From Diplonema papillatum (lineage: Eukaryota; Euglenozoa; Diplonemea; Diplonemida; Diplonemidae), in the NCBI GenBank assembly GCA_030068145.1, contig JAPJBO010000134.1, positions 124,001 to 188,000 on the forward strand: a DNA stretch of 64,000 bases, written 5' to 3'. Shown one piece after another: positions 1 to 64,000 of the stretch. A program made the position numbers and the translations under genes. Position 1 is the stretch's first letter. Each line of letters starts with the position of its first letter. Under the pieces are notes generated by a model. That model worked only from the letters and a program-made list of their open reading frames with translations, was not told where the DNA came from and ran no database searches.

Positions 1-1397
1 TTCTCAAAAGATGCTGGGAATCAGCAAGACATGGCTGCTGAACACAGCATCAACATCTAGCTGCTGAACTCTCTCACAGAACAAGACTCTTGCCGACCTA
101 AGTTGTTGCAGATCCACGCACAACATCTGAGCTTAGATTACTCAGTTCAGTAGTAGAAACTCGGGGCTACCGTCTTCCATGTTCCGCTTGCTAGCATCTG
201 GTTCACAGTGTTGGCAACGCGGCAATAGGAGAAGCGAGACATCTGTCGGAGTAGTCGCAAGGGGAACCAGGTGAGGAGAAATAAATGGGGAGAATCATAG
301 AACAAAAGAGGGGCGGCTCACGGTGGAACGAATGGAGTCGAAAGGGGGAGAAGCGAAAACTGACCAGACGCAGGCATCAGTGTCAGTTTCTTACTTGACC
401 CCTCCAACCTCGCTTTGGCGAGTGGATGTGAGAAGTTCCGGCGAGACCGCTTTGATTCTCTGGGTGGTGCATAAAATGGCCGCGTCCCTCTGAGGGTACG
501 CAGCTGGTGCTGTGGTCGTTCTTTGTGTGCCCACAAAGAAGACTGGCACGTTACGATACGTTGTGGCTGGGGAGGGGGCCAGCGGGGGTCTTGCCGCCCT
601 CCCAGGCGAAACAATAGGGGAGGGATACGACGGCCTGTAATACCGACGTTTTATCTGTCTTTATCTTTGTTGAATGCGGACGAGACCTGAACGGTTGTCT
701 AAGCCCTTGAGTTTTGACCTCCGATGTCTTGTCTTTTCTTACTTCTGCAGCCAGTGACCGCTCTTCAACATGCCAAAACGAGGAAACCGTGGACTCCTGC
801 TTCCAAAAGGATGTAACCAGCCTTTTGAAACCCGGATTTGTCCACTTCGCTCATATGCTTGCCGAAGGGCCCGAAACGGTGGCCTCTCAGACTGCTTCGG
901 AATAAGTACTAGTTGGGATGAGCTTCGAGGAAACGTGCCTGCTTTGGTGTCACCTGCCACATCGCTTAAATGGACCTCTGCAGGAGCTAGCTGCTGGCCC
1001 AACTTTTTCGCACGAGAAGAGAAAAAAAGGGAAATGGTTGCAGTAGCAGATGTCGGCCTACGAAGCAGCCGGCAGCGCAGGGGACAGGTTGTGCTTCGTT
1101 CGCGTAGATTGCTTCTGGGAAATGAAGAAGCAGAAATGTGCTGGGGCGCGATCAGACAACCGGAATCGGTCTCTCTGATCCCGGCGGGGAACTATTTTCC
1201 GACCCCGTCGGTTCCACACGTGTTGTGTGTCGTATTCTTCAATTTTGGCGCCGTAATTTAGTCGGTGCTATGTTCGTCGCAAACCCGAAAACAACAAACA
1301 GCGTGTAACGGGCAACTTGCCAACAGCTTCGACAAAAAGTTCCCCACGCATCTTTCAGCTTATGTGCTCTTTGTTACTTCAGTTGGATACCGGACTA
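1..1397. other. Spacer of the array unit, no assignable gene
   Basis: Recurs at 3625-5021, 6708-8104 and 10332-11728. It contains several short open frames on both strands (for example 770-1261 plus, 163 codons), but none shows a recognisable domain. Because the unit copies are nearly identical, conservation between copies carries no information about coding. The 3' untranslated region of the dioxygenase presumably occupies the part adjacent to 1397. Confidence 0.5.
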
Positions 1398-3206
1398 CTA
1401 CTGCTTTCTGAGGAAAGCACTGTTCTCGAAAATGTTGGATCCGGTAGGGAACTCGCTGACAATGTTCGGGTAGTTGTTTTCGAAGAGGCGCTTGAAGTTG
1501 CTGCTGAGGGCGTAGCTGAGACCCCACTCAGTGTAGGTCTCTGCGTTGCGAGACGTCGTGAGGAAGCGGTCCATACGCGTGCGCCTCCGGGTCTGTTTCA
1601 AGAAGAGCGTGTAGGTTGTCTCCGCGATGGCAAACCCGCTAGGACGGGTTTCCTCAGCCATCAGTCCGACCTGAAGGTCAACATCGTCAACACATTTGTA
1701 GACCCTGCGGAGCTTGCGGAGCACGCGGGCATCAGTTGTGATGTCTTCGAACTTCTCGATTGCGGTCAGCCCCAGCTTCTGGCGGAACTCGTTGTACCTC
1801 GGCATGCCACGCTCACGGTCACGGAAGATGTCGATGGCACCCATGTCAAGGACATCGTCCCCCATCACAAGGTTCGACAGCGACTTCGGGTAGTTGTTCG
1901 TCGTGAGCTTGCACGTCGGCGCCTTCGCAAACCCAGTGATCATGTTTTCGATTCCGTACCCCTCAACCAGCGATCTTCCGGACGCGAACGAGTGCTTGAG
2001 GAGGGACTTGGTCTCGCCGTCCACGGTGATGTCGTCAGGCAGCAACGCGTGCATCTTGTACACAGCCACGAAGTCCTCCGTGTGCGAGAACCTGGGACCC
2101 GCCACCGCCGGATCTGTGTCCGGCTCCGGCTCAGAGAGCGTGTCCTGGTACATCCTCCACATCGCAAGTGCATCGGAGTTGTTGGCTCTGCCACCGCCCC
2201 TCAGAGTACTGTGCTGCAGCAAGATCTGCGTCCACTCCCGCGTGTGAATTTGCGAGTTCTGCAACGTGTTCACGAGGCGGGCTGTCTGGAAGAGGGCCTC
2301 GTCGTCGAAGTCCGGGTTGCGCGTCTTCAGCTGGTCGCAGATGTAGTTGTGTTCCTTCACGTACAACGTGTGCATCAGCTCAAGACCACTCCACAGGTTG
2401 TCTGTGAATCCACCGTCCAGCTGCCCCGTGCTGTTCGACTTCGGCAGGAACTCTCCGTCCATCGCCATCTTCCCGTCCACGAGCGACCGCAACCGAAGCT
2501 GCGTCTGCAAGTCCGAGCCGTAAACCTGCGACAGGTCCCACCAGTGGGTCGTCTCCGATCGCATGTACCCGTCAGCATCTCTCTTCGTCGGGTACAACGG
2601 AAACTTCCTCCCACGCTGGGTTCTCAAGTAGTACGGCGTCGCGTCGGTGTCCTTAGAGTGGGCGAACCAGTCGTGCGTCTGGAACTGGATCCACGCCGAA
2701 AAAAACAGGTTCAGCCCCGGAATCTCTACCCGCCGCCCCCAGCTCGATGTCAGGAACGCTGACGACGCTACTTCGGGTCGTGGTTCCCACAGGTAGCTCG
2801 ACGGCGGTGTCTCCGTCTCCCACGTGGCCCGGACGTTCCTTCCGAACCGCATTCCGGCCGCCCCCATCTTCGGCAGATCTTTGTTGTTGCACGTCCCGTC
2901 TGCCGTCCTGTACCTGAAGTCGTTCTCCGTGCATGTCACGCTCGTCAGCTCCTCTTCCGTTGAGAAGTCGAACTCGAGAGACAACTGGGAGAAGAAGAAG
3001 GTGAACATCGAGAAGTAGATGATTGCCTTCGGCCCATCCACCAGGTACGCTTGCCGGGACGGCAGGACGTCTGCGAGGAGGTTCGCGATCTTTTGATCGA
3101 TGGAAACCATTTTTGTGTCCCTCCCTTGGCTTTTCTTCTGCAAACCTGCGATGTGACGAAAAGCGAATTTGCGCGCACTAGCTGAGCTGGCAAGTTTCAC
3201 TGTCAA
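1398..3206 (-). CDS. Fatty-acid alpha-dioxygenase (heme peroxidase superfamily), copy 1
   Basis: A 602-residue intronless frame of the animal-heme-peroxidase/cyclooxygenase fold, closest by motifs to plant-type alpha-dioxygenases, which insert O2 at C-alpha of fatty acids to give 2-hydroperoxides. The distal heme histidine is in FQTHDW (H178). Motif AVYKMH at 381-386 supplies the catalytic tyrosine (Y383) and proximal histidine (H386) in the Y-x-x-H spacing of alpha-dioxygenases and cyclooxygenases. Other family landmarks are THWWDLSQVYGS (220-231), the LWSGLELMHT region (271-280) and IHTREW (320-325). Length is near the roughly 640 residues of plant enzymes. M33 (codon at 3110, preceded by an A-rich stretch) is a better start than M1. 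Residues 61-77 are hydrophobic and may be a membrane anchor. No peroxisomal or ER-retention tail was recognised. The alternative, a generic linoleate diol synthase or peroxidase, is less likely because the P450 half is absent. Confidence 0.85.
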   Translation of the reverse strand: MTVKLASSASARKFAFRHIAGLQKKSQGRDTKMVSIDQKIANLLADVLPSRQAYLVDGPKAIIYFSMFTFFFSQLSLEFDFSTEEELTSVTCTENDFRYRTADGTCNNKDLPKMGAAGMRFGRNVRATWETETPPSSYLWEPRPEVASSAFLTSSWGRRVEIPGLNLFFSAWIQFQTHDWFAHSKDTDATPYYLRTQRGRKFPLYPTKRDADGYMRSETTHWWDLSQVYGSDLQTQLRLRSLVDGKMAMDGEFLPKSNSTGQLDGGFTDNLWSGLELMHTLYVKEHNYICDQLKTRNPDFDDEALFQTARLVNTLQNSQIHTREWTQILLQHSTLRGGGRANNSDALAMWRMYQDTLSEPEPDTDPAVAGPRFSHTEDFVAVYKMHALLPDDITVDGETKSLLKHSFASGRSLVEGYGIENMITGFAKAPTCKLTTNNYPKSLSNLVMGDDVLDMGAIDIFRDRERGMPRYNEFRQKLGLTAIEKFEDITTDARVLRKLRRVYKCVDDVDLQVGLMAEETRPSGFAIAETTYTLFLKQTRRRTRMDRFLTTSRNAETYTEWGLSYALSSNFKRLFENNYPNIVSEFPTGSNIFENSAFLRKQ

Positions 3207-5021
3207 CTCTTGACCCTTAGTACCAACAATGCAATGTTAACAAAAGAAAACAGAAGAGAGTTGTAGACCATGTCCACAGGCCCCATGATGCAGTCGCCTC
3301 TTTTTGGAGGAAGGGTTGACTTGAAACGCTTATAGAAGCATAGAGGGGTGACGGTGGATGATATTCAGAATTGCAACCCTCTTGCAAGGGTTCTGCACGG
3401 GCATCCTGATGATGAAAGCCACAGTATTGCCTGACCTGCACCTTGACTCGCTGCAATGGAAGCACGCTCTCTAGCGATACTCATCAGCAACCATGGGTGG
3501 GCTGTACACAGAATACAAATGCAAAGCAAACACGACCACAACCATCTGCAAAAGACGAGTGTCTGTGGGCTGACGTGACCTCGTTCCGGCATCTATACCA
3601 CAAGCAACAATGCCATGATTTGCGTTCTCAAAAGATGCTGGGAATCAGCAAGACATGGCTGCTGAACACAGCATCAACATCTAGCTGCTGAACTCTCTCA
3701 CAGAACAAGACTCTTGCCGACCTAAGTTGTTGCAGATCCACGCACAACATCTGAGCTTAGATTACTCAGTTCAGTAGTAGAAACTCGGGGCTACCGTCTT
3801 CCATGTTCCGCTTGCTAGCATCTGGTTCACAGTGTTGGCAACGCGGCAATAGGAGAAGCGAGACATCTGTCGGAGTAGTCGCAAGGGGAACCAGGTGAGG
3901 AGAAATAAATGGGGAGAATCATAGAACAAAAGAGGGGCGGCTCACGGTGGAACGAATGGAGTCGAAAGGGGGAGAAGCGAAAACTGACCAGACGCAGGCA
4001 TCAGTGTCAGTTTCTTACTTGACCCCTCCAACCTCGCTTTGGCGAGTGGATGTGAGAAGTTCCGGCGAGACCGCTTTGATTCTCTGGGTGGTGCATAAAA
4101 TGGCCGCGTCCCTCTGAGGGTACGCAGCTGGTGCTGTGGTCGTTCTTTGTGTGCCCACAAAGAAGACTGGCACGTTACGATACGTTGTGGCTGGGGAGGG
4201 GGCCAGCGGGGGTCTTGCCGCCCTCCCAGGCGAAACAATAGGGGAGGGATACGACGGCCTGTAATACCGACGTTTTATCTGTCTTTATCTTTGTTGAATG
4301 CGGACGAGACCTGAACGGTTGTCTAAGCCCTTGAGTTTTGACCTCCGATGTCTTGTCTTTTCTTACTTCTGCAGCCAGTGACCGCTCTTCAACATGCCAA
4401 AACGAGGAAACCGTGGACTCCTGCTTCCAAAAGGATGTAACCAGCCTTTTGAAACCCGGATTTGTCCACTTCGCTCATATGCTTGCCGAAGGGCCCGAAA
4501 CGGTGGCCTCTCAGACTGCTTCGGAATAAGTACTAGTTGGGATGAGCTTCGAGGAAACGTGCCTGCTTTGGTGTCACCTGCCACATCGCTTAAATGGACC
4601 TCTGCAGGAGCTAGCTGCTGGCCCAACTTTTTCGCACGAGAAGAGAAAAAAAGGGAAATGGTTGCAGTAGCAGATGTCGGCCTACGAAGCAGCCGGCAGC
4701 GCAGGGGACAGGTTGTGCTTCGTTCGCGTAGATTGCTTCTGGGAAATGAAGAAGCAGAAATGTGCTGGGGCGCGATCAGACAACCGGAATCGGTCTCTCT
4801 GATCCCGGCGGGGAACTATTTTCCGACCCCGTCGGTTCCACACGTGTTGTGTGTCGTATTCTTCAATTTTGGCGCCGTAATTTAGTCGGTGCTATGTTCG
4901 TCGCAAACCCGAAAACAACAAACAGCGTGTAACGGGCAACTTGCCAACAGCTTCGACAAAAAGTTCCCCACGCATCTTTCAGCTTATGTGCTCTTTGTTA
5001 CTTCAGTTGGATACCGGACTA

Positions 5022-6548
5022 CTACTGCTTTCTGAGGAAAGCACTGTTCTCGAAAATGTTGGATCCGGTAGGGAACTCGCTGACAATGTTCGGGTAGTTG
5101 TTTTCGAAGAGGCGCTTGAAGTTGCTGCTGAGGGCGTAGCTGAGACCCCACTCAGTGTAGGTCTCTGCGTTGCGAGACGTCGTGAGGAAGCGGTCCATAC
5201 GCGTGCGCCTCCGGGTCTGTTTCAAGAAGAGCGTGTAGGTTGTCTCCGCGATGGCAAACCCGCTAGGACGGGTTTCCTCAGCCATCAGTCCGACCTGAAG
5301 GTCAACATCGTCAACACATTTGTAGACCCTGCGGAGCTTGCGGAGCACGCGGGCATCAGTTGTGATGTCTTCGAACTTCTCGATTGCGGTCAGCCCCAGC
5401 TTCTGGCGGAACTCGTTGTACCTCGGCATGCCACGCTCACGGTCACGGAAGATGTCGATGGCACCCATGTCAAGGACATCGTCCCCCATCACAAGGTTCG
5501 ACAGCGACTTCGGGTAGTTGTTCGTCGTGAGCTTGCACGTCGGCGCCTTCGCAAACCCAGTGATCATGTTTTCGATTCCGTACCCCTCAACCAGCGATCT
5601 TCCGGACGCGAACGAGTGCTTGAGGAGGGACTTGGTCTCGCCGTCCACGGTGATGTCGTCAGGCAGCAACGCGTGCATCTTGTACACAGCCACGAAGTCC
5701 TCCGTGTGCGAGAACCTGGGACCCGCCACCGCCGGATCTGTGTCCGGCTCCGGCTCAGAGAGCGTGTCCTGGTACATCCTCCACATCGCAAGTGCATCGG
5801 AGTTGTTGGCTCTGCCACCGCCCCTCAGAGTACTGTGCTGCAGCAAGATCTGCGTCCACTCCCGCGTGTGAATTTGCGAGTTCTGCAACGTGTTCACGAG
5901 GCGGGCTGTCTGGAAGAGGGCCTCGTCGTCGAAGTCCGGGTTGCGCGTCTTCAGCTGGTCGCAGATGTAGTTGTGTTCCTTCACGTACAACGTGTGCATC
6001 AGCTCAAGACCACTCCACAGGTTGTCTGTGAATCCACCGTCCAGCTGCCCCGTGCTGTTCGACTTCGGCAGGAACTCTCCGTCCATCGCCATCTTCCCGT
6101 CCACGAGCGACCGCAACCGAAGCTGCGTCTGCAAGTCCGAGCCGTAAACCTGCGACAGGTCCCACCAGTGGGTCGTCTCCGATCGCATGTACCCGTCAGC
6201 ATCTCTCTTCGTCGGGTACAACGGAAACTTCCTCCCACGCTGGGTTCTCAAGTAGTACGGCGTCGCGTCGGTGTCCTTAGAGTGGGCGAACCAGTCGTGC
6301 GTCTGGAACTGGATCCACGCCGAAAAAAACAGGTTCAGCCCCGGAATCTCTACCCGCCGCCCCCAGCTCGATGTCAGGAACGCTGACGACGCTACTTCGG
6401 GTCGTGGTTCCCACAGGTAGCTCGACGGCGGTGTCTCCGTCTCCCACGTGGCCCGGACGTTCCTTCCGAACCGCATTCCGGCCGCCCCCATCTTCGGCAG
6501 ATCTTTGTATTGCCTGACCTGCACCTTGACTCGCTGCAATGGAAGCAC
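5022..6548 (-). pseudogene. Alpha-dioxygenase copy 2, 5' truncated by 541-bp deletion
   Basis: From residue 109 of the intact copies onward the reading frame matches the other copies and retains the distal His and the Y-x-x-H motif. A 541-bp deletion, equivalent to 2885-3425 of copy 1, removed the start codon, the hydrophobic N-terminus, about 108 codons and the proximal upstream sequence. The junction near 6508 has 2 bp (gt) of microhomology. The deletion happens to leave an open frame that begins 14 codons upstream at 6548, so a 508-residue chimera could be made. The loss of promoter-proximal sequence and of the N-terminal segment argues for a pseudogene. Confidence 0.8.
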
Positions 6549-8104
6549 GCTCTCTAGCGATACTCATCAGCAACCATGGGTGGGCTGTACACAGAATACA
6601 AATGCAAAGCAAACACGACCACAACCATCTGCAAAAGACGAGTGTCTGTGGGCTGACGTGACCTCGTTCCGGCATCTATACCACAAGCAACAATGCCATG
6701 ATTTGCGTTCTCAAAAGATGCTGGGAATCAGCAAGACATGGCTGCTGAACACAGCATCAACATCTAGCTGCTGAACTCTCTCACAGAACAAGACTCTTGC
6801 CGACCTAAGTTGTTGCAGATCCACGCACAACATCTGAGCTTAGATTACTCAGTTCAGTAGTAGAAACTCGGGGCTACCGTCTTCCATGTTCCGCTTGCTA
6901 GCATCTGGTTCACAGTGTTGGCAACGCGGCAATAGGAGAAGCGAGACATCTGTCGGAGTAGTCGCAAGGGGAACCAGGTGAGGAGAAATAAATGGGGAGA
7001 ATCATAGAACAAAAGAGGGGCGGCTCACGGTGGAACGAATGGAGTCGAAAGGGGGAGAAGCGAAAACTGACCAGACGCAGGCATCAGTGTCAGTTTCTTA
7101 CTTGACCCCTCCAACCTCGCTTTGGCGAGTGGATGTGAGAAGTTCCGGCGAGACCGCTTTGATTCTCTGGGTGGTGCATAAAATGGCCGCGTCCCTCTGA
7201 GGGTACGCAGCTGGTGCTGTGGTCGTTCTTTGTGTGCCCACAAAGAAGACTGGCACGTTACGATACGTTGTGGCTGGGGAGGGGGCCAGCGGGGGTCTTG
7301 CCGCCCTCCCAGGCGAAACAATAGGGGAGGGATACGACGGCCTGTAATACCGACGTTTTATCTGTCTTTATCTTTGTTGAATGCGGACGAGACCTGAACG
7401 GTTGTCTAAGCCCTTGAGTTTTGACCTCCGATGTCTTGTCTTTTCTTACTTCTGCAGCCAGTGACCGCTCTTCAACATGCCAAAACGAGGAAACCGTGGA
7501 CTCCTGCTTCCAAAAGGATGTAACCAGCCTTTTGAAACCCGGATTTGTCCACTTCGCTCATATGCTTGCCGAAGGGCCCGAAACGGTGGCCTCTCAGACT
7601 GCTTCGGAATAAGTACTAGTTGGGATGAGCTTCGAGGAAACGTGCCTGCTTTGGTGTCACCTGCCACATCGCTTAAATGGACCTCTGCAGGAGCTAGCTG
7701 CTGGCCCAACTTTTTCGCACGAGAAGAGAAAAAAAGGGAAATGGTTGCAGTAGCAGATGTCGGCCTACGAAGCAGCCGGCAGCGCAGGGGACAGGTTGTG
7801 CTTCGTTCGCGTAGATTGCTTCTGGGAAATGAAGAAGCAGAAATGTGCTGGGGCGCGATCAGACAACCGGAATCGGTCTCTCTGATCCCGGCGGGGAACT
7901 ATTTTCCGACCCCGTCGGTTCCACACGTGTTGTGTGTCGTATTCTTCAATTTTGGCGCCGTAATTTAGTCGGTGCTATGTTCGTCGCAAACCCGAAAACA
8001 ACAAACAGCGTGTAACGGGCAACTTGCCAACAGCTTCGACAAAAAGTTCCCCACGCATCTTTCAGCTTATGTGCTCTTTGTTACTTCAGTTGGATACCGG
8101 ACTA

Positions 8105-9913
8105 CTACTGCTTTCTGAGGAAAGCACTGTTCTCGAAAATGTTGGATCCGGTAGGGAACTCGCTGACAATGTTCGGGTAGTTGTTTTCGAAGAGGCGCTT
8201 GAAGTTGCTGCTGAGGGCGTAGCTGAGACCCCACTCAGTGTAGGTCTCTGCGTTGCGAGACGTCGTGAGGAAGCGGTCCATACGCGTGCGCCTCCGGGTC
8301 TGTTTCAAGAAGAGCGTGTAGGTTGTCTCCGCGATGGCAAACCCGCTAGGACGGGTTTCCTCAGCCATCAGTCCGACCTGAAGGTCAACATCGTCAACAC
8401 ATTTGTAGACCCTGCGGAGCTTGCGGAGCACGCGGGCATCAGTTGTGATGTCTTCGAACTTCTCGATTGCGGTCAGCCCCAGCTTCTGGCGGAACTCGTT
8501 GTACCTCGGCATGCCACGCTCACGGTCACGGAAGATGTCGATGGCACCCATGTCAAGGACATCGTCCCCCATCACAAGGTTCGACAGCGACTTCGGGTAG
8601 TTGTTCGTCGTGAGCTTGCACGTCGGCGCCTTCGCAAACCCAGTGATCATGTTTTCGATTCCGTACCCCTCAACCAGCGATCTTCCGGACGCGAACGAGT
8701 GCTTGAGGAGGGACTTGGTCTCGCCGTCCACGGTGATGTCGTCAGGCAGCAACGCGTGCATCTTGTACACAGCCACGAAGTCCTCCGTGTGCGAGAACCT
8801 GGGACCCGCCACCGCCGGATCTGTGTCCGGCTCCGGCTCAGAGAGCGTGTCCTGGTACATCCTCCACATCGCAAGTGCATCGGAGTTGTTGGCTCTGCCA
8901 CCGCCCCTCAGAGTACTGTGCTGCAGCAAGATCTGCGTCCACTCCCGCGTGTGAATTTGCGAGTTCTGCAACGTGTTCACGAGGCGGGCTGTCTGGAAGA
9001 GGGCCTCGTCGTCGAAGTCCGGGTTGCGCGTCTTCAGCTGGTCGCAGATGTAGTTGTGTTCCTTCACGTACAACGTGTGCATCAGCTCAAGACCACTCCA
9101 CAGGTTGTCTGTGAATCCACCGTCCAGCTGCCCCGTGCTGTTCGACTTCGGCAGGAACTCTCCGTCCATCGCCATCTTCCCGTCCACGAGCGACCGCAAC
9201 CGAAGCTGCGTCTGCAAGTCCGAGCCGTAAACCTGCGACAGGTCCCACCAGTGGGTCGTCTCCGATCGCATGTACCCGTCAGCATCTCTCTTCGTCGGGT
9301 ACAACGGAAACTTCCTCCCACGCTGGGTTCTCAAGTAGTACGGCGTCGCGTCGGTGTCCTTAGAGTGGGCGAACCAGTCGTGCGTCTGGAACTGGATCCA
9401 CGCCGAAAAAAACAGGTTCAGCCCCGGAATCTCTACCCGCCGCCCCCAGCTCGATGTCAGGAACGCTGACGACGCTACTTCGGGTCGTGGTTCCCACAGG
9501 TAGCTCGACGGCGGTGTCTCCGTCTCCCACGTGGCCCGGACGTTCCTTCCGAACCGCATTCCGGCCGCCCCCATCTTCGGCAGATCTTTGTTGTTGCACG
9601 TCCCGTCTGCCGTCCTGTACCTGAAGTCGTTCTCCGTGCATGTCACGCTCGTCAGCTCCTCTTCCGTTGAGAAGTCGAACTCGAGAGACAACTGGGAGAA
9701 GAAGAAGGTGAACATCGAGAAGTAGATGATTGCCTTCGGCCCATCCACCAGGTACGCTTGCCGGGACGGCAGGACGTCTGCGAGGAGGTTCGCGATCTTT
9801 TGATCGATGGAAACCATTTTTGTGTCCCTCCCTTGGCTTTTCTTCTGCAAACCTGCGATGTGACGAAAAGCGAATTTGCGCGCACTAGCTGAGCTGGCAA
9901 GTTTCACTGTCAA
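8105..9913 (-). CDS. Fatty-acid alpha-dioxygenase, copy 3
   Basis: The protein is identical in sequence to copy 1 over all 602 residues, including H178, Y383 and H386, with the same M33 alternative start (codon at 9817). Upstream and downstream spacers also match copy 1, apart from a base difference near 10281. The copy is intact and intronless. Since promoter and spacer are duplicated together with the gene, all intact copies probably share regulation and the array would act as a gene-dosage amplification. Confidence 0.85.
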   Translation of the reverse strand: MTVKLASSASARKFAFRHIAGLQKKSQGRDTKMVSIDQKIANLLADVLPSRQAYLVDGPKAIIYFSMFTFFFSQLSLEFDFSTEEELTSVTCTENDFRYRTADGTCNNKDLPKMGAAGMRFGRNVRATWETETPPSSYLWEPRPEVASSAFLTSSWGRRVEIPGLNLFFSAWIQFQTHDWFAHSKDTDATPYYLRTQRGRKFPLYPTKRDADGYMRSETTHWWDLSQVYGSDLQTQLRLRSLVDGKMAMDGEFLPKSNSTGQLDGGFTDNLWSGLELMHTLYVKEHNYICDQLKTRNPDFDDEALFQTARLVNTLQNSQIHTREWTQILLQHSTLRGGGRANNSDALAMWRMYQDTLSEPEPDTDPAVAGPRFSHTEDFVAVYKMHALLPDDITVDGETKSLLKHSFASGRSLVEGYGIENMITGFAKAPTCKLTTNNYPKSLSNLVMGDDVLDMGAIDIFRDRERGMPRYNEFRQKLGLTAIEKFEDITTDARVLRKLRRVYKCVDDVDLQVGLMAEETRPSGFAIAETTYTLFLKQTRRRTRMDRFLTTSRNAETYTEWGLSYALSSNFKRLFENNYPNIVSEFPTGSNIFENSAFLRKQ

Positions 9914-11728
9914 CTCTTGACCCTTAGTACCAACAATGCAATGTTAACAAAAGAAAACAGAAGAGAGTTGTAGACCATGTCCACAGGCCCCATGATGCAG
10001 TCGCCTCTTTTTGGAGGAAGGGTTGACTTGAAACGCTTATAGAAGCATAGAGGGGTGACGGTGGATGATATTCAGAATTGCAACCCTCTTGCAAGGGTTC
10101 TGCACGGGCATCCTGATGATGAAAGCCACAGTATTGCCTGACCTGCACCTTGACTCGCTGCAATGGAAGCACGCTCTCTAGCGATACTCATCAGCAACCA
10201 TGGGTGGGCTGTACACAGAATACAAATGCAAAGCAAACACGACCACAACCATCTGCAAAAGACGAGTGTCTGTGGGCTGACATGACCTCGTTCCGGCATC
10301 TATACCACAAGCAACAATGCCATGATTTGCGTTCTCAAAAGATGCTGGGAATCAGCAAGACATGGCTGCTGAACACAGCATCAACATCTAGCTGCTGAAC
10401 TCTCTCACAGAACAAGACTCTTGCCGACCTAAGTTGTTGCAGATCCACGCACAACATCTGAGCTTAGATTACTCAGTTCAGTAGTAGAAACTCGGGGCTA
10501 CCGTCTTCCATGTTCCGCTTGCTAGCATCTGGTTCACAGTGTTGGCAACGCGGCAATAGGAGAAGCGAGACATCTGTCGGAGTAGTCGCAAGGGGAACCA
10601 GGTGAGGAGAAATAAATGGGGAGAATCATAGAACAAAAGAGGGGCGGCTCACGGTGGAACGAATGGAGTCGAAAGGGGGAGAAGCGAAAACTGACCAGAC
10701 GCAGGCATCAGTGTCAGTTTCTTACTTGACCCCTCCAACCTCGCTTTGGCGAGTGGATGTGAGAAGTTCCGGCGAGACCGCTTTGATTCTCTGGGTGGTG
10801 CATAAAATGGCCGCGTCCCTCTGAGGGTACGCAGCTGGTGCTGTGGTCGTTCTTTGTGTGCCCACAAAGAAGACTGGCACGTTACGATACGTTGTGGCTG
10901 GGGAGGGGGCCAGCGGGGGTCTTGCCGCCCTCCCAGGCGAAACAATAGGGGAGGGATACGACGGCCTGTAATACCGACGTTTTATCTGTCTTTATCTTTG
11001 TTGAATGCGGACGAGACCTGAACGGTTGTCTAAGCCCTTGAGTTTTGACCTCCGATGTCTTGTCTTTTCTTACTTCTGCAGCCAGTGACCGCTCTTCAAC
11101 ATGCCAAAACGAGGAAACCGTGGACTCCTGCTTCCAAAAGGATGTAACCAGCCTTTTGAAACCCGGATTTGTCCACTTCGCTCATATGCTTGCCGAAGGG
11201 CCCGAAACGGTGGCCTCTCAGACTGCTTCGGAATAAGTACTAGTTGGGATGAGCTTCGAGGAAACGTGCCTGCTTTGGTGTCACCTGCCACATCGCTTAA
11301 ATGGACCTCTGCAGGAGCTAGCTGCTGGCCCAACTTTTTCGCACGAGAAGAGAAAAAAAGGGAAATGGTTGCAGTAGCAGATGTCGGCCTACGAAGCAGC
11401 CGGCAGCGCAGGGGACAGGTTGTGCTTCGTTCGCGTAGATTGCTTCTGGGAAATGAAGAAGCAGAAATGTGCTGGGGCGCGATCAGACAACCGGAATCGG
11501 TCTCTCTGATCCCGGCGGGGAACTATTTTCCGACCCCGTCGGTTCCACACGTGTTGTGTGTCGTATTCTTCAATTTTGGCGCCGTAATTTAGTCGGTGCT
11601 ATGTTCGTCGCAAACCCGAAAACAACAAACAGCGTGTAACGGGCAACTTGCCAACAGCTTCGACAAAAAGTTCCCCACGCATCTTTCAGCTTATGTGCTC
11701 TTTGTTACTTCAGTTGGATACCGGACTA

Positions 11729-13537
11729 CTACTGCTTTCTGAGGAAAGCACTGTTCTCGAAAATGTTGGATCCGGTAGGGAACTCGCTGACAATGTTCGG
11801 GTAGTTGTTTTCGAAGAGGCGCTTGAAGTTGCTGCTGAGGGCGTAGCTGAGACCCCACTCAGTGTAGGTCTCTGCGTTGCGAGACGTCGTGAGGAAGCGG
11901 TCCATACGCGTGCGCCTCCGGGTCTGTTTCAAGAAGAGCGTGTAGGTTGTCTCCGCGATGGCAAACCCGCTAGGACGGGTTTCCTCAGCCATCAGTCCGA
12001 CCTGAAGGTCAACATCGTCAACACATTTGTAGACCCTGCGGAGCTTGCGGAGCACGCGGGCATCAGTTGTGATGTCTTCGAACTTCTCGATTGCGGTCAG
12101 CCCCAGCTTCTGGCGGAACTCGTTGTACCTCGGCATGCCACGCTCACGGTCACGGAAGATGTCGATGGCACCCATGTCAAGGACATCGTCCCCCATCACA
12201 AGGTTCGACAGCGACTTCGGGTAGTTGTTCGTCGTGAGCTTGCACGTCGGCGCCTTCGCAAACCCTGTGATCATGTTTTCGATTCCGTACCCCTCAACCA
12301 GCGATCTTCCGGACGCGAACGAGTGCTTGAGGAGGGACTTGGTCTCGCCGTCCACGGTGATGTCGTCAGGCAGCAACGCGTGCATCTTGTACACAGCCAC
12401 GAAGTCCTCCGTGTGCGAGAACCTGGGACCCGCCACCGCCGGATCTGTGTCCGGCTCCGGCTCAGAGAGCGTGTCCTGGTACATCCTCCACATCGCAAGT
12501 GCATCGGAGTTGTTGGCTCTGCCACCGCCCCTCAGAGTACTGTGCTGCAGCAAGATCTGCGTCCACTCCCGCGTGTGAATTTGCGAGTTCTGCAACGTGT
12601 TCACGAGGCGGGCTGTCTGGAAGAGGGCCTCGTCGTCGAAGTCCGGGTTGCGCGTCTTCAGCTGGTCGCAGATGTAGTTGTGTTCCTTCACGTACAACGT
12701 GTGCATCAGCTCAAGACCACTCCACAGGTTGTCTGTGAATCCACCGTCCAGTTGCCCCGTGCTGTTCGACTTCGGCAGGAACTCTCCGTCCATCGCCATC
12801 TTCCCGTCCACGAGCGACCGCAACCGAAGCTGCGTCTGCAAGTCCGAGCCGTAAACCTGCGACAGGTCCCACCAGTGGGTCGTCTCCGATCGCATGTACC
12901 CGTCAGCATCTCTCTTCGTCGGGTACAACGGAAACTTCCTCCCACGCTGGGTTCTCAAGTAGTACGGCGTCGCGTCGGTGTCCTTAGAGTGGGCGAACCA
13001 GTCGTGCGTCTGGAACTGGATCCACGCCGAAAAAAACAGGTTCAGCCCCGGAATCTCTACCCGCCGCCCCCAGCTCGATGTCAGGAACGCTGACGACGCT
13101 ACTTCGGGTCGTGGTTCCCACAGGTAGCTCGACGGCGGTGTCTCCGTCTCCCACGTGGCCCGGACGTTCCTTCCGAACCGCATTCCGGCCGCCCCCATCT
13201 TCGGCAGATCTTTGTTGTTGCACGTCCCGTCTGCCGTCCTGTACCTGAAGTCGTTCTCCGTGCATGTCACGCTCGTCAGCTCCTCTTCCGTTGAGAAGTC
13301 GAACTCGAGAGACAACTGGGAGAAGAAGAAGGTGAACATCGAGAAGTAGATGATTGCCTTCGGCCCATCCACCAGGTACGCTTGCCGGGACGGCAGGACG
13401 TCTGCGAGGAGGTTCGCGATCTTTTGATCGATGGAAACCATTTTTGTGTCCCTCCCTTGGCTTTTCTTCTGCAAACCTGCGATGTGACGAAAAGCGAATT
13501 TGCGCGCACTAGCTGAGCTGGCAAGTTTCACTGTCAA
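11729..13537 (-). CDS. Fatty-acid alpha-dioxygenase, copy 4 (array edge)
   Basis: An intact 602-residue copy with the same protein sequence as copy 1. Substitutions near 12266 and 12752 are silent in this frame. It is the last copy on the right: the duplicated upstream sequence ends at about 13766, roughly 230 bp upstream of the frame, where unique DNA begins. Its promoter context therefore differs from copies 1 and 3 beyond that point. A 3-bp deletion near 13673 in the upstream region also distinguishes it. Confidence 0.85.
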   Translation of the reverse strand: MTVKLASSASARKFAFRHIAGLQKKSQGRDTKMVSIDQKIANLLADVLPSRQAYLVDGPKAIIYFSMFTFFFSQLSLEFDFSTEEELTSVTCTENDFRYRTADGTCNNKDLPKMGAAGMRFGRNVRATWETETPPSSYLWEPRPEVASSAFLTSSWGRRVEIPGLNLFFSAWIQFQTHDWFAHSKDTDATPYYLRTQRGRKFPLYPTKRDADGYMRSETTHWWDLSQVYGSDLQTQLRLRSLVDGKMAMDGEFLPKSNSTGQLDGGFTDNLWSGLELMHTLYVKEHNYICDQLKTRNPDFDDEALFQTARLVNTLQNSQIHTREWTQILLQHSTLRGGGRANNSDALAMWRMYQDTLSEPEPDTDPAVAGPRFSHTEDFVAVYKMHALLPDDITVDGETKSLLKHSFASGRSLVEGYGIENMITGFAKAPTCKLTTNNYPKSLSNLVMGDDVLDMGAIDIFRDRERGMPRYNEFRQKLGLTAIEKFEDITTDARVLRKLRRVYKCVDDVDLQVGLMAEETRPSGFAIAETTYTLFLKQTRRRTRMDRFLTTSRNAETYTEWGLSYALSSNFKRLFENNYPNIVSEFPTGSNIFENSAFLRKQ

Positions 13538-13766
13538 CTCTTGACCCTTAGTACCAACAATGCAATGTTAACAAAAGAAAACAGAAGAGAGTTGTAGACC
13601 ATGTCCACAGGCCCCATGATGCAGTCGCCTCTTTTTGGAGGAAGGGTTGACTTGAAACGCTTATAGAAGCATAGGGTGACGGTGGATGATATTCAGAAGT
13701 GCAACCCTCTTGCAAGGGTTCTGCACGGGCATCCTGATGATGAAAGCCACAGTATTGCCTGACCTG

Positions 13767-14490
13767 CCATGCAGAAGTTTTGCGATCCATCGACGGTACG
13801 TCGACGAGGGGAAGAATGCGGGCAGCTTCGGTAACAGACGAGTGCACTGATGCGTACCGGGGAGGCGATGACGCCCGTGTGAACAGTTGAAGCAAGGCGC
13901 AGCGGAGGTGTGCAGCAGACCAGCGTAGTCTGATACGGGCAGTTTCGTGGAGCAGCTCCAGCGTCACTCCAGGCTGCGGATGTTGAAGACGGTCCATGTT
14001 CAAAACTGAAGAAGAGAAGGCGACGCAACTGCGTGTCAACTCGGTCCTGCCTATGGACGACGAAGTGCGACGGCCGGCGGATGTGCGTTCAAGGTTCGGA
14101 GACCGAGACCTGGTTCGCATGTGCGCAGAAGGGGGAATGCACCTTCTATCTACTGCAGTTAGGGGACCCTGCTCGACAACACGCGTTTCACCTCGGCGCA
14201 CGTACCCGCTGGCCTCGTATAGGATAGTGCAGAACATCGAACGTGGATGAAACTCTATCGCGGGTGGTTTGTGTTTCTTTTTGAAGGCAAGCGAGGCAGG
14301 TAGCTAGAGAGGCGGCTGGCGTGTGCTGGCTGCGCGCAATGAGTCCGCGCGGCAGGCGGCACTCCCGCCACCTACGGGTACGGCCGTCCCCGGGGGAGGG
14401 GAATACTTACTCGACCGAACGCAGCGAATACCCGCTTCTATCTTGCTACTGAAACATAAGAAAAGCTTAGGAGGCCAATTGTAGGGCCCG
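13767..14490. other. Unique DNA at the array edge, unassigned
   Basis: A minus-strand open frame runs from about 14237 through the array boundary to 13548, but its last third is duplicated dioxygenase upstream sequence in a frame not used elsewhere. The unique part has no motif I recognise. It may include the 3' untranslated region of the PPR gene that ends at 14491. Confidence 0.4.
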
Positions 14491-17400
14491 TCACTCGTCA
14501 GGAGACTGCTGTTGGAGCGCATCTAGAGCGCGCAGCAGCGGGTCGTCGGACCCAATGCTACCTGCAGTGTAAGAAGGTGCCCGTCCGACCACAGAAGCCG
14601 GGCGTTCCTTGAAGCGATTGGTTGGTTTGACTGGAGCGCGTTTCTTCACTACGTGTTGCTCCGGCATCGCCTCCCAGTCACCCGCGGCTGTCCACGTGCT
14701 GGCACTTTGCACTTTGCCTATGATACTCGCCTGCGCTTTATCCGGGCGGTGCGGACTCCTGGCCCTGGGCAGCAGCACCTTGCGTGCAGCTGCTTGGCTG
14801 CTGGCCGGGGCTTCGGGCGGAGAAGGCTCGCTCCGCGGCGGGATGGCGCCCATGACTTCTTCCCACAGGGGGTGCATCTCTATTTTGTTCCGTTTGCGCA
14901 GCGCGTCGAGGGCCTGCGCCTTCTCGTGTGCATCAGCATCGCCGGAAGCTGTGTTGGTCGGCGTGTGGTGTCGGCGCGTAAAAGACTTAGGTATCAAGCT
15001 AGGTTGGCACCTTCTAGTTTGCTCACATTCCGTGTATTGGCGCTGAATCCGGCCTCAGGGGTGTTCCAGCGTCAAATACAGGTAAGGTGCCTCTCGCTGA
15101 CACATTCGGAGCCGGGTAAGATTATCTCGCTGATTCACAGCACGCAAACCGATCTAGTAGCAGAAGTGTCGAACTGCTGAAGCAGTCGTGAAGCAGCTGG
15201 AGGCACCAGGCTGCAGGGAGCAGGTCTTTGCGTTCCGTGGTTTCTTTCTTTTACTTGCACGCGGGCCTGTCCCTGGCAATCCGACGGTCCAAACAAGGTC
15301 GCGTAAGGTGTGCCCCGTGATGAAGACGTTGACCAGGTGCCAGATATATGCACAACACGGCTGCATCCTGCGTAGATGTACTCATCACAATGCCCCAGGT
15401 CTCGCCACTTAACCGGACACGACTGCCCACCAATGATCGACTATCTTCCACTTCATTCGCAGATGCGTGCGCCAGCAATTCGTAGGGTGGCACCCTGCAA
15501 AAGAAAGTACGCACCTTCGAGGCAGGTGAGCAGAGCGTGCAGCGTCGCCTGTGTGGGCGGGCACGACTCGAACACAGCGTACGCAGCGGCGAGGGGGCCT
15601 TCACACTCGGCGAGTAGGGCTAGCCGTTCGGTGACGGTGCCGTCGTCTGGCCGAACCTGCGCTCGTTCCCACAGCTTCTGCGCATCATCGTACTTCTGCG
15701 CCCGACGCATGGCCCGCGAAAGCTCTGTAGTTTTCTTGCGAAAGTTCTTGCAGCACCGGGGATTGTTTGTTGCTGTGATGTACTACCCCACCATACGTAC
15801 GATGGTGCAAGATCTTGAGGTCCCCCAACGATGCTTTGAAGATGCAGCTGCTGTGACGAAGCTTAAGCACTGCGGCAGACCAAAAACGCCTGCTACAAAC
15901 ATCTCCAGAATGCCAGGTCAAAGGTACTGGCAGCTACTAACAAAACAGCCGAGGAAAAGAGTGCGAGATGAGGACAGCACGTCGCATCCGCAGAGTACCC
16001 TCCTGGGGGATTGTAAGAACGTGCTTGAAACGGTTATGTACTCAACACCGCTGGTCTCGTGTTGCGGTCCATTTAGTCACGGACTGTGAGGTGACGCAAG
16101 GTTTGGTTCCTTTAAGCAAACCTTGGTAGTGCCCCGCACGAGGTAGCTCGCCTGCAACGTCACGGACGTCGTTGAAGTATCGTTCTGCAGCCTCGACGTT
16201 GTTTGCATTCGCCGCCACTTTGATGGCGCTCTGGAACACGTGCTGTTGTTGGTGTAGTAATTGTGCCTGGGCGGCAGCCTGGTGCACGAGGAAACAGGTC
16301 CCCTCTTCGACAGAACCCTTGGTCAAGGCGCGGCCAAGATCTCAGCGGGACCCCCAGAACCTAGACCTAGGCTACTAAAGACCGCGGGGGGAACGGTACA
16401 TCCACTGGTTCGGCTCAAAAGGAGAGGCTCAGAGCGACTTGCTGCCTGAGTTTCTACTGCAAATTGCGGAGAGTGCCGTGGCGAACAGCCTCTTTTTGCT
16501 AGACGTTTTGTCGCGGCTTCGATCCCAGCGCGCAAAGGTCAGAGACTGCAAGGAAACCCGTACCGAATTAGGCGTCCAGCCAGTTTGCTTAATCTTCGCG
16601 AGCCACTCCTGCACTTGATCGACGGTGTTGCAGCACGCGATTATCTTCGCGTAGTGGAACAAGTCCAGCTGAACTTCAGCATCGACCGCGGCGTCACAGC
16701 TGTTGTTTGGAATTGGCTTCACAGTACGCGGATTTGAGGGATCCATGTGTACAGCGTCGCTTTCGTGACCGAATAATAACGTGCAAACAATGCTACTTAG
16801 CGGACAACGTCACTGATCCAAAAATCGCGTGCACTCTGGGCAGAAGACTTCGGCGGGCCTTCGTTGGGTTTGAACGGTGGCTAAAATGTTTCCCTCCGCT
16901 GCAATGTTTGGCAGAACGGAAGCCTTTTGAGTACGCGCCCTAAAAACTCTCTGTGTGGGAAGGACCCGTTGGGAACGCTTCCTTCGCGCGCAGAGAGTCT
17001 TCCCCCGCCGCCGCCCGCAGCGCTCCGGAGTGGCGCGCGCGACCATCCCCTTCCAACCTTGCCACGGACGCAACAAGCATCGCATCGCGATGCTTGAACT
17101 CGAAGTGCAAACACGCGGCACCAGAAACTGCAGAGCTCCGTCCGCGGTCTCATGGCCAGTCTCCAGGGTTGTCCCGCCCTTCTCTCGGTGCGCCAAAGAA
17201 GCCACTTCGAACCCGGTACAAAACACGGAAGCAGGATGATGCCAGGGATACCATTTCACGGCGGCTTCGTGCACATCGTCGCCGCGATTGGCCTTCCGGT
17301 GGGCGAGCGCGGCCAGCCGGGCGTCAATCTCGCGAGGGGAGACGAGCAGCTTCGAGGCTCGTTTTCGGGCAGCGACAGACTCCTGCTGGTCCAGCGAGCC

Positions 17401-18004
17401 ACGTGCGCAGGCCAGCAGCAGCGTGTCGTAGCAGACGGCGTCGGGCTCGATGCGGTGCTGGTCCATGTGCCCGAGCAGCTCGACGGCGGCCGCAGGGTCC
17501 ACCCTCCCGACGACGCTGATTGCGGCGGTGAACGCCCGCGCCGCCACCGGCACGCGCGCGTTGAGCAGCTGGCGCAGGATCCAACGAACCTGCGGTTGTT
17601 TTTTTTTTAGAGTCGCAGTTCGCTTGAAAACCCCCGGGCTTTTTTTGAGTCTCCTTTTTAGTAGGCACCTGCTTAAGCAGTAGCCATGAAGGTGAGACTG
17701 CCGCGGTTTTCAGTGAAATCGTTCGGTGACTCAAAGTGCCGTGAACTTGAAAGGTACCTTTCCGACATGGACGGGTCGGAGGGGTTGGTACATAGGACGC
17801 TTTGGGTTGATTTGAAGGCGTGAGTATCTGCTTTCCTTCGCCCTGTGTTCTTCGTGTGGGCATTCCATGTTGCTGATGCTGCTGGAGGTGTTGTTGTTTT
17901 GATCGCTGCCATGCCAACCTCCAACTCAGGCGGCTCTCGTCCGTTGTGTTTAATCCAGTTCTGTGCAATTGTCTGGTGGTAGCTGGCAGCAACGTGCGTG
18001 GCAT
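14491..18004 (-). CDS. PPR-repeat protein, six-exon gene
   Basis: Exons on the minus strand are 17669-18004 (tentative first exon), 17252-17589, 16564-16699, 16122-16242, 15515-15724 and 14491-14948. All introns are GT-AG, and the phases (0,2,0,1,1) join without a break to give about 532 residues. The model contains degenerate 35-residue helical-pair repeats of PPR type: one around residue 125 with core HMDQHRIEPDAVCYDTLL, one around KIKQTGWTPNS continuing across a splice into HVFQSAIKVAANANN, and one around YDDAQKLWERAQ. PPR proteins bind single-stranded organellar RNA for processing, editing or translation. The N-terminus (MPRTLLPATTRQLHRTGLN) is basic and hydroxylated, compatible with an organellar transit peptide. 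The C-terminal exon is charged and lacks repeats. Exons 3 to 6 are the surest; the first exon, behind a 79-bp intron, is the least sure. Confidence 0.68.
16008..16085. repeat. Dispersed repeat, partner at 20298-20390
   Basis: Both segments share a series of matching blocks: ggattg-aagaa at the left, caacaccgc with ctggtc in the middle, and tttagtcacgga or tttaagtcacgga at the right. They are in the same orientation and diverged. The left copy lies inside an intron of the PPR gene, just below exon 16122-16242. The family is unknown. Confidence 0.5.
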
Positions 18005-21000
18005 AAACACGAGAGAATCATTGCTTGGGGGTTTCTATGGTTTGCACTATCAGTTTGAAATCACACAGTAGCGAGAACGAAGCAGCGCATGCGTGCGAGG
18101 AGGGTTTGAAAATTGGCTGGCTTTGAGTATCTGGTTGGGTAGGCGAGCCACTGCACTACAGTAGCACCTACTGCCCCCTCAGCCAATAATGAGGTTCCTT
18201 TCGGGATTACGGTTCGCCTGAGACTTCATTTAGCTTCGTGACTGGTTTTCTAGCAGGAAAACATCCCCCGGTCGATGCTCGTGTTCAATAATGGAAAGCC
18301 CAAGTTTCTCAAATGGAGAGTAAAGACGAACATGTGGCGATACCTCTTTCTTCGTCGTTTGTGGCGAATGGCCTGTCGCGTACGTCTTAGCTATCAGCCT
18401 AGCTGCCAGGCCATCTGCGCGGTTCAGAATATGCGCCATACGTGTTACGTGGCTCCCTTATACACGCCGTTTCTTTCTCTGTACCCATCCCCTCTTTCCC
18501 TGCTAGTGAGTCTATCGATTGCGCGAGGAGAAAAGAGACCGCAAGGTAGCGCCACTCCTACTTGCACTTGCACTGCTAGTGAGAACAATGCTCCTGCTCG
18601 CACGAGAGAGGACAGGCACCGCATGTAGTAGCCAGCATGAGGCTGCCTGACCGCCGTTGTCCTTCCAAGACACCGGTGCCGTTTCTTTTGGACTAAACGC
18701 TGAACGGACTCGTGCGCCGAGCCAACATGAAGGCTCTCGATCTGACTTGAACGCCGGGCTTAGGTGGTAGTCTTATCGGCCATATCCTATCTGCTAACAG
18801 AAGTAGATGCGGAAGCCAGCAAACCCTTTTGCGTGCGCTGTCTAGAAGACTGTGAACCCAATACGCACGGCTTTCCCGGATGGGTTTGCTTTCAAAAAAC
18901 GTTCGCTTGGCATATGCGCTGGTTTCGAGCGAAAGGGAAAGCTTCCGACAAGTGTGTACAGGAACATTTCGAATCTACGTTCTAACAAAAAAAAAATAAA
19001 AGTGAACTCAAGAATTCAACAAACTAGACTCTTTGTTGATGTAGACAAACAAAGAAAGTAAAGCGACTACACGGATTGGCTGTACCTCTGACGAAGGGAT
19101 AAACATCTTCGAGACGTCGAGGCGAACACAGCCTGAGGCGAACTTGCTGCCTCCGGGGGAGACCATGTGGGTCATGGTCATGAGCAAAGCGCAGCAACAA
19201 GTGATTGCTGTCGGTTGTTCTCGAGGCGCCTCAAGCGCGGCCGAGTGTATAACCGTGTTCATTTCCGTCTGCCTCCCACGTTGTGGTTGACAAATGCAGC
19301 TGCACGCGGTTCGTCGGCACGGCCACGGAAATGCGGAATGAGGATGCAACAACGCACCCGCAATGTGGGAACGTTTAGTGGAGGCTGCCTTCGACACTAA
19401 GCGAAATCGCACTCTCAGGCTAAACCCCCGACCACCACTCGCAAAGTAAGGGGATGACATCCGACTTGGCAGACTCATCGACCAGCAGTATAGGATAGGC
19501 CCGTCTTCATCACCACCAGGACCGTTCCGTTGCAGTACGAACGTGACAAGCGGAGAAAGAGCCCTCCAACGGTGCTCCTGAGTGTTTGTCTCCAGAACGA
19601 CCACGCCACCCAACCCCCTCCATCGAAAGATGGGTTTTTTCACCAATCGGTGACTCTCCGTTGCACGGTGGCTGGTGTGGCAAGCGGGTGCTTTTCATTC
19701 CTACGATGGAATTACGTTGCGAGGCACCGTCGCCGCTTTTCAGCGTAGGCCTTGAGCGGCAAGGGCTGCGGGCTCGAAGTAGCAGGGGTTGAGAAAGAGT
19801 GCCGGACACTGCCGCAGGCACTCCGTCCTGCTAGAGAAGGTGGGCCGCTGCCCCACACGTGTCAGCGTGCCGCTTTCGAAGCTTCTCGACCTGCCGGGGG
19901 GTGAAAAAGCTTGGGTGTGGTTGTTCGGGTAGAACATAACTTTCTCGCACCTGATAATGTATCCAGGCAGAACGCTGCCTTTCGGGCCTTTTTAGGGTGA
20001 GGCGCAACGCACAACACGGGCGGCCCGTAGGCCCGGGGCAAGAAGCTCCGAGTTTTCATCTTCTGAAAACGGCGACAAGTAACCCGGCTGCTGAAGGCGC
20101 GATGCACCGCGAAAGCACGGCCGCCTATGCAACAGGCTTCGGGTGCAGGTGTGCCTGTTTGTGCATTTTCGGATTCGGGCCGGTGGTGACCACCTCCTGT
20201 AGTTTTGGACGTTTGGTCTCGAGGTTCCCCGTGTGAGTGTCGCCCCCCTCCCCGCATCTTGGCCCAGAGGTGATACTCGCACGGGGCTGGAGAGGGGTGG
20301 ATTGCAAGAATGCTTGGAATGGATATGTGCCCAACACCGCACTGGTCCCGTCTGCGCCGTGTTTCGGTCCTTTAAGTCACGGACACATAAGGCGTACCAT
20401 CGCACGGGGCCGGAGCGGGTGGAGGGACAAACAAAGGAGCACTGCGATGGACACTTACGCCCGGACACTGCATCCAGATCTCCCCTGCGAGGTTTTCGCA
20501 AGTTCGCTCGTTCAGAAAATTACTACGGCGCTTTCTTTTGTTTGTGCCTGCACTAGCGGAACTCGCCTGCTTTGGTAAGTTTCATGTAGTACGCTGCCAA
20601 CTACTAATGTAGTGTTGCTAACACAAAAACTCCGTTCGCAACCCCAACCACAACACCGAGTAGCCAACGTAGCAGCAACCATCACTTTGGCAGCAGCCAT
20701 TGCAGCCGCCGGAGCGAGGACCATGTCTAAACTCACGAGATACACCACCACAAATTCCTGTTTCCTGCAAGCTGCCCTCAACCTGATCGCCGCCACAGCA
20801 TGGCACAACAAGTCGTCACATACCACGACTGCCCGACCCACACGAAAGGCGAATGCACGGCAGCCGTACACGCTTGGGTGACAGGAAAACGGACGCAAGC
20901 AACCGCGAACATAAACGGACCACCTTATATTAAGGCGGAAACAACCGCAAGTGCCGCAAGTGTCACGAAACCCAAGCACTACTCTACGAGAAAATACATA

Positions 21001-21159
21001 AAAACGCGGACAACAGACCAGTACAGGGCTACAAGGCAACCCCTGCTCAACTGTGCTCGCCTGCCTTGATGGCACTTGCACCTTAAAGAACTCAATGCTC
21101 AACTTATAAAACGTGGGGGGCCCAAGACTACACTCCACGAAGGAATGTACTTGTCGGTC
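18005..21159. other. About 3.1 kb without recognisable gene
   Basis: Open frames here are short or overlap on both strands without any motif. The stretch 20298-20390 resembles 16008-16085 (dispersed repeat). At 20600-21110 the plus strand is markedly rich in A and C and has an open frame at 20800-21069 with no known domain. I could not assign a function. Confidence 0.4.
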
Positions 21160-21240
21160 ACGAACAGTCCCAGACATGGCTAGCCATAACCCATAACGAA
21201 AGCGTACACCAAATATACAACCCGTAATGGGAGGTCACAT
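21160..21240. repeat. Dispersed repeat fragment, inverted partner at 39237-39405
   Basis: The reverse complement of 21164-21230 (containing catggctagccat and gcgtacaccaaata) occurs at about 39335-39400. The other part of the 39 kb copy (39270-39330, with gttcatgaa and ttctcttagagc) is found in reverse complement at 31260-31330. All three are fragments of one dispersed element. No coding potential was recognised. Confidence 0.6.
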
Positions 21241-21458
21241 TTTTACCTTACCGGGAAAATTTCCCACTGGAACCAGGGGGGGGGTGGGCTACCACCTTTT
21301 ATAATTTTGAGGGCGCGGGCAATTATTTCCCCCCTGCCTGTACGTACACCCAGGTTCGATTCCCTTCCAAGCACTTTTCCGCAGGCAAAACTACAGCATC
21401 GTTCTCCGAAAGTTTGATCAAAAATCCTCAAAAATCTTCTTTAAAAGATGGGGGGGTT

Positions 21459-21477
21459 CGGGGGGCGCAGCCCCCCG
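21459..21477. repeat. Perfect GC hairpin
   Basis: A 7-bp G/C stem (cgggggg / ccccccg) with loop cgcag, set in a G-run-rich sequence. It could pause polymerases or be the end of a dispersed element. No flanking U-tract suggests a terminator function. Confidence 0.6.
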
Positions 21478-21554
21478 CCCAAACGGTACGGTCCTAACAA
21501 CCTAACAGGGCTTGTCTGGTCTTATACGTCTTGTAGAGTAGCCGGCGGAGAAAC

Positions 21555-22890
21555 CCCCATCAATGAGAAGGTGTTTCCACCGCATTTTGAGGTGTCCCCA
21601 TCAATGGTAAAGTGTTTCCACCGCATTTTGAGGTGTCCCCATCAAGGGTAAGGTGTTTCCACCGCATTTTGAGGTGTCCCCATCAAGGGTAAAGTGTTTC
21701 CACCGCGTTTTGAGGTGTCCCCATCAATGGTAAGGTGTTTCCACCACGTTTTGAGGTGTCCCCATCAAGGGTAAAGTGTTTCCACCGCATTTTGAGGTGT
21801 CCCCATCAATGGTAGTGTCCCCAGGTGTTCCCACCGCATTTTGAGGTGTCCCCATCAAGGGTAAAGTGTTTCCACCGCATTTTGAGGTGTCCCCATCAAG
21901 GGTAAAGTGTTTCCACCGCGTTTTGAGGTGTCCCCATCAATGGTAAGGTGTTTCCACCGCATTTTGAGGTGTCCCCATCAAGGGTAAAGTGTTTCCACCG
22001 CATTTTGAGGTGTCCCCATCAAGGGTAAGGTGTTTCCACCGCGTTTTGAGGTGTCCCCATCAAGGGTAAGGTGTTTCCACCGCATTTTGAGGTGTCCCCA
22101 TCAATGGTAAGGTGTTTCCACCGCGTTTTGAGGTGTCCCCATCAAGGGTAAAGTGTTTCCACCGCATTTTGAGGTGTCCCCATCAATGGTAAGGTGTTTC
22201 CACCGCATTTTGAGGTGTCCCCATCAATGGTAAAGTGTTTCCACCGCATTTTGAGGTGTCCCCATCAAGGGTAAAGTGTTTCCACCGCATTTTGAGGTGT
22301 CCCCATCAAGGGTAAAGTGTTTCCACCGCATTTTGAGGTGTCCCCATCAAGGGTAAGGTGTTTCCACCGCATTTTGAGGTGTCCCCATCAATGGTAAGGT
22401 GTTTCCACCGCGTTTTGAGGTGTCCCCATCAAGGGTAAAGTGTTTCCACCGCATTTTGAGGTGTCCCCATCAATGGTAAAGTGTTTCCACCGCGTTTTGA
22501 GGTGTCCCCATCAATGGTAAGGTGTTTCCACTACGTTTTGAGGTGTCCCCATCAAGGGTAAGGTGTTTCCACCGCATTTTGAGGTGTCCCCATCAATGGT
22601 AAGGTGTTTCCACCGCATTTTGAGGTGTCCCCATCAAGGGTAAGGTGTTTCCACCGCATTTTGAGGTGTCCCCATCAATGGTAAGGTGTTTCCACTACGT
22701 TTTGAGGTGTCCCCATCAAGGGTACAGTGTTTCCACCGCATTTTGAGGTGTCCCCATCAAGGGTAAAGTGTTTCCACCGCATTTTGAGGTGTCCCCATCA
22801 ATGGTAAGGTGTTTCCACTACGTTTTAAGGTGTCCCCATCAAGGGTAAAGTGTTTCCACCGCATTTTGAGGTGTCCCCATCAATGGTAAG
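21555..22890. repeat. 41-bp minisatellite, left array of element 1
   Basis: About 32 head-to-tail units of 41 bp built on gtgtttccaccgcattttga plus ggtgtccccatcaagggtaa. Variants alternate between tcaaggg and tcaatgg, between cgcatttt and cgcgtttt or tacgtttt, and between aaggt and aaagt. One irregular unit lies at about 21813. The array ends directly at the 145-bp terminal repeat of YR element 1. The same 41-bp unit reappears in opposite orientation at 25785-26280. Confidence 0.98.
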
Positions 22891-23299
22891 GAGTTTCTGC
22901 TCTTCGTATTGTCTGACGAGAACTGCCTAGAAGAAAGGGAGAAGTAAGAACACGTCTTTGTAACTGATATCACTAGCGCAAGGGAATGTTGAGTGACTGC
23001 CTTAACCCGGGGAAACGAGCTTGGGCGAGGTCACCGGGGGGTTAGGGAGGGTGGGAAAACTTGACTGTTTCTTTGAACCAACCACACCCTGAAGGCTGTG
23101 TAGAGTTCTCTAATCGACTTTCGTGGTGCATCAACTCCCTCAGTGAAACTGTGAGAGTTTCTGCTCTTCGTATTGTCTGACGAGAACTGCCTAGAAGAAA
23201 GGGAGAAGTAAGAACACGTCTTTGTAACTGATATCACTAGCGCAAGGGAATGTTGAGTGACTGCCTTAACCCGGGGAAACGAGCTTGGGCGAGGTCACC
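22891..23299. repeat. Terminal direct repeats of YR element 1 (B1-A2-B2 pattern)
   Basis: A 145-bp sequence occurs identically at 22891-23035 and 23155-23299, separated by 119 bp (23036-23154). In the coding orientation (minus), the copy at 23299-23155 overlaps the stop codon of the RT-RNase H frame (tca at 23295-23297), followed by the 119-bp segment and the second copy. This is the 3' half of the split direct repeats of Ngaro, PAT and VIPER elements (A1-ORFs-B1-A2-B2). The matching A1 upstream of the coding region was not found. Confidence 0.85.
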
Positions 23300-24833
23300 T
23301 TCCATCCACCACAACGCCAGTGAGAAACTGCCTCACCGCAAGTACAATTGAATCGAGCGCATCAGCGCCAATCATGGTCAGCGGTACGCGTGATGGCAAG
23401 TCCGCAGGGTTGCCTTCACTCCTGACCCATCGCACGGAAAGAGCACAGTTTAAGGAACGCACGCGTTCCAATCCTCTGACTACCGCGTTGTTCAACACGG
23501 CACTCTTCAAACAGGCACCCTTTCGGGCAACCCCTTTCACCGTGGTATTATCAACTACGACATCCACTCTTCCCCCTTTGATTGAGACTGGAAGAGCAAG
23601 GATAACCAGGTTAAATGCAATGGCCTCCAGCTCGTTGATATGCAGCGAGCTCTCCGCAGCATTCCACGACCCTCCTAAGACGGTCACTTCCATCGTCCGC
23701 GAATCCACAAGGACACCGCCCCAGCCTTTCTTGCTCGCGTCCACGAAGGCCGTGATGCGCGGGGACTGTTGCAGAACGGGGATGGCCCTCGGCTTTAACA
23801 CCGAGTCAATCCACTCTTGAAGGGACAATCGCACACAGGGAGACACCTCCACCGTATCAGAGGGGAGTCGTGCACCCCGGTTCAACGAATTCGTAACGCG
23901 CCGAAAGAATTTAAGCGCAAACCAAAAAGAGCCTGGAAAGATTCCAGCGACTGCAGAGGCATGCAGCAAACGACCACCAAGAGTTTCGAGCTCGGAGGCC
24001 CGCATTGTTGGCGACGACTTCAGCGTGTAACGCGCTTCCATAAGCTTCCGGCGTAGCTTCCGCGAGACTGCAACACGGTGAGCAACATGGTCCCAATCGA
24101 CCCCGATGAACTCATACCGCGTGGCCGCCGTCTGCGAGTCGGAGGGCTTCCACGTCAGATCGCAATCAGCGGCGGTCTGGTCCAGCCTTCGGGTCGCGAG
24201 CTGCACCGCCGACCTTTTCCCGGCATATCGGATGTTGTCGACCCATATATCGACGGTGACATCCCGCTCGGCAAACTGCGGTAGCACGTAATCCGCGTGC
24301 CCGCCCGCCACGGCTGCCAGCGTGTGCATTATCTCAGGTGCACACGAATGTCCCATGGGAAGCCGCAGAAGTTCCCACCAACCGCCACCGGAATCAGCGA
24401 AGCGGAAGAGGTGACGCGACTCCGGTGGAATCTCGATCGCGTAAAAGCCGGTCTTGAAATCGCGGGTCGAACCACACTCTTCACGGCTTGCCCCCAGATA
24501 CGCCGAAACGTGTCCGAGAGGCACATGCGCCTCGTACCCCCGCTCGTGAGCGGCCCGGTTGCCGTCCACTGTCCACAATATGAAGCGCTGTCGCAGCGCC
24601 CCGTCCTTCTCTTCCAAGACGGTAAAAGGAACCGAAGCGAACGGGCCGGGACCGGTCGAACTGCGGGCAATCCCGTTGTCGGCAAGCAAAGACGCATGTT
24701 CAGGACGAAGGGTTGAGGGTGAACCGATTACCGTCTCGGTTTCAACACGAGGGAAGAACGTTGTTTGCCACGTATCGTCAAAGCGGCGGAGAGCCGCTTC
24801 GTTCATCCGCGCGCGCAGCTTGTCGACCGACAT
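23295..24833 (-). CDS. Reverse transcriptase-RNase H of YR element 1
   Basis: 512 residues from the ATG at 24833; the frame is open further upstream through the recombinase gene. RT landmarks include a palm segment with IEIP, LLRLPMGHSCAPEIMHTL and WVDNIRYAG, and then TRYEFIGVDWDH. The catalytic box reads V-D-N instead of the usual Y-x-D-D, a feature shared with element 2. The RNase H domain follows with its acidic residues in place: AFVDASKKGWGG, INELEAIAF, VVVDNTTVKG and GNPADLPSR. The RNase H is fused directly to RT as in DIRS-order elements. The frame is uninterrupted, so the element may be recent, although its 5' part is displaced by minisatellite. RT lies -1 relative to the upstream recombinase. 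Confidence 0.88.
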   Translation of the reverse strand: MSVDKLRARMNEAALRRFDDTWQTTFFPRVETETVIGSPSTLRPEHASLLADNGIARSSTGPGPFASVPFTVLEEKDGALRQRFILWTVDGNRAAHERGYEAHVPLGHVSAYLGASREECGSTRDFKTGFYAIEIPPESRHLFRFADSGGGWWELLRLPMGHSCAPEIMHTLAAVAGGHADYVLPQFAERDVTVDIWVDNIRYAGKRSAVQLATRRLDQTAADCDLTWKPSDSQTAATRYEFIGVDWDHVAHRVAVSRKLRRKLMEARYTLKSSPTMRASELETLGGRLLHASAVAGIFPGSFWFALKFFRRVTNSLNRGARLPSDTVEVSPCVRLSLQEWIDSVLKPRAIPVLQQSPRITAFVDASKKGWGGVLVDSRTMEVTVLGGSWNAAESSLHINELEAIAFNLVILALPVSIKGGRVDVVVDNTTVKGVARKGACLKSAVLNNAVVRGLERVRSLNCALSVRWVRSEGNPADLPSRVPLTMIGADALDSIVLAVRQFLTGVVVDGR

Positions 24834-24949
24834 CGGCTTGATCGGCGCGACGTGCAACGGCGAGGCACGCTCCTCCTTGCTACGCGGCAGACGCGTCGAA
24901 CCGCCTCGTCGGGTGACGGAGTGGAAATGACCACTGCGGAGGTATCCCG

Positions 24950-25876
24950 TCACAAGTGCCTCGTCACCTTGCCGGTCTCGAGTGCCCTGGCAAGGTCCAC
25001 GTCGCCCCCGGCGTACCGGAGTGTGGTCCTCGAAAGCGTCCCGGGACCTCCCTCCTCCTCGTGCTTCGTCAGCCGATCGACGAGGTGCGGCGACAGCTTG
25101 CCGCTGGTCAGCAACGGCAAGAGGTGCTTCACTGCGCCGCGTTTGATCGAGTGCGCGGTGTACCCCTGCATCTGCACCGACTGACCCCACAGAGAGTCCA
25201 ACGCCGACGTCGTCAGCCTTGTCAGGGGTGCGAAGGGTGCGCACTTCCTGAACAACATGGCGATCTCCGTCGTCAACGGCCCCTGGATCACCGCGAACCG
25301 CGACGCCTTGAAAGGATCGTGCGTCCGCCCCTTCGGCGTCTGGAACCAGTCCACGATCACCTCCTTCTGCGTCACCAAGAGGAACTGGGCGGACGAAAGA
25401 TCCGCCACCTCCGCCCAACGGGATGCCGTCTTCCACGCGACGAGGAGGGCAAGATGAACGGACGGCTGCTGCAGCCTGGCGTGAGACACGAGCTTCTGCT
25501 TCTCGAACGGCGTCGCTTGGCTGTCCGGGATAGCCGCACCGCCACCGCGCAGGGCCTTGGCCAAAACTCTCAGGGGGTGATTCTCGAACCCCATCGCCCC
25601 AAACGAGGCCGAGAGGGCCTTGGTGTAGGCCAGCTGTCCCTGGGGCCGAATACCGGTCGCCGCCACAAAAAGACACGCCGAGTCCGCAGTCATGCCCAGC
25701 CCGCGTGCCGATGTCCATGCAAGCATCCGCCGCCACAAGTTCCGGCGCTCTTGCGTTGTCGATCGAGCCCACATATCCGCCACATGTGGAAACACTTTAC
25801 CTTGATGGGGACACCTCAAAATGCGGTGGAAACAATTTACCCTTGATGGGGACACCTCAAAATGCGGTGGAAACAC
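24950..25876 (-). CDS. Tyrosine recombinase of YR element 1
   Basis: A lambda-integrase-type catalytic domain. The first Arg is in AWKTASRWAEV, the beta-strand Lys probably in QTPKGR, the His/Arg box in YTAHSIKRGAVKHL, and the nucleophile Tyr in TTLRYAGG about 40 residues later. It would join circular or linear cDNA to the target by site-specific recombination in place of a DDE integrase. The gene lies upstream of RT. The N-terminus is odd: residues before VADMWAR are translated 41-bp minisatellite, so the native start and N-terminal arm seem to be missing compared with element 2. The stop is 117 nt before the RT ATG. Confidence 0.82.
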   Translation of the reverse strand: MFPPHFEVSPSRVNCFHRILRCPHQGKVFPHVADMWARSTTQERRNLWRRMLAWTSARGLGMTADSACLFVAATGIRPQGQLAYTKALSASFGAMGFENHPLRVLAKALRGGGAAIPDSQATPFEKQKLVSHARLQQPSVHLALLVAWKTASRWAEVADLSSAQFLLVTQKEVIVDWFQTPKGRTHDPFKASRFAVIQGPLTTEIAMLFRKCAPFAPLTRLTTSALDSLWGQSVQMQGYTAHSIKRGAVKHLLPLLTSGKLSPHLVDRLTKHEEEGGPGTLSRTTLRYAGGDVDLARALETGKVTRHL

Positions 25877-26280
25877 TTTACCCTTGATGGGGACACCTCA
25901 AAATGCGGTGGAAAAAGTTTACCCTTGATGGGGACACCTCAAAATGCGGTGGAAACACTTTACCCTTGATGGGGACACCTCAAAATGCGGTGGAAACACT
26001 TTACCCTTGATGGGGACACCTCAAAATGCGGTGGAAACACTTTACCATTGATGGGGACACCTCAAAATGCTGTGGAAACACTTTACCCTTGATGGAGACA
26101 CCTCAAAATGCGGTGGAAACAATTTACCCTTGATGGGGACACCTCAAAATGCGGTGGAAACACTTTACCATTGATGGGGACACCTCAAAACGTGGTGGAA
26201 ACACCTTACCATTGAGGGGAACATAGTGGAAACACCTTACCATTGATGGGGACACCTCAAAATGCGGTGGAAACACTTTA
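25785..26280. repeat. 41-bp minisatellite, right array, inverted relative to left array
   Basis: About 12 units of the reverse complement of the 21555-22890 unit (tgatggggacacctcaaaat, gcggtggaaacac). It starts inside the 5' end of the recombinase frame of element 1 and ends at 26280, exactly where the 215-bp terminal repeat of element 2 begins. Together with the left array it forms large inverted repeats around element 1. Confidence 0.97.
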
Positions 26281-26888
26281 GAATGCCTTGGCGCTTCACT
26301 TGCTGAGTTCATCATGAACTGCGCTACTGCGCTTCGCGTGCGCTTCACTTGATCGTTGCATTTCTCAGAATGCTTCTGAAATCCACTCATTGCAACAAAG
26401 AAAGGGGAAGAAGAAACAGGGTTTCACGTACGATGGGGTAACCCCCTGAGGTAGCCACTGATTTTGTGAGTGAACAGGCTAGCCCAGGAAGTCACGGGGG
26501 ACGGAGGGTGGGAACCCAGCTCCCCTGGACCTCGCGGATACCGCGGACTGATAGGATAGCAAGCAGCGAATACCAGGATGTGGGTGGGTGGGAATTTTAG
26601 ACTTTGTGTTGCTAAAACCCCAATGACCTGCTGTTTGGTCGTTACGCTGAAACATTCCCACGATGAATCGTAAGAATGCCTTGGCGCTTCACTTGCTGAG
26701 TTCATCATGAACTGCGCTACTGCGCTTCGCGTGCGCTTCACTTGATCGTTGCATTTCTCAGAATGCTTCTGAAATCCACTCATTGCAACAAAGAAAGGGG
26801 AAGAAGAAACAGGGTTTCACGTACGATGGGGTAACCCCCTGAGGTAGCCACTGATTTTGTGAGTGAACAGGCTAGCCCAGGAAGTCAC
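26281..26888. repeat. Terminal direct repeats of YR element 2 (B1-A2-B2 pattern)
   Basis: A 215-bp sequence is present at 26281-26495 and 26674-26888, separated by 178 bp. As in element 1, the copy next to the coding region overlaps the RT-RNase H stop codon (26885-26887). The inner segments of the two elements both start with a G-run followed by ggagggtgggaa, so they are homologous. No A1 copy was found upstream of the recombinase gene. Confidence 0.85.
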
Positions 26889-28426
26889 ACCACCAGACCC
26901 ATATCGCCAGTAAGAAAACTCCTTACCGCAAGTGCCATGTCGGCCAAATTCGCATCGGTCAAAGCCGACACCGGGACCCGCGACGGCAGGTCGGCGGGAT
27001 TCCCCGCACTCTTTACCCAGCGAACAGAGACTGAGATGTTCAGCCCGCGCAGATGCGCGAGCCCCTTCACGACTGCGTCATTTAAGACTTGCGACCGCAG
27101 ACATGAACCCTTACGGGCAACACCTTGTACCGTCGTGTTGTCCACGACCACCGTCACTGCACCGCCCTCGTGCGCCGACGTCACCGACGCCACGCAACGC
27201 TCGAACGCCAGGGCCTCCAACTCGTTGATATGGAGCCTCTTTTCCTTCCGCGACCATCTCGAACCCAACACTTCGATCGCGTTCGTAGCGACGTTTACGA
27301 CGACGCCGCCCCATCCATCTAGACTCGCGTCAACGAAAACGGTCAACGCTGGCACTCTAGCCTCCACCGGCATGCTACGGCTCCCGAGAACGGCTCGAAT
27401 CCACATTTCAAGCAACCGCTGCACACCGCCGGAAAGACGAATCGTCTGATCGACCGCCTTCTCCCCCCGATTGAGGGCGTTCGTCAAGCGCCGAAGGAAC
27501 TTCAGAGCGAAGTAATACTCGCCCACAAAAACGCCGACGATCGCTGACGCATGCAGCAACCGCCCTCCGAGCGTCTCCAATCCCGAAGCAGACATCGCGC
27601 CCGTGCGCACTTCTTCCACGTCCCGTGCGAGCTTCTTGGCCAGCTTCGCCGATATGCCCACCTTGTTCTTCGAGTGGTCCCAGTCCACCCCGATGAACTC
27701 GTATCTCGAGCTCGCTGTCCGGGTGTCCGCTTGCTTCCACGTCACCTTCGCCTGTGCCGCCAAATCGTCGACAATCCGAGTCGCTTCGAGAACCTCCTTG
27801 CGCGATCCGGCGTACCGAATGTTGTCGACCCAAGTGTGCACTGTGAGCGTCGACGGCACTGCGTGTTCCTGCTTGACGAAATCGGGGTGCCCGGCAACGG
27901 TCGACGTCAACGTGTGCATTAACTCGGGTGCACAGGTGTGGCCCATCGGCAACCGAGTGAGCTCCCACCATTCATCGGCGTCATCTCTGAACCGAAACGA
28001 GCCACGCGCGCTGTGCGGAATCGCAACACCGTAGAACCCGCAGCGAAAGTCACGCGTGGATCCGCATTCCGCGTGCACCGCTGACAGGTATTTGCTGACG
28101 TGCTCCAGCGGTACCGACGCCTTGTATCCGTCGGCCTCAATCGCGTTGTTCGCTTCGAACGTCCACAGAATGAACCGCTGTCGCAATGCACCCTCCTTCT
28201 CTTCGATGACCGTGAATGGCACGTTCACTGAACTTCCAGGCCCACGCGCCCTCCGAGCTATGCCGTGAGCTTCCAGCTCATGCGCATGACGTGCTTGCAA
28301 CCGCGAATCCCGACGAGCCGTTGACGCAGCAGTATCCGTCGTCGCGCCAAATGTCCGCCGCCACGTCTCATCGAACCGAATCCTCGTCACATCATTCATC
28401 CGCTCTCGTAGGAGCGGTACGTCCAT
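26885..28426 (-). CDS. Reverse transcriptase-RNase H of YR element 2
   Basis: 513 residues from the ATG at 28426 (MDVPLLRERMNDV), colinear with the element 1 protein throughout. The RT box is again WVDNIRYAG, followed by SRYEFIGVDWDH. RNase H residues are in TVFVDASLDGWGG, INELEALAF, VVVDNTTVQG and GNPADLPSR. The frame is intact. It is embedded in a much longer open frame that runs through the recombinase gene and minisatellite to 30967; that extension is an artefact of low-complexity DNA. The two elements are diverged subfamilies, not recent duplicates. Confidence 0.87.
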   Translation of the reverse strand: MDVPLLRERMNDVTRIRFDETWRRTFGATTDTAASTARRDSRLQARHAHELEAHGIARRARGPGSSVNVPFTVIEEKEGALRQRFILWTFEANNAIEADGYKASVPLEHVSKYLSAVHAECGSTRDFRCGFYGVAIPHSARGSFRFRDDADEWWELTRLPMGHTCAPELMHTLTSTVAGHPDFVKQEHAVPSTLTVHTWVDNIRYAGSRKEVLEATRIVDDLAAQAKVTWKQADTRTASSRYEFIGVDWDHSKNKVGISAKLAKKLARDVEEVRTGAMSASGLETLGGRLLHASAIVGVFVGEYYFALKFLRRLTNALNRGEKAVDQTIRLSGGVQRLLEMWIRAVLGSRSMPVEARVPALTVFVDASLDGWGGVVVNVATNAIEVLGSRWSRKEKRLHINELEALAFERCVASVTSAHEGGAVTVVVDNTTVQGVARKGSCLRSQVLNDAVVKGLAHLRGLNISVSVRWVKSAGNPADLPSRVPVSALTDANLADMALAVRSFLTGDMGLVV

Positions 28427-28560
28427 CGGTGGCACACTATCAACATGCAGCGGCGCGGCCTTCTCCTCGTCCGTCTTGGGCAAGCGCGTCTTTTTCCCCC
28501 GCTTGAACAGCGAGTGCTGCTGCCGGACAAACCGACCCAGGTCCAACGGGTCCCTGTTCC

Positions 28561-29808
28561 TCACAGAAACACAGTGACCTCCGCCGTTCTTAGCACGCGC
28601 GCCAGCACCACCACGTTGTTTGCGTACCGCACCGTCATCTGCGCCACGGTCGGGTCCACCTCGTTCTTGTGCTTGGCCACCCTGGATATCAGGTGCTCTG
28701 GGAACGGAGCTCCTAGGGACTTGGCCTCCAGCAGGTGGTCGACTGCCCCCCTCTTGATGCTGTGTGCCGAGTATCGGCACATCCGAAGCTCGCCCGCCCA
28801 CATTCTCGCGAGCTGCGCTGTCAGCATGCACACATCGGCCCAACGCGACGCCGTCTTCCACGCGACGAGTGTCGCCAAACGAACGTGCGACACCTGGTCC
28901 ATCGCCCATGAAAGGAGCGTGTCGCGCGGAATCGACTCCGCCTGCGACAGCGGGATAGCTGCACCAGCACCACGGAGAGCAGACGCCAACGTTTTCAACG
29001 GCTGGCTGTTGACCCCCAAATGGCCAAAAACCGCCGCCAGCAACCGGGAGTACGCCAGCATACCCTGGGGTTCCACCGAAGTAGCCATCACGAACAGGAC
29101 AGCCGTATCCGGGTTGAGGCCCATACCTTGCGCACTGGTCCACGCCCGGAATCGTCTCCACAAATTGCGTCGATCGTCCACCGTCGATTCCGCCCAAGCA
29201 CGACCCACCACCTGGTGCAATCGGTCGCGTGCTTCCGACACCGTCACGTCTCTCTCTCTGTGCCTCGAAGCAAGAGTCCGCGTGACCGCCACGCCCGTCT
29301 TCGATGCCACTAAATCGAGAACCGCTTGGCCGACGATCGACGCCGCGCGCGACTGCTGTGTGAGAAGCCCTGCCTCCCCGGCTGAGAATCCGCGAAATGG
29401 CGAAGAGTTGGTTCTCGCGCTCCTTGGTGAAGGGGCGAGAGCCTGAATTGATTGTGCGCCGGGGATCACGCTCCTGACGGCTGCTAGGACTGACTCGGTC
29501 TCCTCCTCGAGAGAGACCCTTCGAAACCCGGGAAGAGGGAGGATGCCGGACGCGAGGATCGACCGACGGAGAACTGGCTGCGCGTCCGGAAACGCGCGAT
29601 GGGAAGATGTCGCGGTTGGGGTTTGAAAATTGATCGGGGAGGGAATGGGGTACTTTCCACCCCCCGTCAAAAATTTCCACCCCCCGAAAAGTACTTTCCA
29701 AAATTTCCACCCCCCGAAAAGTACTTTCCACCCCCCGAAAAGTACTTTCCACCCCCCGACGAAAAATTTCCACCCCCCGAAAAGTACTTTCCACCCCCCG
29801 AAAAACAC
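28561..29808 (-). CDS. Tyrosine recombinase of YR element 2, internally deleted
   Basis: It matches element 1 from WAESTVDDRRNLWRR onward and, unlike element 1, keeps an N-terminal region of about 130 residues. The Arg box (WKTASRWADV), His/Arg box (SAHSIKRGAVDHL) and Tyr (MTVRYANN) are present. Between the Arg box and the His box about 60 residues present in element 1 are missing, including the segment with the probable catalytic Lys, so the enzyme is probably dead. There is no ATG between the minisatellite and the conserved region: the only in-frame start lies in the 21-bp repeats, giving a GGWKVLF-repeat leader. The stop is 135 nt before the RT ATG. Confidence 0.78.
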   Translation of the reverse strand: MFFGGWKVLFGGWKFFVGGWKVLFGGWKVLFGGWKFWKVLFGGWKFLTGGGKYPIPSPINFQTPTATSSHRAFPDAQPVLRRSILASGILPLPGFRRVSLEEETESVLAAVRSVIPGAQSIQALAPSPRSARTNSSPFRGFSAGEAGLLTQQSRAASIVGQAVLDLVASKTGVAVTRTLASRHRERDVTVSEARDRLHQVVGRAWAESTVDDRRNLWRRFRAWTSAQGMGLNPDTAVLFVMATSVEPQGMLAYSRLLAAVFGHLGVNSQPLKTLASALRGAGAAIPLSQAESIPRDTLLSWAMDQVSHVRLATLVAWKTASRWADVCMLTAQLARMWAGELRMCRYSAHSIKRGAVDHLLEAKSLGAPFPEHLISRVAKHKNEVDPTVAQMTVRYANNVVVLARVLRTAEVTVFL

Positions 29809-29970
29809 TTTCCACCCCCGGACAAAAAATTTCCACCCCCCAAAATGTACTTTCCACCCCCCGATGGAAATTTTCCACCCCCCAAAAAGTACTTTCTACC
29901 CCCGGACAAAAAAATTTCCACCCCCAGAAAAGTACTTTCCACCCCTCGAAAACTACTTTCCACCCCCCGA
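29650..29970. repeat. 21-bp minisatellite, block 1
   Basis: Units of about 21 bp built on ccccccgaaaagtactttcca with variants (gacaaaaaattt, gatggaaattt). Unit length is divisible by three and the units lack stops, so all frames stay open and produce PPPEKYF, HPPKST or GGWKVLF repeats. These are not genuine proteins. It abuts the 5' side of the element 2 recombinase gene. Confidence 0.96.
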
Positions 29971-30184
29971 CCAGATACGCAAACTCTTTCGAATGCTGCA
30001 CACGGGTATCCTTCAAGTGACCTCTAACTATCTGTTGCATACGCGTATCCGGATCTGAAAGCCGAAGACTTTGTAACACTTTACCGCAACCGAAGTCGCG
30101 AACCGGGTTCGGCTTGCACTGCAAAAGCAGCATAATTGTGTCTTGCGCCCGAGCGCGGAAATCCGCCACCCGCCATTCAGCCAC

Positions 30185-30735
30185 AATCTGCAGGTCTGCG
30201 GGCTTGCGGGTTTGCGGGTATGCGGGGTTTGCGATTTCGGGTTTGCGGGAACGGGTATGCGGGTTCGGGTATGCGGGTATGCGGGTATGCGGGTTTGGGT
30301 ACGCGGGTATGCGGGTTTGGGTATGCGGGTTTGGGTTTGCGGGTTTGCAGGTTCGGGTATGCGGGTTTGCGGGAACGGGTATGCGGGTTTGCGAGAACGG
30401 GTATGCGGGTTCGGGTATGCGGGTTTGGGTACGCGGGTATGCGGGTTTGGGTATGCGGGTTTGGGTTTGCGGGTTTGCAGGTTCGGGTATGCGGGTTTGC
30501 GGGAACGGGTATGCGGGTTTGCGAGAACGGGTATGCGGGTTCGGGTATGCGGGTTTGCGGGTATGCGGGTTTGGGTTTGCGGGTTTGCAGGTTCGGGTAT
30601 GCGGGTTTGCGAGAACGGGTATGCGGGTTCGGGTTTGCGGGTTTGCAGGTTCGGGTATGCGGGTTTGCGGGAACGGGTATGCGGGTTTGCGAGAACGGGT
30701 ATGCGGGTTTGCGATTTCGGGTTTGCCAAAATCCC
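30185..30735. repeat. G-rich short tandem repeat (cgggtatg/cgggttt family)
   Basis: About 550 bp of gcgggtatgcgggtttgcgg-like hexamer-based repeats, with a higher-order period visible in the recurrence of gcgggaacgggtatgcg. It is strongly G-rich on the plus strand and lies between two blocks of the 21-bp minisatellite. The G-triplets could form quadruplexes. Confidence 0.95.
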
Positions 30736-30737
30736 GA

Positions 30738-31078
30738 AAGTACTTTCCACCCCCCGACCAAAAATTTCCACCCCCCGAAAAGTACTTTCCACCCCCCGAC
30801 GAAACGTTTCCACCCCCCGATAAGTACTTTCCACCCCCCGATAAACACTTTCCGCCCCCCGACAAAAAAATTCCACCCCCCGAAAAATACTTTCCACCCC
30901 CCGACAAAAATTTCCACCCTCGAAAAGTACTTCCACCCCCCGAAAAGTACTTTCCACCCCCCGACAAAAATTTCCACCCCCCGACATCGATTTATACCCC
31001 CCGATTTATACTCTATACCCCCCGCTTTATACTCTATACCCCCGGATTTATACTCTATACCCCCCGTTTTTCGGGGGG
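30738..31078. repeat. 21-bp minisatellite, block 2, with degraded end
   Basis: Same unit and orientation as 29650-29970. Toward 31000 the unit changes to a 24-bp form (tatactctatacccccc). At 31062-31095 a reverse-complement unit (gggggtggaaagtac) creates a short inverted repeat at the edge. Confidence 0.93.
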
Positions 31079-31089
31079 TGGAAAGTACG

Positions 31090-31345
31090 TGTCGGGGGTA
31101 AAAAGTAATTCACGGGGGGGGGGGGGGGGGGGGTCAGCCGGCTGATGGATGGATGGATGGTTCTTAACAAGATGCCTGGGGGGGGGGGGGCTTCGACCTT
31201 TTGCAAAATGGCTGACACCACCGGGGATTTTCCCCGGTAAGGTAAAAATGTGACCTCCCTAACCATATAGCCCTTTCTTGCTCTAAGAGAACCCGTTCAT
31301 GAACGGTCACACGGAGACCCTTTAACTCTAAAAAAAAGGTCAGCT
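31090..31345. repeat. Dispersed repeat with poly-G tracts; inverted copy at 51173-51250
   Basis: 31126-31190 (long G-run, gccggctgatggatgg, cttaacaagatgcctgg, second G-run) is found in reverse complement at 51180-51250. The following part (31260-31345) matches the 39.2 kb fragment in inverted orientation. The 3' end of the coiled-coil gene runs into this repeat. Confidence 0.8.
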
Positions 31346-34300
31346 GAAAATGGGGGCACACCGCCGTCAAAGACGCGACGTCAGCCGCGGGGTCGTACAG
31401 AGCAGCGAGGGTGACGTCTTCAGGGTGGACGGAAGGGCCGGAAGAGCGGTTGCGGCGCAGGATTTCCCGGTACAGCGTTTCGCGTTCGCGCTCACGCAGG
31501 AGCTCGGCGTTGTACACTGCGCGACGGACGGCTTCGCGGTGCGTGGCCGAGGCGTCGGGGTGCGGTGCGGGCAGCGAGAGTCTGTCGCCAGCACCCAACG
31601 CGACCCTTCTGGCAATGGCTTCGTCCCGCCGCAGGACGGCTTCTCTCTCGACCAAGTCTGCCCGCAGGGCATCCGCGGCCGGGACCTTGGCCCCCAACGC
31701 CGAGCCGGTGTCCATCTCGCTGACCGACCGGCCGAGGCCGATGGCTTCGGCCTCTCTGCGGAAGGCCTTGCGCCGGATGGAGCTGCCCGCCCGGTCCAAG
31801 TCCATCTCGAGGCGCAGCCGGGCCTCGAGCTCCGCCTCACGCTGCAGCAGGTCGAGCGCCGCCGCCTTCCGGTCGAGGGCCGTCGCGTCGCGCTGCAGCG
31901 CGGCGTCCGCGTGCCGCAGCAGGTCCCGCTCCCTCTTCAGCTGCAGCACCGCCATCTCCCGCGCCAGCGCGTCCTGCGGCAGCCCCGCCCGCGCCAGCTC
32001 TCTCTCCCTGTCGCCAGCGTACCCGTCGAAAGCGATGGGCGCCGCGGCCGCCAGCTCCCTCTCCCGCTGCGCGTGGAACGCCGCGCTTTCGCGGGCAAGC
32101 ACGTCGTGGGCGGCGGCTTCCCTTTGGAGGGCCACCTCCCGCGACCCCAGCACCTCGTCCCGGACGGGCGGGTAGGGGTACGGCTGGTGGTGCCTCTCCC
32201 GCTGCAGGTTGCCGAGAGGGCACCCGGGGCCGGCCGCCGGCGGGTGGAAGGCGGCGAGCTCCCGCTCGCGCTGCGCGTGGAACGCCGCGTTTTCGCGGGC
32301 CAGCGCGTCGTGGGCCAGCGCCTCCCTCTGCAGCGCCGCCTCCCGCGACGCCGGCAGGTGGTGCGCCGCGTGCTGCAGGTGCTGCTGCTGCTGCTGCTGG
32401 TGGTGGTGGTGGTGGTGGTGGAGCAGCGCGGCGGCGTGGTCCTCCCGCTGGCGATGGAGCTGGAGGGCGTGCTCTTCCTCCGCCTGCATCAGGGCCGCGT
32501 CGCGGTCGCGCTGCAGCCGCGAAATCGCGTCGAGCCGCTCTGCCTCCCTTTGGGCCGCCAGCAGCGCCGCCGGGTCTGGTACCGGCACCGGCACTGGCAC
32601 CGGCGCCGGCAGCACGGGATGCACGGCCAACGGCGGCGCCCGGACGAGCAGCTGCTGCTGCAGCTGCTGCTGGTGCATCAGCTCGCGCTCGACGGCGTCC
32701 TTCTGGAGGATGCTGCGGTGGAGCTCGTCGCGCTCCCGCTGCAGGGCGGCGCTGCGCTCGAGGATCGCCTTCTTCTGCAGCGCGTCCCGCGCGAGCACCT
32801 CGCGGTGCAGCGAGTCACGCTCCTTCTGCAGCTCCATCTCCCGCTCGAAAGCGGCGCGCTGGATCTCCTCCCGCAGCGCCGCGTCCCGGTCGATCGCCTC
32901 CCTGTGCAGGATCTCGCGGTCTCTTTGCAGGGCGGATTCCCTGTTTCGTTTTTGGTGGGTTTCCGACGGCGAACCGGCAGTCGCTTCCTTGTGTCAATTT
33001 GCCGTTTATTTGGTTGCTCTTTTTCCTCGGTTAGGTACGGCGGGTTTCTTGCGTTCGTCGCTGCTCACCTACCAGTGTGTTCCTGGTTGTTGCCCAATTT
33101 TTTTAATTTGTTGCATTAGTGTGTGGGCCTTTGAAGCGTGGATGATGCCTCTCGCACTGCTTCCCTAGAGGTTCCTCGCTCATGCCAAAGCGCCGCCGCC
33201 CGGGTTAAGAGGTTGCGGCATCAGGCGTGGGCCAGGGCAAAGGAGGCTGTTCGGAGGGGTCACCACCCGCCGTTCGCGGGCTTCGTTACTTCACTGCCCC
33301 CGGCTCTCCCCGGCCTTCGTCGTCCCGGGGGAGGGTTCCACGGCCATCCCTCTCCGCGTGTGGAATGGATTGGTGCTGTACCGCGGGTTCTTCCGTGCGT
33401 TCTCGCGACGTCGCCGCTGTCGATGTCGCTGCCGGTTGTTGCTGCCGCCGCAGCCGCTGTCGGGCGGTTGGTTGACGATCCCGGTCTGCACCCCGCCCGT
33501 TGCGCGTCGGCTTTCTTCTTCTCGGCGTTCTCTAGGACGTCCCAAAGGTGACGGCTGCCGCCGCCGCGTGCGCGGCGGTGCGTCGCCCGGTCGCGTCTTG
33601 CCCGTGCCTTCGACTTCTCGTCGCTGTGTTGCCACCCCCGTGGGGGGTCGGAAGCTGCCGGTCAGGACACCCGCATTCTCCCAGTGGCCACTCTGGTCGC
33701 CCCGCTCTTTGTTCGATTTTGTTGCATCAATGTGTTTGGCAGGCCTTCGACTACCCTGAGCAACGCACTGTCCATCAAGTAATCTAGTCCGCAAGAGCAA
33801 GCATGCAAATCCATATGTGATTCAGTGGTGGACACAAGATCCCAGTGCAACCCGTGTGAACAGTGGGCAGTGTGATAATCTGCACGTCGCCCGGGAGCAT
33901 GTGCAATAGATGCAGCAGCGGGGCACTTTCGATATGGGCAGAAGCACGCACACACACCCACACAGTGGACGCCTCTCGCACAGGATGGAACCACGGAGGA
34001 TGGCACCCACACAGTGGACGCCTCTCGCACAGGATGGAACCACGGAGGATGGTCCACAACACACCCACACAGTGGACGCCTCTCGCACAGGATGGAACCA
34101 CGGAGGATGGTCCACAACACACCCACACACAGAAACACACAGACCTGTCAAACACGTCACGGCGCAGGGCTTGTCGCCGCGCCACGTCTCGGTCGACAAC
34201 TTCACGCTGGACTGCTTCTCGCTCGCGGAAGAGCGCAGTTTCGAGCTCGATCGCTTCTTTTTGCAGCGCGTGCCGCTCCGCGACGATGTGGTCGTCGACG

Positions 34301-35037
34301 ACGCTCGCGGGAAAAACGTGGGGCTGGTGGGACGGAGGCGTCAGCGGCCGCTTCGGGGAGAACGGACGGCCGTGCAGACACGTGTCGTAGTACGTGTCGC
34401 CCGGGTCGAACGGGGGATGCGACAGCTGGTAGGAAGGCGAGCCGGCGGGCGGAGGAGTAGGCGGGACAGGCACGCGGGGGGGCAGCCCGAGGGTTTCCCG
34501 GTGGATGTTCTCCCGGATCAGCACTTCCCGCTGGGCTTCGTGGTGCTGGTCCGGGTGGTCGAACGTCGCGATCGGGTGTCCGTGATCGTCACCGACTGCA
34601 ACTGTGACAGCTGCGGCGTCTCGGGCGGCTTGTACGATGTTGACCTCGTCTTCGTGCCGGTAGACTACACTCCGTCTGTAAAAGTCGGAATCCGCCGGTT
34701 TGTACGGCAGCGAACGGGCTGACGGCGGCTTTTCGCCGCCGTCGGACGCGAGGGCCTCTTTGAGCATGACCCGCAGCTCACCGACCTCGCCCCGCAGCTG
34801 CGAGAGCTCGGCGTCGGTGTCGAAGGGGGCCTGCTCGCCCGCGCGGTCGAGGAACAGCGGCAGCGCCGGGGACCCGACGTGCGGGTGCTGCCCCGTCGGC
34901 GTGTGCCCGCCGGGCACCGCAGGCGGCGACGGCAGCGGGGCCGCTGGGCGGTGCGCGGCGCGGCTCTTCCGGGCCGACGCCCGCCGCGGGTCGGGCCCTT
35001 CGCCGTTGCTGCCGTGCACCGTCTGCATCGACGCCAT
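31164..35037 (-). CDS. His/Gln-rich coiled-coil protein, two-exon gene
   Basis: Exon 1 is 34145-35037 and exon 2 is 31164-32940. The GT-AG intron (32941-34144) splits an Arg codon (GAC AG|G GAA) and restores a continuous heptad-like pattern, giving about 889 residues. The N-terminal 250 residues are Pro/Ser-rich; the rest is long charged helix with REREL and ALQRE periodicity. It includes two copies of a segment with FHAQRERELAA, a His7/Gln6 run and a PVPVPVPV stretch. No enzymatic domain was recognised, so a structural or scaffold role is the most that can be inferred. The last 60 or so residues (31164-31345) come from a dispersed repeat, so the true end may be a splice shortly upstream. The frame is also open upstream to about 35183, preceded by a T-rich AG, so a 5' exon may exist. 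Confidence 0.6.
33940..34140. repeat. 49/58-bp tandem repeat in the coiled-coil gene intron
   Basis: Three units starting near 33963, 34012 and 34070, each containing cagtggacgcctctcgcaca and ggatggaaccacggaggatgg, embedded in CA-rich microsatellite. They lie next to the 5' splice site of the intron (34144). No function is evident. Confidence 0.9.
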
Positions 35038-35182
35038 CGTCTTCGACTCGGAGCTCGGCGGGGGCGGCGAGCTGGCCTGCAGGGTTTCAAGGTTGTCGGT
35101 GTCAACACCACACGAGAGCCCGCGCAGCCGCCGGGGGTCGTGTTGCTGCGAGCGACATGTCTGGACCGAAATAGTCCGGTCC

Positions 35183-35610
35183 TAAAATAATTTCCGCACG
35201 GACTCAATACGTCTTATTCGGACCTAGAATATCTTTTTCCGTTTGGCCGTGATATACTGAAACGGTTTCAAAAGTTTTAAGAAGTCTAGACGTCTGGACT
35301 GGGTACTTTGTGTTCCCGGTTGACGGTCGACGCCGCTTTCGGAACCGGCTCACGTCAAAGAGAATGCTGCTGCATCAGGGAAGGCATACCTTGACCGAAG
35401 TGGTGGTGCGAGGTTTGAGAAGCGAAGAAGGGTAGCCATGAGAAGATGATCCACCGCTGTCCCTGTTGGTGTGGTGTGATATAATAATAACGTACGTCGG
35501 AACTTAGTCCGCAACGGAAGCTAAGCAAAGGCAGCTGACGCAGCATCAGCCGGATACGTCTACATTTCAAGTGTGTGTGCATCAACGCAGACGGATGACC
35601 ATCACGTCAA
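35183..35610. other. Unassigned interval upstream of the coiled-coil gene
   Basis: Probably includes the promoter and 5' leader of the gene starting at 35037. I saw no reliable core-promoter motif, repeat or second gene. Confidence 0.3.
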
Positions 35611-35937
35611 ATCATTTTATTTCCCTTCTCTGGGCCCGCTAGCAGCGGACTTCGCTTCGTGGTGCCAACACGAGGAGATAATTTGGAGATACAGAGAAAG
35701 AAGAAAAACGGAGGGTTGGATGCAGGCGTGCGTCGGGGCCACCGGCCACCTTGCAAGACGAGAATGCCTGCCCTGGAAAGAAGCACCCTTTTACTCGCGG
35801 GGTAAGCACCCTTGTGGGGGAGCTCTTCCGTGTGCCTTGCGCACATGCGGAAGTCGAAAAACTGGTTCGATTGCGGGATAATAAAGCCTCGATAAAAGAC
35901 TGCGTGTTTTTCCCGTTCAAAAAAAAAAAAAAAAAGA
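35611..35937. repeat. Relic of a YR-element terminal repeat, ending in poly(A)
   Basis: 35611-35850 resembles the 265-bp B repeat of element 3 (ttttatttcccttctctggg, ggcgtgcgtcggggcca, caccggccaccttgc). 35865-35935 resembles the outer end of its A repeat (aataaa, gactgcgtgtttttccc) and continues in 17 A residues. In the coding orientation of element 3 this reads A-B, as expected of a solo remnant left by recombination between A1 and A2. It is diverged, hence old. Confidence 0.7.
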
Positions 35938-36436
35938 TGCCTGGAACGGACAGGATGCCCCCGGCTTTGGGCAACGCTGAGGGCGCACTGAAACCCGGAA
36001 CAAGGCGGCATACCAATTCCGGTTGCTGTCGTCGAGGTCGCCCGAGTTCGGGCTAATCATGCCCCCGAGCCGCTTCATCGGTGGCGAGGCGCCACCTCCG
36101 AAAACAGAATGAGCGCCACCAGTGTGCCCCCCTTCCTCTTACTGTGCACGGCGCACACCAGCAAACCCCCACCTGCTAATCCGAAGCGATGGCTCTACCT
36201 TGAGAGCAGAAACTAGTTGAGTCGCAGCTCTTGACAGATTGGATAGAAAGAGGGTGCTTATGACGTTTTGGTTCGTCCCTTCTCACGATGGAGAGGGGGT
36301 ACGTTGGTTTCTCCGACTCCCGCAATCATAAGCAGCACAACCTCAAAAGGTCTCATCCCTGCATTTGCACACTTGGAACATCTACAGCCGTGACTCTAGT
36401 GAAGCCATCCTTGTGTGTGCTGTTTCTGAGGGGGTC

Positions 36437-36462
36437 GAATACAAGAGGCACCTCTTGTATTC
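36437..36462. repeat. Perfect 12-bp inverted repeat with 2-base loop
   Basis: gaatacaagagg, ca, cctcttgtattc. It is too tight for a protein-coding purpose. It could be a transposon end or a binding site; no flanking target duplication was seen. Confidence 0.75.
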
Positions 36463-37722
36463 GCCGTGCCGATCCTGCGAATTCCCCGAAAGTATAATAA
36501 AACCCTCACTCCTATGCTTGTGTCTGCCACTCTCGTCCACCGCTCCTGCTCTGCTTGCCGCGCGCCGTATGGTTGGAGTAAAAGGTGAAGCCAGAAAGCT
36601 GCTAATCGTGCTGCTGACCACATGAAGTGGGGCAAACCTGTCGTTCGGATTATTATTAGTCTTCAAAGAAACAAGTTTCTTTTCTACAAAAAAAAAGTTG
36701 AAGTCGAATACCGTGTTCGGGAAAATAGTGATTCTGGGAGTGTGTACGACATTGATTGTTTGGAGGGCCTGTGAGGAAGCACCGGCCACCTTGCTAGATA
36801 AAACCTGCCTTGGAAAAGGCACCTTATTACTCGCGGGGGTAGGCACCCCTGCGGAGGCCCTCTTCCGTGTGCCACGCGGAAGGAACACCGGGAGGAAGTT
36901 CCTCATGACTGCTGCCCCTCCGGCGACGACACGACTGAGCGCCTGCGTTTCACCGGGTCGCAAGTGTCCCGTGGCAAGTGGGCTTCCCGAGATACAATCT
37001 TTGAGCACTCGTTCGGGATGCCGTGGGAGTTACCAACTTCACCGTTGAAGCCGGTGTTGATTTTCCACATCGGATAAGACGATTCGAAGACACCATCAAC
37101 GACCACCAAGATGTCGGCAGGCTCCTGTGCACCGTGCACTTGTACACCACTTGAAACCCCAAACCAGTACCGGAGCCGCCTTGGGGGGCATGATTCTCGT
37201 TTTACGCGTCGGTTCGCATGAAGCAGTCTTGTAAGTTGGCTTAGGGTTGTTGGAGCTGAGACCTGTCACCACAAAGGAGTTGTCCCATAAAAGCACGAGA
37301 AGGCAATGTGCACACGAAAGACCGCCAGCCGGCAACTGCCTCATTTGACGGCCTTGTTTTCGGGTTCTTCTTCCTTCAGTTTCTTCTCAAAAAAAAAAGA
37401 AATTGATTTTGGAGTGTTGGATTTCCCCGAGGGTCCGGTCGCAATACTTGCTTTTGTGGATTTACTTGAGGCCGGTATCTTGCAGAGGAATGTTGCAGAA
37501 CCTCACCGTAAAGCGAGCCTTTGAAGAAACGCAGAGGCCAAGCTTTCAAAGAGAGCTGAATGGCATCGGGGCCACGGATGCATCACGTGGCCAATCACCA
37601 CCCTGTTGGGTGGAACACGGTCTGCGCCACAAAGGAGCGTCCCATAAAAGCCCGTGAACACGCAACCTGCGTACGAGAGACCGCCAGCCCGTCAACTGGT
37701 TTTGGGGTGTCTTCTTCTTTAT

Positions 37723-37775
37723 TTTGTAGGAACCTTCTTTGCAAACGTTGTTTACAAAGAAGGTTCTTACAAATT
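37723..37775. repeat. Hairpin with 19-bp arms
   Basis: tttgtaggaaccttctttg pairs with caaagaaggttcttacaaa with one mismatch and a loop of about 14 bp (caaacgttgttta region). It may be a small foldback or MITE remnant, or encode an RNA hairpin. Confidence 0.7.
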
Positions 37776-38797
37776 TTATGGGCGGCAGGTCGACATATAT
37801 AACCATAAATTTTGTTTGCAGTGGAATAGGTACCGGGCCCGGCCATCAAGCAAACGCGGTGGTAACTGCACGGGATTCCGTCGAACAGCTGCTATGCGCG
37901 ATGTAGAACGGCGAAGACCCGAACACAGGTGTCTCGACCCCTATGCAGCACTTGGCAGTGCGTGAAACCCGATACCGCAAAGGAAATGCATCGGGACTGC
38001 TCAGCAGCTGGAATGTAGAAACGCAACGCCTTCCTTCCCCTAGGCAAGAATGGTGCCCTTCTCGGTGCTTTTGGAAACAACATGACTACCCGCATCTCTG
38101 GACCGTTGCGATTGGACCCTGGTAGCTGCTTCACGTTACACGGCACAGTGCATCGAAAAGTAGGTCAGTGAACGACGTCAGCACGACCGACTGTGTGTAT
38201 GGGTTGCTTTATTTATTTATTTGTTGCGACAAGCGCCTGCTGTGCGCATAAGAACAACTCGTAGCGACGCGTTGACTTGCCGCACCTAGACATCGCTCAG
38301 GACAGTCCGTAGCCGACTTGTCCGAAAGTGACACCAAAACCCGGGGTGGGAAGGCACACTGCCGTAGCCGCAGTGCCGTAGCCGCAGTGCTATGTAACCG
38401 ATGTTGGTCAATTTGAATGGAATGGTTGAATCATCATATTTAACGGGGGCAATGATCGAGATGTGGGACTCCGGCAGACTCAGCATGTTGTGGTGATTCC
38501 CATCCATAAGATTTGGGTGCGGCTTACAAGAGACTGAGCCCGACAATGATGGAAGAGGTGCCTGTGACTGATCGAACAATGGTCTCCGGTCAGCAACCCG
38601 GCATTGAAGAAAGAGGCACAGAACACTTCAAAGGCCGAACACTCCATACCCACATCCCAGTGCTGAGTCTGGAGCTCCCGCCACCTGCGCCAGACAGCTC
38701 ACTGGAAAGGCCGACTACATGCCACACAAACCAGAACCATCCTGTAAATAAGAAAACACTCGGGCCAGCATTTTGCTGTGCAGCCAAGTACACAGAC

Positions 38798-39115
38798 CTT
38801 GTCGTAGTGCGCGCCGTCGTGCGACGCCTTCAATTGCGGCAGGCTGAGAGAGAAGCTGTCGACGATCTTGACCTGCGGACAGTGCGCCAGCGCAGCGCGC
38901 GCGAGGTGGTTGTAGATGCCCAGCCGAGGGTTGGTTACACGGAAGTTCTTCACGGACGCGGACTTACCTTTTGGCCAAGCGGGGGCCCCGAACCAAATCG
39001 TGCGCTGCGGCGCGCTCCTGCTGCACAGAGATGCAGCTAGCAGCCGCATTTTTTTCGACATGTCTTCGTACGTCCACTGGCCCCACGAAGCTGGGTGCGC
39101 TCCAAAACCGACGAT
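38798..39115 (-). CDS. PC-esterase-like protein, C-terminal exon
   Basis: An exon bounded by AG (39116-39117) and GT (38796-38797), phase 0. It encodes about 106 residues that start IVGFGAHPASWGQWTY and end at SHDGAHYDK. The D-x-x-H element (DGAH) is the expected catalytic Asp-His pair of the SGNH/PC-esterase fold found in Pmr5, Cas1p and NXPE proteins, which O-acylate or de-acylate glycans in the secretory pathway. The matching GDS-bearing part lies on the same strand at 49686-50741. The central part of the domain is not accounted for, so further exons should lie between them, or these are two broken genes. Confidence 0.5.
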
Positions 39116-39236
39116 CTGCGCGTTGCACATTTTCGTAGAAACGAAAAACTGTACGCTCGAAAAGAGAAGGTTGGGCAGCGTTCGGTTTTTTCTAGCGGCA
39201 CAGTGAGGAGAGGGAACGTTGTTTTTGGTGCAGGTT

Positions 39237-39405
39237 TTAGAGTTAAAGTTCGCTTGAAAGTCCAGGGGTTTAGGGTCTCCGTGCGACCGTTCATGAATGG
39301 GTTCTCTTAGAGCAAGAAAGATATTATATGGTTACGGGTTGTATATTTGGTGCACGCTTTCGTTATGGGGTATGGCTAGCCATGTCCGGGACTGTTTGTG
39401 ACCGC
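39237..39405. repeat. Dispersed repeat fragment (shared with 21.2 and 31.3 kb)
   Basis: The fullest copy of the family: its left part matches 31260-31330 and its right part matches 21164-21230, both inverted. It lies just upstream of the PC-esterase C-terminal exon. Confidence 0.65.
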
Positions 39406-39493
39406 AGATGCATGGTGATGACGCATTTGTCGCTGATGACGACAACAACGACGCCGACGTGACGTCCCCCTCCCTAGTCATAGGTGGCGGGCG

Positions 39494-39566
39494 AGTCGCG
39501 ACTCGCCCCAGACTCGCCCCAGACTCGCCCCAGACTCGCCCCAGACTCGCCCCAGACTCGCCCGAT
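39494..39566. repeat. 12-bp tandem repeat (cagactcgcccc)
   Basis: Six or so near-perfect units preceded by gcgagtcgcgactcgcc, which adds an inverted arm. No stops occur in one plus-strand frame, but nothing suggests a gene. Confidence 0.9.
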
Positions 39567-40059
39567 CCTGTTATGGCGCATGAACACAAGCGCAGGAGAA
39601 GGGGTAGGGTTGAGAAAAACTTGATGTTTGACAGAATACTGCCTAGTGTGCTGAACGTCTGCCCTCACACGTCGGGGTTGCCGTTCTCATTTTGTTGCTT
39701 CCGCCCATGTTAACCTATGGTTCGGTGTCCTTCTGCGATTTTCTGCGTTTCAATCCCGCTTGGAGAGCCTCGAGTTACGGCATGTAGCGCACGCCCGTGT
39801 GACGAAGTAGGGGTCGTTGTTCTCGGAATTTGACAAACAAAAATGCATACCAGGATGTCAGGTTTAAGCAGCGCCGTGTTCTGCAAGTAGTGGTCAGGGC
39901 TATACTGGAGCAGCAGGTCTGTGAAGATGAGTGGGAGTTATCCTACGAGAGCAGATGCGGGCTGACCAACCCCGCAACGGGGTGCGCGTCACCGAGAGCG
40001 GCGCGGCAGGCCATACACACACACGACAGGCAGGGTGGCGAGGAAACGTCGCTCAGGGT

Positions 40060-40863
40060 CATGCAACCTCAAGGTTTCGCAACCTATTCGGCAGAGTCGA
40101 GAGAATCGATCCCTATTCCATGCTTTATCATTCACGGTGAACGCCTGCTTTGGGCACGCTGGTTTGTTCACAGTAGCATCGGTGGTCGACCCGTATGCGT
40201 ACGGTGTACGCGTAAGCGCTTTCATCCCGATGAAGAGATTACTTTACAAGGCACCATTACCACCGTTCATAGAGCACAGATCTTGATGCGAGGGGTTGAT
40301 CCCTTCTTCTAACGTACAAAGTACGTGTCGAGGCTATTTCTCTTCGCTGCCTCAGCAGTGTTGCTATTGGGCAATTTGCGTACCTGCTGCCATCCTTAGA
40401 TGTGGTAGCCGTTTCTCAGGCTCCCTCTCCGGAATCGAACCCTAATTCCCCGTTACCCGTTATAGCTACGGTAGTCCACTACACTACCGTCAAAAGCTGA
40501 TAGGGCAGAAGCTCTTGCGGGCTAGCACCGACTTGAAGTCGTGTGCTATCACTCGATTGACCTGTTTCATCCACACACCGCTGCTATTGCTAGCGTTGGT
40601 TCTTATCTCGGTCAATTGTATCCACCTCGACCCCGCGGTTTTAAGGCCACGGAGTTGAATCGAGTTGGATTCTTCGGACATGTATTAGCAATGGAGTTAC
40701 CATTGTTATCCAACTGGGCCCAAAAGGCACCTTCCCCGCGTAGATTGCCACCGATTTAATGAGCCGTCTGCAGACCCACTGTTAATCAATTTACTCTGAG
40801 ACTGCATGGCTTAATCCTTGAAACAAGCGTAATATTATGACTACTGGCAGGATCAACCAGGTT
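40060..40863 (-). pseudogene. 18S rRNA 5' fragment, divergent, internally deleted
   Basis: The minus strand begins AACCTGGTTGATCCTGCCAG at 40863, the universal 5' end of eukaryotic SSU rRNA. It continues with ATTAAGCCATGCA, GGCTCATTAAATC, GCTAATACATG, GGGTTCGATTCCGGAGAGGG, GAGAAACGGCTACCACATC and GGCAGCAGG-CGCAAATT. The 530-loop sequence (GCCAGCAGCCGCGGTAA) is absent. About 220 nt later the conserved GTGAACAAACCAG, CAAAGCAGG and AGCATGGAATA of the region after V4 appear, and the match fades near 40060. It therefore lacks an essential part and most of the molecule. Some substitutions look paired (AATGGTAACTCCATT in place of the usual helix), so the source gene may itself have been divergent. 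Confidence 0.8.
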
Positions 40864-42540
40864 TCTAGTAGCTTGTGAAAGCGGCAAAAGGCGCGCAAGA
40901 CTCTGCGCGGTAGGGCACCGCGTCCTACCTGCATCTGCACCAGTCCTGCAAGCCACGGACAAGGCGGACCATCAGCGGGGAACTTGAGTGCCTGCAGACG
41001 GGACAGCGATACAAGATGTAAGTCTGGCTTGTCGTGTCGTGCGGGGGAAGTATAAAGCGACGCACACCTTGGTCGAATGCTTGCTCTGCTGCGGGAATCT
41101 TTTCTTTCAGTACCTCAAACGGCGACTCCGTGCCCGAGAGCCTTTGCCGAATTGCATGATAGATGGTTCTTGCCTGCAAGGGGTTTCGTTTGTGCCCACA
41201 TGGATGAGCGGCGCCTCCAATTTATTCGAGTAAATGTTCGCCTTCTTGTCTGTCGGGACGATCATTTTGATGGAAAGAAATTGTGGTGACGCGCTTTTTC
41301 TACACTGAAAGATATATCGGTAGTGGTATCCAAATCATCACTGGTTTAGATGTCGCAATTTATCGGTTTCCTCATACCCAAAACGGTTGTGACACGAAAA
41401 TGGAAAGATAGGCTTCCGTAGCTTCTGTAAGACTTAGGTATGGGTCTGTTGGATAACACAAGCGGTGCCTTCTTTTTTATGTGGGAAATGATTGGTCTTT
41501 AGGGTCTTTGAAGCTCCCGCGGTAACGGCACAGCACCGGGGGTGTCACAAGATCCCCACAAGATTTATCAAACGCAAACGTTTGACAAACGTGCAAGCGT
41601 GACGTTCGCGAATCAATGGACCGGGTCTGTACACAGTACACGACCCTGGATAGCACTTGTCACGTGGCTGCACGCGGACACGACGAAAATAAGGAAACAA
41701 GATATCCTTCTGGTTCTCCTTGAGCGTGCTCAGGGAGATGCTAGCCTTAGCAGCAAGTGTTCCCTCCCACTTTGTGGGCATGAAGATCCTGCCCTCGTGG
41801 CTCGAGTGTTCACAAGCCGGCCCCACACTCGGATCCCCACTGCAGGTGCAGTCAGCGCCTCATTCACGTTTGACATGAAATTGCAAACGCAAACGTTTGT
41901 CAAACGTTGAATTGTGCAACGTTTGCCATGATCACTGCCCTAGCCGGGGGGGGGTGAGTCGGAGGCCATGCAGCAGATGGCCTCGGCGAGCTGAGTCCCT
42001 CTGTCAGGGCTATCTCAGGCGGGCTGGCTAAGTCGGTGGGTACACCCGAAATGCGTCCAGCCCGGCTGTGGCTTATTTCCAGTGTTTTGAACCCGTGCGC
42101 GGTGGAGTTGCAGGACGATGCTGGTGGCAGGAAGTGTGCTTGGTCTGAAGTAAGGACTTGCCGAACCGGGCCTCCCTCGGCGGGGCCTTTCTTGCTGGGC
42201 CGTTGGGAAGTTGTACGGAGCAGTGTTGTGCATGTCCGCCTTCACGAGGGGGTCAAACTGGCCTGCTTGCGCTCTTTCCGCGCAGCAGTAGTGGCAGTTT
42301 TGAACTTGATATGCAGCAACAATCTGTGACGATAGACTTGCACAAGCCGCAACAGACTACCTCTTTGCACGCGTCGTGTCATGCTTCAGTCGCTTCTTGC
42401 CCCGCGTACTGTTTGTCTCCGGTGCGCGCTTCACGTCCAGTTTGACGAGCTCGAGGAATCACCAGATGATTCGGCACACTTCCTTTTCTCACTTGCGGGT
42501 TGCCCCCACGGCCGAGTCGAGACCTCGACTCCCCTGTGTC
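40864..42540. other. Unassigned interval; duplicated palindromic motif
   Basis: gcaaacgcaaacgtttg with a following caaacg occurs near 41573 and 41884, bracketing about 300 bp; each contains the palindrome caaacgtttg. A minus-strand frame at 40925-41179 contains RCPVCRHS near its C-terminus but has no recognised domain. The remainder shows no gene. Confidence 0.35.
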
Positions 42541-42548
42541 CCTTGCCT

Positions 42549-43154
42549 TCACCTGCTCGTCTTCGCGGCTCCGGTTCGTGGGCTGTCTACCTTTGATGTG
42601 CGCCCCTCGTTCGCAGGCGGTTGCTGCGGCCTCGGCTTCTTGCGGGCGCTTCCACCGGCTTGCTCGTCGTCGCGTCCGCGCTTCCGCTGGGAGCAGGCGC
42701 CGTCCGTCCCTTTTGCATGTTGGCCGTTCGGTGGTGGCGTCCGATCTGTTGGTTGTGGGCCCTGTGGCCGCGGCTTCGGTTCTGGCACCTTCGAGGCGCA
42801 CGCGCTCGCCCGTTGGCCGACAGGCCCCCGCTTCACCGCTGGCCGTGCCCCGTGGTGCCCTCGCTTGCAGCACTGCCTGGGCCTGTGGCACCGCACGTCC
42901 TCGTACCGCATGCATGTATCGCACGTCGGCAGCTCGTGAGTCAGGCACTTGTGGTGCGAGTTTTTACAGCATGCCGCCACCGACGTGCACATGGAGCACG
43001 CCGTCATGCGGTGCTGCGTGCACATCATCTTCACCGCCAGCCCGTCCCCGTCCTCGTGGTGGTTGGAGCACCCTTCCAGCTTAAATTTTTGGCGGGTGCA
43101 GCCCTCGCACCTCGGCTTGCCGTGCAGCGGACACACGCGCTGGTTTCCCTCGAA
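42549..43154 (-). CDS. Protein with three Cys/His zinc-binding-like repeats
   Basis: Three consecutive modules follow one pattern: C-x2-H-x4-C-x2-C, a variable stretch, then C or CC, x2-3 and HH. Module starts are CPLHGKPRCEGC, CTQHRMTACSMC and CLTHELPTCDTC; their ends are GCSNHH, CCKNSHH and CCKRGHH. The remaining 100 or so residues are basic and Pro-rich, with KRGRDD and ARKKPRP patches that could be nuclear signals. This resembles a repeated zinc knuckle but fits no named family I recall. Upstream (43399-43160) a different frame also looks coding and aligns with the paralogue near 60.1 kb, so a frameshift or short intron probably lies around 43160. The N-terminus is therefore uncertain. 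Confidence 0.55.
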   Translation of the reverse strand, partial: FEGNQRVCPLHGKPRCEGCTRQKFKLEGCSNHHEDGDGLAVKMMCTQHRMTACSMCTSVAACCKNSHHKCLTHELPTCDTCMRYEDVRCHRPRQCCKRGHHGARPAVKRGPVGQRASACASKVPEPKPRPQGPQPTDRTPPPNGQHAKGTDGACSQRKRGRDDEQAGGSARKKPRPQQPPANEGRTSKVDSPRTGAAKTSR

Positions 43155-43679
43155 AACGGGGACACCGTCCGGAATCCTTCAGAGAGCTTCGGGTCGCCTC
43201 CCTGAACCGCCAGCGTCTGGCCCCTCCTGGCAGGTGCCGACACATCCTCGGGACCCCACTGGGCAGCACGATCGTCCGCTAAAGCCATGGCGCGTGCGTA
43301 GTAGCTGCGTTTCCAGTTATTTCCTTCCTCTCGGAATATCGGTCTTCGCGCGTGCCCCGTAATGTACGGAGGGCCACCAACCGTCCTCAGCGTGTCCACC
43401 CGTACTTTCTTTTCCGCTGGCAGCAGCGAGTCGGGCGGCCACCTGCGGGCTGCACAGGGTCGCCAGCATCTTCACCATCTTCTTCGTTCGCATGAGGAGC
43501 GAGACTTTCAAGGAGGTCGCTCTTTTTTGTTTGTGCGTGCCGGTTGATCATTTTCCCACTTGTATTTACCCTGTGTATATTCAGGTAAGGAATTCTGATC
43601 AACCACCAAAACACGCTGCCTACGTCTTTTTAGCCTGCACAATACATTGAAGGGCAACCCGCAAGATTGTTAGTACTAA

Positions 43680-43944
43680 AATTTTATTTCCCTTCTCTGG
43701 GGAAGAGCTGCCGCGCCAAACCTCGCTTCTTTGTACCACATGCGGAGAAAAGAGAAAGAGAGACATAAATAGAGACAGAGAGGGTTTGGAGGAGGACGCT
43801 GGCGTGCGTCGGGGCCAGTGAGAAGCACCGGCCACCTTGCTAGATACATCCTGCCGCGGAAAAGGAGCCCTTCCATTCGCTGGGGTCAGCACCCCTGCGG
43901 AGGCCCTCTTCCGTGTGCCTTCACGCGGAAGGAAACAGTAGGCA
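43680..43944. repeat. B2 terminal repeat of element 3
   Basis: 265 bp from aattttatttccc to cagtaggca. It is identical to 44991-45255 except for one base near 43865 (ttccattc against tttcattc). It forms the 3' outer end of the element. Confidence 0.93.
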
Positions 43945-44109
43945 GGATTGTATCGGTCTGTGTTGAGCAAGGATTTCTTCTTCCTTGTCGCACAAGGGGA
44001 AAGGAGGAGGAAAACAGAAGATCCAGGGCAGTGCGGAGGGGATGCAGTAATCACGCTTCCAGCCTCATGCACGCACGTGCCCGATGCCCTCTGTGGAGCG
44101 GAAGGAAGT

Positions 44110-44725
44110 CAGCCCTCTGCTGAGGGGAAAAGCTGCATAGCCCTCTGCGGAGGGAAAAGCAACGTCATTTCCCGCACGGGGAAGCCCGCCCTCTGCTGAG
44201 GGGAAAACGCTGCACGATGCCACCCCTGCTGGGGAGCCCTCTGCGGAGGGAGCGCGACGTCATTTCCCGCACGGGGAAGCCAGCCCTCTGCTGAGGGGAA
44301 AACGCTGCACGATGCCACCCCTGCTGGGGAGCCCTCTGCGGAGGGAGCGCGACGTCATTTCCCGCACGGGGAAGCCAGCCCTCTGCTGAGGGGAAAACGC
44401 TGCACGATGCCACCCCTGCTGGGGAGCCCTCTGCGGAGGGAGCGCGACGTCATTTCCCGCACGGGGAAGCCAGCCCTCTGCTGAGGGGAAAACGCTGCAC
44501 GATGCCACCCCTGCTGGGGAGCCCTCTGCGGAGGGAGCGCGACGTCATTTCCCGCACGGGGAAGCCAGCCCTCTGCTGAGGGGAAAACGCTGCACGATGC
44601 CACCCCTGCTGGGGAGCCCTCTGCGGAGGGAGTGCGACGTCATTTCCCGCACGGGGAAGCCAGCCCTCTGCCGAGGGGAAACGCTGCACGATGCCATCGG
44701 GGGACCCTCGCGGAGGGAAGAAGTT
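44110..44725. repeat. 95-bp tandem repeat inside element 3
   Basis: Six occurrences of catttcccgcacggggaagc at 44166, 44261, 44356, 44451, 44546 and 44641, a period of exactly 95 bp. Sub-repeats gccctctgcggaggg and gccctctgctgagggg give hairpin potential (cctctgcggagg). It separates A2 from B2, which are contiguous in textbook Ngaro elements. Confidence 0.97.
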
Positions 44726-44765
44726 CATGGCGCGATACCCTCATCGCATTGGGAGGGAGGGAGGG

Positions 44766-45255
44766 AACTTTTTTAAGCCCGGCGGAGGTCAACTGACCGG
44801 AGCTACCGGGGAGAGTGTGCTTACGTTGTGTGGTAACCTGATACGTTCGTGTGGTATGCGTCGATTGTCTAATGAGCTTGAAGCCCCGCATGGGCGCTTT
44901 GTTCCGTGCTGTGGGCGCCGCCCGATGCACGCGGTGATTCGTTTGCGACAATAAAACCTGAGGGAAAAAGACTGCGTGTTTATCCCTCTCAATTTTATTT
45001 CCCTTCTCTGGGGAAGAGCTGCCGCGCCAAACCTCGCTTCTTTGTACCACATGCGGAGAAAAGAGAAAGAGAGACATAAATAGAGACAGAGAGGGTTTGG
45101 AGGAGGACGCTGGCGTGCGTCGGGGCCAGTGAGAAGCACCGGCCACCTTGCTAGATACATCCTGCCGCGGAAAAGGAGCCCTTTCATTCGCTGGGGTCAG
45201 CACCCCTGCGGAGGCCCTCTTCCGTGTGCCTTCACGCGGAAGGAAACAGTAGGCA
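44766..45255. repeat. A2 and B1 repeats of element 3
   Basis: A2 is 44766-44992 (227 bp) and B1 is 44991-45255 (265 bp); they overlap by two A residues. This junction is what a circular or template-switched intermediate would contain, and in this class it is thought to serve as the recombination site. Confidence 0.92.
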
Positions 45256-45296
45256 TTATTTAAAGACGCCGCGCCCCCCTCCCCCCCCTCAATCTC

Positions 45297-46052
45297 TCAG
45301 TCTCTGGTGTCCAGGTCGGCGACCATGTTCTCGCCCGGAACCAGATGGGTGAGCACGTCCGCATCGCGCAGGCGCTCCTGCATCTCAACGATGAGGCGGT
45401 TTTCCGCTGGGTGCGGGGACGCAAGCTTTCGGTGGCGGCTCTCGGCCGTGCTGTTGTCGTGGAAGACATCCAGCGTCACCCACCCAGTCGTGACGTGTCG
45501 AGCCAGCAGGACGCCAAGAATCGCCGTCACCAGCTCGCGCCGCCGAATCGGCGTCGGCGGAGCCAGCCTCGCCAGCCGATCCTTCCATCTCCAGCTCTCG
45601 CGAGCGAGGACGGTCCGTCGCGTCGGATCCAGGACGACCACCCCACCTCCCTGGTCGGATGCGTCCGTCCAGACGTGCACTCGCCGCGCTGGGCGCCTGA
45701 CTCTGCGGGGGGAAGCGTCCCCCAGCCAGCGATCACCAGCTTCCAGCTCCGCGAGCAGCTCCTGCGGGAGCTCCACGAGCGTGTCCCAGTCGCGGTAGGT
45801 GAGGCACCTGCCACTCACCAGTCGGCTCGCACGCAGCAGCCCGGGATACGCCGCCGCCGGGGACCTCATGACGTACAGTGCCCAGCGCAGGCACCCGATA
45901 CGCTGTGCCAGGGCCCGGAAGGACGTCACGCGTTGCGGCTTGTTCGCGCGGCAGACTGCTGCCCATTCCCGCGGGATCGCGATCGTTGAAGGTACCGACT
46001 TGCGAGGGGCCTTGCGCCTTGTCCTCCCGGATCTGGATCCTGGTGTCGGCAA
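45297..46052 (-). CDS. RNase H of YR element 3
   Basis: A domain with acidic residues in VHVWTDASDQGGG, RRRELVTAIL, DVFHDNSTAES and the final VADLDTRD, typical of a retroelement RNase H that removes the RNA strand after reverse transcription. It is in a different frame from the RT; similarity passes from one frame to the other between about 45960 and 46010. The upstream helical segment (TSFRALAQRIGCLRWALYV) corresponds to the RT-RNase H connection in elements 1 and 2. The break may be a decay frameshift, a sequencing indel or a recoding site. Confidence 0.72.
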   Translation of the reverse strand: MPTPGSRSGRTRRKAPRKSVPSTIAIPREWAAVCRANKPQRVTSFRALAQRIGCLRWALYVMRSPAAAYPGLLRASRLVSGRCLTYRDWDTLVELPQELLAELEAGDRWLGDASPRRVRRPARRVHVWTDASDQGGGVVVLDPTRRTVLARESWRWKDRLARLAPPTPIRRRELVTAILGVLLARHVTTGWVTLDVFHDNSTAESRHRKLASPHPAENRLIVEMQERLRDADVLTHLVPGENMVADLDTRD

Positions 46053-47040
46053 GCACGGCCCTCAGGCTCCGCTCGTCCCGGACGACGTCGGACCTTGTCC
46101 AGCCCCCGTAGGCTATGTCGTCGTAGATCGCCAGACTGCGGCTTCCGATGCCGGCCAGTCGGCGGACCCCCAGGGTCGTCAGCTGGGCGATCGCCGGCGC
46201 GCGCGCAATGCCCGGGACGGCTATCCGGAAGACGTAGTACGCGTTGGCCGCCCTAAACCCCAGGTAGTCCGCCAGCGCGTCGGACACCGGAAGCTGGTAG
46301 AAGTAGCCCAGCAGGTCTAGGGTCGCGAACCAAGCGTGGTCCAGGACGAAGCCCTCCACATCCCTGAGCGACGGGGTGATGGGGGACAGCGGTTGGGAGG
46401 TGCGGCTGTCAAAGGGCCTGCCATCGATCAGCAGACGGGTCTCTTCCTTCCCCTTTTTCGGGATTTTGAACACCTTCAGAGTGATCCGCGGCCTCTTTTC
46501 GACTCTCCTAACGACGCCACTCTGCAGCATCACCGCCAGGTCGGCCTCAGTGATGTCCGAGCTCGGTGGAGCGTGGTGCCTCTCGTGCGAGAGGAGCATG
46601 GGCTCTCGCGTCAGCTGGCGCAGGACGCGAATCTCGTCCTCCCACAGGCCTCGCTCGACCTTCCCGTAGTCGGCCTTTGTGACCGGCATGGTGTCGATGG
46701 GCCCGCGGGACGTTCTGTACACCGGGCTCGGTGCCTTCGTGTACGTCCTCGATGCCAGTTCCGATAGCGCCTCTTCCTGAGCCCGAACCCCTTCGACGTG
46801 CGTGCTCACGTCCCCGCGCAGCAGCCAGTCTTCCAAGGTCACCGCCCTGTCGAAGTCGGCCTCGCTCTGCTCGCCCATGTCGCCCCGTAACCGGCTTTCC
46901 CCCCATGCGAGCAGGCGGTCCAGATACCCGGCTGCCCCGGGATGGCGGCTGTTTGCCCAGTCCCGCAGGGGATGCGAGCTCTTCAGGTCCTGTGCGTACT
47001 CGGGGCAGAACGTGCTCGTCCTGGCCGCACCCTTCACCTT
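45985..47040 (-). CDS. Reverse transcriptase of YR element 3
   Basis: Open frame from the end of the recombinase gene. RT motifs in order: a basic segment ITLKVFKIPKKGKEETRLLID, FATLDLLGYFYQLPVS (motif A, with catalytic Asp), VFRIAVPGIARAP (motif B) and LAIYDDIAYGG at about 46104-46130 (motif C, canonical YDD, unlike VDN in elements 1 and 2). The start is unclear: the first in-frame ATG (MGEQSEADF) lies inside the N-terminal region, and the frame overlaps the YR stop, so frameshifted expression from YR (-1) is an alternative. The catalytic residues are intact. Confidence 0.8.
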
Positions 47041-48002
47041 GAGCACGCCATCAGGTCGCCGCTCACCGGCGTGTGGAGCAGCAGCGACGCGCGAGCCGTC
47101 CTCACGCTGTCCGGGGTCAGGCAGCCCCAGAGATAACGCTTCAACGTGTCCTTGGACTGGTGACGGGCCATGAGCAGGAGGTCCTCCCAGCCCGCCCCGC
47201 TTCTGGCCAGGTGCTGGAGCGCCCCTCTCTTCCAGCTGTGCTCTGCACAAACCGGGAACAGCTTCCTCGCTTCCCGCAACAGCTTCCTCGTCGTGGCCTC
47301 GGTGAAGCGAGCCCCCCGCTGCACCCACCTGCTTACTCGCAGCGCCACGCCCAGGGGGACCCGGTAAGTCACCTCTGACTCCCTCATACGAAGGCTCGCC
47401 TCCTTCGTGGTCCACCACGAAACTCGGAGCAGACCCGGCCCCACGATGACCACGTCTGTCGGGGCCAGGGCCCGCAGGTCCGCCATCCGCAGCGCTCCCG
47501 CCCACGCCAGGCAGGCAGCCACCGTCACCTGCTCGTCGCCGCCCCTGACCAGCCCCTCGACGAGGGTCCGTTGCTGCTCCAGCGTGATCGGGGGGGCATG
47601 CGCCGGCACTTCCCTGCGCTCGAGCCTGGCTTTGAGGATGGCCTTCTTCATGGCCGCCAGATCCCCCGACGGCACCCCGAGCTTCGCCCCCAGCACCTCG
47701 ACGTACTTGCCGACGGAGGCCGTGCGCATCTCGCCGGTCCTCGGCCTGCCTCTCTGCCCCGGCACCCTCGCGACGTACGCTTCCAACTGCTCCTGTGTCA
47801 TGCCCTTGCCGAGCATGGCGGTCGCGAACGCCTTGATTCTCAGCGCGGGGGGAGCCGCCTGCAACCCCGCCACGGCTGTGAACCGCGTCAGCGACGCCAC
47901 GATCGACGCCCGCTGCGCCGTCGTCTTCTTCGAGGTCGCGCCGCCCTCGAAAACCGCGACCCGCCTCTCCCACGCGGCAAACCCCCCTCTCTGGGAGGGG
48001 AG
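47034..48002 (-). CDS. Tyrosine recombinase of YR element 3
   Basis: All catalytic positions are recognisable: Arg in WAGALRMADL, Lys in SWWTTKEAS, His and Arg in AEHSWKRGALQHL, a second His in MARHQSKDTL and Tyr in KRYLWG. The frame is in register with the upstream Gag, separated by one TGA (48003-48005), and there is no ATG for about 65 codons. The conserved-looking N-terminal part (SKKTTAQRASIVASLTRF) precedes any ATG, which favours readthrough of the TGA over independent initiation. Confidence 0.82.
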   Translation of the reverse strand, partial: LPSQRGGFAAWERRVAVFEGGATSKKTTAQRASIVASLTRFTAVAGLQAAPPALRIKAFATAMLGKGMTQEQLEAYVARVPGQRGRPRTGEMRTASVGKYVEVLGAKLGVPSGDLAAMKKAILKARLERREVPAHAPPITLEQQRTLVEGLVRGGDEQVTVAACLAWAGALRMADLRALAPTDVVIVGPGLLRVSWWTTKEASLRMRESEVTYRVPLGVALRVSRWVQRGARFTEATTRKLLREARKLFPVCAEHSWKRGALQHLARSGAGWEDLLLMARHQSKDTLKRYLWGCLTPDSVRTARASLLLHTPVSGDLMACSR

Positions 48003-48965
48003 TCACCCGTTTTTTGTCCTGCGGGAGACGGGCCCGTGCGAGAAACGGCAGTCCACCCTTGTGCATCTGCCTGCTTTGAAATTGCGGCAGGCCGGCGCCT
48101 GACGCGGAGGGACCCCCCGAGCGCGGGGCGGAACCGACTTGGGCGCCGCCTTAAACTGCGCCGTGAACCGGCGCCGGGCCTGCCGCACTCTCTCGGGCAG
48201 AAGTTCCACCCTCAGCACGTCGCGCATCACTAGCGCTGCGCTGGGGTCGCGGGTCTCGTACTCCGCGTTCTGCTCCTCGTAGGAGTGGAAGAGCCCCCCC
48301 AGGCGGAGGATCCACATTCGTTTCGGGGGACCGGATTCCCCGCGGCGCAGGCGGACGAGGTCACGGACCCGTTCCGTGACATCGTCCCGCCTGTCCTGCA
48401 GCTGTTGGTTCCCTTTGAACCTGTACAGCCTTCGGACTGCGTCCTCAAACCCCCGCATGTTTGCCGCCGTCGGCTGCATTGTTCTCCACCGCTCCGGGTC
48501 GAGGAACGCGAAGTCGTCATCGTCGTCATCGTCGCCGACGTCCTGCCCCGCGACTGCCGCGCCATCCAGCAGCGCGAGCACCTCGCGCTCGTCTTCGAGG
48601 CTGCCCAGCTCCCGCTGCAGCGTCGGGCCCAGGCCCGCCCAGAACCCTGGGTCCTGCTCGTCAAAGGCGAGAAAGATTTCTTCCGCCCTCGCCCTCGGCA
48701 GGCCGGGCATGAGCTCGGCCGGCATCAGTGGTACCCCCCCCTCTCCCGGTAGCTCCTCTCCGCCTCTTGGCCTCTTGGCCTCCTTCTCCGCCTCGTCCTG
48801 CTCACGTGCCCTCTTCTGGGCAGCGCCGATCTCCCTCTCGGCGGCTTCAACTTCGGCCTCACGCCGGGCCAGGCCTGCCTCGAGATCGAGAAGGCGCTTC
48901 TCCAGGAGAGCCAGCCCCTCGGCGTCCCTCTGCAGGGCGTTCTGCTGTTGCTGCTTGGGGGGCAT
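48003..48965 (-). CDS. Gag-like protein of YR element 3 with CCCH zinc finger
   Basis: 320 residues from the ATG at 48965, only 24 bp inside the A1 repeat. There is an N-terminal coiled coil (residues 10-60), an acidic run with seven Asp near residue 160, a helical middle region and near the C-terminus a CCCH finger, C293-x7-C-x4-C-x3-H. Such fingers bind RNA, and here presumably package element RNA in place of the CCHC knuckle of most retroelement Gags. It ends at TGA, after which the same frame continues into the recombinase. Confidence 0.75.
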   Translation of the reverse strand: MPPKQQQQNALQRDAEGLALLEKRLLDLEAGLARREAEVEAAEREIGAAQKRAREQDEAEKEAKRPRGGEELPGEGGVPLMPAELMPGLPRARAEEIFLAFDEQDPGFWAGLGPTLQRELGSLEDEREVLALLDGAAVAGQDVGDDDDDDDFAFLDPERWRTMQPTAANMRGFEDAVRRLYRFKGNQQLQDRRDDVTERVRDLVRLRRGESGPPKRMWILRLGGLFHSYEEQNAEYETRDPSAALVMRDVLRVELLPERVRQARRRFTAQFKAAPKSVPPRARGVPPRQAPACRNFKAGRCTRVDCRFSHGPVSRRTKNG

Positions 48966-48988
48966 CGCAACTTGGGGAAACTTGGGGT

Positions 48989-49229
48989 AACTTTTTTAAG
49001 CCCGGCGGAGGTCAACTGACCGGAGCTACCGGGGAGAGTGTGCTTACGTTGTGTGGTAACCTGATACGTTCGTGTGGTATGCGTCGATTGTCTAATGAGC
49101 TTGAAGCCCCGCATGGGCGCTTTGTTCCGTGCTGTGGGCGCCGCCCGATGCACGCGGTGATTCGTTTGCGACAATAAAACCTGAGGGAAAAAGACTGCGT
49201 GTTTATCCCTCTCAAAAAAAAAAAAAAAG
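48989..49229. repeat. A1 terminal repeat of element 3 with poly(A)
   Basis: 227 bp (48989-49215) matching 44766-44992 from aactttttt to cctctcaa, then 14 A residues. An aataaa lies about 40 bp before the A-run on the plus strand. The related relic at 35.9 kb has the same aataaa-poly(A) ending, so the A-run belongs to the element boundary. Confidence 0.9.
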
Positions 49230-49395
49230 AATCGATTAGGTTGACAGCAAGGACGCAATCCAAAGCCCAGTAGCTTAAATGGAGCACACGAAACGGGTAC
49301 CGACTGCCCTGGCTGAAAAACGCGTGCCCGCGGCAGTGTAAGCCCACTAACGACGGGCGATTATTCGGGTGTACCGTTTCGCAGTGCGAAGGAGA

Positions 49396-49680
49396 GGAAA
49401 ATAGTCGACGTAGCTGCTTTGACTACGAATGGAAGGGAGGAAATGTAGAGGTAGAGGGGCAAATACAAGACAAACACAATCTGATTTGTTCTTCGCTTAC
49501 ACCACCGTGGGTTGGTTTCTCATTCAGGACTTCGACCTGTTGTAGGGGTAAACCCGCATGACCTCACGTCCGTTCAACATGTGGTTCGGTAGTTACAGCA
49601 CTTGGGATCCCTTCGGTTCTTTGTCTAACAGCATCGTCGAGCATTTCCTTCCAAGCGGGCGCTTATGTAAAAAAAGAACG
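49396..49680. repeat. Repeat at the start of the PC-esterase intron; partner at 58535-58800
   Basis: The two copies match over about 270 bp (cgaatggaagggaggaaatg, gatttgttcttcgcttac, ggttcggtagttacagcac, ttgggatcccttcggttctt, cagcatcgtcgagcatttcc). On the minus strand each copy begins 12-14 bp after a 5' splice site, here after GDSQ, in the other locus after the GGIK of the POT transporter. It is a candidate intron-generating or intron-invading element. Confidence 0.85.
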
Positions 49681-49685
49681 CCTAC

Positions 49686-50505
49686 CTGCGAGTCGCCGGC
49701 CACGAGGACTGTCGTGGCGGACCCCTCACGCACGCGAGACAAGCAAGCGACAGCGTCGAGGCGGGCCAAACGTTGAAGACGTCCGGCGTACGGCACCCAC
49801 TCCCACTCTGCTGCTCTCAGCTTCGGGTTGAAGGACGTGCCATTCCGCTTCACCCAGCGGCCCAGGCCAGTCGTCTTGTACAAGGCGTCGTTGGGGGTTT
49901 CGCACACGTACGCCGGCAGCCACGCAAGCTCTTCTTTCTTCCAGTGCGCCGTGTTGTGGGTTACCTCGTCCACTCCCCAGTGGTCGCTCAGCTCGACTTT
50001 CAAGCGCGGCTTGTACTCTCCCTTCTGCGAGAACGCGAATTCGACGTGCGTCGTGCACCCGCCGACGTACTTTTGGACCCCGAACACCATCTCGCCCGCC
50101 GTGTACATCAACCGGTAGTGGTCAGGCCCGGTGCGGCGCAGCCACGCTTCCCACGACGCGGCATTCGACAGCCTTCGAGTCGGCGCGTCGCAGGTGGGGC
50201 CGCCTGGGGCCGTGATTTTGACGAAGCCGGCGCAGGCGGAGGGGGCGTAGCAGGACTGCACCGTGTACCCCTTCACGAGCACCGACGTCGCGGGGAGCGC
50301 GGCGCACTGCATTCCGGAGCCGTTTTCGGACCGGACGCCGGCGGAGAGCAGCGGCGACGGGTGCCCGATGAGCGGGAAGTAGAAGCTCCCGCCGGGCAGC
50401 TCCGGAAAGGCCGCGCTGCTGTTAAGGCTGGGTTGGCCTGTTCTTGGAGAAACCTGCCCCTGCGGCGTGCCGGCATGCTGCTGCTGCTGCTGCTGCTGTT
50501 GCTGC

Positions 50506-50548
<43 letters not shown>

Positions 50549-50741
50549 CCTGCTGCTGCTCCTGCTGGTGTTGTTGCTGCTGGTACTGCTGGTAGACTAC
50601 GGTGGGGGCCGGGGAAGGAGGCCTGCCAGCGATGTACTGCATGAGGAGCGAGCTGCCCACGAAGCTCGCGAGCGCGACCGCAGCCAGCAACGGCCAGCTG
50701 CCGAAGCAGCCGCGATTTCGGAGCATTTTGTCTGTCCGCAC
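49686..50741 (-). CDS. PC-esterase-like type II membrane protein, N-terminal exon
   Basis: 352 residues up to a GT splice site at 49685-49684, phase 0. A short basic cytoplasmic tail (MRTDKMLRNRG) is followed by one transmembrane segment (about residues 16-38), then a Gln/His-rich stalk from CAG/CAA repeats (residues 51-88). The luminal region has paired cysteines and a segment GPDHYRLMYTAGEMVFGVQ that recalls the domain preceding the esterase in NXPE-type proteins. The exon ends TTVLVAGDSQ, the GDS nucleophile block of SGNH/PC-esterases. A Golgi glycan O-acyl-transferase or esterase role is inferred. The C-terminal catalytic D-x-x-H is plausibly encoded at 38798-39115; the middle is missing. 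Confidence 0.6.
50468..50590. repeat. CTG/CAG trinucleotide repeat in coding exon
   Basis: Mostly ctg with interspersed ttg and ctc, read on the minus strand as Gln with occasional His and Glu. It forms a polyglutamine stalk after the membrane anchor; a length polymorphism is likely. Confidence 0.95.
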
Positions 50742-50845
50742 ACTACATTCCCGCCTCCTGGATCATCTGGATCTCAAGAGTTTTAAGTTTTTGACGGCGA
50801 CGTGCACGCCAACACGCAACAAACCTCTTCGACATCTTTCGAAGT

Positions 50846-51172
50846 CATTCGAGACTGAAGGTCCTATGAACATAGCCTCTATTCGAGCCAACCCGGCTTT
50901 TGTCTATGAAAAAGTGTATTGTTTTTGGACTAGATGATAGTGCGGAGCAAGCTTTTTTTTCCCCCTGCCAAAATGCATAGGGGTGACAGAGTGAGCGGGC
51001 GCCGGCCTTCAGGCCGGTCGGCCCGGGTTCGAACCCCGTCCATCACACTTTTCCGGTCGAAGTTTGTTTTCGAGGTTTGTTGGTTCGGGGTCTAGTGTGC
51101 CCGAAATTTGCGTTTTTTTGCGGAGTTTCTCGCTATCTCGCGGTATTTGGGTCTCCCCGGGATACCGGGGGG
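50846..51172 (+). repeat. tRNA-derived SINE-like element, partner at 57222-57530
   Basis: The copies share ttcgagactg-aggcctatgaaca at the left, gagccaacccggcttttgt, ttttggactaga, ctgccaaaatgcatagggg and a tRNA-like core. The core has an A-box-like ggtgacagagtgagcggg (50982-50999) and a perfect B-box ggttcgaacccc (51026-51037), spaced as in a pol III promoter. An acceptor stem cannot be formed, so it is not a functional tRNA. In the second copy the B-box is broken (gggtcgaaatt). Confidence 0.7.
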
Positions 51173-51680
51173 GGTCTCCCCCCCCAGGCATCTTGTTAAG
51201 AACCATCCATCCATCCATCAGCCGGCTGACCCCCCCCCCCCCCCTCAGGCTATTTTCACTGTGGAGGGGGGAGACGCTACCTGTCACACTCTAAGGTGGT
51301 CACCACGGTGGGCGGTCAGAAAAAAAAATTTTTTTTTTGCCCCAAATACCCCAAATACCACACTTTGGAAAATTTTTGTGGGCCCACTTTTGGCAGGGAA
51401 TTTTGACCATTTCACCTTAGAGAATTTGACCACCCAGCCTCCAAGGCAACTGCACTGTAGAGGGGGGGGGGGGGGGGGGTCTGGTTTATCCGGCCATCCG
51501 GCCAAAGTGGCTGATCCTTAACAAGAGCGCTGCTCCCCCCCCCCCCCCCCCCCCCCCCCCCCGGATTAGGCGCCGAACTTGCCATCACAGGCCAAACTTG
51601 CTACACGCCGAACTCAGCATCACCAGAGCCCTTACTGTTTCCCGAACTTTAACTGCTGCCTCCATTCTCGCCCCGCGCCG
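51173..51680. repeat. Poly-G/C tracts and dispersed repeat
   Basis: C- or G-runs at about 51176, 51230, 51462 and 51536 punctuate short shared segments: catccatccatcagccggct (as at 31.13 kb, inverted), ccggccatccggcc, and after 51570 a segment also found at 57578-57790 (gcgccgaacttgccatcac, actgtttcccga). These look like nested fragments of repeats related to the SINE-like element. Confidence 0.7.
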
Positions 51681-51774
51681 GTCTTTAGCCGAGCGCACGT
51701 ACTCAAGTGCACAAGTCCCTTTCCAGTAAATCGGGATCGGGGTGCTGCGTCTTCAATGGTTGGCACATCTCCCT

Positions 51775-52045
51775 TTCAGTACGGCGCTTGCGGGTTTGAC
51801 ACCCTAAGCCTCGCACACGTGCTAGGCTCCGTCCGTGTTCCAAGACAGGTGGTAGAAGGTCGCAGTGTCTGACACGAGTCTGCGAGCGCTTTATCACGTC
51901 ACGCCGAAGAGAGCATTGAGTTCTGTAAAGTGCAAGAAGAAAGCAAGGACGGTGTCCGAAGACGCCGACGCGTACCCTTCACTGACGATGCCGCAGGCCA
52001 CCTCCACAACCCATTCCTATCCTGGTCGATCCGAGCGAAGTGGGA
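51775..52045. repeat. Dispersed repeat, direct partner at 61085-61285
   Basis: Shared blocks: gtgtctgaca-gag-ctgcgagcgctt, gatgccgcaggtcac or gccac, acccattcctat and tgatccgagcgaa. The 52 kb copy contains an extra 40 bp in the middle. Neither copy has a recognised coding region. Confidence 0.65.
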
Positions 52046-55000
52046 TTGATTGACAGTGGTATTGTGGCGACAGCAGCTTGGTTCTGACGTTTTCGAGCAT
52101 GAATGCGCTGCCCCCCGTCCGAGAAGGGTTGCGTTGACCTCGCTGAGCTGGGACCGATTCGCTTCATCTGGAGCAGTCGGACCGACTGCTTGCGGTCGCC
52201 TTCGACACAGCAAATCCGAAGGGGGAGCAAAGGGTGAGAAAACGGGCGCACCCACGTGAGAAGGGTGCAGTCCGAACAAGCACCATCACTACTACAACGA
52301 AGCCATGCCGGGACGACTCGCGTAAGGAGGGAGGGAGAAGAGCGAGGGTGCCGAGCCCCGGAAAGAAATGAAGTTGGGCACGGGAAGGGCGGAAAGAAGG
52401 CGGACTGGATTGAAGCGAAGGCCAATTGAGCGAATGCTGCACAGCGCAAGCCGTGGGCTCCAACGCTGGCAACTTTCTTTTTTTTGCCGACAACAACGAG
52501 GCTGGCATGTCCGCAGGGGAGGAAAACCACCGCCGCGGCCCGCGCACCCTTTTAGGTGCACGTCGGCAATCCACCGCCGCAGCAGCCAAAGAGCTCGCTG
52601 AGCGGACGACACCACCGCTCGCTGCCAGTCTCATCTTGGCTGCCGCCCCCGGCCCCACTGCGCTGAAAGGCAGAGCTCGCGGGGGCAGTAGTTCGCCATG
52701 CAGACGGGCAAAGGCCGAGTCGCGTAGAGTCGCGATAGTCCGAGAACGTTTTCTCTGTTCATATTTGCTTTTTAACGGAGGGTGAGAGAACCGGCACCGA
52801 CAGTTTTGCAAGGCGGTGTCTGCACGCAGGCAGACCCGCCTCATCCAACATGACTCCGGACGGTGCTCCGAGGATGCAGCAAGGGGTGGCTCAGTAGCAA
52901 GCAAAGCAGCACGCCTACAGCAGGAAAAGTCTGGGGGAGAAGAAACCCTGGTCGCCGAATTGAGAAGAAAATAATGCGTGCGGTGTGGCTCAACGCGCTC
53001 CGGCGGTTGGCTTAGAACACTTTGAGCCTTCAGCTACTGGGGCTTTAGAATGCTTAAGGGGCACTAAAAACGAACGAAGCATTCCCGGAATGGAAGCTTG
53101 CCCTGATAAACGAAGCGACAGGCGATCAGCATCAACTGATCAACCAAATGATGTGAGTGTGTGTCGATGAATAAGGTAAATGACTAAATGACTGTTGTTC
53201 TTCGCGCGGACAGAGTCCAAGCCTCTCATCATGCTTTTTTTTTTTCGTTTGGCTTCGTTCAGGGCATTAGCTTGGTCTCCGGCCCATTTTCCAAACTTGG
53301 ACCGATAACGGCTTTTTTGCGTTTTCACTGTTTTTCTGCAATTTTTGCACTGAGTTGGCTCGCCTGCCGGTGTCGCACGTGATGTGTCATGGAGCTGTTG
53401 TTCTTTCCCCCGTGCCCGTCCAACTTGCATCCAAACTGGCCACTTCTACTGGTGCTGGGAAGTGGGATTCCCCCTGCGTGCACTCCTTCTGTAGCCTTTG
53501 CTGGTGCAGTGGTTGCCCCTCCAATTGCACATTGGCCACCGCTGCCGGCGCCTGGGGGACGATGCAGTCACGGTAGTGCCATTTTTTTCATTTTTTTTTC
53601 CGGCGGCCTTTCCAAATTCTGACCGACGGTCCAAATGTGGATATAGAAGCTTATCCCCTGCTTCGTTTTACTTTTATGAGCTGCCGTTGTTCCGAAAATG
53701 CGCTCTTCGGCACAGCCGTATTGCTAAGAAGAAAGAAACGGGGGGTTTGCCGAAAACGGGCTGTACGTTTCAGCTTCTGCAGAAGTCTTTTGGTTCTGAG
53801 GGAACTGCAGGTTTCGTATGTCTTAACCATGGTCAAGAGCTCAATTTGGTGCCAGCCGAAGAATCGAAGAAGTCGTGCAGTGAGTGTCGATGATAAAATT
53901 GGGTTTCTTCTCCCGTCTGGATTGAAGGCGGTTTGACTTGGATTATGTCGGGGGTATGAAACAAATGAAACGCAGGAGCTTTTGCTCCGAGGTGCCCCAA
54001 ACTAAGGGGCCCGGTCGGTTCCTAGATCAGTAAGAATGAAACAGAGGCAAACTTGCCCGCGCCCGTGGGCTAAGAGTCTGTGCTGAACACGGGCGGCGAG
54101 ACCACCGGCTGCGCACACACAACTCCCTTTATTTCGTTATGCGCAGCCGGGGTCGCGTGGGGTCCCGCTTGTAACGTTTCGTCGGATTTGAAGATTTTTC
54201 GTGTTTCGTGTATCCGTCGGAGACACCAGCCAGCTTCTGGCGTGAACTACACTTGTACCCCAACGAGGCACTCTCGTGTTGAACACAAGGGTAAAAGCTT
54301 ACTCGATACACGATTCACGGTTCAGTAACGATCTCCTCGGTGTGAAGGCATGGCCAAGAATCCTTTGGCCCTGCAGGAGAAGAACCCGGCCGGAGGTGGC
54401 CTACAGCTACCCCAGGCAACTGGATGCAAGCAAAAAGGATGCGGGTAAGTCCCGCGGACACCCGGTATCCCTGTCTTGTTTATGGGAGCCGCGTTGCCGT
54501 CCTAAAAGTTGTTGTGCCAACAGGGGGTCAAGCGGTAAGGCTGTTGAGAGGAAGGATGCAGTTTGAGGCTGGGTGGGAGGGAGAAAATTTGCAATGGCAT
54601 GTTCTTTGATGCGAGTGTTCAATGCGTACGGTTTCCCATGCAGTGGGTCCCTGTTGCTCTCCTTGTGGAGTGCTGGGATCTCCTCGCCTGAAGCAATCAA
54701 AGCCGTCTCCAAGGGAATTATCTTTCGAGAAAAAGCATCGGATCCCGACCGAAAAAGTGATACCCGTTCCTGATACTCAACGAAAGCTTTGGGGCATCTT
54801 AACTAACGAGCCAGCGTGAAACATCGCGTTTGTCCTCTTTTGCGGTGGAGCGTCTCTACGGGCTTATGTTCAGCGAAAGAGCCCAAGCTACGCCACGCCT
54901 TGATGGTTTGAATCGGTAGCCTCATCGGAAAACCTGTAGCATTCTTTCTCCCGTGTTGCAGGCTTTCCTCGGTGCACATGTGCTCGCGAAAACGTGGCGC

Positions 55001-55391
55001 TGTTTACTTGCCAGTCCCGCCGGATTGATCCAGCGGCCCACACGAGCCCGACGCGCACAATGCAAACAAGCTATGCGACGCCGGTGAGACTCGTCAGCAC
55101 TCAGACCACACCATCGTTCGTGATGACCCGAGCTTGCCTGTTGTTCAGTAGGTTCATTGCACTGAGAACACACATACCCTATTTCGAGTGGCTGGATCAC
55201 CGCCTCTACCGCGATTTTGTGACGACATTGGCCACAGGTACAACATCCTGGAATACTATACACAGAGAGGGAGAGAGAGAGACGAGCTGGAGTGCAGGGA
55301 CCACTCTCCGAGGAGTTTCCGGTCGCCTCACTACTATGCATACATACAGCTTCGTCCTCACGTGATGCAAAGTACAGACACACACGCACAC
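52046..55391. other. About 3.3 kb without a confident gene
   Basis: A minus-strand ATG at 52634 starts a frame MRLAASGGVVRSASSL continuing RRWFSS, which resembles a mitochondrial presequence exon, but no downstream exon was recognised. Other open frames are short. The C-terminal end of the POT transporter should lie in 54.8-55.39 kb, but I could not identify its last exon. Confidence 0.35.
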
Positions 55392-58300
55392 CTGTGGCGA
55401 AACTGGAGAGTGAAGGGGATGACGAGGAATAGCAGCCATCCTCCGGAAACGAAGTAGATGTAGACCATGTTGGGGGGCTTCACAACGGGGGAGATAATGA
55501 TGCCGATGATGCTGCCTGCAGCGTTCGTGAGGAGGAACATGGCCATGATGACGCTCTTCATCGACTTCGGAGCCTCCGTGTACGCGTACTCGAGGCCTCC
55601 CACCGACGCGAAGATCTCGCTCATGGCAATCGTGAAGTAGGGCGGTATTTGCCACCACACGGAAATCGTCTTCCCCTCATCCGCGATGTACTGTGGGGGT
55701 GGTGTTTGAATGCGTGGCTTAGAGTGGAATGGTGTCTGAAGCGAAGTGTTGGGCCAATCCACCCCCTGCTGATAGACGAGTCAACGCCACGCGGTGCGGG
55801 CTTTTGATATTAATCATCACAGCTGTGACAGACAGCTGCGAGCTGCAGGCAATTCGAGGAAGACTGGCTCAAGTATGGCCCTTTCCCATTATCTCCATAC
55901 AAATTTTGAGCCACGGCTTGATGCTCGGGTGTGACGCGTAGGCCGAGCCGCAGCATCGGTAGACCAGCCTCAGAAGCTGGAGCTAGAGCTGGAGTAAAAA
56001 AAGGTGGATTTACACTCGTTTTAGTTGTAGCGCACCCGCTTTTCGGGTGTGACTCAGGCGCGCCTCCTTAACTTCGGCAGACTCCGCCGTGTAGCTTAGA
56101 CTTGTAAAGAGTTAACCAACATGGCTCGCCGAGGAAATACGGGACTCTCACCCTCTGTGGATACCCCTTTCCAGGAGACTTACCTCGACTCCCAGTTGTG
56201 TCCCCAAGCAGCTTGCGCCACTACGTTCCGGATATCCGTAGAACACCGGTGCAGGCTTGGGCTCTGCGTTCCCTGACACACCGGCACTCGCCAAAAAAAG
56301 GGGGGCAGAAGATGTCGCTGTGCACCTGCCGTCCTGCAGCGGCCCGCGTGAGCGCAAGTTCAAAGTAAAAAAGAAAGCGTACGTCGTCGTTCTCGTCGTA
56401 GCGGCCGCGCTGGTGGAGGAAGACCTCCAAGGCGCCGCAGTAGAACATCGCGAGGGCGACGAGGAAAAACCCGATGGTGATGCGGCGGAGCGGGCTGGGG
56501 TTCCAGCCGCGGGAGCTGAGGAACGGGAAGACGAACTTGTCGAAGATCGGGATCATGAGGATAAGCGTCGCAGATCCTACCACGTTCAACGACTCTGGGG
56601 ACAGCCACGACGGTTGGTCGAGGATGTCCGCTTGCGAGATCATGTTCGAGAACATCTGGTTGTAGCACAGCCAGTAGAACGGGAAGTACAGCAGCGGCAC
56701 GCATACCGACAGCGCGATCTTGAAGTCCGCCGCGTCCTGCGCGTACTCCTTGCTGCCGGCAGCCCAGTCCAGCCAGTGCTCCTTCGCCGCGTACCGGCCG
56801 CACTCCTTCGCTGCGGCCCTCTCCTTCAACGCAAACTTCGACGCGCTGTAACACCTCGACAACAACGACCCCGTGGGGGGCTGGCACACGTACAAGTTCA
56901 TGACCTTTCCCGAGTAGAAAATCGCGATCGCTGTCAAGAACGTGATCAACGGGAGCCCGAAGGAAGCCCAGTATCCCTGTGTCCGGGTTTGTTTGTAGGT
57001 GAAGTCCCTTGTGCAAAAAAAGCTCTTTGTATGAACAGGAAAACATTCCGCCAGAAGCTGTACGTCATAAGAAGTCTGTTCAGAAGGATAGAACTCTGTC
57101 TATACAAGAAACCAAAGCACCACTTCTCCTTCTAGACTGTTTCGTGGGGTGAGTCTTCTCTTTTCCTGATACAGACTACCAGCCAGCTGCTTTCCTAATT
57201 CGCAGTGCTACTGATGCTAAAGATTTTTCGAGACTGGAGGCCTATGAACATGCAATGTGACTAGCATCTATTTGAGCCAACCCGGCTTTTGTTCTGAGAA
57301 AAACGTGTACTGTTTTTGGACTAGATAATTGTGCGGTGCTAGCTTTTTCCCCTGCCAAAATGCATAGGGGTGGCAAAGTGACCGGGTGCCGGCCTTCACC
57401 CGGTAGGCCCGGGTCGAAATTATTTTCGGGGTTTGTTGGTTTTTGGGGTCTAATGTGCCCAAAATGGGGGTTTTGCGGAGTTTCTCAATGTTCGCGGTTT
57501 TTGGGTAACCCCGGGTGGTCAGTCTGGGAAAACGGAGTCGGGTGGGGGTCCGGGGGGGGGTCGTCTTTCCGGGTACTGGCGCCGAACTTGCCATCACCGG
57601 CCAAACGTCGCATCACTCGAGCTTCACTCGAACAGCTTCGCCCGAACGTTGCTTACCAGAACTTAGCATCGCCTGAACTTTGCTTCACCAGAACTTAGCT
57701 TCGCCCGGACGTTGCTTCGCCCGAACTTAGCTTCACCAGAACTTAGCTTCGCCCGAACTTTACTGTTTCCCGAGCTTTAACACACTATCGAGAAGAAGAG
57801 AGAACAAGGCAACTCTGGAGCAAGAGCGTAACGATCGACCGCAGCATGCTAAGAAGCTTGAATCGGTGCTTGCACAGTGTTACAACCTCGTCTGCTTTGC
57901 CGTGTGACTACCCACCCGTCTCTACGAGCTTGCCTTCAGCACATACACGAAGCCTCGGAAATTGGTAGCGAAACCCTGAATGGCAAAAAGCATTTGTTAC
58001 GTGTGGCATACCGTTCCGTCCTCATCTCCGTCTTCCAAAATCTTCTTGTCTCCGATAACATCGTGCAGGATCGGCGTGGTGAGAATGCCTACGAAGGCCC
58101 CTATGTTGATGCACCAGTAGAACCACCGAAAGACCGTAGAGTAGGCCTTTCCCGAAGCGTTGCGCATCTGGTCAGCCATCAGGGTCGACACGTTGGACTG
58201 TTTGAGTTCAAGGGAGATGCGTGCCGGCGGTCGCAGCCTTTGGTCATAGGTTAGGGCTGAGTGATCTACGTCAACTCGCCTACGAGAGATTCGCAGCAAC

Positions 58301-59365
58301 ACGTTCGAATGCACAAGAGGTTGCGTTCGGCATAGTATTTCAGTTCGTGTTTGAAGTATGGACATGCATTGCGGTGGTGCTACTATTGTTCATCCACGGG
58401 CGCTTCACTCCACTGGCAGTAACCCACACAACTGCCACCAGCTTTCCCCGCGCCAGCTGCCTGCCTGGAATAGTTTCTCGACAAAAGGTGGACATCTGCA
58501 TCGACGAAAAGGCGCACTTCCGAACATCAGTTCAAAAAATACTCGATGTAGCTGCGTTGACTCCGAATGGAAGGGAGGAAATGTAGAGGTGGAGAGGCAA
58601 ATACATTACAAACACGTCTGATTTGTTCTTCGCTTACCAGGACTTTGACCTTTTGTGTTTGTGTGTCTTGTCGTGTCGCATGACCTCACGTCCGTCCGAC
58701 ACGTGGTTCGGTAGTTACAGCACTTGGGATCCCTTCGGTTCTTTGTCTGGCAGCATCGTCGAGCATTTCCTTCCAAGCTGGGGCTTATGTAAAAAAGAAA
58801 AATCGGAACAGACCTTGATACCCCCCATGCCCAATCCAATGAAGAAGCAGGCGGTCCCGAACAGCATGTTTACGTGCCAGCCGGGGTCTTCGGGGAAGTC
58901 GTTCCAGTAGAACGGCAGCGCTTGGAAGAAGAGGCAAGCCAACCCAAACGTGAAGAAGCCAGCGAACAACAGCAACGCCCGCACACGCCCTGTGTACGTG
59001 TCTGCCACGTACCCACCGAGCACCGTGGCTGAGTAGCCCCAGAAGTTGAAAGCATTGTAGACGGCGTTTGCCTCGCCTTGAGAGTACTCCAGCAGATTCT
59101 GCATGTACGGGTAGAAGACGATCGTGGCCCCGTAGAAGGACAACCGCTCGCACAGCTCAACGACCAGGATGAAGTAAGCAGACGACGGCCACTGCATTGA
59201 GTCCCCGGCCTCCGACGGCAGGATCGGCTTCTTCTCGAGATCATCGTCTTCGTCGCTGAGTGGCTGCAACGGCGCGCTCGTATTCCCCCTTGCCGCCGCG
59301 TGCAGCTGCTCGAGGTCCGCTGGCTCCTTGTCAGCCTGCAGCGGGTTCTTCTGGGGCGTTCCCAT
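55392..59365 (-). CDS. POT/PTR2-family proton-coupled oligopeptide transporter
   Basis: Exons 58814-59365, 58012-58197, 56383-56976 and 55392-55690, all GT-AG, with the first three junctions in phase 0 (about 543 residues seen). Exon 1 has an acidic cytoplasmic N-terminus and TM1 with the proton-coupling E-x-x-E-R motif (VVELCERLSFYG). The first splice joins GMGGIK to SNVSTLMADQ. Exon 2 has the PTR2 signature FYWCINIGAF. Exon 3 carries a long hydrophilic loop and further TM helices. Exon 4 has the family hallmark EIFASVGGLEYAYTEAPKSMKS. Import of di- and tripeptides, or nitrate as in plant NRT1 relatives, at the plasma membrane or vacuole is the expected role; substrate cannot be told. The last exon is not identified. 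Confidence 0.82.
56099..56270. repeat. Inverted repeat partner of 59490-59660
   Basis: Reverse-complement similarity over about 165 bp: ctacggatat, ggcgcaagctgc-tgggg-cacaactgg, gtcgaggtaagt, gtatccacagagggtga-agtcccgtatttcctcg and gccatgttggttaactc. One copy lies in the third intron of the POT gene, the other about 125 bp upstream of its ATG. An antisense transcript from either would pair with the other. Confidence 0.8.
57222..57530 (+). repeat. SINE-like element, second copy, in POT intron 2
   Basis: Matches 50846-51172. Box A-like gtggcaaagtgaccggg is preserved and box B degraded. It is followed at 57578-57790 by tandem cttagcttcgcccgaac-like 22-bp repeats. Confidence 0.7.
58535..58800. 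repeat. Repeat at the start of POT intron 1
   Basis: Partner of 49396-49680. On the minus strand, the donor GT is at 58813-58812 and the repeat begins about 12 bp later at 58800. It occupies the first 45 percent of the 616-bp intron. Confidence 0.85.
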
Positions 59366-59660
59366 TCTGTATCCCTCCTTTCTCTCTTGGGTTTCCGCAC
59401 CAATTTGTGGCCAGCGGCTATGGTCCGTGCCTTGTGTTTCCTTTCTTCTTCTTTTTGTTCAGACACGGGCAGGGAATATTAGTGCAGGGCTGGAGCGGTG
59501 CCTGGGTGTCAAGCCTGAACCCGCGTCTACGGATATTAAAAATGCGGCGCAAGCTGCCTGGGGGCACAACTGGCGTCGAGGTAAGTGGGGTATCCACAGA
59601 GGGTGAAAGTCCCGTATTTCCTCGACGAGCCATGTTGGTTAACTCCTTGCAAGCACGAGT

Positions 59661-60047
59661 CGCTCGGTTTTGAAAGGCTGAGTTAATCGGCAGGTTTTCC
59701 TCTAAGTTCCGGTTGGATCGGATCAGAGTTGGGTGTCCCTTCCGCACAATTCTCAGTACCGATAAGCCGGTCCATCCCTATCTCCTGGAACTGCATCGAA
59801 TTGCCTGCCGCTGTTCGTTGTAGCGAATCGAGGTCCACCACGGCCTATCAGGGACATCCCTATCCCTGGAGCTGCATTCTTCTGTCTATCACAGTTTCCG
59901 CCGCGGATTCTTTGCATTCCAACCAAAAGGAGACGATGAAAGTCCTGGAGACGCAGTTGAGGACGAGCAGGCACGCGTTCACCGGCGAGGCGTGGGGGAT
60001 GGACCTCTTTCCCACGTACAGGGCAGAGCGGCCGGACGAGCACGAGA
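59661..60047. other. Unassigned interval
   Basis: A duplicated fragment tccatccctatctcctggaa / acatccctatccctggagct lies at 59771-59870. No gene was recognised. Confidence 0.3.
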
Positions 60048-60541
60048 TTGGCGGCCTACGACGACGCGACGGGCAGACGGAAAGGAAGCAGAAGAAAAGT
60101 TGTTGAGGGGGACTCGTGGTACGTGCCAGAGGGGATCCCGAGGAACGAGACGAAAGGCGGAAGGGTGTTTCCTCAGCACCAGAAAGCGAAGTACGACGGG
60201 TGCAAGCGCCGGGCCAAAACGGTTGCGTGGTGTTGTGAGACCACCACCAGGAGGGCGACGGCCCCGCGGTGAAAATGTGCACGGAGCACAGAATGACGCG
60301 ACGCGCCACGTGCGGGACGACGACCGAATGCTGCAACAACCACCACCACCGATGCCTAGACCACGGAATGCCCACGTGCGAGCACTGCAGGAGGCCCGGG
60401 CAGTGCTGTCGGAAAGGACACCATCGAGCGGCGGTAGCGAGAGGGGGTCGGGACGACGGAGAAGCGGAAGGCGGAGCTGATAAGCCCCGCGGCAGCAGCG
60501 TCTCCGCCGAAGCAAACGATGCGGTCCACACACGTCTTTAG
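60048..60541 (+). pseudogene. Second Cys/His-repeat family member, frameshifted
   Basis: 60048-60230 encodes a segment that aligns with the region before and in module 1 of the 42.5 kb protein (RVFPQHQKAKYDGCKRR against RVCPLHGKPRCEGC). From about 60240 similarity moves to another frame (DHHQEGDGPAVKMCTEHRMT against NHHEDGDGLAVKMMCTQHRMT) and continues through modules 2 and 3 (CLDHGMPTCEHC, CCRKGHH). A stop in the second frame lies just before the switch. One frameshift or a tiny intron is needed to make a complete protein. Orientation is opposite to the first member. Confidence 0.55.
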
Positions 60542-63500
60542 GTCAGATCTTATGCGCGCAGTTGTGGTTAGATGTGCTCCCGCTTTACTACATGACACCC
60601 CAATTTCTGGCACCACTGTCTTGAGGCCAGCAATGGTCTGCTGCCTCCTGCATCGCAGCAGTTGCACTCGGGCTCCTTTACACATTCGTCGCGTCTTCTC
60701 CCTGTGATTGTTCGGTAAGACTGCAAAGAATCTGCGACGATCTCCATCGCCCAAGCAATAACCTGTTTGCTTGGGCCTGCAATGCCACGTGCAGTGGTGC
60801 CACGAGCAGAAATGAAAACTAGAACGACGAGAAGCGAAGCGGAGGGATGAGGTGGACGGGGGGAAGACGGAGATATCCAAGCGGAACCGGAAAGAAACGG
60901 GAGAAAAAGAGACCGGCCCGCATAGTACCGGCTGACGAGCTCCTGGTGGGCAAGCGCACCGGCCGCTGCAACGAACGGGCCCGGATGGGGAAGGGGCGAG
61001 CGAGGGCTAAGTACACGATGGACTTGGTCCTGTCGTGAGGGTGGTTTTACAGAAGCAATACTGGCGGTTTACCAGAAAGTGTCGGCAAGCATTTTCAGTG
61101 CGGCTTGCGGGGTTCACACTCTTAAGGTCGCACGTATGTCTACACGCCTTCGTCCGTGATACGAAACGGGTGATAGAAGATCGCTGTGTCTGACATGAGC
61201 CTGCGAGCGCTTAACAACGTAAACACCTACCCTGCACTGATGATGCCGCAGGTCACTTCCTCAACTCATTCCTATTCTGGTTGATCCGAGCGAAACGAAG
61301 GGGGGGGGATTGTCATTCGCCGGTACCTTGAGGATACACGTGCGGAAGGGTGGCTTGTCGATGTACAACAAAACTCGTCAGAGTCGTATCATGACACGTA
61401 CGTTTGCCGTGCACCTTGTACGTTTCTCCGTTCGGCGGCTGCCAGCACTGGAACTCTGAGCGGGGGGGATACACGGAGGTGTGCCTGAGCACAGTAGAAA
61501 GGAAGGAGCTGGAAGAAGAGCAGGGTGCTGCGACACCTCGTTGTGTACTCGTTCCAAACAATTCCTGTGCCTTGGGTTCAACCTGAGCACGCGAATGCCG
61601 GTACGTTGAACCACACGTTCAAAGAATTCCGCGTTCGGGTTCGAAGAATCTCAACAAGAAATACAAGAGGTGCACGACAGGTGTCCCTGACTTTCTCAAC
61701 GTATAACCCTTCTTCTACTTCGCAACGGCAGCAACCCTGTTACCCCTTACCCGCGTAGCGGGTGCTTGAGCGAAGGAAAATGAAAAGAACCCCGCATTGC
61801 TTTTTCTTTTGCGCAGCCAGGACGCAGGGTATCAGTTCAGAGGTTCCTGGGTTTACAGTCTTGACCGTGATGGTTTTGGGGGGAGGTGCGTTTCAGTCGT
61901 TGACACTGTCGTTTCGGTGGCTCGGGGCGGAGCTGACACATCTCCGCAACGTTGTCCAAACGAAACGCGGCTTGTATCACATGGGGTCGCTTCTGCGTTC
62001 CAGCGCCCAGCGCCTCGGCACATCATTGTAAATACGACTGTCCCCTGCTGGAAACGTTGTCTTTTTAGCGTTATTTGTGGATTAGAAGGTCCGTTTTCTT
62101 GTTTCCCAACATTTTCACCCCACCGGACGACCCCGGTTTGCAGATTTAGAGCAAAAACTAATCCGCTGCTGAGTCAGCACGCGCGACTGCAAACAGCCTA
62201 TTCACTGGTGGCCTTCGAACAGAATGATGTGTTTGTGGAATCGGTACGAGAGAGCGCAAGGTTCAACCTGACTCGACACATGCATCTATTTTTTTGCACA
62301 ACGTGACACTTCGCGTTGCAACGCAAGAACCTCCGTTTCTGGATACACAGCGCAAAGGGTGCAAGGTTACACCTTTCCTCTGCTCAAGTATGCCGGTCAA
62401 GGTCCAGCCGGAATGTTCTGCCGGATTCAACCAGTTGCCGGAGAAAGAAAGACGACGTACTGGGTTCGATAATAGGAAAATAAGGGGAGGGGGGGAGGGA
62501 ACTTAGGAACTTCGTTTTGTTTGTGCCAGTTGATCGACTTTCCGCTTGGGAATTCTGATCAACCCCAAAAAACACGCCACCTGCGTCTTTTTTCTGCCTG
62601 CACAATACACTGTAGGGCAACCCGCAAGGTATGACGAAGACCCGCCGGGCTCGAAACTTCAAAACAGAGACCAACCAATATTTTTTCTCGTTTGCGCCAC
62701 TTCCTCCTACGTTCTGGGACAGCTTCGTAAATATGTTTGGTGGTGGTATTCAACAAATCCGTACCCGAATCCTACAGAACCCTTAGTTCTTACATTCTTT
62801 TTGGGCCACAACCTTTGCTGATAGCCCCAAAAGAAACTGTAGAAGCCTTGCGATTGGAATAACACCATTTTCTGTGCATGCACCAACGCCAGACGAAAGT
62901 TATCACGTCGCTCTATCAAAGGGCGACCCGAGCCGATTCTTCCCGCAGCTGAGGGGCTCACGCACACTTGCTTCGGCAAGCCAGGCCTGACGGCGGGCCC
63001 GGATGCCAAGAGAGAAAACGACCAGCGCCGTAGAACCGGTTCAGAAGGCAGAGGCGCACCGCACCATGTGCCAGACGGGAGGGCGTTCGGGGGCCACCAG
63101 CTGGGGCGCATCGGCCGAAAGAGCCGCGCGAACGTGTTCGGGGGCCCAAACGCCGTGTCCCGGTCCTGCGATCCATGGAAACGCTAGGCGGACCTGAGTC
63201 TTTGCAGAAGGGGGGAGGGAGGCGATTCTTCAGGCCCGCCGATACGGCGGGTGCTCTCCCCTATAGGGTACATACGGCCGTGCGGACGCCTTTGAGAGCA
63301 CAAACGTGGTGTGGTGGCTAAAGGTCGTGGTCATCGAAGAAAAGAAGGGAAAGCGGTGCGAGTGGGTGCTTTGGCAACCCATGCAGGGTGTAAAAGGCCT
63401 TCAGGTACGAACAGCGCAGGTGAGTAGACACTCTCGCCCAGCCGAGTGTCAACAAACGACAATCAATAACAACAACACCAACAACAACAACAGCGGTTGT

Positions 63501-64000
63501 AGTGTTTACAAGCTCATGCTTATGCAGCAGGTGCAATTGTACCAATTCTGCGCAACAATCACTGAGCGCACGCAGTACATCAGCACGCATGCGTGCTGAT
63601 GTATATCCATAAGTCACCCCACCACAGGAGGTTGCAGTGCGACAAACCCTACTTGCACCTCGACATCCTCTCTCTCAACGAAAAAGGAGGACAAGAGCTC
63701 AGGTGTGGGGGGAGCTTGAAGGTCGGACTTTTCGTGATGCCTACTGTATCCACAGGGCGGAACAGAACGAGACCCCCTATTTTCTCCCGTACAATCTTTG
63801 CCCCCCTCTCCCCGTGAAGTTTCACCACCACGACTTCGCAGTGTGGTTGCCGTTGTCCTCCGGTTCCCCTCCGCCCGGATACATGAAACAATCTTTATGG
63901 GGGTCCATCCGGTCTCCTGTGCCGCTTCTGATTCTTCCTGCCTGGGTTTGATTGGGCAACTATGTCGTTCTGTACCCACCCCCGTAGGACATTGCCTCTG
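60542..64000. other. About 3.4 kb without recognisable gene
   Basis: It contains the second copy of the 51.8 kb repeat (61085-61285). A segment at 62515-62632 is related to 43530-43665, just outside B2 of element 3 (aattctgatcaaccccaaaa, gcctgcacaatacact, agggcaacccgcaag). There is also an AAC-type microsatellite at 63460-63492. No protein domain was identified. Confidence 0.4.

Follow-up and report, generated by a model that had tools for sequence, protein, structure and literature searches.

Probable VIPER/TATE-type tyrosine recombinase retrotransposons in the diplonemid Diplonema papillatum

Results

The three retroelements identified in the window (the whole 64,000-nucleotide stretch of DNA analysed here) are probably VIPER/TATE-type tyrosine recombinase (YR) retrotransposons of the diplonemid Diplonema papillatum, in which their sequences point to at least two branches. 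All three lie on the minus strand and encode the YR upstream of the reverse transcriptase (RT) and RNase H, an order that had been proposed in a first-pass annotation and that was confirmed from the open reading frames and repeats in the window and from gene pairs across the genome.

Organization of the elements in the window

Element 3 (43680-49215) displays the full layout A1-gag-YR-RT-RH-B1-A2-B2 (Table 1), and the earlier description of gag as the first gene of this best-preserved element thus holds. The RT/RH frame is broken in the window copy, with RNase H and RT located in different frames; this difference probably results from a deletion near 46000, and the 60-base RT/RNase H junction occurs only once in the genome. 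The two bases that are common to A2 and B1 of this element may represent the circle junction. Elements 1 and 2 are 5'-truncated and inserted in a 41-bp minisatellite. As had also been noted, the split direct repeats are complete in element 3 and partial in elements 1 and 2, in which B1, A2 and B2 are present, while gag and A1 are missing. The YR of element 2 has an internal deletion relative to the copy at locus L009, which removes the Lys of the R-K-H-R-H-Y set, and the first 60 bases of the element 2 A2 repeat recur at locus L070, close to where the gag frame begins. We assign elements 1 and 2 to branch I and element 3 to branch II.

Table 1. Positions of the element features and minisatellite arrays in the window.
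Feature	Position	Strand	Remarks
Element 3 A1 (5' split direct repeat)	48986-49215	-	230 nt, 100% identical to A2
Element 3 gag-like ORF, CCCH zinc finger	48003-48995	-	TGA stop 48005-48003, then CTC
Element 3 tyrosine recombinase ORF	47034-48002	-	same frame as gag; PHROG 216, PF00589, conserved residues
Element 3 RT	45999-47031	-	-1 frame relative to gag/YR; IYDD box; RVT_1 E 0.028 (below curated cut-off)
Element 3 whole open RT frame	48150-45736	-	
Element 3 RNase H frame	45297-46061	-	aligned part 45935-45300
Element 3 B1	44991-45260	-	270 nt, 99% to B2
Element 3 A2	44763-44992	-	two bases common to B1
Element 3 95-bp tandem array (A2-B2 interval)	44139-44696	-	
Element 3 B2 (3' end)	43680-43949	-	99% to B1
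Element 2 YR-holding frame	28561-29895	-	gag and A1 missing
Element 2 RT-RNase H with stop	26885-28600	-	PF17917 E 5.5e-5 (below curated cut-off); 18 full-length 100% matches
Element 2 B1	26673-26888	-	216 nt, 100% to B2
Element 2 A2 (A1 lost in window copy)	26496-26672	-	between B1 and B2
Element 2 B2	26280-26495	-	100% to B1
Element 1 YR	24953-25795	-	5'-truncated at minisatellite; no gag or A1
Element 1 RT-RNase H with stop	23295-24851	-	PF17917 E 0.0011 (below curated cut-off)
Element 1 B1	23155-23299	-	145 nt, 100% to B2
Element 1 A2	23036-23154	-	position matches A2 of L069
Element 1 B2	22891-23035	-	100% to B1
41-bp minisatellite, about 33 copies	21555-22897	.	abuts element 1 3' end
41-bp minisatellite, 12 copies	25786-26280	.	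inverted relative to the 21555-22897 array

Gene order across the genome

In total, 203 RT match rows were recovered genome-wide, of which 175 have a YR beside the RT on the same strand, always upstream. A YR at the 3' end, which had been named as the arrangement that would speak against the proposed order, was seen in none of these 175 same-strand pairs. Among the branch I rows (n = 84), a YR was located within 4 kb in 66, upstream in all 66 and downstream in none, with 18 rows unpaired, while the branch II rows (n = 119) have the YR upstream in 109, downstream in none, on the opposite strand in 1, and 9 rows are unpaired. The single exception among the 176 pairs consists of a partial RT match and a YR located 2.6 kb away. 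The YR motif was identified in 20 of the 22 element 2 loci, upstream every time. Locus L069 shares with element 3 the split direct repeats, A1 at the 5' end and B1-A2-B2 at the 3' end, and gag is the first gene there as well as in L070.

Many of the copies are near identical and belong to families with dozens of such members. The RT of element 2 has 18 full-length matches at 100% identity in the genome and the YR of element 3 has 46 matches at 100%, the window copy included in both cases. With these identical copies and the 175 pairs in the same order, the arrangement in the three elements cannot be attributed to chance.

Identification of the YR, RT and RNase H domains

Pfam matches to RNase H (PF17917) in elements 2 and 1 (E 5.5e-5 and 0.0011) and to RVT_1 in element 3 (E 0.028) were all below the curated cut-offs. 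The YR of element 3 matched the PHROG 216 integrase (E 3.8e-4) and PF00589 (E 0.23), and a diverged RT of the element 3 type, L071, matched the Ty3 RT/RNase H 4ol8 (E 3.6e-5). The conserved residues in the YR of element 3 are R..K..HSWKRG..RH..Y, columns that we take to be the tyrosine recombinase R-K-HxxR-H-Y motifs. These six columns (R, K, H, R, H, Y) do not vary within either branch (5 and 2 sequences), but the site expected to read HxxR reads HSxKRG. The residue set of tyrosine recombinases has been given as R-H-R-Y (PMC3212892).

No integrase model matched the YR of branch I or that of L071, and the NCBIfam search yielded no match. The YRs of the two branches can be aligned colinearly (P 3.4e-5), and the branch I YR is assigned by this homology to branch II together with the residue pattern; the RT profiles of the two branches align weakly (E 0.25). 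AlphaFold models of both YRs were uninformative (mean pLDDT 35.9 and 34.5). Profile searches against the PDB gave a caulimovirus polyprotein as the only match to the branch I RT (E 0.2), no match to the branch I YR and unrelated weak matches only to the branch II YR. Scans with a pattern step that favours close relatives identified no relative in IMG/VR (RT and YR of both branches), in GTDB contigs (branch II RT and branch I YR) or in phages (element 2-family RT). There was no methyltransferase among the Pfam matches, and the RNase H frame ends at B1 or within 37 nt of it in elements 1, 2, 3 and L069, which leaves no space for one.

In branch I, the RT box has the form V/I-D-N in place of D-D in 5/5 aligned sequences from four families. 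With Asn at the second Asp position, the branch I RT could be dead, and these elements would then depend on branch II or other retroelements to be copied in trans. We consider this unlikely, since the RT-RNase H frame is still open at 54-56% identity between element 1 and the element 2 and 78% families, and since families with the V/I-D-N box have recently been amplified.

Overlapping frames and the gag stop codon

The gag and YR genes share a common frame that is split by a single TGA. The junction reads TGA CTGGC in 49 of 58 YR rows, and the remaining 9 have a different upstream stop. RT/RH lies in the -1 frame of gag/YR, and no stop interrupts this frame over the full length of the YR gene. 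In synonymous codon shuffles that keep the protein and the codon usage, 3.0-10.7 stops are expected in the -1 frame of YR, as compared to 0 observed in 6/6 lineages (shuffle fractions 0.032 to below 1/3000; the depletion in element 3, taken alone, is weak at 0.03-0.04). There is no such depletion in gag and at most a slight one in RT-RH. Across YR, dN/dS was 0.32 and 0.29 for the YR frame itself and 1.36 and 1.65 for the -1 frame, the latter similar to the unused +1 frame (1.46 and 1.08). With no stops and these ratios, the -1 frame is open without being conserved at the amino-acid level.

This lack of conservation would also be expected if the frame were open because of base composition and translation of RT began at a start codon of its own towards the end of YR. 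The YR genes are GC-rich (GC3 0.72-0.88), and Met codons are found in the RT frame 40-57 codons past the YR stop in each of five lineages. Such an explanation seems improbable to us, given the outcome of the shuffles, the absence of depletion in gag, and the start of the open -1 stretch, which lies 34-145 nt ahead of the gag stop in 4/4 lineages measured.

We favour instead that a single stop codon may govern the production of Gag, Gag-YR and RT. Termination at the TGA would yield Gag, read-through of TGA-CT would yield Gag-YR, and RT-RNase H would arise by a -1 shift, or by re-initiation at an ATG/GTG overlapping the stop, and would carry a non-conserved leader encoded across YR. When the gag stop was inspected by eye for a canonical -1 slippery heptamer, elements 1 and 2 agreed with one and the 88% and 78% families did not; both frameshifting and re-initiation are therefore kept as candidates. 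The features that appear to be new here are the common gag-YR frame with a TGA-CT stop and the RT frame kept open across YR without conservation. The overlap test leads to a specific and checkable model of how one transcript of a YR retroelement could give three proteins.

Repeats and insertion sites

In the proposed cycle, RT would copy the element RNA, and the A and B repeats would allow a circle to be rebuilt, in which the B-A junction would be the recombination site. The YR would then recombine this junction with a short target that matches it and that often lies in tandem repeats, without target duplication. The 3' flanks of element 2 copies are tandem-like in 9/16 cases, as compared to 0/58 control stretches, and L069 and element 1 in the window both end on their 3' side at an identical position within the 41-bp unit. 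A target duplication was not observed by eye at L069 when compared to the 41-bp unit, while element 3 is inserted in a T run and is ambiguous. The inverted minisatellite arms around element 1 were considered as DIRS-type inverted repeats, but this was rejected because L069 carries the 41-bp unit outside its complete split direct repeats.

Comparison with other YR retroelements

We compared the elements to the published descriptions of YR retroelements. Shared with VIPER/TATE are the gag-YR-RT/RH order on one strand, the split direct repeats A1 / B1-A2-B2 and the overlap of the YR and RT frames (PMC6681497, PMC12278014). The same descriptions give no target duplication, which may also apply here. 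Altered conserved RT residues are noted for VIPER/TATE too (PMC12440569), and VIPER likewise has no methyltransferase (PMC3266345, PMC4157794). The likeness to VIPER in gene order that had been pointed out is thus correct, as seen in element 3, L069 and the 175 pairs. Differences are the diplonemid host, the CCCH gag finger in element 3 as compared to a CH-box, the in-frame TGA between gag and YR, and the frequent location of element 2 copies in tandem repeats. The RNase H of VIPER-like elements has been described as having an affinity to that of hepadnaviruses (PMC6681497).

The contrast with the DIRS, PAT and Ngaro gene orders was also rightly drawn. Ngaro elements, such as those of Cafeteria burkhardae, have split direct repeats, RT/RH and YR and no methyltransferase, but are described with the order gag, RT-RH and then YR (PMC8547959). 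DIRS-1 and PAT/Kangaroo also combine YR with RT-RNase H, PAT has split direct repeats, and the YR and pol frames overlap in some DIRS1-like elements; unlike here, however, DIRS-1 and PAT carry a methyltransferase and have the catalytic YR domain at the 3' side, DIRS-1 has inverted repeats and the YR of Kangaroo is inverted (PMC3266345, PMC4157794, PMC5633606). In the present elements, the YR is on the RT strand in 175/176 pairs.

Since A1-B1-A2-B2 split direct repeats are also present in Ngaro and PAT (PMC6681497, PMC8547959), the elements could be derived from either of these by a single move of the YR to a place before the RT in this host, with no relation to VIPER/TATE. This is doubtful, as the YR-first order is fixed in two branches with very diverged YR and RT, the YR is last in no paired copy and the host is a euglenozoan, like the hosts of VIPER/TATE. 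The VIPER/TATE affinity that we prefer is drawn from the architecture and the host, with the likeness judged against the descriptions of VIPER/TATE.

Host and wider distribution

Diplonemids are the sister group of kinetoplastids, which are the hosts of VIPER/TATE. An element of this type is therefore to be expected in a diplonemid. Of the suggestion in the first-pass annotation of a broader or separate YR lineage, a distribution wider than the Kinetoplastea is supported, while a separate lineage is not needed. VIPER/TATE have been described from kinetoplastids with many degenerate copies; near-identical families in the same layout in a diplonemid would suggest that the element type was present in the common diplonemid-kinetoplastid ancestor. 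A marine flagellate closely allied to the trypanosomes holds many recently active copies of a rare element type with a gene order thought to be limited to trypanosome relatives, and the live-looking copies provide material for studies of YR retroelement expression and circle integration.

As a tentative extension, which we hold to be possible rather than probable, the YR retroelements of glycomonads (diplonemids and kinetoplastids) may form a clade in which a single stop codon sets the choice of three products: Gag when translation terminates, Gag-YR when the UGA is read through, and RT-RNase H after a -1 shift or re-initiation at that point. The whole YR gene would then also be translated in a second open, drifting frame, and branch I would combine this with an Asp-Asn RT box and circles aimed at minisatellites. 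For D. papillatum, over 60 ORFs with similarity to proteins of TATE, MULE and Helitron elements have been reported (PMC10161547), and among the papers examined none describes VIPER-like elements of diplonemids beyond this mention of TATE.

The premise of an algal-type, non-kinetoplastid-looking genome was misleading, as the genome contains 517 exact copies of the euglenozoan spliced leader (SL) and the host is a diplonemid. Algal features had been noted, and the 517 copies are more than the 110 SL RNA genes given for D. papillatum (PMC10161547). Even so, a different euglenozoan host, or an algal assembly contaminated with the window sequence, is most improbable, since the SL 37-mer is present on many of the largest contigs.

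Gene order and layout of the elements

The three tyrosine recombinase (YR) retroelements are all located on the minus strand of the window. Element 3 has a complete layout, from the split direct repeat A1 at the 5' end to B1-A2-B2 at the 3' end, though the frame of the RT-RNase H (RT/RH) is broken in the window copy. The break lies near 46000, where the frame of the diverged relative L071 is open and contains more residues, which points to a deletion in element 3. An exact match to the 60-base junction at the break is present once in the genome, in the window copy, and the RT open frame is mostly 960 aa in other copies of element 3, as compared to 805 aa in the window copy.

Layout of element 3 in the window
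Feature	Position	Strand
A1	49215-48986	-
gag-like ORF, CCCH finger	48995-48003	-
YR ORF	48002-47034	-
RT	down to about 46000	-
RNase H frame	46061-45297	-
B1	45260-44991	-
A2	44992-44763	-
95-bp array	between A2 and B2	-
B2	43949-43680	-

Elements 1 and 2 each consist of YR, RT/RH and B1-A2-B2, without gag and A1, and the YR of element 2 lacks an internal stretch found in L009, another element 2 locus. The relative of element 1, L069, contains A1 (1215-1314), gag, YR, RT/RH, B1, A2 and B2 (5597-5741), and that of element 2, L070, has gag in front. Tandem repeats of 21 bp and 8/14 bp precede the truncated element 2 (window 29641-30991).

To determine the order genome-wide, RT and YR matches were paired by coordinates, with the match counts being lower bounds and a few elements represented by two matches. 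In branch I (elements 1 and 2 and the 88% and 78% families), at least 84 RT and at least 138 YR matches yielded 66 pairs within 4 kb, with YR upstream in 66 of 66 and downstream in none; 18 RT matches were unpaired. In branch II (element 3 and L071), at least 119 RT and at least 143 YR matches were identified; YR was upstream in 109 cases, downstream in none and on the opposite strand in one, and nine were unpaired. The 78 RT matches of element 2 were outside this pairing and its order was taken from 22 loci, of which 20 contained the YR motif, upstream of RT in 20 of 20. YR preceded RT, the order noted in the first-pass annotation, in each same-strand pair, and none of the paired matches placed YR last, the finding that the annotation itself had set as counter-evidence. 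In branch II families with 53-59% RT identity, mostly 0.66-0.81 kb separate the YR and RT matches (e.g., G000:C684:70075-70888), as compared to six bases in the element 3 family; the gap may represent an extra domain or a spacer.

VIPER and TATE have been described from kinetoplastids (PMC6681497, PMC12278014), and are "known only from kinetoplastida" according to PMC3783388. Compared by the layouts described in the former two sources, the elements resemble VIPER and TATE in gene order, repeats and frame overlap, unlike DIRS, PAT and Ngaro, in which YR is located on the 3' side or inverted (PMC3266345, PMC4157794, PMC8547959, PMC5633606). TATE-like ORFs in D. papillatum receive a one-line mention in PMC10161547, and no description of VIPER-like elements in diplonemids was found among the papers listed in literature searches.

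Protein identities

The RT/RNase H of elements 1 and 2 matched PF17917, the RT of element 3 showed a weak match to RVT_1, and the L071 RT matched the Ty3 RT/RNase H (E 3.6e-5). Five of five branch I sequences (four families) have V/I-D-N as the RT box, and both branch II sequences (n=2) have I-Y-D-D. Asn takes the place of the second Asp in recently amplified families (window 23298-24851, 26888-28600).

The YR of element 3 matched the PHROG 216 integrase (E 3.8e-4, residues 124-291) and PF00589 (E 0.23). No family in Pfam, NCBIfam or PHROG matched the L071 YR, and no integrase model matched the branch I YR, which yielded chance-level families only. The YRs of the two branches align colinearly (P 3.4e-5) and share the residue pattern R, K, HSxKRG, H, Y.

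An open frame across YR

The gag and YR genes are in one frame with one TGA between them in elements 1, 2 and 3, the 88% family and the 78% family (gag examined over its last 78 codons). The TGA is followed by CTG in four families and by CTC in element 3. TGA CTGGC was present in 49 of 58 YR matches, among which two loci were counted twice; in the other nine, YR is preceded by a different stop.

The RT gene occupies the -1 frame relative to gag/YR, and this frame contains no stops across YR in six of six lineages. Synonymous codon shuffles predicted 3.0 stops in element 3 (fraction of shuffles at or below the observed number, 0.032), 6.8 in element 1 (0.001), 5.4 in the 88% family (0.001), 10.7 in element 2 (0), 10.4 in the 78% family (0) and 5.6 in L071 (0.0007), the YR of which is cut off by the end of the locus. 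In gag, 9, 8, 8 and 10 stops in the -1 frame were observed versus 8.4, 11.7, 7.0 and 13.1 expected (four lineages), and in RT-RH 17, 17 and 15 versus 23.4, 18.8 and 21.4 (three lineages), a slight deficit in two (0.047, 0.051). The final -1-frame stop is located 34-145 nt ahead of the gag stop (four lineages measured). Comparisons between families over YR gave dN/dS values of 0.32 and 0.29 for the YR frame, 1.36 and 1.65 for the -1 frame, and 1.46 and 1.08 for the +1 frame. The lack of stops together with these ratios indicates that the -1 frame is held open across YR without being conserved.

The gag TGA is overlapped by an ATG in element 1 and the 88% family, and by a GTG in element 2, the 78% family and element 3. 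Judging from these sequences, translation may enter the RT frame near the gag stop, either shifting to -1 or re-initiating at the ATG/GTG, and YR would be produced by read-through of the gag TGA.

Insertion and recent activity

B1 and A2 overlap by one base in L069 and by two in element 3, as would be expected of a junction copied from ends that were joined in a circle. In L069 and element 1, the 3' end falls at an identical point of a 41-bp minisatellite unit. No target duplication was seen at the L069 insertion, and its end, GAAACTC, is similar to the target, GAAACAC. Both B copies were present in 16 of 22 element 2 loci, differing by 0-3 per 216 bases in all 16, and tandem-like 3' flanks were identified in 9 of these 16, versus 0 of 58 control stretches chosen from the window outside the elements.

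Over 3 kb, 13 of 17 other element 2 loci differ from L009 by 0-2 bases, one by 3 and one by 22, the remaining two not being comparable without gaps. Over 2.8 kb, with gaps scored as mismatches and seven loci (L046, L048, L061-L065) left out, 14 of 18 other element 1 loci differ from L040 by 0-3 bases and four by at least 54. Both families show recent activity.

Host assignment and other features of the window

Diplonemea is a class within Euglenozoa. A spliced-leader 3' end was found in 628 exact genomic copies (reversed control, 0). The leader "Euglenozoa 14", which we take to be the Diplonema leader, had 517 exact copies as a 37-mer, minus its first two bases (control, 0). The sequence of "Euglenozoa 14" is given in PMC3795323. 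The copies outnumber the 110 SL RNA genes of D. papillatum stated in PMC10161547, which was counted against the host assignment. Among the matches listed, the 37-mers are scattered across contigs (e.g., G000:C1:52839-52875), possibly as retrocopied trans-spliced mRNAs or element transcripts.

A partial eukaryotic 18S rRNA (819 nt, model positions 4-1116, with an internal gap) at window 40042-40860 resembles a dispersed fragment of rDNA. Window 1257-13567 contains four tandem units with long ORFs, at spacings of 3624, 3083 and 3624 bases, and the one unit scanned codes for a haem peroxidase of the animal type (PF03098, E 3e-89).
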